Below, piece by piece: positions 1 to 64,000 of a stretch of 64,000 nucleotides of DNA. The notes under the pieces are model-generated. The model had not been told where the DNA came from and did no database searches. It worked only from the letters and a program-made list of their open reading frames with translations. Every line of letters starts with the position of its first letter. Within the stretch, counting starts at the first letter, position 1. The position numbers were made by a program, and so were the translations under genes. The DNA is from Anaeromicrobium sp. (lineage in GTDB: Bacteria > Bacillota > Clostridia > Peptostreptococcales > Thermotaleaceae), in contig NZ_JAOART010000045.1 of assembly GCF_025210435.1 (NCBI RefSeq), positions 1 through 64,000 on the forward strand, read 5' to 3'.

Positions 1-36
1 ATTATGAGTTTTAAAGCGAAAGTCTATATTATGCAT
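1..36 (-). CDS. Possible N-terminus of a leftward gene cut by the window edge
   Basis: An ATG at 36 is preceded on the minus strand by AGAGAGG nine bases upstream and opens a frame of 12 codons (MHNIDFRFKTHN) that runs off the window. There is too little protein to name. The ribosome-site spacing is the main support, and an in-frame ATG at 45 is an alternative start. Confidence 0.3.
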   Translation of the reverse strand, partial: MHNIDFRFKTHN

Positions 37-208
37 AAATTCCATCCTCTCTTTATTCTCTTACTTCTATAATAATGGAATTTATGATAGATTTTTATAC
101 TTTATATTTGGTAAAATTAGTTATGCGAAATATGAGATATATTTATCAATAATGCTTATATACTACCTTTCTAGTTACTAGAAATTGATGAATGGGCACA
201 CCTAAGAG

Positions 209-238
209 AACCCTCCAACAATTAATTAGTGGAGGGTT
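209..238. terminator. Hairpin, probable terminator
   Basis: A 9-bp perfect inverted repeat (AACCCTCCA / TGGAGGGTT) with a 12-base loop, lying past the end of the leftward signalling operon. Only a short T-rich stretch follows it, so termination is inferred from shape and position. Confidence 0.5.
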
Positions 239-253
239 TAATCGGTGGAATCA

Positions 254-305
254 GGTAATGTGAAAAAGTTTGTGTTCTAAAGAAAACAAACTTTTTTACA
301 TTACC
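254..305. terminator. Long hairpin after the response regulator gene
   Basis: Arms 254-273 and 286-305 form a 20-bp stem with one wobble and a 12-base loop. It begins 10 bases after the stop codon of the response regulator that ends at 316. There is no clean terminal T run. The right-arm sequence recurs alone at 11383-11399, beside the broken fic gene, so the hairpin may also be part of a small repeat. Confidence 0.5.
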
Positions 306-315
306 TATTCTACGT

Positions 316-705
316 CTATATTAATTCTAGATTTTTCATAACCTCTAACAATTTATCAATATCAATAGGTTTGGCTGCATAGGCATTTGCCCCTTTTTCA
401 AAGGAATCATCAACCACTTCCCTTTCTGATAATGCTGTAGCCATAATTATTTTAGCCTCTTTTTCTACATTAAACTGGATTTCTATATCACGAATTGTTT
501 TTAGTACCTTAATCCCATCCACTTTAGGCATCATAATATCTAAACATATTAAATCATAAGGTTCTTTTTCCTTTAAAGCTATCATATATGCATCAATTGC
601 TTCAATACCATTAACCACCAAATCGCATTCCCCATATTCAGCCAATACTTTCCATAGTAATTTTCTACTAATCATATCATCTTCTGCAATTAATATTTTT
701 AGCAT
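316..705 (-). CDS. Stand-alone CheY-like response regulator
   Basis: A 129-residue single receiver domain with no output domain. Acidic pocket at E8-D9-D10, phosphoacceptor Asp56 in the CLDIMMP stretch, a Thr in MATAL and the conserved Lys in AAKPI. A longer frame to 783 exists, but the ATG at 705 has AAGGAGAG at ideal spacing and avoids overlap with the kinase upstream. It is the last gene of the che operon and is paralogous to the regulator at 9139-9531, with the same DLICLDIMMPKVDGIK core. Such single-domain regulators usually act by protein contact, as CheY does. Its target is unknown; the kinase at 752-2320 is the obvious phosphodonor. Confidence 0.9.
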   Translation of the reverse strand: MLKILIAEDDMISRKLLWKVLAEYGECDLVVNGIEAIDAYMIALKEKEPYDLICLDIMMPKVDGIKVLKTIRDIEIQFNVEKEAKIIMATALSEREVVDDSFEKGANAYAAKPIDIDKLLEVMKNLELI

Positions 706-751
706 ACGTTCTCTCCTTTTCAATAATTTATTATACAATGGATATATGTAG

Positions 752-2320
752 TTATATATTAATATTTTGAATATGACTTTCATTCCAGCACTTTACACAT
801 ATGGTAAAGAAAAAATCAGAGCCCCTATTTAGTTCACTGATAAATTTAAGTTCTCCACCAAATTTTTCAACAATATTTTTTGATATTGCAAGGCCTAATC
901 CTGCCCCACCCTTTTCCCTTGTAAATGATCCATCTGCCTGAATAAAACTTTCGAACAACTTATGAGTATCTTCCTTATTAATTCCAATACCCGTATCCTT
1001 AATGTGGAATTCAATAGTCATTTTTTCACTATCATATTCTTTCACTTTATAATCAAGTAAAACTTCTCCCACATCAGTAAATTTAATGGCATTATCTACT
1101 AAATTCGTAAGTAATTGTTTTAATCGAACTTCATCTCCAATGATATACTTCCTCTCTTCAGACCAGAGTTTAACAAATAATTGAACATTCTTTTTTAATG
1201 CCTTTGGTTCATTTTCTTTCTTAACTTCATTTAATACCTCTCCTATATGCATTTTTTTGTGATTTAGCTCAAATTTACCTACTTCTATCTTAGATATATC
1301 TAAAACACTGTTAATAATTTGTAATAGGTTTAAACTAGAAACTTTTGCTATCTCTAAGTTTTCTCTAAGGTCATCTTCTTTAATCTCTCTTTTAGTTAAA
1401 TCAATCATACCTATTATGCCATTAAGAGGTGTCCTTATTTCATGACTCATATTTGATAAAAACTCACTTTTAAGTCTATTTCCTTCTTCTGCTTCTTTCT
1501 TTGCTTTTTTAATTTTTCTCTCATAATTCATTTGTTCCGTAGTATCTTGAATCATGATTAATATATGTGCCTCAGCATTTCTATATGTTTTAACAAATTC
1601 CACTTGATAATCTCTAGGCACATGTTTACCATTAATATAATGTGAAAATTTCACCTTAATTCTATTAAGCCCTTCCTTATTCTCATTGAGTAAACGTATA
1701 TTCCTTTTAAGTTTGCAATCTTTACATGCATGAGCAGAACCACAAATGGAATCTCTGGCATTACTGCATTTTAACAGGTTTCCAAGGACCTGTGTTCCTT
1801 CTTTCATACTTGAAACCCCAAATTTACACATCATAAATGGATTAGTCTTTAATACTTTTCCATTTTTATCTACAATCACGATACCTAATGGTAATGAATT
1901 AAATATTGATTCTAAATTATACTTTTGCTCTAGATTGTCCTTTTCTAATTTCTTCAATCTCGTAATGTCCCTAAAGCTAATTACTACATGGTCATTCATT
2001 TCCATTCTAATTAATGATACACTTGCTGAAATATATTTCTTTTCTCCTGGGGATATTACAAGATATGAATCTTTTTCTAATCCCCTTCCATTTCCTGTTA
2101 AACGGACACTTTTAATTACTTCCATAATGATAGACTCACTATTATCTGTTCTTATATTAAAAACTTGATTTACAGGTATCCTATCTTCTGAAATTATTCT
2201 TTTACCAATAATTTCAATTGCCTTTTCATTCATATATTCAATTTCATTTGACTCATTAAGACATATTACCCCATCACCTAGAGCCTCAAGTATCTTATAA
2301 TAATCCATATTACCCTTCAT
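752..2320 (-). CDS. Cytosolic PAS-PAS sensor histidine kinase with a cysteine cluster
   Basis: 522 residues with no membrane segment. PAS domain 1 spans about residues 5-120 and PAS domain 2 about 135-265. A dimerisation domain carries the H-box SHEIRTPLNG (His293), and the HATPase has N, G1 and G2 boxes (GIGINKEDT, GAGLGLAISKN). Inside PAS 2 four cysteines, C185, C193, C199 and C202, form C-x7-CG-x4-CxxC; the kinase at 9506-10660 has the same CG-x4-CxxC core. A metal or Fe-S redox sensor is inferred. The start is uncertain: the ATG at 2320 follows GAGGTG by about 11 bases, and one at 2308 follows AAGGG closely. It lies 10 bases after cheB and just upstream of its likely partner regulator. 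Confidence 0.88.
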   Translation of the reverse strand: MKGNMDYYKILEALGDGVICLNESNEIEYMNEKAIEIIGKRIISEDRIPVNQVFNIRTDNSESIIMEVIKSVRLTGNGRGLEKDSYLVISPGEKKYISASVSLIRMEMNDHVVISFRDITRLKKLEKDNLEQKYNLESIFNSLPLGIVIVDKNGKVLKTNPFMMCKFGVSSMKEGTQVLGNLLKCSNARDSICGSAHACKDCKLKRNIRLLNENKEGLNRIKVKFSHYINGKHVPRDYQVEFVKTYRNAEAHILIMIQDTTEQMNYERKIKKAKKEAEEGNRLKSEFLSNMSHEIRTPLNGIIGMIDLTKREIKEDDLRENLEIAKVSSLNLLQIINSVLDISKIEVGKFELNHKKMHIGEVLNEVKKENEPKALKKNVQLFVKLWSEERKYIIGDEVRLKQLLTNLVDNAIKFTDVGEVLLDYKVKEYDSEKMTIEFHIKDTGIGINKEDTHKLFESFIQADGSFTREKGGAGLGLAISKNIVEKFGGELKFISELNRGSDFFFTICVKCWNESHIQNINI

Positions 2321-2330
2321 ATAGCATAAC

Positions 2331-3341
2331 TCACCTCAAATACTTAACTATATAATGCCCCATTAACTCTAATGAAGATTGCTTCGTTATTCCATTCAAA
2401 TCATATGCTGCCTTTGGCATGCCATAAACAACACTTGATTTTTCATCTTGTCCAAGGGTTATGGCTCCTTTTCTTTTCATAAGTTTTATACCTTTAGCTC
2501 CATCATACCCCATTCCTGTTAATATTACACCTAATGCCCTTTCTCCTGCTTGTTCGGCAATAGATTTAAATAGCACATCAACGGATGGACAATGACCATT
2601 TACCTTTTCCCCTCCAAATACTTTTAAAAAATAACCATCCTTTCTTTTTCTCACTTGTACATGTTTATCTCCTGGTGCAAGATAAATATGATTTCTTTTT
2701 ATAATATCACCATTTATAGCTTCTTTTACATTAAAATGTGTCTGATTATGAAGGCGTTGTGCAAACATTTTAGAAAAAATTGGTGGAATGTGTTGCACTA
2801 TTACAATTCCAGGTAAGCCCTTTGGTAATTGCTCCAATAGCTTATAAATTGCGTCTATCCCACCTGTTGAAGCACCAATACCAATAATTTCATGTTGCCT
2901 AATCTCCCTTGGCATATTGTGCCTTGCACTTTCCTTAGGCTCACCTATTAAAATATTAGCCTTTGAAGCCCCTTTAATCTTTCTAATAAGTTCTATAATG
3001 AATCTTTGAACATCCTTTGGTGAGTTGGCATCTGGTTTTGATACAAAATCAACAGCTCCAGCATCCATAGCATCAAAGACTTTATCACTTATGGAACTCA
3101 CTACAATCACGGGTATTGGATACTGTGGTATGAGTCTCCTTACAAACTCAATCCCATTCATTTTGGGCATCTCAATGTCACAAGTAACTACATCTGGTTC
3201 AAACTCTAGAATTTTATCTCTAGCATGAAAAGGATCAATAGCTGTAGCAACCACTTGAATATTTGAATCCGTAGCTACTCCCTTTGCCAAAATTTGTCGA
3301 AAAACAATACTATCATCTACAACTAACACTCGAATAGGCAT
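2331..3341 (-). CDS. cheB: CheB, chemoreceptor glutamate methylesterase/deamidase
   Basis: 336 residues: receiver domain with D55, then a methylesterase domain. The catalytic triad is visible as S158 in GASTGG, H184 in VQHIPP and D280 in GMGYDGA. CheB removes methyl groups from MCP glutamates to reset receptor sensitivity and is activated by phosphoryl transfer from CheA. It lies 13 bases after cheR in the che operon, as expected for an adaptation pair. Length is normal for the family. Confidence 0.97.
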   Translation of the reverse strand: MPIRVLVVDDSIVFRQILAKGVATDSNIQVVATAIDPFHARDKILEFEPDVVTCDIEMPKMNGIEFVRRLIPQYPIPVIVVSSISDKVFDAMDAGAVDFVSKPDANSPKDVQRFIIELIRKIKGASKANILIGEPKESARHNMPREIRQHEIIGIGASTGGIDAIYKLLEQLPKGLPGIVIVQHIPPIFSKMFAQRLHNQTHFNVKEAINGDIIKRNHIYLAPGDKHVQVRKRKDGYFLKVFGGEKVNGHCPSVDVLFKSIAEQAGERALGVILTGMGYDGAKGIKLMKRKGAITLGQDEKSSVVYGMPKAAYDLNGITKQSSLELMGHYIVKYLR

Positions 3342-3354
3342 AATCCCCCCCCTA

Positions 3355-4170
3355 TCACAACTTTCGGTAGACAGCTGGTTTCACATACTTAAACCTTGTC
3401 TTATTACGGTCTATAGATTCAGAATGACCAATAAACAGGTATCCTCCATATTCCAGACTATCATACATCTTTTCAACAAGTTCATTTTTTGTATCATTAT
3501 CAAAATAAATCATAACATTTCTACAAAAAATCACATGTAGTTTTTTCTTAAAAGGAAAAACTGGTTCTAATAGGTTAAATCTTCTAAAGATAACTTCCTT
3601 CTTCAAAGTATCCTTTATTTCATATCTATTGTTTCCCACCTTATTAAAATAATTTAACACCCAAATTTTGGGTAATAAACTAATTTTTTCATTATTGTAA
3701 TTACCCCTTTGAGCTTCTTTCAAAACACTTAATGATAAATCCGTTGCTAACAATTTCTTGTCCCATAGATGTTCTTCATTCTTGAAAAAATCCGCCATCA
3801 AAATTGCTAAAGTATAAGGTTCTTCACCTGTGGAACTTGCAGCACACCATATGCGAAGATCTCTGCTTGTTACTGTCTTTTTTAAGTAGGGTAAGACGAT
3901 TTGACTAAAATAATTAAAATGCTCTGGTTCTCTCATAAAGTATGTATGGTTAGTTGTTACTTTATCTATTAAACGGCTAAGTTCTTTACCCCCTGTATCA
4001 TTTTTCAGATACTTATAATATGCCATAAAATTATCTATTCCAAGTTCGTTTAATATACTACTGAGTCTACCGACTAGTAGTGTTTTTTTCTCATTTTTTA
4101 GATTAATACCACTATGTTCCTTAATATATGATGATAATAATCTAAATTCACCATCTGTAATCTTAATCAT
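3355..4170 (-). CDS. cheR: CheR, chemoreceptor methyltransferase
   Basis: 271 residues with an N-terminal all-alpha CheR_N domain and a SAM-binding domain. The motifs WCAASSTGEEPYTLA and IFCRNVMIYFD are diagnostic. It transfers methyl groups from S-adenosylmethionine to MCP glutamates and works against CheB. No pentapeptide-binding insertion is obvious, in line with the MCP here lacking a C-terminal NWETF-type tether. It lies between the MCP gene and cheB. Confidence 0.97.
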   Translation of the reverse strand: MIKITDGEFRLLSSYIKEHSGINLKNEKKTLLVGRLSSILNELGIDNFMAYYKYLKNDTGGKELSRLIDKVTTNHTYFMREPEHFNYFSQIVLPYLKKTVTSRDLRIWCAASSTGEEPYTLAILMADFFKNEEHLWDKKLLATDLSLSVLKEAQRGNYNNEKISLLPKIWVLNYFNKVGNNRYEIKDTLKKEVIFRRFNLLEPVFPFKKKLHVIFCRNVMIYFDNDTKNELVEKMYDSLEYGGYLFIGHSESIDRNKTRFKYVKPAVYRKL

Positions 4171-4187
4171 TTATACACCTACTTTTT

Positions 4188-4212
4188 TAAAGGGAGGTTT
4201 TACCTCCCTTTA
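4188..4212. other. Intercistronic hairpin between MCP and cheR genes
   Basis: A perfect 10-bp stem (TAAAGGGAGG / CCTCCCTTTA) with a 5-base loop in the 66-bp gap inside the che operon. On the transcribed strand it is followed by A residues, not T, so RNA processing or partial attenuation is likelier than full termination. It would separate the abundant receptor message from cheRB. Confidence 0.5.
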
Positions 4213-4236
4213 TCATTCTATATTTCCTCTTTATCT

Positions 4237-5934
4237 CTAGTACTTTTCAAAGTCAGAATCGCTTAGTAGTATTTTTTTTGTCTTCTTAAATTCTTCATTT
4301 TCCCCATTATTAGATTTCATATTTTCAATCATCCTTAGAACATCTGGATTAATACTTTCTTCACCGTATTCTCTCCCTGATTTCACTTCCTTTAATTTGA
4401 ATATGGCCACTTGAGATTTCAACATATGTGCTTGACCTGATAATTCTTCACTAGCTGCAGCTGTTTCTTCCGATGTTGCACTGGTTGTTTGGACAACATG
4501 AGAAATTTGTGTAATTCCTTGATTTATTTGATCTACTGCTAAGGCTTGTTCACTTGATGCTATAGCAATCTCTCCAACAAGTTCAGTAGCCTTAGATACA
4601 CCTTCTACAATTTTATTGAGTGCTTGTGCCGTTTCACTAGCTATCTTTGTTCCACATTCTACTTTATTAATAGACCCTTCTATCATTGCTGTTGTTTCCT
4701 TAGCTGCATTGGCAGATCTAGCAGCTAAATTTCGTACTTCTTCAGCTACAACTGCAAATCCCTTTCCATGTTGACCTGCTCTAGCTGCTTCAACAGCCGC
4801 ATTTAATGCTAAGATATTTGTCTGGAATGCAATATCATCAATAACTTTAATGATCTTTGAAATATTGTTGGATGAATCATTAATTTCTCCCATTGCCTTT
4901 AACATATCTGTCATCTGCTCATTACCCTGTTGTGCATATTTTTGGGCTGACATGGACATCTCTTTTGCCTTATCCGCATTAGATGCATTTTGTCTTGTTT
5001 GAGAAGCAATTTCTTCTATGGAGGCTGTTAATTCCTCTATTGAGCTAGCTTGTTCTGTTGCCCCTTGAGATAAAGACATACTAGAATCAGACACTTGCTT
5101 CGAACCTGATGCTACTTGATCAGAGGCAGAATTAATATTTCTCATAACATGATTAATATTATTAGTCATCATTTTAAAGGCTTTAGCCAATGATCCTACT
5201 TCATCTTTAGAATCAAGATGAATATGAATGTCTAAGTTACCATCAGCAATACTATTTGCAGCTAGTACCATTTCATTAAGAGGCTTACTGATAATTTTAG
5301 CAATGAATATGCCCAGACTAATAGCAACAATCACTGCACTAGCAATTAAAATAGTCATTGTTTTAATAGATTTTTTTGTTAATTCCTCATTTTCTAGTGC
5401 CTTTTCTTTAGCATCTTCTACTTTCATAGATACTAACAAATCAATGGCATCTTGTTCTGCATCTGCTGCAATACGCAGATGACCCTTTATGAGTTTATAA
5501 GCTTCTTCATCTTTATTCTCAATACACAAATTATAATACTCTTCTAAATAGGAACCGAAATTAGCTCTTGCTTTCATAAATTCTGCAAAAGCCTCTTTCA
5601 TATCTTCTGATAATGCCTTTTCTTTAAATCGAATAGATAAAGAATTTAGCTCTCCTACAATTACCTTAATATTTTCATATCTCGCATCAATTTTCTCTCG
5701 ATCATCTTCTAATATCATTTCTCTCATATTCACACGAGCTTTTTGGAACAACTTAGCCATTTCCGCCGATTCACCTAAAGGCACAGTCATATTGGTATAT
5801 AATATGTAACCATTTTTATCAACTTTTTTAATATTATTCATACCTATTACTCCAACAACCCCTGCCAAAATAGCTACAATAATAAATGCACTAATTAATT
5901 TTATTGTTATCTTCATATTTAAAAACCATTTCAT
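4237..5934 (-). CDS. Methyl-accepting chemotaxis protein
   Basis: About 565 residues. Membrane segment 1 ([18 protein letters not shown]) is followed by a four-helix-bundle periplasmic-type sensor (4HB_MCP-like), membrane segment 2 near residues 195-215, HAMP, and the signalling hairpin with tip sequence [20 protein letters not shown]. Start chosen at 5934 because AGGGAGGG lies seven bases upstream; the earlier ATG at 5955 contains that site. The ligand is unknown. It is the only receptor gene in the window and lies directly after cheW, so it is the natural input to this array. No C-terminal pentapeptide tether is seen. Confidence 0.95.
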
Positions 5935-5947
5935 CTTCATACCCTCC

Positions 5948-6445
5948 CTATTCATTTGAACTCTTCAATTCATCCATCTCACTTTCATTTAATAATTTCT
6001 CACAGTCTAATATGAGTATTACATTATCATTACATTTCCCTATACTCTTTATATATTTTTGACCGCCAGTATTTAAATTTGGTGGAGGAACAATATCCTC
6101 ATTCCTAATAGGAAGTACTTCAGATACAGCATCTACAATAATTCCAATGGACAATTCTAAAACATCAATAACAATAATACATGTGCGGTCATTATATTCT
6201 TTTGGTTCCTTGTTAAATTTAATCCTTGCATCCATTACAGGTATAATCTTACCCCTAAGATTAATTATTCCTCTTATGAAATTTGGTAACTCTGGTATTA
6301 GGGTTATAGGCTGTATTCCTACTATCTCTGTCACATACATAATATCAATTCCATAATATTCATTTCCTAAGGAAAAAGTAAGGAATTTTCCCTTTTGTGT
6401 ATCCTCTTCCAATTCGTAGAGGACATTATTCATCTCTTCACCCAT
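5948..6445 (-). CDS. cheW: CheW coupling protein
   Basis: 165 residues, a single CheW (SH3-like) domain with [16 protein letters not shown] and [17 protein letters not shown]. It links CheA to the MCP. A TTG-started longer frame (6472) is rejected because the ATG at 6445 is preceded by AAGGAAGGTG. It lies 42 bases after cheA and overlaps slightly with the longest MCP frame. Length is standard. Confidence 0.96.
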
Positions 6446-6487
6446 ATGTTCACCTTCCTTTTCTGAGTACAATTTAAAATTTATCTT

Positions 6488-8551
6488 TTATAAGTATAAT
6501 TCACCCACATCTAGTATTAGACTAATGCTACCATCACCTAGTAATGTGCACCCTCCTAATCCTTTTATTTTTCGGTACTTTTTTATATAATTGGGTAAGG
6601 ATTTTACAACCACTTGTTGTTGACCCAAAAGTTCATCTGCAAATATGCAAAAATTACATTCACCATCCTGTACCATAATGAGTATTCCATCATTGAAATC
6701 CTTTATTTCTGTAGGAATTTTATAAAAATCGTGGAGTCGTAAAATGGGATAACAACGGCCCCTTACCATAATCATTTCTTGTCCTTGTGTATCACAAATG
6801 ATTTCATTATTCTCTGGTCTAAAGGATTCTTCTATTGTCATAATTGGAATAGTAAATCTTGTCTCTCCTACTTTTATATTCATCCCTTCAATAATTGCAA
6901 TGGTCAAGGGGATTTTTAATATGATAGTAGTTCCATGGCCTAGTTCACTATCTACAATAACTGAGCCACCTATACTTTCAATATTCTTTGTGACAACATC
7001 CATTCCAACTCCCCTGCCTGAAAATTCAGTCACCTTCTGCTTCGTTGAAAAACCAGGATGTAATATTAAATTGTAAATTTCCCTATTACTCATTTCTTCA
7101 AAGGGTCTATTCACTAAACCATTTGAATCTGCTTTTTCATATAAAGCCTTCTTATGAAGACCTTTGCCATCATCTTTAATAATAATGAGAACATCACTTC
7201 CTGAATTTTTAGCTTCAAGTACAATTGTTCCTTGTCTATTTTTCCCGTTTTCTACCCGTGTCTGTTCATCTTCTATGCCATGATCAATAGCATTACGAAT
7301 AATATGCATTAAGGGATCTGCGATTTTTTCAATAATATTCTTATCAACTTCAGTTTCTTCTCCATAAACATCTAGCTCAACGTTTTTTCCTAGTTTTCTT
7401 GTCATATCCCTAACAATTCGATGCATTTTCATAAAGGTAGTTGATAGTGGTACCATACGAATTGCCATAACTAGATCTTGCAGTTCTCCAGAAATTTTAT
7501 GCAATTGCCTTGAGGCCTTATGAAAACTCTCTATTTCCAAACTTGTCACTTCTGGATTTTGAGTTACCATGGCTTGTGCAATAACAAGTTCCCCAACCAT
7601 ATCCATTAATTTATCTAACTTATCAACATTAACACTTATAATATTTTGTTTTGTTGACAAAGATACTTCTTCCTTCTTAGATTTCTTTTCGACATACTTT
7701 TTAGATGTTTCTGGTATCTTTATCTCTTCAGATATGTCTTTGTCTTCATATAACTTGGATAATTCTTTATAATCAGAATCATTTATTTCATCAAATTCAA
7801 GATTCTCTAGAAAAATAGTACTTTCTAGATACTCCTTAATCTTTTTACTTTCACTTTTAGACTTAATTGCTAATAGGAATCCTTTGGATCTAATCTCTTC
7901 TGCTGACTGCTCATTTTCAATAATATCATTTGGTTTATAATGAACTTCCTCAACTAAATCCACAATATTATGAACAACTGTATAAGACCTTATATTCTCC
8001 ATTTCACAATCTTTTTTAAAATGAATCTTTGCCTTATAATACTTCACATTCTCCTCTTTACTACTTTGCCTTATATAATACTTTTGTTTTTCATCTATAG
8101 TTTTCTTATTCCCATTAGAATTTTTCTCTTCAATATGATTTTCCTTTTTTACCCTTTCAAGATATTGTGATACTTTTTCTATTAATTCTAAATTATCACC
8201 ATCTGGTGTTTCCCCTTCGCTAATCTTCATCAATTCGATTTTAAAAAAATCAATGCTCTCTAATATAATATCTACTAATAAAGTAAAATCATATTTTACT
8301 TGTGGATTTTCACGTATGACAAAAAAGATATCTTCCATATGATGTGCTAAAAGACTCATATCATTAAACATCATCATTGCTGAGGACCCTTTTACCGTAT
8401 GCATGGACCTAAAAATCTCATTAATACACTCTTGTGAAAATTCTCCTGATTTTTCACTGGTAATCATCAACTGTTCTAGGGTTTCTACTATTTGGGAAGT
8501 TTCATAGACATAAACTTCTATCATTGGCTCATCAATGTACCAATTGTTCAT
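6488..8551 (-). CDS. cheA: CheA chemotaxis histidine kinase
   Basis: 687 residues. P1 HPt domain has phosphorylatable H51 in MHTVKGSSAMM. A P2-like region (about 170-275) is linked by a charged stretch to the P3 dimerisation domain (from about 305). The P4 ATPase has DPLMHIIRNAIDHGIE and GRGVGMDVV, and the P5 CheW-like domain runs to the end. It autophosphorylates in response to MCP-CheW and feeds CheY and CheB. Start supported by AGGAGGAGG four bases upstream of ATG. Second gene of the operon, 18 bases after cheY. Confidence 0.97.
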   Translation of the reverse strand: MNNWYIDEPMIEVYVYETSQIVETLEQLMITSEKSGEFSQECINEIFRSMHTVKGSSAMMMFNDMSLLAHHMEDIFFVIRENPQVKYDFTLLVDIILESIDFFKIELMKISEGETPDGDNLELIEKVSQYLERVKKENHIEEKNSNGNKKTIDEKQKYYIRQSSKEENVKYYKAKIHFKKDCEMENIRSYTVVHNIVDLVEEVHYKPNDIIENEQSAEEIRSKGFLLAIKSKSESKKIKEYLESTIFLENLEFDEINDSDYKELSKLYEDKDISEEIKIPETSKKYVEKKSKKEEVSLSTKQNIISVNVDKLDKLMDMVGELVIAQAMVTQNPEVTSLEIESFHKASRQLHKISGELQDLVMAIRMVPLSTTFMKMHRIVRDMTRKLGKNVELDVYGEETEVDKNIIEKIADPLMHIIRNAIDHGIEDEQTRVENGKNRQGTIVLEAKNSGSDVLIIIKDDGKGLHKKALYEKADSNGLVNRPFEEMSNREIYNLILHPGFSTKQKVTEFSGRGVGMDVVTKNIESIGGSVIVDSELGHGTTIILKIPLTIAIIEGMNIKVGETRFTIPIMTIEESFRPENNEIICDTQGQEMIMVRGRCYPILRLHDFYKIPTEIKDFNDGILIMVQDGECNFCIFADELLGQQQVVVKSLPNYIKKYRKIKGLGGCTLLGDGSISLILDVGELYL

Positions 8552-8569
8552 CTAACCTCCTCCTTTTAA

Positions 8570-8929
8570 TTACTTAGCTACTCCATCCAATACCTTTACT
8601 AATTTGTCCCTTTCAAATGGCTTTACAATAAAAGATGACGCACCACTTATAATGGCTTCTTTTACCATGACTTCTTGGCCCAAGGCTGATACCATAATAA
8701 CTTTTGCGTCTTTATCAATCTCTTTAATCTCTTTTAATGCTTCAATTCCTGTCATATTAGGCATAGTAATATCCATTGTTATAACATCTGGCCTATACTT
8801 TTTATATTTTTCTACTGCTTCAGCACCATCACACGCTTCTGCAACAATTTCATAATCATAACTTTCCAACATTTTTCTGATGGACACTCTCATAAATAAT
8901 GCATCATCCACAATCATCAATCTTCTCAC
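8570..8929 (-). CDS. cheY: CheY response regulator
   Basis: About 119 residues, a lone receiver domain: acidic pair in IVDDA, phosphoacceptor D53 in MDITMP, Ser in MVSALG, Lys in VKPFE. The start is taken as GTG at 8929, seven bases after GGGAGGG; an ATG at 8944 would place the ribosome site inside the gene. First gene of the che operon, just downstream of a promoter with a strong palindromic operator. With no flagellar genes nearby, its target may be a motor encoded elsewhere or a non-motility output. Confidence 0.93.
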   Translation of the reverse strand: MRRLMIVDDALFMRVSIRKMLESYDYEIVAEACDGAEAVEKYKKYRPDVITMDITMPNMTGIEALKEIKEIDKDAKVIMVSALGQEVMVKEAIISGASSFIVKPFERDKLVKVLDGVAK

Positions 8930-8946
8930 GGATATCCCTCCCATCC

Positions 8947-8968
8947 AGTTAGTTAGTACTAACTAACT
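8947..8968. promoter_or_regulatory. Double TetR-type operator in the che leader
   Basis: A perfect 22-bp palindrome made of AGTTAGTTAGT and its complement. It contains two overlapping 16-bp sites of the form GTTAGT-N4-ACTAAC (8948-8963 and 8952-8967). The same arrangement occurs once at 11249-11264 before the tetR gene. It begins three bases after the predicted -10 box, so bound repressor would block transcription start. That the TetR protein at 10677-11237 binds here is inferred from the shared motif. Confidence 0.72.
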
Positions 8969-8970
8969 GT

Positions 8971-9000
8971 ATTTTACCATAAAAAAAAACGAACTGTAAA
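8971..9000 (-). promoter_or_regulatory. Predicted promoter of the che operon
   Basis: On the minus strand a -35 TTTACA (8995-9000) and -10 TAAAAT (8971-8976) are separated by 18 bases. Both are near the housekeeping sigma consensus. No sigma-28 (SigD) motility promoter was seen. The -35 lies within the loop of the terminator at 8984-9017. Confidence 0.55.
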
Positions 9001-9017
9001 GAAACAATTCGTTTTTT
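8984..9017. terminator. Bidirectional terminator between the two signalling operons
   Basis: Stem AAAAAACGAA / TTCGTTTTTT of 10 bp with a 14-base loop. T runs follow in both directions. It ends the tetR-kinase-regulator unit before the che promoter. Confidence 0.7.
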
Positions 9018-9059
9018 GTCATATTATGGTGAATAAACAGGTAATCTCATAGTAACCAT

Positions 9060-9143
9060 GTGAGCCTACTTGAGAAAAAAAATTTTAATATTTTTTCCTC
9101 AAGTAGGCTCACATAAAGCAAGTTTATAAATAATAAATCTATA
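9060..9143 (+). repeat. Short, rearranged copy of the TATAGATTT repeat family
   Basis: The right part (9098-9143) matches the right end of the long repeats, with the block reading aggctcacataaagcaagtt and the terminal AAATCTATA. Its left part is an inverted copy of the same block, giving a perfect 15-bp stem (9060-9074 with 9098-9112) that extends with A/T pairs. The terminal TATA overlaps the stop codon of the gene ending at 9139. Confidence 0.7.
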
Positions 9144-9531
9144 TTAGACATAATTTTTTTAATACCTCATTAAATTTTTCTATATCTATTGGCTTCCAAG
9201 CATAAGCTTCACATCCACACTCATATGCCTCTTTAACTGTTTCCTTATCATTTAATGCAGTAGTCATTATAATTTTAGCTGGTTCAAACCCTTCATCTAG
9301 GGAAGTCCTTTCTATCTTTCTAATGATTTTTAAAGCTTTAATTCCATCTACTTTAGGCATCATAATGTCCAAACAAATCAAATCATAAGGCTTCTTCATT
9401 TCAATAGAATTCATAACTAAATCAATTGCTTCCATCCCATTCATAACCACATCACATGTACCATACTCTGATAAATATTTTTTCATAAACAACCTACTAG
9501 TCAAATCATCTTCTGCAATAAGTATTCTCAT
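9139..9531 (-). CDS. Stand-alone CheY-like response regulator
   Basis: 130 residues, receiver domain only: acidic EDD at 7-9, phosphoacceptor D55 in CLDIMMP, Thr in MTTAL and Lys in WKPID. Closely related to the regulator at 316-705. Its start overlaps the end of the kinase gene at 9506-10660 by 26 bases, pointing to translational coupling and a cognate pair. Its TAG stop lies in the outer TATA of a repeat copy. Confidence 0.9.
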   Translation of the reverse strand: MRILIAEDDLTSRLFMKKYLSEYGTCDVVMNGMEAIDLVMNSIEMKKPYDLICLDIMMPKVDGIKALKIIRKIERTSLDEGFEPAKIIMTTALNDKETVKEAYECGCEAYAWKPIDIEKFNEVLKKLCLI

Positions 9532-10660
9532 TATTTACCTCCTTTGGTATTTTAACTATAAAAGTTGTCCCTATTTCCTCTTCAGATACGAAGGTTACAT
9601 CCCCATTTAGGTACTTGTTTAATAATAGTTTAGAACCATAAATACCAATGCCACGACCTTTTCCTTTAGTTGAATGGCCCTTCCTAAACAATTCTTTTTT
9701 CACTTTCTCAGGTATAACTTCAACATTATGAACGTGAATCTCATAAAATCTATCTTCCTGTTTGATCTGTATTTCAATTCCTTGTCCCGTTTCATTGGCT
9801 TCAAGGGCATTTTTTAATAGGTTAATAAGGATACGTCTCAAAAGACTTTTATCAGTTTTAATGATTTTTTTTCCTTCAAAAGAATTTAGTTTAATGGGCA
9901 CTTGATAAAATCTTTCATCTTTATTCATGAAATTAATCACATCTTCACATAATTGGCCTAGGTCAAAATCCTTAATAGAAGGTGATAAATCATCCTTCTC
10001 AGCATGGGTAATATTCCTTTGATATTCAATATCATCAATAATATTTTTCACATATACTTCAAGCATTTGAATTTCTTCATTTTCTCTAAATTTATCATTC
10101 CCTATACGTAGTAATCTAATCACATTATATAAACTTGAAGCAGTATTTAATATATCATGAAAGAAAACCCTCTCCATGTTATATTTCTCCACTTCTGAGC
10201 TCTTTTCTACTAATGCCACCATATAATAATTTTCATTACCTAATTTTAACTGTTTAACCTTTTCACTGAAGGTTGATTTAATTTCAAGGCCTTCTATAAG
10301 GGATATGATAGACACATTTCCTTCTTTGGACTCACCTAAATGAATTGCCTCTACCACTAGATTTCTAGCTGCACAGGAATCACATTCTTTTGCATATCCA
10401 CATCCATATTCTGATATTTTAGAGTATTTACACTTTACTAGTTTTCCTGGTTTAATCCCTAATATTTCATTTGATGATACATTTAACTCCTTACATAAAA
10501 CTTTATTCATAAATATAATTTGCCTATTTTCATTCAATATAAATACAAAAACATTCATACCATTTAGTACTTGTACTAACAAATCATTCTGTTCAATATT
10601 TTTAAGTTGTCTTTCAAGTTCATTGGTAGTTGATATTTTTTTATTTACTAATTTACTCAT
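9506..10660 (-). CDS. Cytosolic PAS histidine kinase with a cysteine cluster
   Basis: 384 residues with no membrane segments. A PAS domain (about 25-155) contains C77, C87, C93 and C96, the last three in CG-x4-CxxC. An H-box FFHDILN (H168) belongs to the short dimerisation type. A HATPase follows, with NLLKNALEAN and GRGIGIYGSKLL. Overlap with the regulator gene downstream suggests they are partners. The cysteine pattern is shared with the kinase at 752-2320 although the kinase cores differ, so the shared part is the sensor. Oxygen, redox or metal sensing is inferred. Confidence 0.88.
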   Translation of the reverse strand: MSKLVNKKISTTNELERQLKNIEQNDLLVQVLNGMNVFVFILNENRQIIFMNKVLCKELNVSSNEILGIKPGKLVKCKYSKISEYGCGYAKECDSCAARNLVVEAIHLGESKEGNVSIISLIEGLEIKSTFSEKVKQLKLGNENYYMVALVEKSSEVEKYNMERVFFHDILNTASSLYNVIRLLRIGNDKFRENEEIQMLEVYVKNIIDDIEYQRNITHAEKDDLSPSIKDFDLGQLCEDVINFMNKDERFYQVPIKLNSFEGKKIIKTDKSLLRRILINLLKNALEANETGQGIEIQIKQEDRFYEIHVHNVEVIPEKVKKELFRKGHSTKGKGRGIGIYGSKLLLNKYLNGDVTFVSEEEIGTTFIVKIPKEVNNENTYCRR

Positions 10661-10676
10661 AATACACCTGATTTCC

Positions 10677-11237
10677 TCATACTAATTTTCCTATAAATTT
10701 AATTAATCTCTCATCAAGGGGATAACTCTTATCCATTATCCTCCACTCATAGACTTGGGAGAATATTGTTCCATTAATCAAACTTGCCATTTCTCTTTCA
10801 TCATATTGGTTCATACAGCTAAATTCTGTGGAATCTTCTTTTATGATACTTTCTAAGAAGAAAATACGCCTCTTTACAATTTCCTGCATTCTCTCTTTAG
10901 TTCTTTCTTTATACTGGTACAGATCCATAGAAAACATAATCGTTGTAAGTTCTGAATAGTTTTGATATAACTCTGCAAATCTTTTTACATAAAACTCAAT
11001 TGCCTCTTTACCCCTTAATCCTGATTCTTTAATCGTATTGATTATCTTCTCGTCGTAACTGGCATATTCCTCAATAATATGATTAAGAATATCCTGTTTA
11101 CTTTTAAATTGTCTATATAATGCAGGCTCTGTAACTTTCTGAAGTTTAGCTAATTTCTTAGTAGTAACTCCATTTGTCCCTTCCGCATCTAATAATTCTA
11201 TGGCACTAATTAATATTTTATCTTTCCTTTTTAACAT
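10677..11237 (-). CDS. TetR-family transcriptional regulator
   Basis: 186 residues. The N-terminal helix-turn-helix (about residues 5-50) has the family pattern, including VTTKKLAKLQKVTEPALYRQ and FKSKQDIL. The C-terminal ligand domain has no recognisable ligand signature. It is the first gene of a unit with the PAS kinase and CheY-like regulator. A palindrome between its -10 box and ATG matches the operators at the che promoter, so autoregulation plus control of che is the simplest reading. The effector is unknown. Confidence 0.9.
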   Translation of the reverse strand: MLKRKDKILISAIELLDAEGTNGVTTKKLAKLQKVTEPALYRQFKSKQDILNHIIEEYASYDEKIINTIKESGLRGKEAIEFYVKRFAELYQNYSELTTIMFSMDLYQYKERTKERMQEIVKRRIFFLESIIKEDSTEFSCMNQYDEREMASLINGTIFSQVYEWRIMDKSYPLDERLIKFIGKLV

Positions 11238-11248
11238 CTTTCCACCTC

Positions 11249-11272
11249 GTTAGTCTTTACTAACCTAGTATA
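11249..11272 (-). promoter_or_regulatory. tetR operator and -10 box
   Basis: GTTAGTctttACTAAC (11249-11264) is a 6+4+6 palindrome. The -10 box TATACT (minus strand, 11267-11272) lies two bases upstream. No convincing -35 was found. The geometry, with the operator right after the -10, matches the che promoter. Confidence 0.65.
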
Positions 11273-11313
11273 TCATAAGTAAAAAAATATTACTATATTA
11301 AAATCCCCAATAA

Positions 11314-11369
11314 AAATACTCCTTACTGGCTTTAATTTTATTATTAATTATCGCCAATAAGGAGTATTT
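11314..11369 (-). terminator. Terminator after the fic remnant
   Basis: A perfect 12-bp stem (11314-11325 with 11358-11369) plus an inner TGGC/GCCA helix. On the minus strand it is followed by TTTTTATT. It lies downstream of the leftward fic remnant and isolates tetR. Confidence 0.75.
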
Positions 11370-11402
11370 ATTTCGTTATAGCACAAACTTTTTTACATTT
11401 CC

Positions 11403-11735
11403 TTACCCTACAATATAAAGATAATTATCCAAACTAGCATCTACTGCTTTTTCAATTATTTTTATAAAGTCATCATAATTATCTTCTACACTTGCTTTTT
11501 CTAAAGCATTCATATATTCGCCCCTATCTTCCATCTTTATTACACAGATGGGATATCCATTTTTCATTAATATTAAATTTGTAAGAAGTCGTGCACTTCT
11601 GCCATTTCCATCTATAAAAGGATGTATATAGGTATACTTATGATGAAATATAAAAAAAGGCCATGGCCATATTCGCAAAGAAATAAGCTCAGTATTTAAA
11701 TTTATAGATGATAATAAAAGTATCCATGATATCAA
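11403..11735 (-). pseudogene. Fic-domain protein, 5'-truncated remnant
   Basis: A 110-codon frame whose second half is a clear Fic core: YIHPFIDGNGRSARLLTNLI carries the HPFx[D/E]GNGRxxR signature. The N-terminal third is hydrophobic and unlike Fic proteins, no inhibitory or N-terminal Fic helices precede the motif, and no good ribosome site is seen. Fic enzymes move AMP or other phosphate-linked groups onto protein hydroxyls. This copy is judged inactive because about half of the usual domain is missing. An IS3-type fragment touches the broken 5' side. Confidence 0.75.
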
Positions 11736-11739
11736 ATTA

Positions 11740-11835
11740 ATGTGTACGGTGCTTAAAGTTTCACGAAGTTCATATTACAAATATCTTAATAAGGTAAAAA
11801 GTAATAGAAGCATTGAAAATAGAAAAAAGAAATAA
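11740..11835 (+). mobile_element. IS3-family transposase (OrfB) N-terminal remnant
   Basis: A 31-codon frame starts MCTVLKVSRSSYYKYLNKV and ends in a lysine-rich tail. The VSRSxYYKxL stretch is typical of the helix-turn-helix start of OrfB in IS150/IS3-like elements. No DDE domain follows, and the terminal repeats could not be found. It begins five bases from the fic remnant on the opposite strand, so an insertion followed by deletion may have broken fic. Confidence 0.6.
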
Positions 11836-11935
11836 ATTAAAAATCCAGTATACTAATTTTAGAGTTAGTTATACTGAATTTTATATAAGACAAAACCAAA
11901 TACTCATACAATTTAATTAAACTTATTTATAACTT

Positions 11936-13183
11936 CTAGTATGAAATTAAAATCTTCAATTTCCCTATTCTGTTTTTATTAATATCTTGAATTATAAATT
12001 TAATATTTTCATACTCTATAGTTTCTCCTACATCAGGTAGTCTACCGATTTTATCAATTACTAATCCACCAATAGAATCAAATTTATCTGATTGCAAATT
12101 AACTCCAATTAACTCATTGATAACATGAATTTTAGTACTACCATGGACCATAAATTCACCATCTTTTATTATTTGAAATTTCTCTTCATAATCACCATAC
12201 TCATCTTCAATGTCCCCTACAATTTCTTCAACTAAATCTTCCATTGTTACAATTCCAGCAGTGCCACCATATTCGTCTAATACAATAGCTATAGGAATTC
12301 TGTTGTCTTTCATTTCTTCAAAAATTTCAATAGTTTTTTTGAATTCATAAGTGAAATATGGTTTCTTCATGATTTTTTTTATGTCAAACAAAGACTTGTC
12401 CTCTAAAAAGATCAAGTCCTTTACATTAAGAACTCCTACAACATTATCTGCACAATCCTTATATACAGGTATTTTAGAATATTGTTCCTTTCTAAATATT
12501 TCTATAACTTCATCATAACTAGCAACATCACTTACAAAACATACGTCAGTTCTATGAACCATAACTGTTTTTACATGGGCGTCTGTAAACTTGAAAACAT
12601 TATGAATCATTTCTCTTTCTTCAATTTCTAAGACACCTTCTTCATGACTAACATTAATCATAGTTTTTAATTCACTTTCAGTAATAAGCACTGATTTTTT
12701 TTCAGTTTCTCCACCCAGTAATCGAACCAGAAAATCAGTTATTAAAGTAATTAATTTAGTAATAGGAGTTAACACAATCATGTTCATATACATAACTTTA
12801 GATACTTTTAATGCAACCTTTTCTGAATGCTGTGCTGCAAGTGTTTTAGGTGTTATCTCTCCAAAAATTAAAACGAGTAAAGTCATTATAATGGTAGAAA
12901 TTGTGACACCAATATTTCCAAAATAGGATATAGCCAAAGAAGTAGCTAAAGCTGATGCTGCAATGTTCACAATATTGTTTCCTACTAAAATACTACTTAG
13001 AAGTCTATTTGGATTACTAATTAATTTGTGAACTAAATTTGCTTCTTTCATACCTTCTTCAAGCATATGTCTAATTTTAATTTTATTTAGTGACATTAAT
13101 GCTGTTTCTGAAGATGAAAAGATAGAGGATGCTAATAACAGAATTATTAACAAACTAAAATGCCACATACTGTCTGCTTCCAA
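11936..13183 (-). CDS. CorC/HlyC-type membrane protein (CNNM-CBS-CorC)
   Basis: 415 residues. DUF21/CNNM membrane domain (about 1-190, several hydrophobic helices with SSSETALMSLNK), a CBS pair (about 205-330) and a C-terminal CorC_HlyC domain. The family takes part in Mg2+ or Co2+ efflux and homeostasis, although often annotated hemolysin. The start appears to be TTG at 13183, since AAGGAG lies ten bases upstream and the next ATG is too far away. It stands alone between remnants. Confidence 0.9.
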   Translation of the reverse strand: MEADSMWHFSLLIILLLASSIFSSSETALMSLNKIKIRHMLEEGMKEANLVHKLISNPNRLLSSILVGNNIVNIAASALATSLAISYFGNIGVTISTIIMTLLVLIFGEITPKTLAAQHSEKVALKVSKVMYMNMIVLTPITKLITLITDFLVRLLGGETEKKSVLITESELKTMINVSHEEGVLEIEEREMIHNVFKFTDAHVKTVMVHRTDVCFVSDVASYDEVIEIFRKEQYSKIPVYKDCADNVVGVLNVKDLIFLEDKSLFDIKKIMKKPYFTYEFKKTIEIFEEMKDNRIPIAIVLDEYGGTAGIVTMEDLVEEIVGDIEDEYGDYEEKFQIIKDGEFMVHGSTKIHVINELIGVNLQSDKFDSIGGLVIDKIGRLPDVGETIEYENIKFIIQDINKNRIGKLKILISY

Positions 13184-13234
13184 TACTAACCCACTCCTTC
13201 ATTTAATTAAATAATTATATAATAAAATGACTAC

Positions 13235-13310
13235 ATAATTTCTCCATTAGTATACCCTCCCTTTGTAAGAATATGTCTGATGAATTCCTTATATTTCTTT
13301 TCATCTTATG
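13235..13310 (-). pseudogene. Remnant of a second rlmD-like gene
   Basis: On the minus strand the fragment encodes a peptide containing FIRHILTK-GGYTNGEIM. It matches FIRHILTKVGYATGEIM of the intact rlmD gene (DNA at about 26444-26520), with most of 76 bases alike. No start and no flanking RlmD sequence were found. Many Bacillota carry two RlmD/RlmCD-like genes, so this may be what is left of the second. Confidence 0.6.
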
Positions 13311-13424
13311 AAATCTTAGCAGTTATGGGTCTAAGCCAAGTATATTCTCCTAATGACCCAGGTGTACTCTTAGCTTCCTATAATTTTACTCAAGATGCTA
13401 CTCCTTTAGGTAATATGGATATAG
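13311..13424 (+). pseudogene. Unidentified plus-strand peptide remnant
   Basis: The plus strand reads EILAVMGLSQVYSPNDPG and continues to ASYNFTQDATPLGN. The composition looks protein-like, but the frame has no proper start or ribosome site and runs into the terminator of the gene on the other strand. I could not assign a family. Chance is possible. Confidence 0.22.
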
Positions 13425-13428
13425 AAAA

Positions 13429-13448
13429 AGCTATCAAAATTGATAGCT
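13429..13448 (-). terminator. Terminator of the HD-domain gene
   Basis: AGCTATCA / TGATAGCT 8-bp stem with a four-base loop. On the minus strand it is followed by TTTTTC. It begins seven bases after the stop of the HD gene. Confidence 0.7.
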
Positions 13449-13454
13449 CAAAAA

Positions 13455-14024
13455 CTATATATTCAATTGTTTCGACAAAGCCTTCATGGCTAATAGAGTT
13501 TCCTCCATTAAGTAATTCATCTCCCAACCTAAATTCTTAGCCCCTTCCTTTATAACATCTCTAGAACAACCTGCTGCAAAGGATTTATCTTTAAACTTTT
13601 TCTTTACTGATTTCACTTCCATATCCGAAACACTCTTTGACGGTCTCATTAATGCTGCTGCACCAATTATTCCTGTAAGTTCATCTACAGCAAAAAGAAT
13701 TTTTTCCATCATATGCTCTGGCTTTACGTCAGTTTTAGTTATACCATATCCATGACTTACTGTAGACCTAATAACAGATTCATCAATACCAAGTTCTTTC
13801 ATCATATGAACTTGTTTTACACAGTGTTCTTCCGGATATAATCCAAAATCAAGATCATGTAAAAGTCCTACTACTTCCCAAAACTCAACCTTTTCAGGAT
13901 CATGCTTTTGAGCAAAATACTTCATAACTCCTCCAACTATTTGTCCATGTAAAATATGAAAACTCTCCTTATTGTACTTCCTTAGAATTTCCAATGCCTC
14001 TTCATAATTTGGTATATATGCCAT
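13455..14024 (-). CDS. HD-domain phosphohydrolase-like protein
   Basis: 189 residues. LLHDLDFGLYPEEHC carries the HD pair, and an earlier His in HILHGQIV and a later one in VSHGYG complete a metal-binding set. Proteins of this kind hydrolyse phosphomonoesters or nucleotides; the substrate is unknown. GGGAGGAGAG precedes the ATG. It lies 18 bases after the trmB-like gene and probably forms an operon with it, ending at the adjacent terminator. Confidence 0.85.
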   Translation of the reverse strand: MAYIPNYEEALEILRKYNKESFHILHGQIVGGVMKYFAQKHDPEKVEFWEVVGLLHDLDFGLYPEEHCVKQVHMMKELGIDESVIRSTVSHGYGITKTDVKPEHMMEKILFAVDELTGIIGAAALMRPSKSVSDMEVKSVKKKFKDKSFAAGCSRDVIKEGAKNLGWEMNYLMEETLLAMKALSKQLNI

Positions 14025-14042
14025 TTTTATCTCTCCTCCCTT

Positions 14043-14849
14043 TTAATCTTCAAAAAAATCTTTTCTCACTTGATCCATTGCCAACTCGTATTTGGTTCTT
14101 TCCTTTTGGGAAAGCACATTTGAATATACATTAATCATTAAATCATGTACAATATAATCTTCCATTATATCTATTACCCCAAAATCATTAGTCCAGGTAA
14201 CTTGACTTTCTTCTCCTCTGGAAATTATACCAGTGATAGCCTCTTTCTTATCAATAATAATAATGATATAACGTTCATCCTTTTCTTTAAGGTATGTTTC
14301 TAATCTTCTGTGGATAAGTACATCCTTCAATTTGTTATCATATCCAAAATAAATGCCTTTAATTTTAATTCCACCATCTATGGCCCTATTAAAATATTCT
14401 TCCAAATCCTTATACTCTTCCTGCCAAATAGAAATATCAATACGTTCTCTTGCCTTTTCAAGCAACAATCCAATAAATTGGAAGATATTCTTTCTTCCTG
14501 TTATAACTTTAGAATCATATTGTTCTTTGCTCTTTACGAATAACTGTTTTGTTTCCTTCTCCACATGTTCAATAATGGATTCGTAGTTCTTCTTTAACTT
14601 TTTAACTAGCATATCAGGTTCTAAGGGATAATAGACTGTGCCATTTTCAGTGGTCTTTTCAAAAACTAGTTGTTTTTTTGTGAGACCATCTAGTACTTCA
14701 TATATTCTAGACCTAGGTACTCCAGAATTTTTACTCAGTGTATAACCATTTACAGGCCACTCCTCTAGAAGTTTCAAATAAGCTTTTGCTTCATATTTGT
14801 TAAGTCCAAGTTGTTTCATTTCCTCTATTAAAATCAGCTGATCATCCAT
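14043..14849 (-). CDS. TrmB-family transcriptional regulator
   Basis: 268 residues. N-terminal winged helix with LNKYEAKAYLKLLE and SGVPRSRIYEVLDGL, typical of TrmB (sugar-responsive regulators first described in archaea and also found in Clostridia). A coiled-coil linker and a C-terminal effector domain with the phospholipase D-like fold follow. Start supported by GGGAGGAAAATT before ATG. It is driven by a strong promoter overlapped by a palindrome, so autoregulation is likely. The only cotranscribed target seen is the HD-domain gene. Confidence 0.9.
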   Translation of the reverse strand: MDDQLILIEEMKQLGLNKYEAKAYLKLLEEWPVNGYTLSKNSGVPRSRIYEVLDGLTKKQLVFEKTTENGTVYYPLEPDMLVKKLKKNYESIIEHVEKETKQLFVKSKEQYDSKVITGRKNIFQFIGLLLEKARERIDISIWQEEYKDLEEYFNRAIDGGIKIKGIYFGYDNKLKDVLIHRRLETYLKEKDERYIIIIIDKKEAITGIISRGEESQVTWTNDFGVIDIMEDYIVHDLMINVYSNVLSQKERTKYELAMDQVRKDFFED

Positions 14850-14895
14850 AATTTTCCTCCCTTCTAAATAACATAGAAGACCCCTCCTTCTTTTT

Positions 14896-14943
14896 AGTGT
14901 ACACTATAGTAACTACTATAATGCACGAAGAATCATTTGTCAA
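14896..14943 (-). promoter_or_regulatory. trmB promoter with overlapping operators
   Basis: On the minus strand TTGACA (14938-14943), a 17-base spacer and TATAGT (14915-14920) make a near-consensus promoter. TATAGTA-N2-TACTATA (14905-14920) covers the -10, and a second palindrome AGTGTACACT (14896-14905) directly follows. Autoregulation by the TrmB protein is inferred. Confidence 0.7.
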
Positions 14944-14966
14944 CTACTCTATTGTTGCTTCCTAAT

Positions 14967-15143
14967 CTATTCCCATGCATTTCTTCCAGTTTTGTGTTTT
15001 AACATTCTGTTTATTTTGTTCATTCTCTTGTACAATAAAAAAGCTTGATCTAGGGCTGGTTTACAACCAACTCTATTATGCAAGGAAACTAACTTGTCAG
15101 CCCTATCCCCTAATTCACTCCAAAGTTTTTTCATGTGACTCAT
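14967..15143 (-). CDS. Small basic protein of unknown function
   Basis: About 58 residues, rich in Lys and Arg, with helical potential (KKLWSELGDRADKLVSLHNR). The ATG at 15143 lies eight bases after GGAGG, and an ATG at 15149 is also in frame. No family is recognised. It has no membrane segment and no partner gene; the promoter of the trmB unit lies past its end. It could be a remnant. Confidence 0.45.
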   Translation of the reverse strand: MSHMKKLWSELGDRADKLVSLHNRVGCKPALDQAFLLYKRMNKINRMLKHKTGRNAWE

Positions 15144-15663
15144 ATTCATCTTCCTCCATGTAATTTGACAAATTTATCTCTTGAAGTATTATTTACAAAA
15201 TTATCTTTAGTTGAAAAAAAGATGACTCCTGTCTAATATAGAAATCATCTTCTTAATTTGCATAATTTTTTCACTATTCTTGGAAAAGGAGGCATGTTAT
15301 CCATCTAAAATTCTCCTTATCACATTTTGCTTTAATATTTTCAATATGTGCTTTTTAAACCAGTTCATCTACACATGTATATTTTTGTAGTTTTAAATAT
15401 AGCTTATCCACTTCTTCAAAATTCCATATTAATACCACCCCTGATTTTTGCCCTTATGCTCTTTTGTTCTTGGTAAACTTATGTAGATATTTCCTTCGTC
15501 CTTTAGTATGGGTTATATAGAATTTAAATATTCTTAAATTTTATATAATATAAATTTCCTACACCATATACAGGAATGCTCCACATTCATCTTTACTAGC
15601 CTATCTAATACCCTTTAAAGGATGATGATAATACTATATAAAATTATTATCCCATATAAAATT
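15144..15663. repeat. Gene-free region, copy 1 of a duplicated segment
   Basis: No intact gene. From about 15214 it matches the DNA from 16812 in blocks (15214-15345 with 16812-16945; 15430-15555 with 17138-17270; 15628 onward with 17665 onward). Where copy 2 has a NERD-like start, copy 1 has the same ribosome site and ATG but stops after three codons. The whole unit, ending in an Rpn-family gene, is an old tandem duplication decaying by deletion. Confidence 0.65.
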
Positions 15664-15691
15664 ATACCCCCTTTAGCAATAAAGAGGGTAT
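15664..15691 (-). terminator. Terminator of the Rpn-family gene
   Basis: ATACCCCCTTTA / TAAAGAGGGTAT stem with one mismatch and a four-base loop, 13 bases after the stop. A weaker version of the same hairpin is kept in copy 2 near 17700-17730. Confidence 0.65.
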
Positions 15692-15704
15692 ATTAATTTA
15701 CTAT

Positions 15705-16721
15705 CTAATTATATAATTTTTCTATTTCTTCCCTAGATAATTTAGTTGCCTCAACTATTTTATCTATATTTAGTCCTAATCCTATTAAATTTTTAGCTAT
15801 GGCTATTTGCATCTCAATCTTGCCTTTAATAATTCCCTTTTCAATTCCTTTTTCAATTCCCTTTTCAATTCCTTTTTCAATTCCCTTTTCAATCCCGCGT
15901 TTTTCTACTTCTGGATCATATAGTGTTTTAGTCATGGCTTTTACCTCCTCATCTAAGTTTTTGTTATTTCCATATTTATCATTTAAATATTCAAACAAAT
16001 TTCCTATGGCCAGTAATACCTTGTGCAAATCCTCTCCATCCATCTCTTCTTTATCATAAAGTTCTTTGGCCTCTTTTGCTATTATTTCTGCCACTTCTTT
16101 AGCTTCTATTACTGTGTCCAACAATTCTTTTGTTATTGTATTTTTATTTTTTCTTTTTATTGAGTCCATCTTATATCTAAGTTTAAATATTTGAAGTGGT
16201 AATAAAGGATACATCTTCTCCTCTATTATCTTTTTATCATCATATTCCCAATACTTCATTACAGGTACCACATAACTAACCTCCTGCCCATCTGGGAATA
16301 CTAATCTCATTTTTAATTCATCTTTTATATTTTTATTTTGTTCTATAAATATAACTAATTGTTTTGGAATATGAATTATCGTTTCACTAGATTGTTCATA
16401 TTTAGCTAATTCTTTAGCTTTTTTAAATCCATATTCAAACATTCTTATTATCATTGTGCTATCATTTTTAGTTTGCAATTCTATATGATAATGATAAGGT
16501 TTTTTATCCTTAGATATTTTTAAAAATAAATCTCCCCTTATAATATCGTACTCATCTGATATGAATTCATTATTTTCAAAGGTTACTTCTGTTTTTTCTA
16601 CTTCAAACTTCTCATGAAATAAACTATTCATCATTTGAACTAATACTTTTTTTGATACATTAAATAGTGATTTTAATACTTCATCTAATTTTACTCTATC
16701 TTCTACTCCATCCTTTGCCAC
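15705..16721 (-). CDS. Rpn-family recombination-promoting nuclease/putative transposase
   Basis: 338 residues. The N-terminal PD-(D/E)XK nuclease fold shows D in DIIRGDLFLKI and the ELQTK motif. A helical middle follows, then a (GIEK)5 tetrapeptide tract near residue 273, and a conserved tail with IAKNLIGLGL and ATKLSREEIEKLYN. Starts at GTG 16721, seven bases after AGGAAGGTG. Rpn proteins promote RecA-independent recombination. It is the intact member of a tandem duplication whose other copy is the remnant at 17741. Confidence 0.85.
   Translation of the reverse strand: MAKDGVEDRVKLDEVLKSLFNVSKKVLVQMMNSLFHEKFEVEKTEVTFENNEFISDEYDIIRGDLFLKISKDKKPYHYHIELQTKNDSTMIIRMFEYGFKKAKELAKYEQSSETIIHIPKQLVIFIEQNKNIKDELKMRLVFPDGQEVSYVVPVMKYWEYDDKKIIEEKMYPLLPLQIFKLRYKMDSIKRKNKNTITKELLDTVIEAKEVAEIIAKEAKELYDKEEMDGEDLHKVLLAIGNLFEYLNDKYGNNKNLDEEVKAMTKTLYDPEVEKRGIEKGIEKGIEKGIEKGIEKGIIKGKIEMQIAIAKNLIGLGLNIDKIVEATKLSREEIEKLYN
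15830..15897 (-). repeat. 12-bp tandem repeats coding GIEK
   Basis: About five copies of a 12-bp unit (plus-strand phase TTCAATTCCCTT / TTCAATTCCTTT) inside the Rpn gene. The second copy of the gene (near 17870-17900) has only about two. Copy number varies within this one genome, as expected of slippage. Confidence 0.8.
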
Positions 16722-16941
16722 ATTATCACCTTCCTATTTATATTATATCAAAGCTAGCTATTTTCCACAATTCACATTCCCTATTATCATTAATATATGA
16801 ATTGAATTTTTAAAAAAGATGACTCCTGTCTAATGTAGACATCATCATCTTCTTAATATGCATAATTTTTTCACTATCCTTGGAAAAGGACACAGATTAT
16901 CTAACTGAAATTCTCCTTATTACATTTTTGCTTTAATATTG

Positions 16942-17136
16942 TCAATGTTTGTGGTAGGAACCTAGTTTTTCAAGATATGAAAAAGTCAAAACTTCTCCAT
17001 AGTTCCCTTTATCTAATAATGTTTTAAAAAAGCTATTTCCACTAGCTACTTTATAGTCAGAATCCTTATACCTAATATATTTAGGTATCATCATCATTCC
17101 AAAGGCTAGTGAGAAATAAAATATCAAAATTCCCAT
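16942..17136 (-). pseudogene. NERD-domain protein, N-terminal remnant
   Basis: A 64-codon frame with an N-terminal hydrophobic helix followed by LLDKGNYGEVLTFSYLEKL, resembling the start of NERD (nuclease-related) domains. It ends where the catalytic part should continue. AGGGGTGAT precedes the ATG at good spacing, so translation could start. In copy 1 of the duplication the same start is followed by a stop after three codons. Confidence 0.5.
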
Positions 17137-17740
17137 ATTAATATCACCCCTAATTTTTCCCCTTATGCTCTTTCATTCTTGGCAAACTTATGTAGATATT
17201 TCCTTTGTCCCTTAGTATGGGTTATATAGAATTTAAATATTCTTAAATTTTATGTTATATTAATTTCCTCCACAGTTTGCCTAAATAACTAACCCCTCTA
17301 ATTTCCTGGTATTTCCTTTTTCACCTGTATTTTTAATTTATCTTTTAATTTCTTAGTACATTGAATAGCTAACATTTAAACAACTCCATTCTTAATTTTT
17401 CCATTCCAATGTTCTATATAAACCTCATAACTTTTCACAGAAGTAAGAAACGGAAATTCTTTATTATCCCAAGATCCATTATTCACTTTGTATTCTACTT
17501 AACGAAAAGAAAATACTCATTTATAGTTTAAAATATCTTTTATTATTTCTCCACAGTCAAAAGTTATTAAGTTATATCTAAAAAATATCCATATTTATTT
17601 TAATACATAAACATTTCACCCCATCTATCTTAACAACCATCTCCACATGTGCCTTGATAGATGATAATACTATGGGAAATTATTATGCCATATAAAAATA
17701 CACCCCCTTGAGGAATAAAGAGGGTATATTAATTTAATAG
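17137..17740. other. Region of gene remnants in copy 2 of the duplication
   Basis: 17138-17270 repeats 15430-15555. 17400-17510 holds a minus-strand open stretch reading NNGSWDNKEFPFL and YEVYIEHWNGKIKNG, without a start and unidentified. 17665-17740 repeats the 3' flank of the Rpn gene. No intact gene was found. Confidence 0.5.
17298..17375 (-). pseudogene. DUF6933-like remnant
   Basis: A 25-codon frame beginning MLAIQCTKKLKDKLKI, like the start of DUF6933 proteins (M-x-IxCTKKLxxxL), then a stop. Full members are far longer. It is one more broken gene in this block. The family match rests on a short motif. Confidence 0.35.
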
Positions 17741-17995
17741 CTAATTATATAATTTTTCTATTTCTTCCCTAGATAATTTAGTTGCCTCAACTATTTTATC
17801 TATACTGAGCCCTAATCCTATTAAATTTTTAGCTATGGCTATTTGCATCTCAATCTTGCCTTTAATAATTCCTTTTTCAATTCCCTTTTCAATCCCACTT
17901 TTTTCTACTTCTAGATCATATAGTGTTTTAGTCATGGCTTTTACCTCCTCATCTAAGTTTTTGTTATTGTATTTTTATATTATATCAAAGGTAGC
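17741..17995 (-). pseudogene. Internally deleted second copy of the Rpn-family gene
   Basis: The last 64 codons (17741-17935) are nearly identical to the end of the intact gene, including SREEIEKLYN and a shorter GIEK tract. Upstream DNA jumps from 'tttttgttatt' to 'gtatttttat' and then to the promoter-side sequence 'attatatcaaag'. These are joined in copy 1 coordinates 15968/16137 and about 16148/16742. The first junction uses the direct repeat TTTTGTTATT. Most of the nuclease domain is gone. Confidence 0.8.
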
Positions 17996-18010
17996 TATTT
18001 TCTACAATTT

Positions 18011-18036
18011 AGGCTCACATACGGCAAATTTCCCTA
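18011..18036 (+). repeat. Decayed right end of a TATAGATTT repeat
   Basis: The stretch aggctcacatacggcaaatt resembles the right end of the long repeats (aggctcacataaagcaagtt). It directly abuts the full copy that begins at 18037. Confidence 0.45.
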
Positions 18037-18275
18037 TATAGATTTCGTAACACTAAGATTTCTTTATACAGTAACTTGCCTATAAGGGAAAATATATTGA
18101 AAATCTTTGGAACCCTGGAACGTCACAACATCCTATGCTACTCCGACATGACTCATGAACCTATCTACGGAGATTCACACTTTCGCTTGTGACAAGGACT
18201 TGGGTGGAAAAGATTTTCAATATATTTTCCTGAAATAGGCCCGCATAAAGCAAGTTTATACACCAGAAATCTATA
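18037..18275 (+). repeat. TATAGATTT structured repeat, full copy 1
   Basis: 239 bp. Terminal inverted repeats TATAGATTTC / GAAATCTATA are perfect over 10 bp. An inner perfect 22-bp stem pairs 18087-18108 with 18209-18230. A core inside the stem pairs GTCACAA with TTGTGAC. An outer AACTTGC/GCAAGTT helix forms between ends and stem. It has no open reading frame of note. It lies between the Rpn remnant and the cohesin/dockerin gene. Confidence 0.92.
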
Positions 18276-18310
18276 ATACTTCTATACTTCACTTGTTTTA
18301 GAAAAACTAA

Positions 18311-18333
18311 AGCCCTAGTCAAAAGCTAGGGCT
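18311..18333 (-). terminator. Terminator of the cohesin/dockerin-like gene
   Basis: AGCCCTAG / CTAGGGCT stem with a seven-base loop. On the minus strand it is followed by TTAGTTTTTC. Confidence 0.75.
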
Positions 18334-18344
18334 ATTCATACTTA

Positions 18345-19475
18345 TTACTTATTTGGTTCATAATTTGGATTAGCTATCATAAATTTACCTATCTCCAATA
18401 AATCATCTTCATCAATCGTGTCATTTGCTACAATATCCGTATTATATTTTGTAAGCTCAGCAGATTTTGGATCTTTGTTTAGGTGTCTGGCATCAATGCC
18501 TAGATCCAAAAGGGTAAATTCACCACTATTATTTACATCTGTTACTGCTTCTATAATTATGGTAGCTTCATCACATTCTTCATCTTTTAAATCCTTCTCC
18601 ATTTGGATACCATCAGAAACTCTACCCTTTATAATATCAACAAGGGCTTCTCCTGTACTAATTCCTTTAAATTTCAATTTCAGTAACTTTTTCTTATCAT
18701 TAATAATATTGCTCTCACCTTTACTTGCTAGAATAAACCTTAGTTCACCATTCTTTTCATCCTTATGTACTAGTTTTATTCCATCTAACTCTTCAGGATG
18801 TAAATACTCAAGTTTCTTACTATCATATGTTATTTTAATATCTTCAGCTGCAATCTCATTAATATTATCAATAACTAAATTAGCATACACCTCTTCACTT
18901 ACTCTTATTTTTTCTTTTTCTGGCTCTATGTCTAATATGCTTTTCTTTTCCTCATGATAAGATTTTAATGTACCATGTATATCTATAGTATCCATCACAA
19001 TATTTCCATCACTGTAGGGTTTATTTTTTTCTATAGAAACTACATGTTCTCCCTCTGCGAGTTTTGGACTTTGATAATATAATATATATCCATCAATGAG
19101 TTGTTGAGGAGCTGAAAAATTGTATAGTTTTCCATCAACATATACATTTACATTCTTATTTCTTCCATCATGGTAACATTGGCTTAATAATCTGAACTGA
19201 GTTCCTGTAAATTGGAATTTAACACCTGATTTTTTCGTCGTATCTTTTGAGTAATGGATTCCTCCCTTGGAAAAATACGAGCTGCCATCATCTATATCTC
19301 CCATATTTTCATAAACAAGCATAGTATTATCATCGTCATATCTTTTCCAACCCTCTTCTGGTTGTATTAGATTCTCACCCAGACTAGCAGCATAAACTGA
19401 TACTCCAGAATTTAAAAATACAAATGATAACAGCACTAAAAGAACCAGCATCCTCCTAGAAAGTTTTTTTCTCAA
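18345..19475 (-). CDS. Secreted protein with cohesin-like and dockerin-like domains
   Basis: About 376 residues. A signal peptide (VLLVLLSFVFLNSGVSVYA) leads into a beta-rich carbohydrate-binding-like region (about 35-170). A cohesin-like domain (about 185-290; LVIDNINEIAAEDIKITYD) and a C-terminal dockerin-like segment with Ca-binding-type DVNNSGEFTLLDL and DTIDEDDLLEIG follow. TTG at 19475 is the likely start, eight bases after AGGAG; an ATG at 19484 touches that site. No scaffoldin or dockerin enzymes are nearby, so a full cellulosome is not implied. It likely acts at the cell surface. Confidence 0.8.
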   Translation of the reverse strand: MRKKLSRRMLVLLVLLSFVFLNSGVSVYAASLGENLIQPEEGWKRYDDDNTMLVYENMGDIDDGSSYFSKGGIHYSKDTTKKSGVKFQFTGTQFRLLSQCYHDGRNKNVNVYVDGKLYNFSAPQQLIDGYILYYQSPKLAEGEHVVSIEKNKPYSDGNIVMDTIDIHGTLKSYHEEKKSILDIEPEKEKIRVSEEVYANLVIDNINEIAAEDIKITYDSKKLEYLHPEELDGIKLVHKDEKNGELRFILASKGESNIINDKKKLLKLKFKGISTGEALVDIIKGRVSDGIQMEKDLKDEECDEATIIIEAVTDVNNSGEFTLLDLGIDARHLNKDPKSAELTKYNTDIVANDTIDEDDLLEIGKFMIANPNYEPNK

Positions 19476-19639
19476 AATAATCATCTCCTCTTCTTCATTT
19501 ATATCTTAGATTATTGTAATATATTGTCACATAATATATAAGACTGTTTATTTGTGTATTTTGTCGATATAATGGAAATTTTAAGCATTTTTTAGAATTA
19601 AATTACATAATTACCAATATATTCTTATATATAAGGCAT

Positions 19640-19679
19640 AAAAAATGAAGGAATTGGGTACCCAATTCCTTCATTTTTT
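19640..19679. terminator. Perfect 40-bp palindrome, bidirectional terminator
   Basis: Arms of 20 bp meet at GGGTACCC and end in A6/T6, so it works in both directions. It lies 156 bases upstream of the cohesin/dockerin gene. The following 19680-19968 holds no gene I can support. Confidence 0.8.
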
Positions 19680-19968
19680 CATTTGTATCATATATGCTTT
19701 TACCCAATCTTCTCTTTATTTCTAAAATCATAACCATCCTTAATTAATTCAAAATGGCCTATATCCCTTGTGAATACTCCTATTTCCTAGATAATTTAGC
19801 AACCGTCTCCACATGTGATGTGTGCTAGGTGTAGATTCTTTATGTACTAGCTTATATATTAATTCGCTACAATATAAATCAAGGGTCTATAAAAAATAAT
19901 GTTAATACCAAAATTCTATTATGTCATATTTTAAGAATATTATGTAGCAAGTTTGCTACAAGTTCAGT

Positions 19969-20391
19969 CTATTTTACGCGTTGAAACATTGGATGACTTT
20001 CTTTAAATTGAACTAAGTCCCATAAGTTTCCGTATAAATCTTTGAATACTGCAACAATACCATAGGATTGTTCTTTTGGTTCTCTAACAAATTCAATTCC
20101 TTTTGCTATCATATCATTATAGTCTCTCCAAAAATCATCTGTCCCAAGAAATAAAAAAACTCTTCCTCCTGCTTGATTACCAATGAAAGCTATTTGTTCT
20201 GGTTTTGAAGCCCTTGCAAGTAATATTGTAGTTCCTGACGAGCCTGGTGGTGATACTACTACCCAACGTTTATCTTGCTCTGGTTGATATGTATCTTCAA
20301 TTAACGTAAAATGAAGTTTTTTTGTGTAAAACTCAATGGCTTCATCATAATCTTTAACAACCAAAGCAATATGTACAACAGTTTGTATCAT
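19969..20391 (-). CDS. VOC-family (glyoxalase/bleomycin-resistance fold) protein
   Basis: 140 residues, one VOC module pair: MIQTVVHIALVVKDYDEAIE at the start and FKDLYGNLWDLVQF near the end. His7 and the terminal-motif residues suit metal binding, but a Glu at the usual last ligand position is not certain. Substrate unknown; relatives are lyases or drug-binding proteins. AAGGGG precedes the ATG. Single gene next to the mobile element. Confidence 0.85.
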   Translation of the reverse strand: MIQTVVHIALVVKDYDEAIEFYTKKLHFTLIEDTYQPEQDKRWVVVSPPGSSGTTILLARASKPEQIAFIGNQAGGRVFLFLGTDDFWRDYNDMIAKGIEFVREPKEQSYGIVAVFKDLYGNLWDLVQFKESHPMFQRVK

Positions 20392-20493
20392 TTTATTACC
20401 CCTTCTTTCTTTATAGAATACAAAACCTTATGTCACAATATTCTACAAGTGTGTCTTTATCTTCTTTCATCATCTTGTCTATATTATAATAAA

Positions 20494-20517
20494 AGAGCCT
20501 TGTATTTACAAGACCCT
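20494..20517 (-). terminator. Terminator of the serine recombinase gene
   Basis: An 11-bp imperfect stem (AGAGCCTTGTA with TACAAGACCCT) and a two-base loop, seven bases past the recombinase stop. On the minus strand it is followed by TTTTATTAT. Confidence 0.6.
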
Positions 20518-20523
20518 TCTTTA

Positions 20524-22041
20524 TTAACCCATTAACTCTTTCATTATCTTTTCTGACCCATTAAATTTATAGTATATCTCTATTTTCCCATTGTCAGCTA
20601 CAACTATTTTATCAACAAATCTATTTAAAACCTCACGGTTTATAACCTTAAATTCTATTTTTTCCTCTATGGATGCTTTTAATCTATTCAAAAGCACTTC
20701 ATCAATTTCTTCATCTAGTTCAGCTCTAATACCTATCTGTCTTTCTTTTAATCTGTCTAATTCTTTTTCCTTAGATTGTGTTATTAATTTATACTCTTCC
20801 CTTGTTATATCTTCATTAATCAGTTTTTCCAATGCCTTAGATTTAAACTTTTCAATCTTATCTATTTTAGAATCTAATACTTTTAATTCTTTTTTTATCC
20901 CTATCTTATTGTTACTAATTCTTTCATTTAATGTTCTAAGTAAGTCTTTATTATTTAAGCTTTTTGATAACTTCTTTAAATCTTTTCTAATAATATCTAT
21001 CAGTTCATCTTCTATCACTAATTTTGCACTGCACGCTTTACTACCGTGTTTGTCATACTGTCCACATATGTAGCCACGTCTATTCTTTTTAAAATGATAC
21101 CCCTTCCCACAGTCATCACAATAAATCAATCCTGTAAACAAATTTACATTTTGATGTGGTCTACTACATTTATCACCATCTTCTGTTTTTCGTCTACGTG
21201 AAGCTATTAATGATTTTACAGTTTCAAAATCTTCTTTACTAATTATTGGTTCATGAGTATTTGCTACAATACTATGCTTATCTAACGGATTATCAATTCT
21301 ATTTTTATTTACTGCACTTATAGTTTCTTCTCTATTTTGGTCAAGGCATCCCGTATAGTGAGGATTTTCGAGTATTTTTCTCACAGTTGAACCATGCCAA
21401 AGTGGGCTTGCATTACTTTTCCCTAGAACTTCTGATGGAGTTCTAATTCCGTCATTGTATAAGCCTCTTGCAATAGCATCAAAACCTTTTCCACTTAGAT
21501 ATCCCCTAAATATTCTTCTTACAATATCTGCTGTTTCGTCATCTGATACTATTAACTTGCCATCTTCTTTTTTATACCCATATGGAGCACTTCCATTATG
21601 TTTTCCATTTTTTGCTCTTGTCTTTAATGTCATCTTAATTCTTTGAGATGTCCTTTGTACTTCCTGTTCGTATACCCACGCATATAATCCAAACATCGTA
21701 GTATTACCTTTTAAAGTATCAATAGCACCATCCATAGTAATAAGATGAATGCTATTATTCTCTAATAATTTCTTTAACTCCATAGCCAGTCCTTGATTTC
21801 TAGCTAATCTACTTAATTCTTTCGCTAATATAATATCAAACTTGCCCTCTTGAGCATCACTCAGCATAAGTTGATAATTTTTTCTGTTCTCTACTGTACC
21901 CGTCTTTGTATCTTCATAATACTTGTATATTTCCCATCCTTTTTCCCTAACATAGTTATCAAAAAACTTCTTTTGATAATCAATTGAATCTTTTTGCCCC
22001 TCTTTATCGCTTGATACCCTTGCATATACTGCTACTCTCAT
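20524..22041 (-). CDS. Large serine recombinase (integrase/transposase type)
   Basis: 505 residues. Resolvase catalytic domain (about 1-150) with the nucleophile in VYARVSSDKEGQ and Arg residues in LSRLARN. Recombinase domain (about 165-275) with APYGYKKEDGK. Zinc ribbon with CDDCGKGYHF and a later CGQ...C. A coiled-coil tail (about 360-450) ends the protein. It catalyses site-specific integration and excision of mobile DNA without high-energy cofactors. The motifs are complete, so it is probably active. Attachment sites were not identified. It begins directly after a small gene with no gap. Confidence 0.95.
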   Translation of the reverse strand: MRVAVYARVSSDKEGQKDSIDYQKKFFDNYVREKGWEIYKYYEDTKTGTVENRKNYQLMLSDAQEGKFDIILAKELSRLARNQGLAMELKKLLENNSIHLITMDGAIDTLKGNTTMFGLYAWVYEQEVQRTSQRIKMTLKTRAKNGKHNGSAPYGYKKEDGKLIVSDDETADIVRRIFRGYLSGKGFDAIARGLYNDGIRTPSEVLGKSNASPLWHGSTVRKILENPHYTGCLDQNREETISAVNKNRIDNPLDKHSIVANTHEPIISKEDFETVKSLIASRRRKTEDGDKCSRPHQNVNLFTGLIYCDDCGKGYHFKKNRRGYICGQYDKHGSKACSAKLVIEDELIDIIRKDLKKLSKSLNNKDLLRTLNERISNNKIGIKKELKVLDSKIDKIEKFKSKALEKLINEDITREEYKLITQSKEKELDRLKERQIGIRAELDEEIDEVLLNRLKASIEEKIEFKVINREVLNRFVDKIVVADNGKIEIYYKFNGSEKIMKELMG

Positions 22042-22203
22042 TTAAGCTACCTCCTTCTTACTTGAGGCTTTGTCTACATTTTCACTTATTACTTCTTCAA
22101 TAATAGATTTGTAATATGCTGAAAAAATACCTTCTAAACTACAACTACTATTATCAGTGAAGTATCTTTCTACTTTTTGAATTGTTTTAACTTGTTTTTT
22201 CAT
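22042..22203 (-). CDS. Small protein coupled to the serine recombinase
   Basis: 53 codons (MKKQVKTIQKVERYF to SSKKEVA) end two bases before the recombinase ATG, and the last codons contain the recombinase ribosome site. Its own ATG follows GGGGGAAACT. No family is recognised. Size, charge and position suggest an accessory or directionality factor, but there is no motif to prove it. Confidence 0.6.
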   Translation of the reverse strand: MKKQVKTIQKVERYFTDNSSCSLEGIFSAYYKSIIEEVISENVDKASSKKEVA

Positions 22204-22404
22204 CCCAGTTTCCCCCTAGATTATGAACTTCATTTTATCTAGGAGAAACTGTCCCTGTTTTTGTTTTAAAAAATAAAAATATGTTCTTCAATACCTACAA
22301 GTGCTATTTTTTATAGTCCATTCTTATTTTTTGGTCAAATGCATTATAACCTGTTTTAAACTGTTTGCCAGCCCTATAAATAAATTAGAAACATAACTGA
22401 ATAA

Positions 22405-22441
22405 AGATATATGATCGGGGCAAAGCCCCGATCATATATCT
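22405..22441. terminator. Very strong GC-capped hairpin
   Basis: A perfect 17-bp stem (AGATATATGATCGGGGC and its complement) with a three-base AAA loop, 30 bases past the tyrosine recombinase stop. It lacks a long T run. Likely a terminator or transcript end within the mobile element. Confidence 0.65.
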
Positions 22442-22471
22442 CTTACCTGAAAATAAAAACTTCCTAACCTT

Positions 22472-23059
22472 TTAGCTAGGAAGCTTAATATGTTTCTGAA
22501 GTGCTTGCTCTATTTCTGGTAATTGAACTCCCAAGTACCTTTGGGTAATACTAGAATTTGAATGTTGTAGTAAGGTTCTAACCAATTCAATATTATAATT
22601 ATTATCTTGATAGATGGATGTAGCAAAATATTTCCTAAAAGAATGTGTCGATACCCCTGATAGCTTTAAATATTGAGTAGTAGTACAGTGCAAATGCTTT
22701 TGTACTGCTCTAACTGTAATAGGAAACAACCTCTGATTAGGTCTAATTCCTTGTTCTAAGGCATATCCCTGAATAAAGGTAAAAACCTCACTCGGAACTG
22801 TAAACTCTCTGCTCTTTCCCGTCTTTTCTTCCTTGATATCTAATCTATATCGGTTACCATCTCTGATAATATCGGATAATCTTAATTTCATGACATCTCC
22901 AATACGTAAGCCTAAGTTTGCCATAATAGTCAATATAGTTGCTATACGAGGATTAGGTTTTATTTGTTTACCATCTTTAGTAGTAAATCCTCCCCGTATA
23001 GTAGTAATTATCAACTCATATTCTTGGTCCGTTAAAATCTTTGTTTTTATATTAGCCAT
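22472..23059 (-). CDS. Minimal tyrosine recombinase
   Basis: 195 residues, essentially the catalytic domain alone. R in LGLRIGDVMKL, Lys in the beta-hairpin, HxxR in THSFRKYF, H in LQHSNSSI and the Tyr nucleophile in TQRYLG are all present. Start at 23059 because AAGGGGGGAG lies just upstream; a longer frame to 23095 contains that site. Full-size integrases have an extra core-binding domain, which is absent here. It resembles small FimB/XerC-like recombinases and could resolve or invert DNA within the element. Confidence 0.9.
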   Translation of the reverse strand: MANIKTKILTDQEYELIITTIRGGFTTKDGKQIKPNPRIATILTIMANLGLRIGDVMKLRLSDIIRDGNRYRLDIKEEKTGKSREFTVPSEVFTFIQGYALEQGIRPNQRLFPITVRAVQKHLHCTTTQYLKLSGVSTHSFRKYFATSIYQDNNYNIELVRTLLQHSNSSITQRYLGVQLPEIEQALQKHIKLPS

Positions 23060-23199
23060 ATATTTCTCCCCCCTTGTCAATGAATTTTCTAGCAAAGTTC
23101 CTTTTTATCTATTTGTAAAGTTCCTATTTTTACCATCTTAATTTCAGTATCCTTTTATATAAGCATAGTTCTTATAATGTATATTTTATGAACTTGGAT

Positions 23200-23748
23200 T
23201 TATTTTTTATTTATGTTCTTAAGCTCCCTATATAGAGTAGATGTAGAAATTCCTGTTATACGTTTAATATCTTTAATTTTATAACCTAGATTATACAGTT
23301 TTATAGCATCTGATATCTTCGTTATATCTTTCTTTCTACCTATTCGTCCTTCTGATTTTGCCTTTTCGATTCCTTTGATTCTTTTTACCCCTTTCCAATA
23401 ATTGTCTATTTTTATAAAATCATTAAATATCTGATAATAAGCTTTATAAATATAATCTAGTTCTTCTAAGGAAACTAATTCTATTTCATTATCTTCTAGG
23501 TAGGTTAGAGTCTTAATAAGGTCTCTGAAATTATCGGATAAATCCGCTATACTTCTAACAATTAATATATCTTTTGCTTTTATAACCTCTTTTATTAATT
23601 TTCTTAAATCTGCTCTTTCTTTGCTATCAATAGCATCCACAAATATTTGACTTTCTCTAAGTTGGGATTCATTTAACAATTTTATAAGTGAACTATTATC
23701 TATATTAATACCCTTCATTGAATTTTCTTGCATATATGCATATATCAT
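23200..23748 (-). CDS. Resolvase/invertase-like protein lacking catalytic residues
   Basis: 182 residues with the layout of a small serine resolvase: N-terminal domain (1-120), E-helix linker, and a C-terminal Hin-type helix-turn-helix with YKIKDIKRITGISTSTLYRE. Aligned by eye, the YxRVS motif reads YMQEN (Ser to Asn, Arg to Gln), and the arginines of RLSR read DLSD. Recombination activity is therefore not expected. It may bind DNA as a regulator or accessory factor. CAGGGGGT precedes the ATG. The adjacent iteron-like repeats are candidate binding sites. Confidence 0.8.
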   Translation of the reverse strand: MIYAYMQENSMKGINIDNSSLIKLLNESQLRESQIFVDAIDSKERADLRKLIKEVIKAKDILIVRSIADLSDNFRDLIKTLTYLEDNEIELVSLEELDYIYKAYYQIFNDFIKIDNYWKGVKRIKGIEKAKSEGRIGRKKDITKISDAIKLYNLGYKIKDIKRITGISTSTLYRELKNINKK

Positions 23749-23775
23749 TTTACTCTATACCCCCTGTACAAATAT

Positions 23776-23986
23776 TTTCTAAACCTCTAGAGTATTTGGG
23801 AATACTATAATTTCTAAAGCATTTGATATTCCCAGTAATTTTCATAGATTCCAATATTCCCAACTTTCCCACTTTCTTTTTTCAGAAAATATGCTTTAAA
23901 AATAGTTTTTCGAGAAAAAGAAAAAACATTAATGGGAATTCCCAAATTCAATTTTGTTTTAATTTCTAGAGATTCTAATGTTCCTA
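23776..23986. repeat. Iteron-like repeats and GGGAAT palindromes
   Basis: Three imperfect 24-bp direct repeats at 23811-23834, 23839-23862 and 23963-23986 share TTTCtaAGatt-AATRTTCCCA. Around them lie the palindrome GTATTtgggAATAC (23792-23805) and TGGGAATTCCCA (23933-23944). The motif CCTCTAGAGT occurs at both ends (23784 and 23990). The pattern suggests cooperative protein binding, an origin or an operator. Confidence 0.6.
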
Positions 23987-24014
23987 TATCCTCTAGAGTT
24001 TCTGAAAATATTAT

Positions 24015-24308
24015 TTAAAAAACTCTTACTATCCTTATATCTGCTATATTTACTTCTATTTCTTCTCCTGTCAATTCATTAAACATTAGTAAAATAGCCG
24101 GTTCTGTTCTAGCTATTAACTTGAAATTCTTGTATGAAGCTTCTATAACTGTTTTGTCATACAATTCTATTAACAACGTAAATCTCTTTAATAGTAGTGT
24201 CAATACCCTTTTACTAATAGCACTATCATTTGTCATAAGTACAAATTCTACTCCTTCTAGTCCACATATCCTATTTTCCTCTATGTTGCTGATTATCTGT
24301 TTTTGCAT
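24015..24308 (-). CDS. Unknown protein of the mobile element (97 aa)
   Basis: 97 residues, no family recognised. Mixed alpha/beta composition with an Ile/Val-rich end (EIEVNIADIRIVRVF). AGAGGGGGT precedes the ATG at suitable spacing. It lies 44 bases after the next gene in the same direction, and probably in one transcript with it. Confidence 0.65.
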   Translation of the reverse strand: MQKQIISNIEENRICGLEGVEFVLMTNDSAISKRVLTLLLKRFTLLIELYDKTVIEASYKNFKLIARTEPAILLMFNELTGEEIEVNIADIRIVRVF

Positions 24309-24352
24309 TTGCTGTTACCCCCTCTTTCTTTGATAGTAGGGCAAAATGCCTA

Positions 24353-24736
24353 CTAAAACGCTAATTCATCCTTATCTTCCCAACACTCATTACTTTCTTC
24401 TTCATCATTGAGTTCTCTAAAATGTTCTAATAATTCCTCATCATTTTCGTTAAATTTTTGCTCTATCATACTGTTAATAAGTTCTTGTAACGAGTTCAAA
24501 TCCTCATTTTCAACAACAGTAAGCACATCTTTATATCCCTTTTCCTTACAAGAATTGTCCACCAAAGTAGATAATACCAACTGCGCTCCTTGCTCTTGAA
24601 TATCTTGTAGACTAATAGTAATACCACCATCGAATCTGTGATTTAACATATATAATACTAATGCTGCGAGTTGCTGATTCAATGGTAATTTAATCGTTAC
24701 CTGTGGTATATGGTCAAATGGTTTTTGTTGAAACAT
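24353..24736 (-). CDS. Unknown acidic protein of the mobile element (127 aa)
   Basis: 127 residues. The first half is compact (HIPQVTIKLPLNQQLAALVL) and the last third highly acidic (NDEELLEHFRELNDEEESNE). No family recognised. AAAGGGGTG precedes the ATG. Probably the first gene of the leftward element transcript. The acidic tail recalls DNA mimics or protein-contact modules, but that is only a composition argument. Confidence 0.65.
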   Translation of the reverse strand: MFQQKPFDHIPQVTIKLPLNQQLAALVLYMLNHRFDGGITISLQDIQEQGAQLVLSTLVDNSCKEKGYKDVLTVVENEDLNSLQELINSMIEQKFNENDEELLEHFRELNDEEESNECWEDKDELAF

Positions 24737-25619
24737 TTTTTCTGCACCCCTTTCTTTATCATCAATTAATATACATCCAACTGCAGTCTATATATGTGAT
24801 TGAATACGAATTATTGCTTCTGATTATGTTATATATGCCCATCTATAAAGCTTATAATCCCTTTTACCTTAGTTACTCTTTTTCTCATCTGCTTTACTTT
24901 TCTTTCTTGCTTTCTTTGTTTTGTTAACTCCATATATACTAAGTATATTCAATTGATTTACTCCACTTTGTCACAGTTTTTTCTTTTTTCTTCTCTTCTC
25001 CTCTTCTTATATTTCATGTCTCATATTTTATGTCCAACTTTTATTTTATCTATAATTTATTTTGTTCAACTGTCCATTTACCGTTGCCGTTACTGAATTA
25101 TTCTAATTTGAATTTTATTGATGTTTTCTATAACAGAGCATGTTATAAATTGCCTATATTTTCATTTACTTATTTGCTCAATTAAATTCATATTGTCCTG
25201 ATCTGTTAATTTTGGTAATTGAGATTGGAAAGGATAAAAGGTGAGTGGGTTGTAATTGTAACTACTATTAATGTAACACTAAATACATACTGGATTAATC
25301 AACCACACCCAAAGCCATCTATAAAAATAAATATGCAAAAAAATAAGAGCCTTAGCTCTCAAATTCAAAATGTATGCTTTTTCATTATTTGCTCCAGAAT
25401 CCATACAAACCCTTACAATAACTATATTCTTAGCACCTCAGTTTTTTTATTACCATAATAAGCTCTCAAACTATTGTAATTTCAGTAAATCTTTAATTCT
25501 ATAATTTAAAACTTTCTATCTAATCATCCTCTAATACATCCTCCACCTCTATCTACTAATACATATTTTCTTAATCCTCAATTAGATAGATTTTAGATTT
25601 AGTCAATAGCTTATAACCT
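24737..25619. other. Gene-free stretch between the mobile element and rlmD
   Basis: About 880 bases of AT-rich DNA with pyrimidine-rich runs (24890-25020). Open frames are short and lack ribosome sites. It probably contains the right boundary of the mobile element and the promoter of its first gene. No attachment duplication could be seen by eye. Confidence 0.4.
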
Positions 25620-25662
25620 AAGAAAGGACTTGCTTTCTAATTAGAAAATAAGCCCTTTCCTT
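25620..25662 (-). terminator. Terminator of rlmD
   Basis: An imperfect stem of about 20 bp (AAGAAAGGACTTGCTTTCTA with its partner ending CCCTTTCCTT) meeting at AATT, 52 bases after rlmD. Confidence 0.6.
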
Positions 25663-25713
25663 AAAATCGACTTCTCACAACATACATATATAGTTAAAAA
25701 TTATTAATCAATA

Positions 25714-27075
25714 TTATTTTCTCTTTAACGACACACAGCACTCAACATGCATAGTATGAGGGAACATATCTACTGGCTGAACTTCAACAGTTTCATATCC
25801 ATGCTCATCTAAGAACTTTAAATCCCTAGCTAATGTAGATGGATTACAAGATACATATACAATCCTCTCTGGATTCATTTTCACTAGTGTATCTAAGACC
25901 CTTTCATCACAACCCTTTCTAGGAGGATCTACTACAGCCACATCTGCTAACATTCCATCCTTATACATCTTAGGAACTACTTCCTCTGCCTTACCTACAA
26001 AGAAAGCTGCATTATCTATATCATTAATCTTTGCATTAATCTTAGCATCTTCTATGGCAGCATCTATTACCTCTATACCATATACCTGCTTAGCTTTTCC
26101 TGCTAAAAATAACGATATGGTTCCTATTCCACAATAAATATCATACACCGTTTCTTTTCCACTTAAATCAGCATAGTCTAATGCTTTAGAATAAAGTACT
26201 TCCGTTTGAGTAGGATTTACTTGGAAAAAAGAAAGTGGAGATATTTCAAACTTAAGATTCCCTATGTAGTCTGTTATAGTATTTTTTCCATATAGGGTCT
26301 TACACTTCTTACCTAATATTTTGTTGGCCTTATTTCTGTTTATATTTAATACTACACTTTCAAGACCTTCTATATTATCCACTAGGTCTTGTACTATTTC
26401 TTCTTCATACATTAATTCATAGCCATTTCCTATTATTACTACCATAATTTCCCCAGTAGCATACCCTACCTTTGTAAGAATGTGTCTAATAAATCCCTTA
26501 TGCTTCTTTTCATCATATACGGATATTTTCTTTTCATCTATATACTTTCTCATTATCTCTACAACTTTTTCGTTAACTTCTTGTTGAATATGACAAGTTT
26601 CTAAGTTCACAATATCATGACTCTTCTTTTTATAGAATCCTATTAGGGATTTAGAATCTATCATTCCCACAGGGAACTGAGCTTTATTTCTGTAGTGATA
26701 TGGATTAGTCATGCCTATAGTGTCATGGACAGTTACATTTTCAAGCTTACCAATCCTCTCTATACTATCCCTTACTTTTTTAGTCTTTATTTTTAATTGT
26801 TCTTCATAATCAATGTGCATAATCTGACATCCACCACATTCATGGGCATGAGCACAGACTGGGTCTTTTCTTATATCCGATTCTTGTACCATTTCTACCA
26901 TTGTTCCTATGGCATAGTTTTTCTTTAGGGTATGAATCTTGGCCTTTACTATATCTCCTGGCACACAACCTTCTATGAATATGGTCATACCTTCTACCCT
27001 ACCGATACCTTCTCCACTAGTTCCTAAATCATGTATATTTACTTCATAAATTTCTTCCGTTCTTATTTCAATCAT
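25714..27075 (-). CDS. rlmD: RlmD-type 23S rRNA (uracil-C5)-methyltransferase
   Basis: 453 residues. TRAM domain (about 5-60). A 4Fe-4S ligand set C74, C80, C83 (CAHAHECGGC) and C161. SAM motif YDIYCGIGTISLFLA, DPPRKGCDE, and the catalytic Cys in VSCNPSTLARDL. It makes m5U in 23S rRNA (U1939 in E. coli RlmD; some Bacillota enzymes also modify U747). TTAGGAG eight bases before the ATG. A fragment of a second copy lies at 13235-13310. It lies 11 bases after the kinase remnant. Confidence 0.95.
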   Translation of the reverse strand: MIEIRTEEIYEVNIHDLGTSGEGIGRVEGMTIFIEGCVPGDIVKAKIHTLKKNYAIGTMVEMVQESDIRKDPVCAHAHECGGCQIMHIDYEEQLKIKTKKVRDSIERIGKLENVTVHDTIGMTNPYHYRNKAQFPVGMIDSKSLIGFYKKKSHDIVNLETCHIQQEVNEKVVEIMRKYIDEKKISVYDEKKHKGFIRHILTKVGYATGEIMVVIIGNGYELMYEEEIVQDLVDNIEGLESVVLNINRNKANKILGKKCKTLYGKNTITDYIGNLKFEISPLSFFQVNPTQTEVLYSKALDYADLSGKETVYDIYCGIGTISLFLAGKAKQVYGIEVIDAAIEDAKINAKINDIDNAAFFVGKAEEVVPKMYKDGMLADVAVVDPPRKGCDERVLDTLVKMNPERIVYVSCNPSTLARDLKFLDEHGYETVEVQPVDMFPHTMHVECCVSLKRK

Positions 27076-27085
27076 TACATTTCTC

Positions 27086-27500
27086 CTAACTTTTTCCTAA
27101 ATTTATTTGAAAAGTGGCTCCACCACTCTCATTATTATAAGCTATAATGGTTCCCTTGTGTCTATTTATTATTACTTTTCCTATATAAAGTCCAAGTCCC
27201 GTCTTTCCACCAGTAGACTTATAGAATCTTTCAAAGATTTTACTTTCTTCTCCTGTCTTTATTCCTATGCCATCATCTATTATTAGTATTTTCAAATCTT
27301 CATTTCCTACTACTTTTATTATAATATTATTCTTAGCATATCTTAGACTGTTTCCTATAATATTAATAAATACCCTAAGAAGCTTTTCTTCGTCCACATT
27401 TCCCATTATTTTATCTTCATATTCAAATGTTATATTTATATCCTTTTCCTTAGCCATGAACTTTAGATTATCTATGGCCCTCTTTATTATATAGGTGATC
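27086..27500 (-). pseudogene. Histidine kinase, ATPase-domain remnant
   Basis: The reading frame gives AIDNLKFMAKEKDINITFEY and a full HATPase_c core with NSLRYAKNN, DDGIGI and GKTGLGLYIGK. The sensor, membrane and H-box regions are missing. Upstream the frame runs into the response regulator gene, showing that a deletion removed the intervening DNA. An ATG at 27457 lacks a strong ribosome site. Confidence 0.8.
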
Positions 27501-27935
27501 CTTTTTTACTATTCTTCTATCTACACATATAGTAATATCTTTTACTTTTATGTCTTCACTACTCATATGACTTTTATTAAGTCTTCTTAAAATGGTCTTT
27601 ATTCTAACTACCAACTCCCTAGGACTAAAGGGCTTTGATAGATAGTCATCGGCTCCAAGTTCTAATCCTAGTATTCTATCAAACTCCTCTCCCCTTGCAG
27701 ATACAAATCTAATAGGAACTTCACTATTTTTTCTTATTTGCCTACATAGTTCTAATCCATCTAGGCCTTCCATCATTATGTCTAGTACTATTAAATGGGG
27801 TTTTAATCTATTCATCTCACTTATTACATTTTCTCCATTTGAAAACATGGTTACTTTGTATCCTTCTTTTTTAAGGTACATATTTATTAGTTCTCTTATA
27901 TTTTTTTCATCATCCACAACAAATATATGCTTCAT
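27468..27935 (-). pseudogene. OmpR-type response regulator truncated by deletion
   Basis: 155 codons. The receiver domain is complete (VVDDEKNIRELI, LDIMMEGLDGLELC, Lys in LSKPFSPREL). The winged-helix output domain breaks off after about 20 residues (IKVKDITICVDRR), then nine foreign residues and a stop. Normal length is about 225. The downstream sequence is the kinase remnant in another frame. GAGGTG precedes the ATG, so a receiver-only protein could still be made. Confidence 0.82.
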
Positions 27936-27985
27936 ACCATATCACCTCTACAAATATTTTATAAGAAATTAGCCTAAATTAACAG

Positions 27986-28016
27986 TGGGGATAACTAGAA
28001 AGTATAGCTATCCCCA
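27986..28016 (-). terminator. Hairpin after the coiled-coil protein gene
   Basis: TGGGGATA / TATCCCCA stem with a 15-base loop containing a further partial helix, just beyond the stop of the gene ending at 28023. No strong T run follows. Confidence 0.5.
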
Positions 28017-28022
28017 TTAATC

Positions 28023-28478
28023 TTATTTTATTCCCTTAAGTATTTCTAAGGCTTCCTTTAATTTTCCTAACTTCGCCTCTCTCTTTGCGGCTATTTCATT
28101 TAATATGGACTTGGCACCTTCCACATCTTTATTTTTCTTAGCAGTCTTTAAGCCTTCTCTTAATGTTTTTATTTCTTCTCTTATTGCCCTTATTTCTTCT
28201 TTAAGTGATTTTAATTTTGATCTTTCTTCTTTTATTTCTGCTTTTTTATCTTCATTATCTTTAAAGCTTCCCTTTAATTCTTTTATTCTTGATTTTTCTG
28301 CTTTCATATGTTCCCTAATATCCTTTGATTCTTTCCTTATTTCTTTCATCTTTTGGATTTCTGTAGATAATTGTTCCTTGACCTTGCCCCTTTCCTTTCT
28401 ATCCTCTGTTGCAAAGGCTGGCACTGCTGATACTATTAACAATGTCCCTACTAATAAAGCTGTAACAATTTTTTTCAT
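28023..28478 (-). CDS. Secreted coiled-coil protein
   Basis: 151 residues. A clear signal peptide (IVTALLVGTLLIVSAVPAFA) is followed by an almost unbroken charged helix with heptad spacing, very rich in Lys and Glu. No enzyme motif is present. It is presumably exported and remains free or wall-associated. It is a single gene with its own RBS, and the function is unknown. Confidence 0.8.
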   Translation of the reverse strand: MKKIVTALLVGTLLIVSAVPAFATEDRKERGKVKEQLSTEIQKMKEIRKESKDIREHMKAEKSRIKELKGSFKDNEDKKAEIKEERSKLKSLKEEIRAIREEIKTLREGLKTAKKNKDVEGAKSILNEIAAKREAKLGKLKEALEILKGIK

Positions 28479-28643
28479 TTTAATTCCTCCTTATTATTTA
28501 TTTATCTTTAGTATAGGTTCTAAATATGAAATAAAAGTATAGAAATTATGTAAAAAGTATGGAAATTTGTCCTTCATTAGTTTTATAATAATAGTAGAGA
28601 TATTTAATTTTTAATTTTCTAAACAGTTTTAAAATACTTTACC

Positions 28644-28878
28644 TATAGATTTATGAACACTAAGCTTTCTTTATACAGTAACTTGCCTATAAGGGAAACT
28701 ATTGAAAATTTTTGAAACCCTGGAACGTCACAACATCCTATGCTACTCCAACATGACTCATGAACCTATCTACCAAGATTCATACTTTCGCTTGTGACAA
28801 GGACTTGGGTGGAAAAGATTTTCAATAGTTTCCTGAAATAGGCCCGCATAAAGTAAGTTTATAATCAAAAAATCTATA
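28644..28878 (+). repeat. TATAGATTT structured repeat, full copy 2
   Basis: 235 bp with ends TATAGATTT / AAATCTATA. The inner stem is shorter than in other copies, yet both arms changed together: GAAACTATTGAAAAT pairs with ATTTTCAATAGTTTC, instead of the AAAATATATTG version. It ends four bases before the ribosome site of the GerMN gene, so it lies in that gene's leader. Confidence 0.92.
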
Positions 28879-28898
28879 ATAAAGAGGAGGCTAGAAAC

Positions 28899-29855
28899 AT
28901 GCTCAATACTTTTTTCAACTTATGTTTAATATGCTTAATTTGTATAGCCAACCTTGCTTATCCAAGTTATATTAACAACATTTCCTTAGATGCTTTTAAG
29001 ATTGATACAAAAGAATCTACTAAAACTTCCACAGAAATTGTACAACCTAAAGAAGAAACTAGATCGGAAGAAATCTATACTAAAAATTTACCAAATTATA
29101 TTAAACCCATTTCTATAAATGATGAAACCCAACTACCTATTACACTATTTTTACCAACCATATCTAAGAAACATTTATTTCCCACAACTAAATATATACG
29201 GGCTACAAGAACTCCCGTTACATCCACTGTTAATTTTTTAAAGACCTATATGAATATACCTAAAATAAATAGTCTTAAAATAAGGAATAGGGTTTTGTAT
29301 TTAAATTTTTCATCAAGAAATAACTTTAGTGAATATGATAGTGAAATTTTATATATTCTTGTGAATACTCTAACTTCAATAGATGGGGTAGATGGAGTTT
29401 TATTCTTAGTAGATGGTAAAAAAGTAGATAATTTATTAGGTAATGAAAATACTATTAATATTTTCTATAATAATTATTCCTATGCCTATTTAAGTTATGA
29501 TTATAATGGGCGAAATCTGTTAGTTCCTACCAATGTAGCTCATATGGATAAAGTGATAAAAGTATTAAAATCTGACAAGGACGAATTAAAAGGAGTTATG
29601 CCTAAGGGAGTAGAACTATTAGATTACTCTATTACTCAGGATACTATAACACTAAACTTTAATAAAAACTTCTTAAAGGCTTACAATGATAGACCTGATT
29701 TAAAGAATATGTTAATAGACAGTTTAAATTATTCTTATACTAGTTTTGAAGAAATAAATAATTTAGAAATAAAAGTAGATGGTAAGAAAATCACTACTTT
29801 CGGAGATTATGATTTATCAGTACCTATGAAAGGTTTAAGTATTATTAATCCATAA
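28899..29855 (+). CDS. Exported protein with two GerMN domains
   Basis: 318 residues. A hydrophobic N-terminus suggests export. A polar linker precedes two GerMN modules (about 95-190 and 205-310); LKIRNRVLYLNFS and ITQDTITLNFNK match the domain's repeated strand pattern. GerM-type proteins act in spore formation and germination in Bacillus. GAGGAGG precedes the ATG. It is transcribed alone, toward a shared terminator, and its leader is a full structured repeat. Confidence 0.8.
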   Translation: MLNTFFNLCLICLICIANLAYPSYINNISLDAFKIDTKESTKTSTEIVQPKEETRSEEIYTKNLPNYIKPISINDETQLPITLFLPTISKKHLFPTTKYIRATRTPVTSTVNFLKTYMNIPKINSLKIRNRVLYLNFSSRNNFSEYDSEILYILVNTLTSIDGVDGVLFLVDGKKVDNLLGNENTINIFYNNYSYAYLSYDYNGRNLLVPTNVAHMDKVIKVLKSDKDELKGVMPKGVELLDYSITQDTITLNFNKNFLKAYNDRPDLKNMLIDSLNYSYTSFEEINNLEIKVDGKKITTFGDYDLSVPMKGLSIINP

Positions 29856-29868
29856 AATATAATAAATT

Positions 29869-29894
29869 AGGGACGGTTTTTAAAAACCATCCCT
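29869..29894. terminator. Convergent terminator
   Basis: AGGGACGGTTTTT / AAAAACCATCCCT stem with one mismatch. It ends both the rightward GerMN gene and the leftward efflux operon. Confidence 0.8.
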
Positions 29895-29902
29895 TTAAAT
29901 TT

Positions 29903-31120
29903 TTATTCATATCTTAATGCTTCTATTGGATCTAATTTAGATGCCTTGTTAGCTGGATATATTCCTGATATTATACCTATTCCCCCTGAGAAAGTCCAAG
30001 CAATCATTATGGTTAATAGGGATACCCTAGGAGGTATCTTAATAAGCTTAGCTATACCAAAGGATATTATCACCCCTATACCCGTACCTATTATTCCACC
30101 TATTGCTGATATTATGACCGATTCTACTAGGAATTGTAATAATATATCCCTTCTCTTTGCTCCGATGGCCTTTCTAATACCTATTTCCCTAGTTCGCTCT
30201 GTAACAGATACAAGCATTATATTCATAACTCCAATACCACCTACAACTAGGGATATGGCTGCTATGGCCCCTACAACAGCCCTAACTATACCTGTAACCT
30301 TGTTTATAGATTCCATTTCTCCTTCTGCCGTATAGGCCCTATATTTTTCATCTCCCATATTAGAATGTCTTCTCTCTAGAAGTTTAATCATTTTATCTGT
30401 AGTTTCCCTTGCATTTATGCCACTTTTTATATTTAGCTCAATTCCCCATATGGTCTCGCCCATACCTATCATCTTTTCTAATGTACTTATGGGAACATAT
30501 ATTTTGTAGGCATTATCTCCTCCCCCTAAGTCTCCTAAGGTACTCTTAGGTTCTTCAAACAAGCCTACAATAACAAAAGAGCCACTAGTATATCCCATAT
30601 CTATATTTACACTTTCTCCTAATACATTAGTTCTTCCAAATACATCAAGGGCTGCCCTTTCATCTATTATGGCAATTGATCTTTTAGATTTAACATCACT
30701 TTTGGTTATGTATCTTCCCTTTACTAGTTCATTTTTTTCTATCTTGTCATAATCTTCGTGGGCTCCTACTAACCTTACACTTACTAAATCACTTTTAGAT
30801 TTCACCTTGCCATCTTCACTCAAACTAGGTATTATGGCCGATAGTTCATCATGAAAGGCTCTATTTAGTGCCTCCACATCACTTTTGGTAAGTCTATCCT
30901 TTCTCGTAGGATTTTCTCTCCAATTAGTTCCAATATATGCCCTACCTGCTCCAAACTTTTCAAATTCTTGATCTATGGCACTTTGACTACCTTCTCCTAA
31001 GGTTACTACTGTAATTACAGAAGATATTCCTATAATAATACCAAGCATAGTAAGTAATGAACGCAATTTATTTACCCAAATGGCTCCTATGGCCACTTTT
31101 ATACTCTCTAAAAAGTTCAT
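29903..31120 (-). CDS. MacB-type ABC transporter permease
   Basis: 405 residues. N-terminal membrane helix near LTMLGIIIGISSVITVV, a large extracytoplasmic MacB_PCD domain (about 45-250), then three membrane helices of the FtsX domain with ERTREIGIRKAIGA. With the ATPase and membrane fusion protein upstream it forms a tripartite-like exporter, probably for peptides or drugs. It ends the operon at a convergent terminator. Confidence 0.92.
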   Translation of the reverse strand: MNFLESIKVAIGAIWVNKLRSLLTMLGIIIGISSVITVVTLGEGSQSAIDQEFEKFGAGRAYIGTNWRENPTRKDRLTKSDVEALNRAFHDELSAIIPSLSEDGKVKSKSDLVSVRLVGAHEDYDKIEKNELVKGRYITKSDVKSKRSIAIIDERAALDVFGRTNVLGESVNIDMGYTSGSFVIVGLFEEPKSTLGDLGGGDNAYKIYVPISTLEKMIGMGETIWGIELNIKSGINARETTDKMIKLLERRHSNMGDEKYRAYTAEGEMESINKVTGIVRAVVGAIAAISLVVGGIGVMNIMLVSVTERTREIGIRKAIGAKRRDILLQFLVESVIISAIGGIIGTGIGVIISFGIAKLIKIPPRVSLLTIMIAWTFSGGIGIISGIYPANKASKLDPIEALRYE

Positions 31121-31130
31121 TTAAACACCC

Positions 31131-31844
31131 CTATTCCTTTGAAGATTCTAAAGATATTATCCTTCTATCTTCTACCTGTTTATCTTCTATAAGCTCTCCA
31201 TCTCTAAAAGTTATAACCCTTTTTGTATGTTCAGCAATTTCTGGTTCATGGGTTACCATAACAATGGTTACTCCTTCCTCGTTCAATTGCTGAAATATTC
31301 CCATTACTTCATCCCCCGATTTAGTATCTAAATTTCCCGTAGGTTCATCAGCTAGTATTATGGCAGGGTCATTGACTAAAGATCTAGCTATGGCTACACG
31401 TTGCCTTTGACCTCCAGATAGTTCATTAGATTTATGATGGACCCTATCTCCAAGACCAACCCTCTCTAGGGCTTTTATGGCCCTTTCTTTCCTTTCCTTT
31501 GGAGGAATTCCTGCATACATCATGGGTAATTCCACATTCTTTAGGGCTGATATACGTGGTAACAAATTAAAGGATTGAAATACAAATCCAATTTTTTTAT
31601 TCCTTATGGTAGCCAAATCCCCCTCATTTAAAGCATCTATTTCATGTCCATCTAATATATATTTTCCGTCACTAGGTTTATCTAAACATCCTAATATATT
31701 CATTAAAGTAGATTTTCCAGAGCCTGAAGGGCCCATTATTGATACAAATTCTTCAGGCTTCACATCTATATCTACACATTTTAATGCTTCCACAGAAATG
31801 CTTCCCGTATTGTAGATTTTTTTTAAATTTTTAATCTTAATCAT
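31131..31844 (-). CDS. ABC transporter ATPase of the MacB/LolD group
   Basis: About 237 residues. Walker A GPSGSGKST, signature LSGGQRQRVAIARS, Walker B IILADEPTGNLD, and His in VTHEPE. It powers the adjoining permease. Start at 31844: GGAGAG lies seven bases upstream and overlaps the stop of the fusion-protein gene. An upstream ATG (31877) would enter that gene. Confidence 0.95.
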   Translation of the reverse strand: MIKIKNLKKIYNTGSISVEALKCVDIDVKPEEFVSIMGPSGSGKSTLMNILGCLDKPSDGKYILDGHEIDALNEGDLATIRNKKIGFVFQSFNLLPRISALKNVELPMMYAGIPPKERKERAIKALERVGLGDRVHHKSNELSGGQRQRVAIARSLVNDPAIILADEPTGNLDTKSGDEVMGIFQQLNEEGVTIVMVTHEPEIAEHTKRVITFRDGELIEDKQVEDRRIISLESSKE

Positions 31845-31845
31845 A

Positions 31846-33081
31846 CTACATCTCTCCACCCATATTAACTTCTTCACCTACTTTAATATCTTCAGTAGGA
31901 TTCATAATTACCTTATCTCCTTCTTTTATGGTATCTCCTATGATTTCCACTTCCAGGTCACTTTCAATTCCTGTTTTTATAATATTTTCTTGAACCTTTC
32001 CATCCACTACAGTATATACCACTTCACTACCATCTTTCCTTGTAAATATGGTTTCATAGGGAACCACTAGGGCATTTTCCTTTTTCTTAGTCAGTATGTC
32101 TAATTTAGCAGAAAATCCAGGTTTTAAGTATTTATCTATATTTTTAATATCTACTTTAATTTCAACTACATTTTCTTTTCCCTGTCCTGTTTGAACTTCT
32201 TTTGCAAAGGGTCCCACATATTTTATGACTCCATCATAGGATTTATCTTCAAAGGCATCCCCTTCAATTTTAACCTCATACCCTACATCTATCTTTCCTG
32301 CATCATATTCATTAATATCTGTAACAATTTCTAGGTTATCCACATCTTGAATAAACATTAGAGGTATATGGGACTCTACTATTCCACTTTCTGAAATTTT
32401 AGTATCTACTATAGTTCCCCTAATAGGGCTTTTTATAGTATGCTTTTTATAATCATCCTCTAATTTTTCAATTTGTACTTGTAGTAATTCTATTTCTTTC
32501 TTTTCTTTTAATATATCCCTTCCATTTTCTCCATTTCCATATTTTTCTTTTACCGATACATAGTCATTCTGAGCCGTATCTAGTTCATTTTTAGCCTTAT
32601 CATATTCTGATTTACTAAGACCTTTAGCTTCGTATAATTTTTTATTTCTCTCATAATTGATTTGAGCATCATTATATTTTATCTCAGCATTTTTAAATCT
32701 CACATTCAAATCTGATTTTAATTGTTCTAAATTCCTATATGCTATATCTAGTTTCATATTAGCTTCTTTTAATTTGTAGTTTATATGGGTTTTTTCTAGT
32801 TCCATAAGTACTTGACCCTGTTCTACTAGGTCGCCCTTTTTCACATACATTTTCTCCATTTTTTCTTCCACATCAGATACTATATCTCTCTTATCCATAG
32901 ATTGTATCTTTCCAGTGGCCTGTATCCTGGATTCAATATTTTCTTTTCTTATATCTACTGTTGAAACTCCCATACCCTTTCCCTCATTATTTTTCTTTGT
33001 TGCTACTACAGTTCCCATTCCCACCAAACCAACTACTACTGCAATAACTACAATTGTTAGTAGCTTCTTCTTCCTAAACAT
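31846..33081 (-). CDS. HlyD/RND-type membrane fusion protein
   Basis: About 411 residues. N-terminal membrane anchor (LLTIVVIAVVVGLVGMG), lipoyl-like half motifs (GDLVEQGQVLMELE and IKSPIRGTIVD), a coiled-coil hairpin (about 110-200) and a beta-barrel. Such adaptors link MacB-type exporters to the cell envelope; in a single-membrane cell it may reach the wall. Start at 33081 after AGGAAGGGG. It is first gene of the three-gene operon. Confidence 0.92.
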   Translation of the reverse strand: MFRKKKLLTIVVIAVVVGLVGMGTVVATKKNNEGKGMGVSTVDIRKENIESRIQATGKIQSMDKRDIVSDVEEKMEKMYVKKGDLVEQGQVLMELEKTHINYKLKEANMKLDIAYRNLEQLKSDLNVRFKNAEIKYNDAQINYERNKKLYEAKGLSKSEYDKAKNELDTAQNDYVSVKEKYGNGENGRDILKEKKEIELLQVQIEKLEDDYKKHTIKSPIRGTIVDTKISESGIVESHIPLMFIQDVDNLEIVTDINEYDAGKIDVGYEVKIEGDAFEDKSYDGVIKYVGPFAKEVQTGQGKENVVEIKVDIKNIDKYLKPGFSAKLDILTKKKENALVVPYETIFTRKDGSEVVYTVVDGKVQENIIKTGIESDLEVEIIGDTIKEGDKVIMNPTEDIKVGEEVNMGGEM

Positions 33082-33181
33082 CCTAAAACCCCTTCCTTTA
33101 ATTCTACTGCACATTGAATATTTTACCATATTCTTGTACTTTCACTAAATATTTACATGATTTTTAATATAGTTTTAATAT

Positions 33182-33250
33182 TATAGATTTATCAATCTGA
33201 AGTTTTCCCTATACAGTAACTTTCCTGAAGTAGGCTCACATAAACTTTGA
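33182..33250 (+). repeat. Short, right-truncated copy of the TATAGATTT repeat
   Basis: It begins TATAGATTTATCAA, has tatacagtaactt, and jumps directly to cctgaagtaggctcacataaa. The central stem and core are missing, and the right end is lost near 33250. It lies upstream of the efflux operon. Confidence 0.65.
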
Positions 33251-33267
33251 TTCCTATTCTATCAAAA

Positions 33268-33298
33268 AAAATAAGAACCCCCGGCGGGTCCTTATTTT
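33268..33298 (-). terminator. Terminator with CCGGC loop
   Basis: AAAATAAGAACCC / GGGTCCTTATTTT stem with one mismatch and a five-base loop. It ends the leftward fxsA/thioesterase transcript. Confidence 0.75.
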
Positions 33299-33394
33299 CT
33301 GTGTTGAGAGTAGAATCAGTTACTCATACTTTTCAAAAGCTTATTACAATTATAATACTTTTTTTTTAATTTTATACTGTTTTTGTACATATTA

Positions 33395-33781
33395 CTAATA
33401 AAAATTTATTCTTCTGTCATCTATCTTATCTTCAATTTTCTTCTTTAAAGCAATTTTAATCATTTCCCTAGTCATAGGTATGACTAACATAAAACCTAGT
33501 CCATCAGTAATTATACCAGGTGTAAGAAGCATGGCCCCTCCCACTAACACACATAAGCCATCCATAAGTTCATTAGTAGGCATTCGTCCTTCATTTATAT
33601 CAAATCTAATTTTCATAATAATATGACTTCCTTGAGACTTAGCAAGATATGCCCCAACTATTCCCGTTATTAATACTATACTAATAGTTGGAATAAAACC
33701 TATCTTAGTATTTAGCCTTAATAACAGGGTAAGTTCTAATAGGGGTATAGTTGTAAATAATATTATTAACCTAAGTAACAT
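33395..33781 (-). CDS. fxsA: FxsA-family membrane protein
   Basis: 128 residues. Small membrane protein with the family's opening (LIILFTTIPLLELTLLL) and GLVGAYLAKSQG-like segment, then MLTPGIITDGLGF. FxsA modulates phage exclusion when overproduced in E. coli; its normal role is unclear. It lies two bases after the thioesterase gene, so the two are cotranscribed. Confidence 0.88.
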   Translation of the reverse strand: MLLRLIILFTTIPLLELTLLLRLNTKIGFIPTISIVLITGIVGAYLAKSQGSHIIMKIRFDINEGRMPTNELMDGLCVLVGGAMLLTPGIITDGLGFMLVIPMTREMIKIALKKKIEDKIDDRRINFY

Positions 33782-33783
33782 AT

Positions 33784-34209
33784 TTATTCTCCCTTTTCTA
33801 ATTTATCATTTAATAAATTCCAAATTTCTGGATTTGCCTTCTTAAAATTAAGTGGTTTTAAATCCCTACTTACAAAGGCATGGATAGTAAATCCTTTAGC
33901 TAAAATCACCCTATCTGCTTTTCTAATTACATTATATTCAAATTTAAGTCTTACACCCTTTAGCATAGTGATTCTAGTTTCTATGCCAAGTTCATCATCA
34001 TATTTAGCTGCGTGAATATATTTACAATTAGCCTCTATTACAGGTAATATAACTCCTGATATTTCTAAATCCTTATAAGTATATCCTAATGATCTGAAAA
34101 ATTCATTTCTACCTACCTCAAACCAGGTAAAATAATTTCCGTTATAGCCTACTCCCATTTGATCCGTCTCTTCATATCTAACTCTTACGAAGGCCTCACT
34201 TTTGTACAT
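33784..34209 (-). CDS. Acyl-CoA thioesterase, YbgC/4-HBT family
   Basis: About 141 residues, single hotdog domain. The family motif with catalytic Asp appears as YEETDQMGVGYNGNYFTWFE, where the usual VVYHANY reads VGYNGNY. Substrate unknown; relatives act on short or medium acyl-CoA or aromatic CoA esters. Start at 34209 with AAAGGGGACC upstream. Confidence 0.88.
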   Translation of the reverse strand: MYKSEAFVRVRYEETDQMGVGYNGNYFTWFEVGRNEFFRSLGYTYKDLEISGVILPVIEANCKYIHAAKYDDELGIETRITMLKGVRLKFEYNVIRKADRVILAKGFTIHAFVSRDLKPLNFKKANPEIWNLLNDKLEKGE

Positions 34210-34308
34210 ATTTAGGTCCCCTTTCAACTATTACATTAAATTTTACCATATATTATATATAGACTCGTGGACTAAATTTATTGTAACAAAAACAATCTAA
34301 TAATACAA

Positions 34309-34345
34309 AATCAATCAGCCAAACTTTAAGTTTAACTGATTGATT
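34309..34345 (-). terminator. Terminator of the pfkA-pyk unit
   Basis: AATCAATCAG / CTGATTGATT 10-bp stem with a loop that itself has AAACTT/AAGTTT pairing. On the minus strand it is followed by TTTTG. Confidence 0.75.
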
Positions 34346-34360
34346 ATTATTTCATACAGT

Positions 34361-36109
34361 CTATAATGAACTAGTTCTGTAAACTGCTCCAGTAGCCGTA
34401 TCTACATTTATCATGTCTCCATCCTTTAAAGTTGTAGTAGCATTAGCTGCACCAACAATTACTGGTTTATTAATGCTTAATCCTACAACTGCTGCATGGG
34501 AAGTTAATCCACCTTCTTCTGTAATAATTCCAGAAGATCTTTCCATAAATGCAACCATATCCTTATCAGTAGCAACCGCCACTAAAATATCTCCATCTTG
34601 GAATTTATCCTCTGCTTCTTTAAGGTTATTCGCAATACAAACTTTTCCCTTTGCAGACTTTTGCCCAAGTCCAGTTCCTTTAACTACCACATCTCCTACA
34701 ACGTGTACCTTTATGGTGTTAGTACTTCCTGCAACTCCAACTGGAACTCCTGCAGTGATTACCACTAAATCTCCACTATTTACAAAACCCGTTTCTACAG
34801 CCTTCTTCACTGATAAATCAAATACTTCATCAGTAGAATTTCCGTGGCTTGCTATGACTGCATATGCCCCTCTTGTAACGGCCATTTTTCTAGCTACCCT
34901 ATCAGAAGTAGTTGTAACTACAATAGGTGCCTCTGGTCTAAATTTAGCTACCATTCTTGCCGTATATCCTGAAGAAGTTGCAGTAATAATAGCCTTAGCT
35001 CCTAAGTCTTGAGCCGTATTACAAGATGCATGACTCACCGCATCTGTAGTACTCTTTTCTTTTCCTACAGTCTTTTCTCTTAAAATTGCTTCATAATCTA
35101 ATGAATTTTCTGCACTTTCAGCAATTCTTGCCATAGTTTGTACCGCAACAGCTGGATATTTACCTGCAGCAGTTTCTCCAGATAACATTATTGCATCAGT
35201 ACCATCAAAGATAGCATTAGCAACATCTGTAACCTCCGCTCTTGTTGGTCTTGGGTTTCTCATCATGGAATCAAGCATTTGTGTTGCAGTTACAACTGGT
35301 TTACCTACTACATTGCAAGCTTTAATTATTCTCTTTTGCTCTAGTGGAATTTCCTCCGTTGGAATTTCAACTCCTAAATCTCCTCTAGCTACCATTATTC
35401 CATCAGATACTTCAATTATCTTATTAATATTATCCACACCTTCTTGATTTTCAATCTTAGATATGATGTGAATATCTTCTCCACCATGGGCTTCTAGGAT
35501 TTCTCTAATGGCTAAAACATCTTCTGCCTTTCTCACGAATGATGCGGCAATAAAGTCTATTCCTTGTTCTATACCAAAGATAATATCCTTTCTATCCTTT
35601 TCAGTGATAGCAGGTAAATTAATCTTAACTCCTGGTACATTTACCCCCTTATTGTTCTTCACAACTCCAGTGTTTTTAATTAAACATCTAACTTCAGTAT
35701 CTTCTATACTTAATACTTCTAGTCCAATTAATCCATCATCTATTAATATAGTATCTCCAGGAACCACATCATTGGCAATTCCTTCATATGTAACACTACC
35801 AATAGTTTCATTTCCTACTAAATCCCTAGTAGTTATTGTAAACTCTTTTCCCTCTTCTAATAATACTTCTGGCTTATCAAACTTTCTTGTACGTATTTCT
35901 GGTCCCTTAGTATCTAATAATATGGCCACATGCTTACCAGTTTCTTCTCTTAATTCCTTTATCATATCCATACGTGCTTTATGCTCTTCATGATTTCCAT
36001 GGGAGAAGTTTAACCTAGCCACGTTTAATCCGCAGTCAATTAACTCCCTTAATACTTCTTTCTTTTCACTAGCTGGTCCAATTGTACAGATAATTTTAGT
36101 TTTTCTCAT
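34361..36109 (-). CDS. pyk: Pyruvate kinase with C-terminal PEP-utiliser domain
   Basis: 582 residues. Barrel and B domain run from [12 protein letters not shown], with DTKGPEIRT and [12 protein letters not shown], then an allosteric C domain. An extra domain of about 110 residues carries [14 protein letters not shown], as in many Bacillota enzymes. It turns PEP and ADP into pyruvate and ATP, the last step of glycolysis. Start at 36109 after GGAGGAAG. It lies 38 bases after pfkA. Confidence 0.97.
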
Positions 36110-36146
36110 AAATACTTCCTCCATTATATTTGTATTTGATTATAAA

Positions 36147-37106
36147 CTAGATTGATAATACCTTTGCAAGTTCATATAGTTCCATGTTCATTTCTTTTTT
36201 CATGCTTAAAGCTTCTGAAATATCCTGGTCACAAATTTCAGTTCCTGTGATTCCTATTGCTCTACTCTTTTTACCTTCCATAAGAAGCTTAACAGCCCTT
36301 TCCCCCATACGACTTGCTAATATTCTGTCATAAGCCACTGGACTTCCTCCCCTTTGAAGATGTCCAAGGGTAGTAAGTCTTGCTTCAAGACCTGATTTTT
36401 CTTGGATGTCCTTTGTAATTTCATAAGCATTTCCAATACCTTCTGCCAGCATAATAATGCTATGACGCTTACCTCTATTTTTACTTTGAATTAATCTTTT
36501 GCAAATTTCTTCTATTGAAAATTTCACCTCTGGTACTATGATACTTTCTGCCCCACCAGCAATACCAGAATATAGTGCTATATCACCACAATGTCTTCCC
36601 ATAACTTCAATAATACTTACTCTATCATGGGAAGCAGACGTATCTCTTATATTACTAATGGCTCCAAGTACTGTATTTACAGCTGTTTTAAATCCAATAG
36701 TATAATCTGTATAAGCTAAATCATTATCAATAGTTCCTGGTAATCCCATAGTTGCTATTCCGGCCTTGCTTAATTTTTCTGCCCCACGCATAGAACCATC
36801 TCCACCAATAACAACAATACCCTCAATCCCAAATATACCTATTACATTAAGGGCTTTTTTAAATCCTTCTTCTTCTTTCATTTCTAAGCATCTTGCACTT
36901 CTTAGGATAGTTCCTCCCCTATGGATAATATCAGCCACAGAAGATAAGTCCATATTCTGTATTTCCCCATTTATTAGACCTGCGTATCCCCTTTTGATCC
37001 CAACGACTTCTAACCCATTATATATTCCAGCACGAACTACAGCCCTCACAGCCGCATTCATACCTGGAGAGTCGCCACCACTTGTCAAAACTCCTATTTT
37101 TTTCAT
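36147..37106 (-). CDS. pfkA: 6-phosphofructokinase (ATP-dependent)
   Basis: 319 residues. ATP site [25 protein letters not shown], catalytic Asp in [13 protein letters not shown], and the fructose-6-phosphate site MGRHCGDIA. Commits glycolysis by making fructose 1,6-bisphosphate. ATG at 37106 chosen over TTG 37112 because of spacing from AAGGAGTGAGG. Cotranscribed with pyk, the classic Bacillota pair. Confidence 0.97.
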
Positions 37107-37234
37107 GTTCAATCCTCACTCCTTACATAAAGATCTTTCATTTATCTACAAGTCAACTTTTAATTAATATAAAGTTCACTTCATATGTTTTTTGCAATTT
37201 TATAATCGTACACTTTCATATATGATAAAAAAAT

Positions 37235-37263
37235 AAAGGGAAGCTCCATTTAGGCTTCCCTTT
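37235..37263 (-). terminator. Terminator between the small gene and pfkA
   Basis: AAAGGGAAGC / GCTTCCCTTT stem of 10 bp and nine-base loop, followed on the minus strand by ATTTTTTTATC. Confidence 0.8.
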
Positions 37264-37275
37264 AATGTTATTTAT

Positions 37276-37458
37276 TTAACACAAACCCACTATAACCTGA
37301 TGGGCTTCTTCCACCTCAGTCTTGGGAACCATAAGTTCATATACCTTATTATCTTTTCCGATTGACCTGACTTTTACTAAAAAACCTTCATCCTTTAAGA
37401 GTTGAGAAATCCTATCAGAATCCCCCTTGTTATGTGCCATGTATACTGTCATCCACAC
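37276..37458 (-). CDS. Small protein resembling DUF2007 (putative signal-transducing)
   Basis: About 60 residues from GTG 37458, which follows GGGGG by eight bases; an ATG at 37452 also fits. The pattern VYMAHNKGDSDRISQLLKDE then YELMVPKTEVEEAHQVI resembles DUF2007, a ferredoxin-like fold with helix for ligand or protein binding. Function is unknown. It is between dnaE and pfkA, with its own terminator. Confidence 0.65.
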   Translation of the reverse strand: MWMTVYMAHNKGDSDRISQLLKDEGFLVKVRSIGKDNKVYELMVPKTEVEEAHQVIVGLC

Positions 37459-37620
37459 TGGTATATCCCCCTTTTTCCAATTATGCAATTTCTACTATTT
37501 AAATTAATCTACAAACCCTATTATAGTATTTTCTCTGATTATTTTTTATTTCATATTTCATTTGCGAGTTTATATTATACCACAACCTTTTTGTTTTTAA
37601 AAAACAATGTGGACCTTTGT

Positions 37621-40600
37621 CTATCTTATTTTAACAGATTCTTCTCCTAATAATTTCCTTAGTTCTATTAAAAGTTCCTCTTTCATACTTATCCATAGAT
37701 TTTTATTTGCACGAAGGCTCTTCTTTTCCTTTTCCATATATATAATTACAGGGTCCTCTCCCTTATATTTTCTAAGAACATCCTTTAATTCCTCTATTTT
37801 AGGATCATCTTTATCTGATACTTTTAGATATAGTTTCTTTGAACCTATAGTTTCATTAGTAAGAACTCTTATTTTATCTGCTATAAGTTTAGGTTCTTCA
37901 TCTTCCTTATAATTTAGTCGTCCATCTATTATGACTATATTATCTTCATATATAAGTTCTTCGTACTTGGAATAAACCTTTGGAAAAACTAATACTTCCA
38001 TACTAGCAGTTAAATCTTCTAATGTTAAAAATGACATTATTTGATTATTTCTTGTTATCTTATTTTGTCTTCCTTGTATTATACCAGCTAATCGGACTTT
38101 TTTCCCATCTAATTTTCCATATTCTATAGAATTATTTAGATTTAATATGTTAGAAGAGGTAACTTCCTTTATTTTTTCTTCATAGGTAGACAAGGGATGT
38201 CCACTCACATAAAGGCCCACCATTTCCTTTTCCATAGACAACAATACCTTTTGTGGAAATTCAGCCAAGTTAGGATAACTAAAGTTTATACTTTCTTTCA
38301 TAACATCATCAAAACTTTGAAACATGGAAAACTGCCCTTGTATATTTCTCTTTCTATCCTGTTGGGCAGATTCTATAGCCTTTTCGTAAACAGCAAGGAG
38401 TTGGGCCCTATTAGCATCTAAATTATCAAAGGCACCAGCCCTTATTAAACTCTCAATTGCCCTTTTATTAATTTGGGTTATGTCTATTTTATCACAAAAA
38501 TCATTAAAGCTAATAAATTTTCCTTTTTCTTTTCTTGCATTTACTATTGCCTCTATTACATTTGATCCCACATTTTTCACTGCTAGTAATCCAAATCTTA
38601 TCTTACCATCTTCCACAGTAAACTTTTCATAACTTTCATTTATGTGAGGTGGTAATATTTTTATATTTTTCTTTCTACAATCTTGTATATATTCGCCTAC
38701 CTTGTCTGAGTTACCCATTACACTAGTTATTAGGGCAGCCATAAATTCTACTGGATAATAGGTCTTTAAATACGCAGTCTCATAACCTAGTACTGCATAG
38801 GCTGCTGCATGGGATTTATTAAAGGCATACTTGGCAAATTCAACCATATCATCAAATATTTTGTTTGCAGCCACTTCTCCTACTCCATTAGCTACACAAC
38901 CTGCTATTTCCACGTTTCCATCTTCATCTAATTTCCCATGGATAAAGTGCTTTCTTTCCTGTTCCATTACATCCATTTTCTTTTTACCCATGGCACGACG
39001 TACTAAATCACTTCGACCATAGGAAAAACCAGCTAAATCCCTTACTACTTGCATAACCTGTTCTTGATAAACCAAACATCCATAGGTCACATCTAATATG
39101 GGTTCTAGTTTTTCATGGACATATTCTATTTTACTAGGATTTTTTTTATATTCTATATACTTTGGAATAGAATCCATGGGCCCAGGTCTATAAAGGGATA
39201 TTCCCGCTATAATATCTTCAAAGCAATCGGGTTTTAAATCCTTCATAAATTGTCTCATACCAGAACTTTCTAGCTGAAATACGCCTAAAGTATCTCCCTT
39301 ACTAATTAATTCATATACTTTAGAGTCATCATATTCCATACTAGAAAAATCGATTTTAACATTATATTTTTCTTCTATTAAAGTTTTTGCATCCCTAATT
39401 ACCGTTAGATTCCTAAGTCCTAAAAAATCCATTTTAAGTAGACCTAATTCTTCTAGGGTAGTCATTGTAAACTGAGTTGACATGGCATCATTATGCATAT
39501 AAAGGGGCACATATTCATCTATGGCCTCTTTGGATATAACCACACCCGCTGCATGGGTTGATGCATGACGAGGCATTCCTTCTAAAGCCAAGGCCACATC
39601 TATTAAATATTTTGCTTCCGAATCAGAATCATATATTTCTTTAAATTTAGGATTTATTTTTATGGCCTTTTGTATAGTAATTCCCAGTTGCATAGGAATT
39701 TCCTTTGCTATGGAGTCCACCTTAGCATAGGGCACGTTAATTGCTCGTCCCACATCACGAAGGGCAGCCCTTGCTGCCATTGTTCCAAAGGTTATGATTT
39801 GAGCAACCTTTTCTTTTCCATATTTTCTTATAACATAATCTATAACTTCTTGCCTTCTCTCATAGCAAAAGTCAATATCTATATCGGGCATGGTTACCCT
39901 CTCTGGATTTAGAAAACGTTCAAATATGAGTCCATATTTTATAGGGTCAATATCTGTAATTCCTAAAGTATATGCCACAATACTTCCAGCTGCTGAACCA
40001 CGTCCTGGTCCTACCATTATATTATTATCCTTAGCATATCTTATAAAGTCCCACACAATGAGGAAATATTCCACATATCCCATATTTTCTATTGTACTTA
40101 CTTCATACTCTAATCTATCCTTTAACTGGTCATTAATATGTTTATACTTTTGTCTTAATCCATCTTCACAAAGTTTTCTTAGGTATTCCTTTTTAGAATA
40201 CTCCTCTGGTACTTCATAATTAGGTAAATGAATAGTATTAAAATCGAATTCCACATTACACATATTAGCAATTTTCAATGTATTTTCAATGGCCTCAGGA
40301 TGATTTGGAAACAACCTTCTCATTTCTTCTTCCGATTTAAAATAAAATTCATCACTAGGAAACTTCATTCTTTCCTCTTCATCTACAGTTTTTCCCGTTT
40401 GGATACATATAAGCACATCATGAACATCTGCATCGCTCTTTTTTAAATAGTGCACATCATTAGTTGCTACTAATGGAATATTAGTTTCGCCACTTAATTT
40501 AAATAAAAACTCATTAATCTTTTTTTGTTCCTCAATACCATGATCTTGAATTTCTAAATAGAAATTTCCCTTTCCAAATATATTTTCTAATTCTAGTGCT

Positions 40601-41073
40601 TCTTTCTTTGCACCTTCATAATCATCATTTAATAATTTTGTCTGTACACTTCCTGCAATGCATGCACTTAAACACACAAGACCTTCACTATGTTTTCTTA
40701 ATATATCTATATCAATTCTAGGTTTATAATAAAATCCTTTAGTATATCCCCTTGATACTAATTTAATTAAATTTTTATATCCCTCATTATTTTTAGCCAG
40801 TAAAACTAGATGACCCATTTTTTTATCCTTAACCGGGTCCTTGTCATACATGGTTCTCTTTGCCGTATATACTTCACATCCTATTACAGGATTAATTCCA
40901 TGTTTTTTTGCCTCCTTATAAAAATCAATTACACCAAACATACTTCCATGGTCTGTAATGGCCACAGCCTTCATTCCCATTTCCTTGGCTTCTTTTATAA
41001 GGTCTTTTATTCTAGTTGCTCCATCAAGTAAACTGTACTCTGTATGCAAGTGCAAATGAACAAAATTTGACAC
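37621..41073 (-). CDS. dnaE: DNA polymerase III alpha subunit, DnaE type
   Basis: 1150 residues. N-terminal PHP domain (HLHTEYSLLDGATRIKDL). Polymerase core with catalytic aspartates in TMPDIDIDFCYERR and GRGSAAGS. Helix-hairpin-helix and an OB fold (about 985-1070) follow. In Bacillota, DnaE extends primers before PolC takes over, and also serves in repair. Starts with GTG at 41073 just after GGGGGG. Full length for the family. Confidence 0.97.
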   Translation of the reverse strand: MSNFVHLHLHTEYSLLDGATRIKDLIKEAKEMGMKAVAITDHGSMFGVIDFYKEAKKHGINPVIGCEVYTAKRTMYDKDPVKDKKMGHLVLLAKNNEGYKNLIKLVSRGYTKGFYYKPRIDIDILRKHSEGLVCLSACIAGSVQTKLLNDDYEGAKKEALELENIFGKGNFYLEIQDHGIEEQKKINEFLFKLSGETNIPLVATNDVHYLKKSDADVHDVLICIQTGKTVDEEERMKFPSDEFYFKSEEEMRRLFPNHPEAIENTLKIANMCNVEFDFNTIHLPNYEVPEEYSKKEYLRKLCEDGLRQKYKHINDQLKDRLEYEVSTIENMGYVEYFLIVWDFIRYAKDNNIMVGPGRGSAAGSIVAYTLGITDIDPIKYGLIFERFLNPERVTMPDIDIDFCYERRQEVIDYVIRKYGKEKVAQIITFGTMAARAALRDVGRAINVPYAKVDSIAKEIPMQLGITIQKAIKINPKFKEIYDSDSEAKYLIDVALALEGMPRHASTHAAGVVISKEAIDEYVPLYMHNDAMSTQFTMTTLEELGLLKMDFLGLRNLTVIRDAKTLIEEKYNVKIDFSSMEYDDSKVYELISKGDTLGVFQLESSGMRQFMKDLKPDCFEDIIAGISLYRPGPMDSIPKYIEYKKNPSKIEYVHEKLEPILDVTYGCLVYQEQVMQVVRDLAGFSYGRSDLVRRAMGKKKMDVMEQERKHFIHGKLDEDGNVEIAGCVANGVGEVAANKIFDDMVEFAKYAFNKSHAAAYAVLGYETAYLKTYYPVEFMAALITSVMGNSDKVGEYIQDCRKKNIKILPPHINESYEKFTVEDGKIRFGLLAVKNVGSNVIEAIVNARKEKGKFISFNDFCDKIDITQINKRAIESLIRAGAFDNLDANRAQLLAVYEKAIESAQQDRKRNIQGQFSMFQSFDDVMKESINFSYPNLAEFPQKVLLSMEKEMVGLYVSGHPLSTYEEKIKEVTSSNILNLNNSIEYGKLDGKKVRLAGIIQGRQNKITRNNQIMSFLTLEDLTASMEVLVFPKVYSKYEELIYEDNIVIIDGRLNYKEDEEPKLIADKIRVLTNETIGSKKLYLKVSDKDDPKIEELKDVLRKYKGEDPVIIYMEKEKKSLRANKNLWISMKEELLIELRKLLGEESVKIR

Positions 41074-41112
41074 AAAATCCCCCCTTTACTTTTGTGAGCT
41101 TGTAAAACCAAA

Positions 41113-41139
41113 AATAGATATGAATAATTCATATCTATT
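41113..41139 (-). terminator. Terminator of the HD-GYP gene
   Basis: AATAGATATGAA / TTCATATCTATT perfect 12-bp stem, three-base loop, followed on the minus strand by TTTGGTTTT. It lies between the HD-GYP gene and dnaE. Confidence 0.75.
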
Positions 41140-41155
41140 ATTATACCAAAAGATA

Positions 41156-42199
41156 TTACATTTTTTCTAATACACCAACTATTTGTATTGAAGGATTATA
41201 AATTAGGTTAATTTTGTCCCCATTTGAAATATACTTTACAATAGGTCTATTTGGGTATTCCTTATCAATTTCATAAACTACACCCATCTCATTGGTACTT
41301 AGCTTTAACAGAGTTCCTATAGGATAACAAGGTATATGGGTAATAAACTCTTTTACTAACTCATAATCAAATTGATGATATCCCATGGATATTAAATACT
41401 CTACTACCACATGGGGAAATTCCTTACTCTTATAGGCCCTATCGGAAGTTAAGGCATCATAAACATCACATATGGCCACTATCCTAGCATATTCCCTTAT
41501 TTCATCTCCCTTTAGTTTAAAGGGATAACCTTCTCCGTCAAATCTCTCATGATGGGTTAATATTATTTTGGCGCTTGCTTCACTTATATTCTTATTATTC
41601 TTAACTATTTCATAACCAAGTTTACTGTGACTTTTTATGTACTCATACTCATCTTTAGTTAATTTACCTGGTTTATTCAGTACCTTAGGGTCTATGAGCA
41701 TTTTTCCTATATCATGTAAGATTGCCCCCACTCCTAAGTCCATCAACTTCTCTTTTTTATATCCTATACCTATACCAATTATCAAAGCATATATACATAC
41801 ATTTACCGAATGGGTAAAGGTATAATCATCTATGGACCTTACTAGGGATAAATTCACTATTATACTATCACTACTTAAAAGATTTTCAATAATCTTATCC
41901 ACAATTTTCCATATCTTCTTCATTCTAATATCTTCATTATAAGAAATTCTTTTCATAGTATCTCTTATTATATTGTGAGCTTCTTTTCTATTTTCTTCCT
42001 TAATGACATCTGGTACTATTATATCTTCCGTACTAGGAATGTTTACATATACTTCACTTATACCTAACTCCAAAAGTTTATCTATATAAACTTGATTTAG
42101 GTGTATACCTTCACCTAGGAGTATTTCATCATTTTCAGTATATATATTATTGGCTAAAATCATATCTTCTTTTAAAAACCTGGTCTTTAGCTTTATCAT
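41156..42199 (-). CDS. HD-GYP domain protein, probable cyclic-di-GMP phosphodiesterase
   Basis: About 347 residues. An N-terminal DUF3391-like region (LKEDMILANNIYTENDEILL) leads to the HD-GYP domain with FTHSVNVCIYALI, LHDIGKMLI, HHERFDGEGYPF and DVYDALTSDRAYK. All usual metal and GYP residues are present, so hydrolysis of cyclic di-GMP is likely. Start at 42199 after TTGGAGG. Single gene with its own terminator. A pair of structured repeats lies upstream. Confidence 0.92.
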   Translation of the reverse strand: MIKLKTRFLKEDMILANNIYTENDEILLGEGIHLNQVYIDKLLELGISEVYVNIPSTEDIIVPDVIKEENRKEAHNIIRDTMKRISYNEDIRMKKIWKIVDKIIENLLSSDSIIVNLSLVRSIDDYTFTHSVNVCIYALIIGIGIGYKKEKLMDLGVGAILHDIGKMLIDPKVLNKPGKLTKDEYEYIKSHSKLGYEIVKNNKNISEASAKIILTHHERFDGEGYPFKLKGDEIREYARIVAICDVYDALTSDRAYKSKEFPHVVVEYLISMGYHQFDYELVKEFITHIPCYPIGTLLKLSTNEMGVVYEIDKEYPNRPIVKYISNGDKINLIYNPSIQIVGVLEKM

Positions 42200-42425
42200 G
42201 TATACCTCCAAAACAAAAGTCTTTCCCTCGCTGCGCATCAACTAATAATTTGTCTAATCATAGTATTAACTATTCTTCAAAACAGATTAAACTCCTCTAT
42301 TTAGTGAAAATTTTAGTATATATGGATTATTTTTTTTGAAAAACATCCTATATTCTAAGGATTTATTTATACTTGTTATGAGGCATATGAATGAGTCCTA
42401 AGTTTTCAAAGTGCTGATTTGCCAA

Positions 42426-42514
42426 TATAGATTTATGAACCTAAATCTTTATTTATGCTGTAACTTTCCTGAAATAGGCTCATATAAAGCTGGTTTATGA
42501 ATGGGAAATCTATA
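42426..42514 (+). repeat. Short TATAGATTT repeat without core
   Basis: 89 bp with both ends intact (TATAGATTT / AAATCTATA). It has the outer region and 'actttcctgaaataggctcat' but lacks the whole inner stem and core. Its last four bases TATA are also the first four of the adjoining full copy. Confidence 0.85.
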
Positions 42515-42749
42515 GATTTCGTAACACTAAGCTTTCTCTATACAGTAACTTGCCTATAAGGAAAAATATATTGAAAATCTTTGGAACCCTGAAACGTCAC
42601 AACATCCTATGCTCCTTGAACATGACACATGAACCTATCTACGAAGATTCTCACTTTCGCTTGTGACAAGGACTTGGGTAGAAAAGATTTTCAATATATT
42701 TTCCTGAAATAGGCCCACATAAAGCAAGTTTATACACCAGAAATCTATA
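42511..42749 (+). repeat. TATAGATTT structured repeat, full copy 3
   Basis: 239 bp with perfect 10-bp ends, an inner AAAATATATTGAAAATCTTT-type stem and GTCACAA/TTGTGAC core. It sits head-to-tail with the short copy and leaves about 225 bases to the HD-GYP start on one side and 28 to the DUF624 stop on the other. Confidence 0.92.
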
Positions 42750-42777
42750 TATCTCATGTATGATGTGTACAATTGCC

Positions 42778-43371
42778 TTATACATATTTATCTAAAATTC
42801 TATTTACAAGTTTCAAACTAACGGTACCATAAATTCCCATCATGAATAAACCACAGGGTGGAAAAAGAACCACCATATAAATGATTCCTAAAAAAGTAAT
42901 TGTACATAATATGGTTGTAGGAAAGTGTCTTATGGATAAAAAATAAGCTGTTTTAAAATACCTCAAGATATCCATCTCAAATCTGGTCATTAAAATAAAT
43001 ATATATAATGAAATCCATAACACCTGAAGATAAATAGCAAGAGAAATGATCTTGTTAATTTCTATTTCTAAAAAGATTAGATTTGTATTCATCCAGATAG
43101 CTGATAATATTAATCCAAATATTAAGAAGGCTTCAATAACTATACTTTGTTTTAGACTTTCTTTAAATGTCTTTATAAAGATTTTTATATACTCATGGCT
43201 TTCTTCATGGTCTATTCTTTTTAAAACCGTATAAACTGCAACACTAGCTGAACCTATTGTAATAATTGGTAGGCTCAATATAAGCCAAATCAGGTTGATT
43301 ACAAACATATCTACAATCTTTTTCGAAATTTTTCCTAAGAATCCATTTTGCTTATATATGTCAATCATCAT
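42778..43371 (-). CDS. DUF624 (YesL-like) membrane protein
   Basis: 197 residues with about five hydrophobic helices. The opening LIWLILSLPIITIGSASVAVY is typical of DUF624. Such genes accompany sugar ABC transporters and YesMN-like systems, and the function is unknown. RBS AGAGGTGG before ATG-ATG. Last gene of the sugar operon, nine bases after the GH127 gene. Confidence 0.88.
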   Translation of the reverse strand: MMIDIYKQNGFLGKISKKIVDMFVINLIWLILSLPIITIGSASVAVYTVLKRIDHEESHEYIKIFIKTFKESLKQSIVIEAFLIFGLILSAIWMNTNLIFLEIEINKIISLAIYLQVLWISLYIFILMTRFEMDILRYFKTAYFLSIRHFPTTILCTITFLGIIYMVVLFPPCGLFMMGIYGTVSLKLVNRILDKYV

Positions 43372-43380
43372 ACCACCTCT

Positions 43381-45183
43381 TTACTTAGCTTCATCTACCC
43401 AAACCTTCATCTTGCCAGCCTTTCGGTTATCCCAAGCATAATATGGAACTGCCATGGCCTTAAATTCATCCTTCTCATAAAGAGAAATCTTTACAATGCC
43501 TCCAACTAGCTCTTCATCAAATTCCAATTTAAATTCTTCACTACCACTGATAGTTAGCTTATCATAATCTATCTGATCTACTGATTCAAAACAATAAACT
43601 AAGGGTCCCCTCATTAAAGCTACTTTGCCTTTATTGTTTAAAACCCTAGGATGTGGTTTCACTATTTCAGTTTCCATATCCATGTTAAGAATTATCTGTG
43701 TGGACTTTTCCCAAATCCTATAAATTTTAATATATCCTTTTTCAACATAATAATCTTTAAAGGGCCTACCATTTATCATGAGTTGAAAATCCTTACACCA
43801 ACTAGGACATCGTAAATTAATATTAAATTCCTCTTCTATACTTTGTTCAATATTAATAAGAACCCTGCCATCCCAAGGATAGTCTGTACTTTGAGTTATT
43901 CTTATATTGTCAGAAGCAAAGTTAAATCTACTATCACTTTTTATAAATAGATTTACATATATATTGTCTTCATCTACCGCATACATATACTGACCAATAG
44001 AAGGTACAAATCTTGTAATCTGAGTAGGACAACAGGATACATCAAACCAAGGCTCTCTATGATGGGTTCCATCCGATTCTAATGGATTTACGTAAAAATA
44101 CACATCTCCCTGTTCTCCCATTCCAGATAAGGCTCCATTATATATGCTTCTCTCCATTATATCAGCATATTTACTCTCACCAAAAATAAGATTCATTCTA
44201 TGATTCCACATGACCATGCCAACGGATGCACAAGTTTCACAATAGGCTGTATCATTAGGAAGATCATAATCTCTAGTGAAGCCTTCATTCTCCTTTGATG
44301 ATCCTATTCCACCAGTTAAATACATATTTCTAAGTACAGTGCTATCCCATAGTTTTACAAGTGCATGAAGATAATCATAATTTCCATCAGTAATTAAAAG
44401 ATCCGCCATTGCACAATACATATACATGGCTCTAACAGCATGACCAGATATATCTGTCATTTCTTTAATAGGTTTTTCATCCTGTGCATATACAGCTCCC
44501 CATTTTTCTACACCCCAAAGATTTTCTCCAACTCCATGGCCGTGGCCTCTTTGTTCTAGTAGCCATTTTGAAAATTCTAAGTACTTTCTGTCTTTAGTTT
44601 CATCATAAAGCTTAATTAATGCCAGTTCAATTTCTTGGTGTCCTGGAACCCAGTTTCTACCACCTGTTATCATCTCTGTGTAAAATTCATCCACTGCCCT
44701 TATAACAGCCTTAAGTAATCTATCCTTACCAGTAGCCTTATAGTATGAAATAGCAGCTTCAATTAAGTGTCCTATACAATAGTCCTCATGACGCTCCATA
44801 TCTGTCCATTTTTCCTCGTTTTTTACTAGGGTAAAGTAGGTATTTAGATACCCATCCTTCTGCTGGGCATCTACAATTGTATGAATTAGATCATCAGTAT
44901 ACTCCTCTAACTCTCTATCTTCTACCTGAGAAAGTACATAACCTACCCCTTCAATAATCTTATAGACATCTGAATCATTAAAATATACCCCTTCAAATCC
45001 ACCCTCTATCTTTTTCGCTGCCTTGTGAAAATTACTAATTCTGCCAGTCTCTTCACATCTCTTAAAGCATCCTGGTATTGTTACATCTCTTATAGTCTCT
45101 ATTCTCTTTTTCCACAATTTATCATTTATCTTAGTACAATTAAAATCAATAGCTTTTAAGTATTTATCTCCTTTATTATCCAT
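43381..45183 (-). CDS. GH127 beta-L-arabinofuranosidase
   Basis: 600 residues, the DUF1680/GH127 (alpha/alpha)6 barrel and beta-sandwich. E300 (in ENEGFTRDYDLPND) matches the general acid. The Zn-cysteine site is E316, C318, C384 and C385 (CETCAS and CCPTQ), with one of the CC pair the nucleophile by analogy with HypBA1. It has no signal peptide, so it cleaves imported arabinose-containing oligosaccharides in the cytosol. The next genes upstream encode its likely transporter. Some GH127 relatives differ in substrate. Confidence 0.92.
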   Translation of the reverse strand: MDNKGDKYLKAIDFNCTKINDKLWKKRIETIRDVTIPGCFKRCEETGRISNFHKAAKKIEGGFEGVYFNDSDVYKIIEGVGYVLSQVEDRELEEYTDDLIHTIVDAQQKDGYLNTYFTLVKNEEKWTDMERHEDYCIGHLIEAAISYYKATGKDRLLKAVIRAVDEFYTEMITGGRNWVPGHQEIELALIKLYDETKDRKYLEFSKWLLEQRGHGHGVGENLWGVEKWGAVYAQDEKPIKEMTDISGHAVRAMYMYCAMADLLITDGNYDYLHALVKLWDSTVLRNMYLTGGIGSSKENEGFTRDYDLPNDTAYCETCASVGMVMWNHRMNLIFGESKYADIMERSIYNGALSGMGEQGDVYFYVNPLESDGTHHREPWFDVSCCPTQITRFVPSIGQYMYAVDEDNIYVNLFIKSDSRFNFASDNIRITQSTDYPWDGRVLINIEQSIEEEFNINLRCPSWCKDFQLMINGRPFKDYYVEKGYIKIYRIWEKSTQIILNMDMETEIVKPHPRVLNNKGKVALMRGPLVYCFESVDQIDYDKLTISGSEEFKLEFDEELVGGIVKISLYEKDEFKAMAVPYYAWDNRKAGKMKVWVDEAK

Positions 45184-45198
45184 ATCTATTTCACCTCA

Positions 45199-46035
45199 TT
45201 ATCCTTTTAATCCGCTCATTGATATTCCCTCTATAAAATGTTTCTGGGCAAAGAGGAAAATAATTAATGAAGGTATTACTATTATACTTGTGGCTGCCAT
45301 CATATAATTCCATTGGGCTGAATAAGAACCAAGGAATAGGTTTAGTCCTAACATTAGGGTGTAATTTTCCTGTGAAGACAAATAAATCATAGGTGCTAAA
45401 TAATCGTTCCAGCTCACTAGATAGGTTAACAATCCTACTACAATCAAGGCTTGCTTACTTAAGGGCATAATGATTTGCCAGTAAATTCTAAAATAACTTG
45501 CACCGTCTACTCTTGCAGCTTCATCTAACTCCTTGGGAACCCCTAAGAAAAATTGTCTTAATAGGAAGATATTAAAAACTCCCCCTCCAAACCATGCTGG
45601 AGCAATAAGAGGTATAAAGCTATCTATCTGCCCCAAAGCATTCCAACCCATAAATTGAGGAATCATGACAACAAAGAATGGTAGCATTAATCCTGATAAG
45701 ATCAAATAAAAAATTTGATCTCTCCATTTCCATTCTAATCGGGAAAAAGCAAAGGCACACATTGAACTTGTAATAACTGCTCCTAAAACTGTTAATCCTG
45801 TTATGATGCAGCTATTCCAAAAGAACTTGTGAAAAGGGTATTGACTTAAGGCCGTAACATAATTACTCAAATGAACCTTTGTAGGTAATATTTTAGGCGG
45901 CATTTGAAAAATATCTGCAAGTCCAATTAATGATGACTTAATCATCCAATAAAAGGGAAATAAACTGCAAAATGTGCCAAATATCAATAAAATATACACA
46001 AATACTTTTTTTATACTGAATCTACTTTTTATCAT
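45199..46035 (-). CDS. Sugar ABC transporter permease (AraQ/MalG type)
   Basis: 278 residues, six membrane helices, EAA loop with ELDEAARVDGASYFRIYWQI. Its ATG overlaps the stop of the partner permease (ATGA), so translation is coupled. No ATPase gene is present here; a shared MsmX-like ATPase elsewhere is likely, as is normal for this group. The AraQ name is a subfamily guess. Confidence 0.92.
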   Translation of the reverse strand: MIKSRFSIKKVFVYILLIFGTFCSLFPFYWMIKSSLIGLADIFQMPPKILPTKVHLSNYVTALSQYPFHKFFWNSCIITGLTVLGAVITSSMCAFAFSRLEWKWRDQIFYLILSGLMLPFFVVMIPQFMGWNALGQIDSFIPLIAPAWFGGGVFNIFLLRQFFLGVPKELDEAARVDGASYFRIYWQIIMPLSKQALIVVGLLTYLVSWNDYLAPMIYLSSQENYTLMLGLNLFLGSYSAQWNYMMAATSIIVIPSLIIFLFAQKHFIEGISMSGLKG

Positions 46036-46991
46036 TTACTTGTCTCCCCCTCATAATAAACATATCTTCTAGAAATTTTAAATAATATGAATGTTATTCC
46101 TAAAATTACAATAAATAGAAGTACAGCTTGAGCACTAGCATTACCAAAATTAGAAAACCTAAAAGCTTCTCTATAAAGATTTAAAACGTATAATAAACTG
46201 GCATTGTTGGGGGCTCCCATATTGATGCTTTGCCCCCCACTAGTCATTATATATGGCTGTACAAAGGTCTGAAATGCATTAATAAATGCCATTACTGTAT
46301 TAAAAAAAATAATGGGAGAGGTCATTGGAATCGTTATATGAATCAGCTTATGCCAAGCATTTCCTCCATCTACTTCAACTGCCTCATATAGCTGAGTTGG
46401 TACCTCTTGAAGTCCTGCAAGGAAAATAACAATTGTATTTCCTGATAGCCACAAACTAAATAAAACAAGAGTTGGAATTACAGTCTGTTCAGATGCTAGC
46501 CAGGGTGAAGGTGGTAAATGTAGAGTCTTTAAGAAATAATTAACTATCCCAAAATCTGGCTGCAATATCCATAACCAAACCATTGATGAAGCCGCCAGTG
46601 GAATAACTACGGGCAAATAGAAAACCCCTCTAAAAAAGCTTCTTCCCTTTATCTTTTGATTTAGTAATAATGCTACAGCATAAGAAAATATAATTCCCAG
46701 TGGGACACTTAAAAATACATAATAAAAGGTCGCTTTTATTGATGGATAAAAAAATGGATCTTTCCCAGATAACAAATATTCATAGTTCTTAAATCCAATA
46801 AATTCTGGTTTGCTTCCAATAACATATTTACTCATACTCAATAGGACTGTAACTAGAATTGGCCCTAAAACAAAGACTAAAAACCCTAATATTACTGGCA
46901 TAGCAAAAAACCACCCTGCAAATTCTTGATTTGACGATATTTCACTTAATCTTTTCCTGATTTTTTTTATATTATCAAATATTCTATTCAT
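46032..46991 (-). CDS. Sugar ABC transporter permease (AraP/MalF type)
   Basis: About 319 residues, six membrane helices; EAA loop with YEAVEVDGGNAWHKLIHITI. ATG at 46991 preferred to TTG at 47006, but the ribosome site (TTGGGG) is weak. It lies after a long hairpin that separates it from the binding-protein gene. Together with the next gene it forms the membrane channel. Confidence 0.92.
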   Translation of the reverse strand: MNRIFDNIKKIRKRLSEISSNQEFAGWFFAMPVILGFLVFVLGPILVTVLLSMSKYVIGSKPEFIGFKNYEYLLSGKDPFFYPSIKATFYYVFLSVPLGIIFSYAVALLLNQKIKGRSFFRGVFYLPVVIPLAASSMVWLWILQPDFGIVNYFLKTLHLPPSPWLASEQTVIPTLVLFSLWLSGNTIVIFLAGLQEVPTQLYEAVEVDGGNAWHKLIHITIPMTSPIIFFNTVMAFINAFQTFVQPYIMTSGGQSINMGAPNNASLLYVLNLYREAFRFSNFGNASAQAVLLFIVILGITFILFKISRRYVYYEGETSK

Positions 46992-47017
46992 ACTTATTAG
47001 CCCCAATCTATTTTTTT

Positions 47018-47060
47018 AAGAAATAACCATGATTTAACTTAAATATCATGGTTATTTCTT
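47018..47060 (-). other. Intercistronic hairpin after the binding-protein gene
   Basis: A perfect 16-bp stem (AAGAAATAACCATGAT and its complement) with an 11-base loop. On the transcribed strand A residues follow, not T. Such hairpins shield the 3' end of an abundant binding-protein mRNA while letting some transcripts continue to the permeases. Confidence 0.65.
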
Positions 47061-47077
47061 ATTGATTATATTAACTT

Positions 47078-48469
47078 TTACTTATCATATCTTCCTTTGA
47101 TTTCAGGCTGTATCTTAGTCTCTAATTCTTCCATTGCTTCCTTAGCAGTTTTTTCTCCCATCCATACAGGATCTAAGGCTGCACTAATCATAGCATCAAT
47201 TTTAGATTGATTTTTAATCGTATATACCATTGCTGGTTTACTATGGTTCATTACCATGTCAAGCATGGCATCTTTAAATCCTTCTGGATGTGCAGGGTTA
47301 GGTCCAACCCATTTCTTTAATAATTCTTGATCTGTATAATACTTTTTCATAGTTGGCATCCATAAACCATTTTCATATAAACTTTCTACACCTTCACCGC
47401 ACATAAATTTAGCCAATTCCCAAGTTTCTTCAAAGTGTTTTGTATCTTTAAAAATGGAGATAGCTCCACTGATTTTCAAAGTACCTGATTCCTTATCCAT
47501 TTTAGGAAGTACTCCGATTCCATAGTTAACATTATTTGCTCCTAAGTCAAGGTTAATCCATTGTCCGTGCATTGACATGGCAGCAAGCTTAGATTCTATA
47601 GCTGCAGCTTGACCTGGTATAGCCCTTGCTTGAATTGGAGATGGAGCAACATGGTGTACATTTATTAAATCTGATAATCTTTGTATTGCTTCATATGCTT
47701 CTGGCTTTGAATATCCAAAGGTTTTCCCATCTTCTAAAACAAAATCTCCACCGTTGTTTATAACATGAACAGACACTGGCCCAAACCAATTTTCAAAGGA
47801 AATACCATATTGTTTAATATTATTTGGATCAAATTTTGGACTATTTGCATTATTGCCATTTGTATCAATTGTAAGGTTTTTAGCAACGTTTACAAACTCA
47901 TCCCAAGTCCATGAATTTTCAAACTTACTTGGAGGATAATCAAGACCCGCTTCATTAAAGGCGTCCTTATTATAGAACAATCCAAAGCATTCTACTGCTC
48001 CACTAATTGCCCAAGCATTATCCCGATTCAGTCTAAACCATATATCATCTACAAAATCTTCTTTACTTATTTCAGGATCTTTTTCCATAAGCTCAAACCA
48101 GTTATAAAACTTACCTTCTTTAGCAAATTGCTCTCCTTGCTGACCATGTATGTATGCATAGTCTGGTGCTTGACCACTTGCCACCATAGCCGCTATTTTT
48201 GCATCATAATCTGACTCTGGTATATGGATTGCTTTAACGGTTACATTTGGAAATTTATCGGAAAATTTCTTAGCAGCTTCTTCTACTGCTTTCTTTTCCT
48301 GGGGACTTCCCCAGAAAGTCATAGTCAAGGTAACTGGTTCTTTCTCACTTACAGTAGGTTCTTCAGTTTTTTGGGATGTAGCATTCTCCTTTTCACATCC
48401 ACTCATAAACATTGTTCCCACTAATATGAGTATAATTACAAATACCATTGATTTTGAAAACCTTTTCAT
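47078..48469 (-). CDS. Sugar-binding lipoprotein of an ABC transporter
   Basis: 463 residues. Lipoprotein signal ending in the lipobox FMSGC (Cys26), then a family 1 solute-binding fold with PVTLTMTFWGSPQEKKAV and AAIESKLAAMSMHG. The ligand is inferred from the operon to be an arabinose-containing oligosaccharide. GAGGAGG before ATG. First gene of the transport unit, after a 105-bp gap from the sensor kinase gene. Confidence 0.93.
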   Translation of the reverse strand: MKRFSKSMVFVIILILVGTMFMSGCEKENATSQKTEEPTVSEKEPVTLTMTFWGSPQEKKAVEEAAKKFSDKFPNVTVKAIHIPESDYDAKIAAMVASGQAPDYAYIHGQQGEQFAKEGKFYNWFELMEKDPEISKEDFVDDIWFRLNRDNAWAISGAVECFGLFYNKDAFNEAGLDYPPSKFENSWTWDEFVNVAKNLTIDTNGNNANSPKFDPNNIKQYGISFENWFGPVSVHVINNGGDFVLEDGKTFGYSKPEAYEAIQRLSDLINVHHVAPSPIQARAIPGQAAAIESKLAAMSMHGQWINLDLGANNVNYGIGVLPKMDKESGTLKISGAISIFKDTKHFEETWELAKFMCGEGVESLYENGLWMPTMKKYYTDQELLKKWVGPNPAHPEGFKDAMLDMVMNHSKPAMVYTIKNQSKIDAMISAALDPVWMGEKTAKEAMEELETKIQPEIKGRYDK

Positions 48470-48574
48470 TGAAATTCCTCCTCACCATTATCTATTTATT
48501 TTATTTCTTACTTACACTTTAATTTTATAATTTAGTGAATCATTTTAAAATTCCATTCTTTTTAGATTAGTGGA

Positions 48575-50416
48575 TTATTTTTGTATATTAGGAATTTTTA
48601 TTTCTATGCGGGTACCCTTTGGTTGTAAATTGTGGACAGTAACACTTGAATCGGCTCCAAATATCAAATTTATTCTTTTTTGAATATTATTAATACCAAT
48701 ATGATCTTTTGAGTCATCTAGCATAATACTTCTTTTATCATCATTGAAGCCACACCCATTGTCTTCAACAAAAAAGAAGATGTTGCCTTCATCTGTAATT
48801 CCATAGATCTTGATCATACCACCATCAATCATTTTATTAAATCCATGTATTATTGCATTCTCTACAAAGGGCTGCAAAAACATCTGTGGTACCCTGCAGT
48901 TTAAAATTTCATTGGAAAATTTATAAACTACATCAAATTTGTCTTCATACCTAACTTTCATTATATATATGTAGCTTTTAAGCCACTCTAAATCCGATTC
49001 AAAATCAATCAATTCTCCTTTAGTTTTAATGGCATACTGGAACATATTGGATAAATTCACAATCATCTTGCTAATCTCACTTTCATTATGTTCAATAGCC
49101 ATCCAATTAATGACATTTAAGGTGTTAGATAAAAAATGTGGATTCAGCTGATGTTTCAAAGAAATAATCTGGGCTTCCTTTTCTCGAAGTCTCGAAGCAT
49201 AATTTTCTTCTATAAGTGTATGGATTTTTGCATTCATATCATTAAAGTTATGAATTAGCTCCCCAAATTCATCCTCCCTTTCTACATGAAGCTTAACATT
49301 AAGCTCTCCCCTCCCCATCCTTCTAATACCGTCCAATAATGTTTTTACTGGCTTTACAATGATTTTTGATATAAAAAACGCAATAATGATGGACAAGATA
49401 GCCATAACAATAGCTTCAAGTACTATCATATAACGGCTCACATTTGGCAGTTCCATTAGTATTTCATTAGCTGGAACTAATATAATAGAATACCAACCAC
49501 TAGCATGGATCATATCATAACATATGAGATATCTTTCATTATCTATATAAATAAATTTCACTCCGCTTTTATCCCTTTTAACATCCTTAAACCAACTAGG
49601 GTTTATTACTTTTCCAACCAATTGTGAATCTGTCTGACTAATAATATGACCATTTTCATCCATGACATAATATTCATAGCCTGGTGTTTTTATTAGCCCA
49701 TTAAACTTTTCATCTATAAGGTCTACCTTCATATTTACAACTAATACAGGTCTCTCAATTGATGGGTCTAAGGATGTCATCACCATGGAACCTTGATTAT
49801 AAAAATTATCCCTTGTGATTTTTGTCAAGTTCAGCTTCTTAACTGCCGCAAATAGATTAGGATAATATAACCCTAATGAACTTAATTCATTTAATTCATA
49901 CTCATCACTCACATGGTAACTAGGTACCCAATTTGTTCTCCCATGAGCTTCAATGGCACGCTTATATAGTACAGTATCTTTAAAGGCATCCTTTTTTGCT
50001 ACTGTTATATCATAGGTCCCAAACTGAAACCTATCTGTTACTAAAAATATTGAATAAATACTTTCATACTGTGCTAAGTATTTATTCAATATCCTATTAA
50101 TTTCTCTATCCACCTTTAAAAGCTTTAGTTTTTCCTCTGGAAGGGGTTTTGCAAAAATATCAAATAGCTCTTCATCTAAGATTAAACTCATTATGCTGTC
50201 TTGAATATGGTTAAATTTAATATCGATAATTTCATTGTTTTTTTTTAGAATCTGAAAGATATTCTCTTTAGCACCTTCTTGAATAATTTTAGAACTAGTA
50301 TTATAATAAACCATCCCAATAACTAGAAGTGGCACTAATATTAATAATGCATAGGATAGTATTAGCTTTTCTCTGAATTTCAGATTTGCCAAATAGTTAA
50401 ACAATTTTCTAAACAT
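48575..50416 (-). CDS. YesM-like sensor histidine kinase
   Basis: About 613 residues. Two membrane helices (about 17-38 and 285-310) flank an extracellular dCache-like sensor. HAMP, a His_kinase domain with LKHQLNPHFLSNTLN, and an ATPase with NAIIHGF and DNGCGF follow. The start at 50416 follows AGAGGTG that overlaps the regulator stop. Partner is the AraC-type regulator upstream; likely target is the adjacent sugar operon. Confidence 0.93.
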   Translation of the reverse strand: MFRKLFNYLANLKFREKLILSYALLILVPLLVIGMVYYNTSSKIIQEGAKENIFQILKKNNEIIDIKFNHIQDSIMSLILDEELFDIFAKPLPEEKLKLLKVDREINRILNKYLAQYESIYSIFLVTDRFQFGTYDITVAKKDAFKDTVLYKRAIEAHGRTNWVPSYHVSDEYELNELSSLGLYYPNLFAAVKKLNLTKITRDNFYNQGSMVMTSLDPSIERPVLVVNMKVDLIDEKFNGLIKTPGYEYYVMDENGHIISQTDSQLVGKVINPSWFKDVKRDKSGVKFIYIDNERYLICYDMIHASGWYSIILVPANEILMELPNVSRYMIVLEAIVMAILSIIIAFFISKIIVKPVKTLLDGIRRMGRGELNVKLHVEREDEFGELIHNFNDMNAKIHTLIEENYASRLREKEAQIISLKHQLNPHFLSNTLNVINWMAIEHNESEISKMIVNLSNMFQYAIKTKGELIDFESDLEWLKSYIYIMKVRYEDKFDVVYKFSNEILNCRVPQMFLQPFVENAIIHGFNKMIDGGMIKIYGITDEGNIFFFVEDNGCGFNDDKRSIMLDDSKDHIGINNIQKRINLIFGADSSVTVHNLQPKGTRIEIKIPNIQK

Positions 50417-50429
50417 ATGATTTTCACCT

Positions 50430-52037
50430 CTATTTGCCGATTTCGCATTGCCTTCTATATTCATCAGGGGTCATATTCATTTTCTTCTTAAAGATTCTAT
50501 TGAAATATTTAGCATCTTTATACCCTATCATTTCAGCAATTTCATATATCCTATGATCTGTATTTTTCAAAAGTTCTTTGCTCTTTTCTATTCTTAAACC
50601 TATTAAAAATTTGGAAAATGTCGTTCCTGAAAAATTTTTAAACTGACTACTAAAATAACTTGGATTGTAATAAAATTTTTCTGCTATACTTTCTAATGAT
50701 AGGGGTTCATTATAATGGGTCATTATATAATCTATACATTTATGAAAAAGACTATTTTGAATTTTTTCCTTCTGATTCATCATAATATTAATGATTCTTT
50801 CAATAATATCATTTATCTGTACCTTCATCATTTTTAAACTTGCACATTGATTAATTAACACAGCTATTTCAGACTGGACTTCATCAAAAGCTTTTTCATT
50901 GATATTATTCCTTAGCTTTCTAATCTGCTCCATTAAAAGATTAATCATTATATCTTTTAGTTTCTGTGGCATAATAAGTCTCTCCCCTAACAAGGTTTTT
51001 AAAAACTTATCTATATATTCCATACTCTTTTTACAATCTAGTTGGGTTAAGACCTTTAGGAATTCTTCATTGTATTTTTTATTTAAGTATATTTTTCCTT
51101 GATTATATTTAAAGATTGTATCATAATCAATGCTCTTATTAGGCAAATCATAAAAGCTATAGGTTAGAGCTTTTTTAGCCATCTCATATGCCTTTGATGC
51201 CTCTGTAGAAATATCATCAACAAGAGTACTGATTGCAACTACAACTTTTTCATTATATATTTTTTCAATAGTCTGTTTTATTTCAATAATTATATAGTAA
51301 AAATCATGATTTTTCATAGCTATATTTTCATGGAGATACATAATAACAATTATCCTAAGTTTGTCCTCATTAAGAATAATAGGAATTATACCAAAATCTC
51401 TATAGTCTGGTTTATTTATTAACTTTTGGAGATGCTCCCTAGTTGTATTAATATCTTTGCTCATCTTCTCTGAAGGTGTATCTATTTCAAATAAAAACAC
51501 TTTTCCTTTATTTGAGCATATCTTATTCTTCTTAATTAATTCGTTTATTTCCATTTGCTTCAAATGATTATTCAACCATTTATAAACTTGCAATTCATTA
51601 TAAAAGGCTTCCTTCTTTTCTAATTGATCTATCATGTTTTGTTTTTCAATAATAGCATTTTGTTCTAATTGTATTTCATATTCTATTTTATTTAATACAT
51701 GGACGATTTGCGTTTCATTTACTGGTTTCAGAAGATAGTTGGAAACCCCATAGGCAATAGCTTTTTGAGCATATTCAAATTCACCATAGGCACTTAAAAT
51801 TATAACCTTTATCTTTCCATGGCTCTCATAAATTTCTTTAGATAATTCAATTCCATTTAATATAGGCATCATAATATCGGATATGACTATATCTATTTTA
51901 TCTTTATGAATTATCTCAAGGGCAGCTTTTCCATTGGATGCAGTCATTATATTATAATGGGGCCTTAATTTAACTATCATGTTTTTTAATCCCCTTAAAT
52001 GTCTTGATTCATCATCAACCAGTAATATATTAAGCAT
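50430..52037 (-). CDS. YesN-like response regulator with AraC output domain
   Basis: 535 residues. Receiver domain (1-120; VDDESRHLRGLK, Asp in ISDIMMPILNG, Lys in LKPVNE), a middle region of unknown fold, and two AraC helix-turn-helices at the end (SLESIAEKFYYNPSYFSSQF and YKDAKYFNRIFKKKMNMTP). It would activate the solute-binding, permease and GH127 genes on detecting sugar. First gene of its operon with the kinase. Confidence 0.93.
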   Translation of the reverse strand: MLNILLVDDESRHLRGLKNMIVKLRPHYNIMTASNGKAALEIIHKDKIDIVISDIMMPILNGIELSKEIYESHGKIKVIILSAYGEFEYAQKAIAYGVSNYLLKPVNETQIVHVLNKIEYEIQLEQNAIIEKQNMIDQLEKKEAFYNELQVYKWLNNHLKQMEINELIKKNKICSNKGKVFLFEIDTPSEKMSKDINTTREHLQKLINKPDYRDFGIIPIILNEDKLRIIVIMYLHENIAMKNHDFYYIIIEIKQTIEKIYNEKVVVAISTLVDDISTEASKAYEMAKKALTYSFYDLPNKSIDYDTIFKYNQGKIYLNKKYNEEFLKVLTQLDCKKSMEYIDKFLKTLLGERLIMPQKLKDIMINLLMEQIRKLRNNINEKAFDEVQSEIAVLINQCASLKMMKVQINDIIERIINIMMNQKEKIQNSLFHKCIDYIMTHYNEPLSLESIAEKFYYNPSYFSSQFKNFSGTTFSKFLIGLRIEKSKELLKNTDHRIYEIAEMIGYKDAKYFNRIFKKKMNMTPDEYRRQCEIGK

Positions 52038-52160
52038 TTAACCATCTCCCTCATTTCTTATAATATGTAGAAATTATAAATTTTTCTAATATTCATAGCT
52101 TTAAAGATTTTATTTCATCCTTGTACAAACCCTTCTCATAGTAATCCATATTCTAATTCT

Positions 52161-52189
52161 ATTATAGTGCTAATAAGATTAATTGAACA
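52161..52189 (-). promoter_or_regulatory. Possible promoter of the two-component operon
   Basis: On the minus strand a perfect -10 TATAAT (52161-52166) with a weak -35 TGTTCA (52184-52189) at 17-base spacing, about 125 bases before the regulator ATG. Chosen for the -10 only. Confidence 0.4.
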
Positions 52190-52241
52190 TACACTAAATA
52201 ATAAGGTTATATAGATCATATATGTCCTCATAAACATAAAA

Positions 52242-52268
52242 ATAAGGCTACTTTTATAGTAGCCTTAT
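52242..52268 (-). terminator. Terminator of the whiA-ptsH unit
   Basis: ATAAGGCTAC / GTAGCCTTAT perfect 10-bp stem and seven-base loop. On the minus strand TTTTTATG follows. The stem overlaps the last bases of the HPr gene. Confidence 0.85.
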
Positions 52269-52528
52269 CCCTTTATCTTGTTTAGTAAAAAATCTTCAAT
52301 TTCAGCCATTGCTTCTTTTTCATCTACACCGGTCACTTTAACAGTTATAGTTTCACCATTTGATACGCCTAGAGCCATGATACCCATTATACTCTTTCCA
52401 TTAATTATTTTGTTTTCTTTACCTACAATTATGTCTGATGAAAACTTATTTGTCAATTGAACAAATAATGCTGCTGGTCTAGCATGTAATCCAAGCTTAC
52501 TCTCTACTTTAAAGTCCTTTTGTATCAT
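52265..52528 (-). CDS. ptsH: HPr phosphocarrier protein
   Basis: 87 residues. Catalytic His15 (GLHARPAA) and regulatory Ser46 (NGKSIMGI) are both present, so it is a true HPr, not a Crh (which lacks His15). It carries phosphate in the PTS and, when Ser-phosphorylated, acts in carbon control. It starts four bases inside the end of whiA, so the two are cotranslated. The Bacillus equivalent of this locus has crh. Confidence 0.92.
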   Translation of the reverse strand: MIQKDFKVESKLGLHARPAALFVQLTNKFSSDIIVGKENKIINGKSIMGIMALGVSNGETITVKVTGVDEKEAMAEIEDFLLNKIKG

Positions 52529-53487
52529 TTTGCTCCCCCTTTCCCATTTCTAATTCTCTCTGCTATTTTTTCTATCTTTCGTAATCTGTGATTGACTCCC
52601 GATTTTCCCACGGGAGGATCTAACATTTGACCAAGTTCCTTTAAACTTGCTTCTCTATAATTCAATCTAACTTCAGCAATTTCCCTTAGATTATCAGGCA
52701 ATATTTTAAAACCTTCAGTTTTTTGTATATATTCAATATTATTTATTTGACGAATGGACGCATTAACTATTTTATTCAAATTGGCCGTTTCACAATTTAC
52801 TATTCTATTTACGTTGTTTCTCATTTCCTTTACGATTCTTATATTTTCTAATTTTAGTAAGGCAGCATGGGCCCCCATTATATTTAGTAGATCTACTATA
52901 CAGTCTCCCTCTTTTACATATACTATATGACTGTTTTTTCTAATGATAGTCTTAGCACTTAAATCATATTGCCATAAAAGTTCCTTTAAATCTTCACTAT
53001 GTTTTTCACTATTATTTACAAATTCTAAATGATATGTTTTTTCTGGGTCACTTACAGAACCAGCTCCTAAGAATGCTCCCCTCACATAGGATCGTTTACA
53101 ACAATCCTTCCCGATTAAATTTTGAGGAATAGAATAATCTAAGGAAAACGTATTCTCTTTGCAACGGAGTATTCCCACATCTGTTAAAATTTCATTAGCT
53201 CCTGCTTCACTACTAATAATGATAACATAATGATTATTCTTTTTCAGTAGCTTATTTTTTCTCACCCTCAGTTCCGTATGTATGCCAAAACATTTTTTAA
53301 TAAGGGTAAATATCTTTCTGGCTATGGCAGCATTTTCAGTTACTATTTTAATATTTACCTTTTGAAATCCAGCTAATTGAATAGTTCCACTCATTCTTAT
53401 CAATGCAGATAATTCTCCTAATTGACAACATTTATTCTCTGGCATTTCTCTAGACAATTCATTTTTAGTTCTCATGGAAAATGACAT
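52525..53487 (-). CDS. whiA: WhiA, DNA-binding protein of the LAGLIDADG type
   Basis: About 320 residues: N-terminal LAGLIDADG-like domain (CCKRSYVRGAFLGAGSVSDP) and C-terminal winged-helix (LRLNYREASLKELGQMLDPP, then GKSGVNHRLRK). Conserved factor linked to cell division in Bacillota and sporulation in actinomycetes. Start at 53487 after GCAGGTG, as the long frame upstream lacks a site. In the cluster with yvcK and rapZ, although separated by a small divergent gene. Confidence 0.93.
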   Translation of the reverse strand: MSFSMRTKNELSREMPENKCCQLGELSALIRMSGTIQLAGFQKVNIKIVTENAAIARKIFTLIKKCFGIHTELRVRKNKLLKKNNHYVIIISSEAGANEILTDVGILRCKENTFSLDYSIPQNLIGKDCCKRSYVRGAFLGAGSVSDPEKTYHLEFVNNSEKHSEDLKELLWQYDLSAKTIIRKNSHIVYVKEGDCIVDLLNIMGAHAALLKLENIRIVKEMRNNVNRIVNCETANLNKIVNASIRQINNIEYIQKTEGFKILPDNLREIAEVRLNYREASLKELGQMLDPPVGKSGVNHRLRKIEKIAERIRNGKGGAK

Positions 53488-53652
53488 TATTAACACCTGC
53501 TTTATTCCTGTTAGAAACAAATAATCCGACTCTACACCATTATAGCATAAAAGTCAATTTTTTTCTGTTGAAAATTGTTCCTCTCAATCTATTTTTTTAT
53601 TGTAATATATAATTTCTTATTATTAATACTATATTTAAAAGGAGGTTTTATT

Positions 53653-53817
53653 ATGCATCCACATAACATGGTAGTAGAATGCCACGTTTCTAATTGTAAA
53701 CACAATTATGATAATTATTGTCAAGCAGAAAAAATAGAAGTTATTACCCAAACTGGTAGAATAACTAATTGTAGTGATGATACCTATTGTTCATCATTTA
53801 TTCCAAAGAATTCATAA
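53653..53817 (+). CDS. DUF1540 cysteine-rich small protein
   Basis: 54 residues from ATG 53653, after AAAGGAGG. VECHVSNCKHNYDNYCQAEK and later CSDDTYCSSF carry the DUF1540 cysteines, likely for metal. Common and unnamed in spore-forming Clostridia. It is on the opposite strand to its neighbours. An upstream ATG (53575) would read a hydrophobic tract before the ribosome site and is rejected. Confidence 0.85.
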   Translation: MHPHNMVVECHVSNCKHNYDNYCQAEKIEVITQTGRITNCSDDTYCSSFIPKNS

Positions 53818-53845
53818 GATTAATTGAAGAATTAAGGGGTAGATT

Positions 53846-54277
53846 TTATAATTTCCCCCTTGATTCTAATATATCTAAAACCTTTTTAACTATAAGTCTT
53901 TCATCATCGTACTTGATCATACTTAAAGCCCTATTCATATGAACAAATCTAGCTTCTATAAAACCTTCTTCTTTAAGTGGTGCACAATTCATAGACTTAG
54001 TCTTCATCAAATACCAATGAACGGTCTTCTCTACTACTTCATGATTATTCCAACAATTTTTGAAGGAATATTTTATATTATCTATATAATCTATGATCTC
54101 ACCTTTTACTCTTCCTTCTTCATATACTTCACGTAGGGCTGCTTGCCATTTATTTTCATCCTTTTTTATTTTCCCCTTTGGTAATACCCAATCTCCATTA
54201 TACTTTTTTAAAAGTAATATGGCATTTCCAAATAGGACTACTCCTCCAGAACTCACTTCCTCTCTCACTATGCACAC
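53846..54277 (-). CDS. Nudix hydrolase
   Basis: 143 residues with the Nudix box as GKIKKDENKWQAALREVYEE followed by G (G-x5-E-x7-RE-x2-EE-x-G). It hydrolyses a nucleoside diphosphate linked to a variable group; substrate unknown. It resembles the diadenosine polyphosphate / MutT group in the opening GGVVLFGNAILLLKKY. It converges on the DUF1540 gene. Confidence 0.9.
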   Translation of the reverse strand: MCIVREEVSSGGVVLFGNAILLLKKYNGDWVLPKGKIKKDENKWQAALREVYEEGRVKGEIIDYIDNIKYSFKNCWNNHEVVEKTVHWYLMKTKSMNCAPLKEEGFIEARFVHMNRALSMIKYDDERLIVKKVLDILESRGKL

Positions 54278-54429
54278 CTCCTATTAATATTCTTATAGGA
54301 TGTTGAATAATTAGAGTTTTTTATTAATAGAAAAGTTTTAGACTTATCCAACAACCTGCCTATTATAACTATTTATTCATGTATATAAATCTTGAATAGA
54401 TTTTATACTTCATTAAATAAATAGATCCT

Positions 54430-55557
54430 TTAACTTTTCTCACTTTGAAAAATATGGATTAATTTTTCTGAAATCCTATGGGCATCATGTCTTATATAGT
54501 TTTTCTTTATATTTACAAACTTCCCTTCTATTACCTTTATATTATGATCTTTTAATCTTTCTTTTTCACCTACTTCTAATAATAAGGGCTTAGCCCCATC
54601 CTTATGATATTTTTCTAGAACTTCTGTAGGTATATTTTCATCATTTGCAAATACATAATCTATATCTATACCCTTTAAGTACTTATTTATCTCATTCACA
54701 TGATCCTCCACCGTATATCCACCCGTTTCTCCTGGTTGAGTCATGACATTACTGATGTATACAATACTAGCACTAGATCTTTTCATAGCTTTTATCATAT
54801 CTTTCACTAAAAGATTTGGAATTATACTAGTATAGAGACTTCCTGGTCCTAAAAGGATAATATCCGCATCATAAATTGACAAAATACATTCTTCTGCTGC
54901 TTTTGCGTTACTAGGTTTCATAAAAACTTCATCTATTCGAGATTCTAACTCCTTTACCTTAACTGGTATTTGTGATTCACCCTTTATAACACTTCCGTTT
55001 TTTAGTTTTGCAAATAAAGTAACATCTTCTAGGGTAACGGGAAGTACTTGCCCTGTTACTGCAAATACCTTATTTATCTTTTTTATGGCCTCTTCAAAAT
55101 TTTCTGATATGCCATTCATGGCAGCTATTAGTAAATTACCAAAGGACTGACCCTTTAACATGCCTTCTGTAAATCTATATTGTAATAGTTTTTCCATAGT
55201 AGGTTCCGTATCTGCTAAGGCTAATATACAGTTTCTTATATCTCCAGGTGGTAACATGCCCAAGTCTTCTCTCAATATACCTGAGCCTCCACCATCATCA
55301 GCCACAGTCACTATGGCCGTAATATTTGAAGTAAAATTCTTAAGACCACGAAGAAGTACAGAAAGACCCGTTCCTCCTCCAATAACTACTATTTTAGGAG
55401 CTTTTCCTAGATCCTTCTTGTTTTTTTTACTCTTTCTTATAATTTTTCTAATATATCTAATATAACCTACTCCTAAAGATATGCCTAGGAATATTCCAAT
55501 TGCTAAAGTAAGACCTAAAACCATAATTAATCTGAACTTATTCCCTATTCCAAACAT
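54430..55557 (-). CDS. yvcK: YvcK, gluconeogenesis factor (CofD-like)
   Basis: 375 residues. Two N-terminal membrane helices, then the CofD-like fold with VIGGGTGLSVLLRGLK, TVADDGGGSGILREDLGMLPPGD and GPGSLYTSIIPN. YvcK binds UDP-sugars and is needed for cell shape on gluconeogenic carbon in Bacillus. It lies 12 bases after rapZ. Its N-terminal extension is longer than in the Bacillus protein. Confidence 0.95.
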   Translation of the reverse strand: MFGIGNKFRLIMVLGLTLAIGIFLGISLGVGYIRYIRKIIRKSKKNKKDLGKAPKIVVIGGGTGLSVLLRGLKNFTSNITAIVTVADDGGGSGILREDLGMLPPGDIRNCILALADTEPTMEKLLQYRFTEGMLKGQSFGNLLIAAMNGISENFEEAIKKINKVFAVTGQVLPVTLEDVTLFAKLKNGSVIKGESQIPVKVKELESRIDEVFMKPSNAKAAEECILSIYDADIILLGPGSLYTSIIPNLLVKDMIKAMKRSSASIVYISNVMTQPGETGGYTVEDHVNEINKYLKGIDIDYVFANDENIPTEVLEKYHKDGAKPLLLEVGEKERLKDHNIKVIEGKFVNIKKNYIRHDAHRISEKLIHIFQSEKS

Positions 55558-55569
55558 GTATTTTCTCCC

Positions 55570-56427
55570 TTATAATGGTTTTATATCCCTATGATTTATA
55601 ATAGTTCTATGACCCTTTTCCTTTAATGTCTCATAAAGTATATTAGCTACTGTTACAGATCTATGTTTTCCACCTGTACAGCCTATGGCTATTACTAGTT
55701 GATTTTTTCCTTCTTTTACATAATATGGAATCAAGAAATCTATCATATCATTTAATTTATTTACAAACTCAATACTCTCAGGCCATTTCATCACATATTC
55801 CCTAATGGATTTGTCATTTCCTGTAAACTCCCTTAATTCATCTATATAATGGGGGTTTGGTAAAAATCTCACATCAAATACCAAGTCTGCATCTAATAGT
55901 ATTCCCTTTTTAAATCCAAAGGATTGAATAGATATGGTTATATTCTTACTTTCAATTCCCTTTACAAATATATCTTTAATCTCGTTTTTCAATTGTCCAG
56001 TAGTCAAATTAGATGTATTAATTATGTAGTTTGCCATTTCCTTTAAATAGGCTATTTTCTCCCTTTCTAGCTCAATTCCCTCTGTAATTGATCCTGTAGG
56101 GTTTAAAGGGTGGGTTCTTCTAGTTTCTTTAAATCTTTTAATCAACACTTCATTTGATGCGTCTAAAAATAGTATTTCACACTCATATCCTTCATTTTTT
56201 AAATGTTCTATACTCTTTTTTAAATCATTAAAAAACATTCCTCCCCTAATGTCTATAACTAATGCAATTTTTTCTACTTCTCCTTGAGCATGAAAGCAAA
56301 GATCTGCAAATTTAGGAATTAAAGCAGACGGAAGATTATCTACACAATAAAATCCTAAATCCTCCATACACTTCATAGCTTGACTCTTTCCGGCACCTGA
56401 TAGGCCTGTAATAATAACAAATTTCAT
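55570..56427 (-). CDS. rapZ: RapZ/YvcJ P-loop ATPase
   Basis: 285 residues. P-loop GLSGAGKS and C-terminal [16 protein letters not shown]. In E. coli RapZ binds small RNAs in amino-sugar control; Bacillus YvcJ is a GTPase/ATPase affecting competence. AGGAGGAG before ATG. It lies between the PHP gene and yvcK, the standard order. Confidence 0.95.
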
Positions 56428-56446
56428 ACTTATCTCCTCCTATCCA

Positions 56447-57175
56447 TTACTCCATATTAACAATTCTGTCTATGGGAAGTTTTGCTTCTATAGCCCTTTT
56501 AATTCCACGTTCCACTACTCCCACATGTTCTGGTCTATGGGCATCACTATTTATGACAAACATGGCTCCTTCTTCCATTGCAATCTTTATATCTTCTACT
56601 CTCAAATAGGAATGACTACTATTTATTTCAAGTAAGGTATTAGTCTCAGCTGCTGCCTTTGCCACTTCCTTCATATATACACACCCCTTATCCCCTGGAT
56701 GGGTAAGTATGTCTATATTATAATTATACATGGCTTTTATAACCGTGTCTGTATTTATAATTTTATTTTTCTTATCCATATGAGTTAGATATTTACCTAA
56801 AAAATTCCTCCCATGAATTATACTATCATGGATAAACTTATTAGATAGGGCACCAAAGTGATACCCTGCTAAGACTATATCTATATTATCTAATATTTCT
56901 CTTTCCACATCTAATCGTCCATCAAAACCTAATATATTACATTCTATTCCAAATTTTACTTTTATCTTATCTTGTTTTTCATTTATATTTCTAATCTTTT
57001 CCTTCATTTCAGCTATACGACTTTTTTTTATTCCATATAGAAAATGACCATATCCATGATCTGTTATGGCAATTTCTTTAAGGCCTCTTCCTATGGCCAC
57101 ATTAACATTGTCCTCTATAGTTCCCTTTCCATGACTATATATGGTATGTGTATGATAATCACCTATAAGTTTCAT
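56447..57175 (-). CDS. PHP-domain phosphoesterase
   Basis: About 242 residues. Metal ligands in GDYHTHTIYSHGKGTIEDN, ITDHGYG, and the end NSDAHRPEHVG. PHP phosphoesterases of this YcdX-like type hydrolyse phosphate esters with a three-metal centre; substrate unknown. Start at 57175 after AAAGAGG. It is in the murB-rapZ run, conserved in Clostridia. Confidence 0.88.
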   Translation of the reverse strand: MKLIGDYHTHTIYSHGKGTIEDNVNVAIGRGLKEIAITDHGYGHFLYGIKKSRIAEMKEKIRNINEKQDKIKVKFGIECNILGFDGRLDVEREILDNIDIVLAGYHFGALSNKFIHDSIIHGRNFLGKYLTHMDKKNKIINTDTVIKAMYNYNIDILTHPGDKGCVYMKEVAKAAAETNTLLEINSSHSYLRVEDIKIAMEEGAMFVINSDAHRPEHVGVVERGIKRAIEAKLPIDRIVNME

Positions 57176-57204
57176 ATATATTCCTCTTTTCCTAGGTATT
57201 TTGA

Positions 57205-57227
57205 AGGGACAGTCAAAAACTGTCCCT
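57205..57227. other. Hairpin in the leader of the PHP gene
   Basis: AGGGACAGT / ACTGTCCCT perfect 9-bp stem with a five-base loop, 30 bases before the start codon. No T run. It may regulate the leader. The GGGAC(G/A)GT core is also used by the terminator at 29869. Confidence 0.45.
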
Positions 57228-57389
57228 GCCTTAGGCATATTCAAAAAATAAATTAATCATTTTACTGGTTATTTGAATTATTTTCTTCATTATGGAATCG
57301 CTTACATATGTTTAATATGCTCGCTCACCATGCCTTGAAAACAATCCAAATTCCTCAGAAAATTGACTAGTTTATTTTTTTCATATGCC

Positions 57390-58307
57390 TTACTCTATTT
57401 CACCAATGATTTTCACTTCTGGATTTAAGCATACTCCAAATTTATCTTTTACAGTTTTTTGAACTAATCTTATTAAGTCTAATACATCCTTAGCAGTGGC
57501 ATTATCCACATTAACAATAAACCCACTATGCAATTCTGACACTTGGGCTCCCCCTACTTTTACACCTTTTAATCCTGCGTCTTGGATTAGCTTACCAGCA
57601 AAATGATCAGGTGGTCTTTTAAAAGTACTTCCTGCACTAGGTAGACTTAAGGGTTGCTTTGTAGTTCTTTTTTTAGTCAATTCTTTTATTATATTTTTTA
57701 TTTCTTCATAATTACCCTTTTCTAACTTTATATCCACCTCTAAGACTATATAACCTTCCCTTTGTACATTACTGTTTCTATATTCAAATCCTAGTTCCTC
57801 ATTATTTAAATAAACCACATTGCCAAACTTATCTATAACAGAAGCCCCTGTTACCACGTCCTTCATTTCACCACCATAGGCCCCTGCATTCATAGTAACT
57901 GCACCACCTAATGTTCCTGGTATGCCGCTGGCAAATTCAAAGGTTTTAAGGGAATTTTTAAGGGCCAAATTGGCAAGGTTAGATAAAAGTACTCCCGCCT
58001 GGGCAGTTATCTTTTCATCTTCCACATCTACCTTATTAAAATTACCTCCAATTTTTATGATAGCACCTCTTATGCCCTTATCTGCTACTAATAAATTACT
58101 ACCATTTCCTATAATATAGTATTTCACTTCCTCTTCATTAAAAACTTTTAGAGCATGTTTTACTTCTCCTACAGATTTGGGTAAAATCATAAGATCTACA
58201 GGCCCACCTATTTTAAATGAAGTATGTTTTGACATAATTTCATTTTCTCTTATATTGTCCTTATCTATTCCTTCTATTAATCTATCATATATTCCTTTTA
58301 TATGCAC
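57390..58307 (-). CDS. murB: MurB, UDP-N-acetylenolpyruvoylglucosamine reductase
   Basis: 305 residues. FAD-binding region with TSFKIGGPVDLMILPKS and IPGTLGGAVTMNAGAYGGEM, catalytic Ser in PSAGSTFKRP. It reduces the enolpyruvyl group in the second committed step of peptidoglycan synthesis. GTG start at 58307, ten bases after AGGAG. Length is right for the short MurB type. Confidence 0.95.
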   Translation of the reverse strand: MHIKGIYDRLIEGIDKDNIRENEIMSKHTSFKIGGPVDLMILPKSVGEVKHALKVFNEEEVKYYIIGNGSNLLVADKGIRGAIIKIGGNFNKVDVEDEKITAQAGVLLSNLANLALKNSLKTFEFASGIPGTLGGAVTMNAGAYGGEMKDVVTGASVIDKFGNVVYLNNEELGFEYRNSNVQREGYIVLEVDIKLEKGNYEEIKNIIKELTKKRTTKQPLSLPSAGSTFKRPPDHFAGKLIQDAGLKGVKVGGAQVSELHSGFIVNVDNATAKDVLDLIRLVQKTVKDKFGVCLNPEVKIIGEIE

Positions 58308-58374
58308 TAAATCTCAACTCCTAAACCTTCACTATTCTAAATAAAGTATAACATTAAAAGGTATTAAATGAAAA

Positions 58375-59724
58375 TCATTCTTTCTTAATGGTTTTATAAG
58401 TATTTATTTTATTTTTAGCATGATCTAATCCTTTTTTTATGTTCTTATTCTTAATAAGCATCTGCCTTAATTGACTATAAAAATACTCTTGAGTCATATT
58501 CCAATTTGGATTAGATATATTTTTAGTATATTTCAAATTTTTTTCTACAAAATCCATTTTATCATTTCCCATATATATTTCCTCTATATTTTTCTTCACT
58601 GGAAATACTCCCACTTCATTTAAGGCCCTTTGGTATTCATCCCTAGATAAAAATTTTAAAAATTTCACACACATCTTCAATTTTTCCTCATCCTCTTGCT
58701 TAAAAATCCCATAGGCTGAAGTTACCTTAGCTGCTGATATGGGATTTTGCCTCTTACCTATAGGATAATTTCCAACTTGAAATTCAAATCCTTCTCCCGA
58801 TTCATAGGCTTTATTTAAAGTATTTATGGCCCAGGTTCCAGCAGGATATACTCCAATTTTTTTGTCCTTATAAAAACTTTTCCAAGCTTGTATTTCTGAA
58901 CTTTCCCCAAAATCACCTGGTACTACCTTGTGTTTATTTTTTAGATCTACTATTTTTTTTACCCCACTTATGGCTTTACTATCATTAAATACATATTCTC
59001 CCTTACTATTAAAAACTTCTCCTCCATCTGATAAAAGTATTCCCCAAAGACTATAATCATTTACACCCATATAAGCATTAAACCCATAATAATCCATTTT
59101 CCCATCACCATCTTCATCCACTGTGAGTTTTTTAAGAGTTTCTATAAATTCATCATAGGTCCAATTTCCTTCCTTAGGAATTTCAATTCCCCGTTCATTA
59201 AACATTTCCACATTCAACAAAAGATTATAAGTACTCATAGTATAAGGAAATCCCCAAATTTTCCCCTTATATTTTACTGCCCTTAGGGCATCTGTTTTAT
59301 ACATTCCGATCTCATCTTTGGTCATAAATTCATCTATATTTTGGAGTAACCCCTTAGATATGATTCTCACATCTGTAGCCACAGGCCCTATATCTGGATA
59401 AGTTTTCGTATCAACAGCCGTATCTAACAACATATGGCCCGTCTTTCTTGATAAGGGTTTAAATTCTATATATACGCCAGGATTTTCTTTCTCAAATCTC
59501 TTTATCTTATTCAATATCCAACCATAGTTACTTCCCGTTTGAATATTAGTTTTAGGATAATCCCAAAAGCTTATTACTCCTTTAAATAAATACTCTTCCT
59601 TCTTTATAGTATTATTTTTTATTTCTTCTTTCACATATATAAAATAAAAGGGGCCAATTATTATGAATAATATAAGTATGAAAATTAAAAGGGATACAAA
59701 ATTGCTCCTACCTTTACTACTCAC
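58375..59724 (-). CDS. Membrane-anchored family 1 solute-binding protein
   Basis: About 449 residues. N-terminal membrane helix (VSLLIFILILFIIIGPFYF) with no lipobox Cys, then a sugar-binding fold with KIKRFEKENPGVYIEFKPL. A DEDGDGKMDYYG loop resembles a calcium site. Start taken as GTG 59724, eight bases after AGGAGG, since GTG 59733 lies in that site. No permeases or ATPase lie next to it, so it is an orphan receptor or sensor. Confidence 0.85.
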   Translation of the reverse strand: MSSKGRSNFVSLLIFILILFIIIGPFYFIYVKEEIKNNTIKKEEYLFKGVISFWDYPKTNIQTGSNYGWILNKIKRFEKENPGVYIEFKPLSRKTGHMLLDTAVDTKTYPDIGPVATDVRIISKGLLQNIDEFMTKDEIGMYKTDALRAVKYKGKIWGFPYTMSTYNLLLNVEMFNERGIEIPKEGNWTYDEFIETLKKLTVDEDGDGKMDYYGFNAYMGVNDYSLWGILLSDGGEVFNSKGEYVFNDSKAISGVKKIVDLKNKHKVVPGDFGESSEIQAWKSFYKDKKIGVYPAGTWAINTLNKAYESGEGFEFQVGNYPIGKRQNPISAAKVTSAYGIFKQEDEEKLKMCVKFLKFLSRDEYQRALNEVGVFPVKKNIEEIYMGNDKMDFVEKNLKYTKNISNPNWNMTQEYFYSQLRQMLIKNKNIKKGLDHAKNKINTYKTIKKE

Positions 59725-59826
59725 GCCTACCACCTCCTACTTATATCTATTAAAAAGTTCTTATGCATATTCTCTTAATTTCTAAGTTAGTATATTTATA
59801 AAAAAACTATTGCAAACATATGCCTG

Positions 59827-60065
59827 TATAGATTTCTGGTGTATAAACTTGCTTTATGCGGGCCTATTTCAGGAAAATATATTGAAAATCTTTTCCACCC
59901 AAGTCCTTGTCACAAGCGAAAGTTTGAATCTTCGTATATAGGTTCATGTGTCATGTTGGAGTAGCATAGGATGTTGTGACGTTCCAGGGTTCCAAAGATT
60001 TTCAATATATTTTCCCTTATAGGCAAGTTATTGTATAGAGAAAGCTTAGTGTTACGAAATCTATA
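59827..60065 (-). repeat. TATAGATTT structured repeat, full copy 4
   Basis: 239 bp in reverse orientation relative to copies 1-3. Perfect 10-bp ends. It has the common AAAATATATTGAAAATCTTT-type stem and the ACCC/GGGT, GTCACAA/TTGTGAC core. Located between the divergent solute-binding and spoIIR genes. Confidence 0.92.
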
Positions 60066-60215
60066 GAGATAGGTCTGAGTTGAGGAAGCTATATACCTGG
60101 GAATTGAGAATGGACAAAAATAACAAGGAAAAAAATATATAATATAGTTTAAAAATCCCCCAACTTGCTAATACTGAAAATAAGAAAAAATATTAGTAAT
60201 GGGGGAATTATTATT

Positions 60216-60872
60216 ATGAATAAAAAATTTATGGGTATCATTTTATTTTGTGGAATAATATTATTTACTACGTTCATGTCTCTAGGTAAAGTTTACGAAA
60301 ATCAAAGGGCTTATAAAAATGAATTAATAAGATTTCATGTTATAGCCAATAGTGATTCACCAAAGGATCAAGCTTTAAAATTAAAAGTAAGGGATGAAGT
60401 TATAAAAAAATTAAATCCTAAATTTGAAAAATCAAAGAGTCTAGATGAAAGCAGAGATATAATAAAGAAAAATATAGATATTATAGAAGAAGTAGCAGGA
60501 GAGGTAATCGCATCAAATGGATATAATTATGAGGTTAAGGCTAGTTTAGGAGAAGTTAATTTTCCAACTAAAAACTATGGAAGCATTACCCTACCAGCTG
60601 GAGAGTATGAAGCCCTAAGAGTAGTTATAGGAGATGGAGATGGGGCCAATTGGTGGTGTGTATTGTTCCCGCCCCTATGTTTCATAGATATGGAAAATGG
60701 ACTTACAGATGAAAGAACTAAAGAAGAAATGAAAAGTGTTTTAACTAAGGAAGAGTTTAATATGATATACACTAAGAAAAATCAGGAACTTCCCCTTAAA
60801 TTAAAATTTAAGATAGTGGAAGTAATAGAGAGTGCTAAGGAAAAAATAAATAATAAATTAGTAATGAAGTAA
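60216..60872 (+). CDS. spoIIR: SpoIIR, intercompartmental sporulation signal
   Basis: 218 residues. An export signal (FMGIILFCGIILFTTFM) precedes LIRFHVIANSDSPKDQALKLK, the hallmark opening of SpoIIR, and a later GANWWCVLFPPLCFID. The protein is secreted from the forespore and triggers SpoIIGA to process pro-sigma-E. ATG at 60216 after GGGGGAATT. A sigma-F promoter was not identified with confidence. Shows that the host forms endospores. Confidence 0.94.
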   Translation: MNKKFMGIILFCGIILFTTFMSLGKVYENQRAYKNELIRFHVIANSDSPKDQALKLKVRDEVIKKLNPKFEKSKSLDESRDIIKKNIDIIEEVAGEVIASNGYNYEVKASLGEVNFPTKNYGSITLPAGEYEALRVVIGDGDGANWWCVLFPPLCFIDMENGLTDERTKEEMKSVLTKEEFNMIYTKKNQELPLKLKFKIVEVIESAKEKINNKLVMK

Positions 60873-60894
60873 AGTCAATCATATGGATTGGCTT
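60872..60894 (+). terminator. Terminator of spoIIR
   Basis: AAGTCAATC / GATTGGCTT stem with one wobble, five-base loop, then TTTTCTTTT. Confidence 0.75.
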
Positions 60895-60918
60895 TTTTCT
60901 TTTAATAAAAAAATCATA

Positions 60919-61157
60919 TATAGATTTCTTGATTTTAAACTTGCTTTATGTGGGCCTATTTCAGAAAAATATATTGAAAATTTTTTCCACCCAAGTTCTT
61001 GTCACAAGCGAAAGTATGAATCTTCGTAGATAGGTTCACGTCTCATGTTGGAGCAGCATAGGATGCTGTGACGTTCCTCAATTCCAAAAATTTTCAATAT
61101 ATTTTCCTTTATAGGCAAGTTACTATATAAAGAAATTTTAGTGTTACGAAATCTATA
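60919..61157 (-). repeat. TATAGATTT structured repeat, full copy 5
   Basis: 239 bp, reverse orientation. Within the inner stem a C-G pair is replaced by T-A in both arms (AATTTTT with AAAAATT instead of AATCTTT with AAAGATT), which keeps the pairing. It lies between spoIIR and sleB, 65 bases before the sleB ATG. Confidence 0.92.
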
Positions 61158-61222
61158 GTGAATAATTAAATACAACCTGTTTAAAACTAATAATGTGAAT
61201 ATGTAGAAAGGGAGAGTTTTGT

Positions 61223-61936
61223 ATGAATAAAAAATATGGCAGAATTCTATTATTAATTATAGTTATGGGAATTATAATAGGCATACTGAATATGACCATG
61301 GCAGAGACCTTATATTGGGGGGCCAGGGGGGAAACGGTAAGGAGTTTGCAGGATAAATTAAAAAGATGGGGTTATTTAGAGGGAAATGTGGATGGTGTAT
61401 ATGGAGCTCAAACCTATCGTGCTGTTGTAAAATTTCAAAAGAAACATGGACTAGTGGCCGATGGAGTGGTGGGAAGTAAGACTGCACAAAAGTTAGGATT
61501 AACTTTAAAAAGTAGCAAAACCACACCTAAGGGGGGAGCTAAAACCACAAGTAGTCAGAAAAATAGTAAGAGTATGGGATATAGGGATAATGAAGTACAA
61601 CTTTTAGCTAAAGCAATAAATGGAGAAGCCAGGGGAGAACCTTATACGGGGCAGGTTGCCGTGGGGGCAGTTATTTTAAATAGGGTAAAGCATGCTTCTT
61701 TCCCAAATACCATAGCAGGGGTAATATATCAACCAGGAGCTTTTGAAGCCGTTGCTAATGGACAAGTAAATGCCAAATTAGTAGAAAGTTCTGTGAAGGC
61801 AGCAAGGGATGCATTAAATGGTTGGGACCCTACAGGTGGTTGCAGATATTATTGGAACCCAGCTACGGCAACTAGCAAATGGATATGGAGTAGGAAGGTG
61901 GAAAAGAAAATAGGAAAGCACTGGTTTGGAAATTAA
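61223..61936 (+). CDS. sleB: SleB, spore cortex-lytic enzyme
   Basis: 237 residues. Signal peptide, a PG_binding_1 domain (about 33-90; GARGETVRSLQDKLKRWGYL), a Ser/Lys linker, and the SleB/CwlJ hydrolase domain (about 120-237) with catalytic Glu in NGEARGEPYTGQVAV and GGCRYYWNP. It cleaves spore cortex peptidoglycan in germination. It needs YpeB, whose gene follows by 13 bases. AAAGGGAGAG precedes the ATG. Confidence 0.95.
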   Translation: MNKKYGRILLLIIVMGIIIGILNMTMAETLYWGARGETVRSLQDKLKRWGYLEGNVDGVYGAQTYRAVVKFQKKHGLVADGVVGSKTAQKLGLTLKSSKTTPKGGAKTTSSQKNSKSMGYRDNEVQLLAKAINGEARGEPYTGQVAVGAVILNRVKHASFPNTIAGVIYQPGAFEAVANGQVNAKLVESSVKAARDALNGWDPTGGCRYYWNPATATSKWIWSRKVEKKIGKHWFGN

Positions 61937-61949
61937 GGAGAGGATAAGG

Positions 61950-63278
61950 ATGAATAAAAAAAACATATTACCCATAGTTTTAGGACTAGCATTAATAATA
62001 ACTGCCTATTGGGGGTATGATCAGTATAGGGAAAAAAGGAGGTATCATACCCATCTAGTAAATGACTTTCAAAGAAGGTATTATGACTTATTAGGTAGTG
62101 TTCAAACTATAAATACAGATTTATCAAAGCTGTTGGTTTCAACTGGATCTAAGGAAAATATGATCCTTTATTCTAACATATGGAGAAATGCTTATAATGC
62201 ACAGGAGGAAATTTCACAATTTCCAATAAAGCATGGAGAATTACAAAAGACAGAAAAGTTTTTAAGTCAATTAGGGGATTATACCTTTGCCATGGCACAA
62301 AAGAGTATAGACGATGAGGATTTAAGTAAAAAGGATAGGGAAAATCTAGAAAAACTTCGTGGGTATGCATCCACTTTGTCAGTTAGTTTAAATGAATTAA
62401 GGGATCAAACATTTTCTGGAAAAGTAATTAAGTTACGATTAAAGGATAAACCTATAGAAAAAAAGGAAAACCCCATGCAAAATAAGTTTATCCAATTTGA
62501 AGAAAGAATGGTAGAATATCCAGAATTAATTTATGATGGACCCTTCTCAGATCACGTGGCTGCTGGAATTAGTCCTAGATTAGAAGGAAAAAAAATATCC
62601 TTTGAAGATGCTAAGGAAGTGGCAAAAAAATATTTTGGAAATGTGAATATAAAAGGAGACTCAAAGGAACCTGGTGGAAAATTAAATACCTATAGTATCA
62701 CAGCGTATAAAAATGAAAAAAATCCTATTTACATAGATATTACACAAACTAAAGGATACTTTTCCACCATACTAAATAATAGAACCGTAGGAAAACCCAC
62801 CTTATCGAAAAAACAGGGTATAAAAAAGGCAAATGAGTTCTTAGAAAAAATAGGATTTAAAAATATGATTTCCACATATACTTTAACTTATAATAATGCC
62901 CTTTTAATAAACTATGTTTATAAAGAGGGGGATGTGGTCATGTACCCTGATTTAGTAAAGGTAAAGGTGGCCTTAGATAATGGAGAAGTGGTTGGGTTAG
63001 ATGCTACAAAACATTTGACATCTAATTATAAAAGGCAATTAAAAGCACCAATTATAAGCCTTCAAGAGGCAAAGGAAAGGATGGGAAATAGGGGAGAATT
63101 AGAAGGGGAAGGAAGGCTATGTGTAATTCCTACTAAAAGTTTAAAGGAAATCTTTTGTTATGAATTTAAGGTTACATATAAGGATGAAACATTTTTAATA
63201 TATATAAATGCCCATACGGGAAGAGAAGAGAGAATATTAAAATTGATTAAACAAGAGAATGGAACTTTAACAATGTAG
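61950..63278 (+). CDS. ypeB: YpeB, spore cortex protein required for SleB
   Basis: About 442 residues. Membrane anchor (ILPIVLGLALIITAYWGY), a helical region with YDLLGSVQTINTDLSKLL, and C-terminal PepSY modules (EDAKEVAKKYFG, KQGIKKANEFLEKIGF). It places and holds SleB inactive in the spore. ATG at 61950 chosen after AAGGAGAGG; a TTG at 61926 overlaps sleB. The sleB-ypeB pair is conserved across spore formers. Confidence 0.94.
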   Translation: MNKKNILPIVLGLALIITAYWGYDQYREKRRYHTHLVNDFQRRYYDLLGSVQTINTDLSKLLVSTGSKENMILYSNIWRNAYNAQEEISQFPIKHGELQKTEKFLSQLGDYTFAMAQKSIDDEDLSKKDRENLEKLRGYASTLSVSLNELRDQTFSGKVIKLRLKDKPIEKKENPMQNKFIQFEERMVEYPELIYDGPFSDHVAAGISPRLEGKKISFEDAKEVAKKYFGNVNIKGDSKEPGGKLNTYSITAYKNEKNPIYIDITQTKGYFSTILNNRTVGKPTLSKKQGIKKANEFLEKIGFKNMISTYTLTYNNALLINYVYKEGDVVMYPDLVKVKVALDNGEVVGLDATKHLTSNYKRQLKAPIISLQEAKERMGNRGELEGEGRLCVIPTKSLKEIFCYEFKVTYKDETFLIYINAHTGREERILKLIKQENGTLTM

Positions 63279-63285
63279 TATATTT

Positions 63286-63311
63286 AATGACATGGAAATT
63301 TCCATGTCATT
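63286..63311 (+). terminator. Terminator of sleB-ypeB
   Basis: AATGACATGGAAA / TTTCCATGTCATT perfect 13-bp palindrome, then ATTTTTC. Confidence 0.85.
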
Positions 63312-63321
63312 ATTTTTCATT

Positions 63322-63559
63322 TATAGATTTATCAACACTAAGCTTTATTTATACAGTAACTTGCCTACGAAGGTAAATATATTTGAATTTTTAGGAATCC
63401 GGAGCGTCACTATATCTTAAGCATAGTAAACATGATACGTGAACCTAGTTTTAAAATTTACATTTTAGCATGTGACAGGCGACTTGGATGGATAAAAATT
63501 CAAATATATTTTCCTGAAGTAGGCTCATATAAAGCAAGTTTATAAATAAGAAATCTATA
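63322..63559 (+). repeat. TATAGATTT structured repeat, full copy 6 (divergent)
   Basis: 238 bp. The most divergent copy: the core has many substitutions, yet GCGTCAC / GTGACAG and the long stem survive. The stem sequence is new (AAATATATTTGAATTTTTA with TAAAAATTCAAATATATTT), both arms matching each other and not the other copies. It begins 11 bases after the ypeB terminator. Confidence 0.9.
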
Positions 63560-63679
63560 ATATATGATAAAATTAGAAGAAGACTTATTAGATTATTGAT
63601 TAATAAAATACTTAAGTATAGAATATTATTAAATTAAATACAGGTTTGTAGATATACAAACTATTTTGGGAGGCAAATC

Positions 63680-64000
63680 ATGAGTAAAATTAAATTAGGT
63701 GTAATATTTGGGGGAGAGTCTGGAGAGCATGAGGTATCCTTAATGTCAGCCACTTCAGTTATAAATGCTATAGATAAAGAAAAGTATGAAGTAATTTCTA
63801 TTGGAATAACTAAAAAGGGAAAATGGATGATATATGATGGTCCTGTGGACAAAATAGAAACGGGAGAATGGGAAAATATAGCTATAGATAGGATAAAATC
63901 AGATGGGGAGAAATATGCTTTTAGCATAATTCCAGTGGGAGGAAATAATACTAAAAAATTAAAAGACCTAGTAGATGTGATTTTTCCAGTACTACATGGA
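63680..64000 (+). CDS. ddl: D-alanine--D-alanine ligase, 5' part
   Basis: 107 codons until the window end. KLGVIFGGESGEHEVSLMSA is the N-terminal Ddl signature, followed by SIGITKKGKW and VDVIFPVLHG. It joins two D-alanines for cell-wall precursor. ATG at 63680 after GGGAGG. The ATP-grasp part lies outside the window. Confidence 0.93.
   Translation, partial: MSKIKLGVIFGGESGEHEVSLMSATSVINAIDKEKYEVISIGITKKGKWMIYDGPVDKIETGEWENIAIDRIKSDGEKYAFSIIPVGGNNTKKLKDLVDVIFPVLHG

Follow-up and report, generated by a model that had tools for sequence, protein, structure and literature searches.

The window analysed here, i.e., the whole stretch of 64,000 nt corresponding to positions 1-64,000 of contig NZ_JAOART010000045.1 (assembly GCF_025210435.1), carries six full copies of an intergenic repeat. 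They range from 235 to 239 bp, all start with TATAGATTT and all end with AAATCTATA, and their mean column identity is 92%. The preliminary description, which had reported six such copies with these ends and no coding capacity, holds in each of these respects: all six are present at the positions given below, and none contains an ORF of 60 aa or more. The element, of approximately 237 bp, has the layout TAGATTT...AAATCTA and is flanked by a duplicated TA. Throughout, the plus strand on which the repeat was originally read is taken as the reference orientation.

Four full copies lie on the plus strand of the window. The first, of 239 bp (18037..18275), sits between two minus-strand genes and is hence opposed to both; its structured inner unit, comprising the inner stem and the core and represented by covariance model R1, occupies 18078..18243 on the same strand. 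The second, of 235 bp (28644..28878), lies between divergent genes, 20 bp upstream of the ORF at 28899. The third (42511..42749) is opposed to its flanking genes and abuts the end of a core-less copy, with a TATA common to both. The fourth, of 238 bp (63322..63559), is the most diverged among the six, and was scored as running in the same direction as the genes in one orientation count and as an edge case in another. The two remaining copies are on the minus strand, one (59827..60065) in a gap between divergent genes and the other (60919..61157) between two plus-strand genes, to which it is opposed, directly after a terminator-like stem at 60871-60895. Three core-less pieces, all on the plus strand, complete the inventory: an 89-bp short form that keeps both ends (42426..42514), a truncated relative (33182..33244) and a right-end remnant (9068..9143). 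Where copies abut, the TA ends are common to the neighbours.

No named RNA class had been recognized previously, and this still stands: Rfam 15 gave no match above the gathering score in the window, and none at E values up to 10 on either strand of copy 18037 with short flanks. Furthermore, the Rfam matches present in six stretches of a sister species of the same genus (G001), namely OLE, T-box, FMN, glycine, fluoride and Clostridiales-2, all lie outside the repeat cores. In the open-access literature searched, no paper was recognized as reporting this repeat, a statement limited, for the end-motif search, to the matches listed.

The six copies are real members of a family, but they represent only the window's share of it. 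In the host genome (3.96 Mb, 148 contigs), a DNA search yielded 366 first-look candidates, the best 40 of which, once scored, gave at least 88 matches. The covariance-model search that had been proposed, carried out with R1 (the inner unit, built from 28 sequences), returned at least 150 core matches in the same genome (150 of 150 scored candidates), 85 in the sister species and 4 in a third genome (G015), some of these matches being possibly one place read on both strands; none was found in the remaining 14 of the 17 genomes of the family. The prospect that the six might be the only copies, not conserved elsewhere, thus did not materialize. Under stricter filters, the same three genomes were positive among 298 drawn from the order, 295 being without match, and only the host genome among 391 drawn from the class, a draw that may not include the other two. 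The third genome is that of Marinisporobacter sp. MAG McD1.33, in which mis-binning is possible because the places listed sit on contigs of 12.1, 6.8 and 14.6 kb. The exact core pattern occurred in at least two stretches among genome contigs, the two listed being from this MAG, and in none of the viral contigs; likewise, phage and plasmid records gave no match to the repeat.

Full copies of the host genome were counted in two samples, with 28 in 461,869 bases and 82 in 1,097,891 bases; the larger one also held 14 core-less and 18 other partial copies. Extrapolation of these densities suggests roughly 240-300 copies per genome, an estimate that leans high because the sampled contigs were already known to carry copies.

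The internal architecture announced earlier, a conserved core with a second helix enclosed by an inner stem, was found in both of its elements, the inner domain consisting of a stem of about 22 bp, the core and the second helix. Copy 18037 folds as RNA with -70.8 kcal/mol on the plus strand and -78.8 kcal/mol on the minus strand, and none of 200 shuffles folds equally well on either strand; the DNA fold energy is, as for RNA, slightly better on the minus strand (-37.3 vs. -36.4). In an alignment of 28 sequences with less than 92% identity, chosen from 46 and covering two subfamilies, 24 of 34 pairs show pair-keeping changes on both sides. Covariation scores 0.437 for these pairs and no more than 0.093 once the partners are slid; of 500 shuffles, which ignore relatedness, none reaches any of five covariation measures. 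Among 62 copies of the host genome, identity is lowest in the outer arms (0.74-0.76), and reaches 0.87-0.92 in the core and inner stem and 0.89-0.94 in the 9-bp ends. Compared between the subfamilies, the left core segment is the best preserved part of the inner unit, at 0.81 identity vs. 0.39-0.68 elsewhere in it, and the internal loops lie at like places in both. Compensatory changes have preserved the inner domain in two subfamilies that have grown apart in their outer arms. A structural constraint on the core is therefore very likely; the earlier proposal of a functional RNA or a protein-binding DNA stands, for either molecule, as far as constraint is concerned. The reverse strand of this core also carries a GGAUGU block, putatively CsrA-like.

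Regarding mobility, the host genome contains a DDE_3 (IS630) transposase. Its IS630 copies are each cut by a contig end, and the comparison of ends is accordingly one of 3′ ends at contig edges; all five assembled 3′ ends finish in AAATCTATA, in line, on the 3′ side, with the transposase that had been called for. Over the last 34 bases, two IS630 end variants share 27 and 25 positions with the right end of the repeat, and 23 and 20 with its left end. None of 5000 arm shuffles made for the first variant, in which the 9-bp end was kept, reaches 27/34 (shuffle mean 17.5). A further DDE_3 in the same genome (contig C107) is a decayed remnant without a AAATCTATA-type end. The host transposase, at E values up to 1e-10, has no match in the sister species or in the Marinisporobacter MAG, and a DDE_3 search gave 0 matches in the former and two in the latter. 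Another relative in the family (G009) possesses a two-frame IS630 with TATAGATAAAC ends. These ends resemble the first bases of several second-subfamily copies in the sister species.

Target duplication can be followed in the sister species, which is 84-92% identical to the window where the two are in synteny. The site of copy 28644-28878 is empty there: the two flank matches have just the two bases TA in common, the joined site aligns gap-free, and a single TA stands where the copy is flanked by two. On contig G001:C36, the site of 63322-63559 is also empty and the joined site with one TA aligns gap-free, with several mismatches nearby, while that of 60919-61157 is empty with a one-base gap in the alignment and a diverged left flank. 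Absence at the orthologous site hence concerns all three testable copies, no syntenic match spanning 18037, 42511 or 59827 having been found. The reverse case also exists, since the sister species carries a second-subfamily copy near 41,100 whose site is empty in the host genome. A joined-flank search within the retrieved loci gave nested copies only, and a Marinisporobacter flank considered as a syntenic site was discarded, its match in the sister species lying only in an apparent other IS. Duplication of a TA target upon insertion is strongly supported by the sequence comparison of one clean empty site and two less sharp ones. The repeat is almost certainly a non-autonomous, gene-free MITE of IS630 type, probably cross-mobilized by the IS630 transposase of the same genome that has matching 3′ ends; the initial suggestion of a MITE moved by a Tc1/IS630-like, TA-duplicating enzyme agrees with these data.

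The claim of copies in both orientations relative to genes did not hold. Four plus and two minus copies are indeed counted with respect to the window, but this does not translate to the genes: in the window three copies are opposed to them, two lie between divergent genes, and 63322 is the doubtful case mentioned above. With genes taken as simple ORF calls, the first 462 kb of the host genome contain 20 copies in co-directional gaps, and all 20 oppose the genes on the reference strand (the other 8 of 28 lie in divergent gaps (3), in a convergent one (1) or at edges (4)). Extending the count to 1.098 Mb and full copies only (82), 58 of 62 in co-directional gaps are opposed, the remainder lying in divergent gaps (11), in convergent gaps (5) or at edges (4); at three ORF cut-offs the opposed:same ratios are 56:4, 58:4 and 58:4 (p at most 9.1e-13). 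The sister species behaves alike, with 22 of 24 opposed among 30 matches (22:2 at the lowest of three cut-offs and 23:2 at each of the two higher ones), these being 30 of 38 after omission of 7 same-place repeats on the other strand and of a weak short match, L085. The claim is wrong precisely because copies in co-directional gaps nearly all point one way in both species. A set of 42 host loci, partly overlapping the other sets, gave 23 of 26. A control repeat of about 160 bp, with 31 copies in the same sample, split into 9 opposed and 10 same, with Fisher p values from 3.8e-5 to 9.2e-5, and the IS630 copies, each judged from one visible flanking gene, 2 opposed and 3 same. Partial copies are oriented too, at 8:1 for the core-less and 5:0 for the others. 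Of the 62 tandem copies, 12 lie in gaps that look operon-like, measuring no more than 60 bp once the element is subtracted. That the orientation lock relative to genes is real leaves us with hardly any doubt, and, as the copies oppose their flanking genes, a transcript through most of them would be the reverse complement of the reference sequence.

The origin of this lock is harder to define, since gene direction and GC skew are concordant at 404 of 450 tandem gaps. Of the 82 full copies, 73 run against the GC-skew-leading direction, and the control repeat leans 21:10 to the skew. Where genes and skew conflict (five cases), 3 copies follow the genes and 2 the skew, and copies in gaps between divergent or convergent genes follow the skew 13:3; replication may therefore contribute. 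Insertion after intrinsic terminators, as actually seen for 60919, was considered and set aside as the main cause: by our own stem-and-T-run rule, 13 of 81 copies have a terminator-like stem within the preceding 70 bp and, when the other strand is read, 8 of 81 have one within the following 70 bp (0.3 in shuffles), and the flanks of the copies show no sharp motif. Terminators are in any case expected in intergenic DNA.

The wobble pairs were also inspected for the strand that carries the fold. In 130 sequences, read on the reference strand, i.e., the one opposed to genes, 45 edges lead into G-U and 35 into A-C, and departures to Watson-Crick pairs number 35 from G-U and 4 from A-C; without pair 85-159, which is mis-registered (85-160 elsewhere), these figures become 45 vs. 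34 and 35 vs. 1. One pair stays G-U in 129 of 130 rows, and four covarying sites have 26 G-U vs. 5 A-C cells, while sites 42-204 and 59-186 go the other way. Changes private to single copies (19 G-U, 14 A-C) look near neutral. These counts do not single out one strand as functional.

Several explanations compete for these observations. One of them would see in the repeat a plain, functionless IS630 MITE, with stems kept by correction at the DNA level, through template switching between the palindrome arms, and an orientation derived from insertion or loss biased by the replication fork. It accommodates the consistent relation to GC skew, both in the full copies and in the non-tandem gaps (13 of 16), the confinement of matches to three genomes of one family and the near-neutral private changes. 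However, arm correction should erase mismatches, yet the internal loops sit alike in both subfamilies; the unpaired core sequence is conserved as well, and neither the control repeat nor IS630 displays the gene bias. We consider this explanation unlikely. Still less credit is given to a core serving as a DNA site for transposition, whether bound by the transposase or an accessory protein or used in cruciform processing, which appears quite unlikely: the copies are indeed more alike in the core than in the outer arms, but core-less copies exist, including the 89-bp element with both ends, and such a site would by itself leave the orientation unexplained.

Two other possibilities, both very improbable in our opinion, invoke an RNA. 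If the functional molecule were the strand opposed to genes, a small structured antisense RNA tolerated only as long as it stays clear of the gene downstream, G-U states would be expected to act as intermediates, as the departures, the almost invariant G-U pair and the four covarying sites indicate. Yet the edges into G-U and A-C show no clear difference, two sites have the opposite trend, and strand-biased mutation could mimic selection because the copies share one orientation; nor is there an excess of promoters or terminators in the one 1.6-kb stretch with two copies that was scanned, where 12 promoter-like sites compare with a shuffle mean of 8.7 (sd 2.8), a count that also bears on an outward promoter as a candidate cause of the orientation. 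As to a host-beneficial cis-regulatory RNA spread by transposition and controlling many genes, the orientation lock, the structural constraint (24 of 34 pairs) and the copies in operon-like gaps are compatible with it, but a conserved position at a gene or pathway is not what the three testable copies reveal, all of them being absent at the orthologous sites of the sister species.

The reading that we favour, and hold to be likely, is that of a MITE with a core that is functional, or else tolerated, when transcribed in one of the two orientations. The IS630 transposase of the same genome would cross-mobilize the element, leading to insertions at TA, and the inner domain would matter when transcription reads through. 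In the kept orientation, the RNA would form a self-contained domain, so that adjoining cistrons could keep working, or mRNA processing or stability between them could be tuned; copies in the other orientation would be purged. For the narrower proposition that the cause of the lock lies at the RNA level, we see the chances as evenly balanced. Besides the relation to GC skew, two observations run against a simple transcriptional reading: the G-U and A-C counts do not favour the strand made by flanking transcription, the G-U states of the opposite strand being more intermediate-like, and core-less and other partial copies are oriented too. A bolder variant, which we put forward tentatively and regard as rather unlikely, is that of a mobile RNA domain, i.e., a structured RNA that adopted IS630 ends to spread among operons, active or harmless only one way, its fold being kept as the arms changed.

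Structured interspersed repeats are known in Bacillota, as exemplified by bcr1 of the Bacillus cereus group, which resembles the present repeat in these traits and in host phylum, a likeness drawn by description only. The nearest element in its way of working is RUP of Streptococcus pneumoniae, an intergenic MITE of 107 bp described in 108 copies, with 9-bp TIR and a TA target, whose mobilization by an IS630-family element with similar ends has been proposed (PMC2229807, PMC3049150). It differs in length (vs. 235-239 bp here) and in host, being set apart by description rather than by alignment, and the review, in its available sections, reports no further signature of structure or function, whereas a covarying core and a strong gene-orientation bias characterize the repeat studied here. 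The pneumococcal BOX elements are likewise interspersed and structured when transcribed (PMC3049150), although they are composed of boxA, B and C parts, unlike this repeat. Leading-strand shares of 60.8, 60.9 and 63.3%, presumed to correspond to BOX, RUP and SPRITE, are given in the same source (PMC3049150), and would be much weaker than the bias found here. ERIC and Correia (NEMIS) elements are TA-ended MITEs that fold in RNA, and the effect of ERIC on mRNA stability depends on orientation (PMC2229807). Compared by description, they have other sizes and hosts, and in the present repeat the orientation bias is genome-wide.

What this family adds is thus a covarying core that outlives changes in the outer arms, together with the orientation lock. 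Bacterial MITEs are mostly viewed as passengers that land either way round; an orientation bias above 90% in two species, joined to a covarying core, offers many natural replicates on read-through and insertion survival. The family makes it possible to ask if a functional RNA can travel in a MITE, and pits transcription against replication as explanations for strand bias among insertions. Should the mobile RNA domain turn out to be true, hundreds of gene gaps would carry the same orientation-locked RNA module.

A second MITE-like family, about 160 bp in length and bounded by the termini AGGCATAT...ATATGCCT, is represented in the window by a copy at 57228-57391. In a 1.1-Mb sample of the same genome this family amounts to 31 copies, counted with a length threshold of at least 100 bp, and its orientation with respect to genes is unbiased there. 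The matching site of the window copy is empty in contig C19 of a sister species of the same genus (G001).

At 33182-33244, where the window carries a truncated, core-less relative of the main MITE, the sister species holds another inserted sequence, with a similar AAATCTATA at its terminus, and it is possible that one site has been used repeatedly. The same species presents, at loci L208 and L196, intergenic inserts made of TTTAGGG-like runs that face each other in a hairpin arrangement; the sites of these inserts differ in the genome of the window. It also carries OLE RNA and three Clostridiales-2 RNAs (L077, 5590-6179; L080 and L074).

Within the window, 12-bp tandem repeats resembling TTTTCAATTCCC occur at 15821-15906 and 17857-17906, embedded in duplicated stretches of about 240 bp.

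Repeats also bound draft contigs of the source genome, among C13, C16, C105, C125, C2 and C77. Several draft contigs start within copies of the main MITE and five have as their terminus the IS630 element; thus, these repeats break up the assembly.
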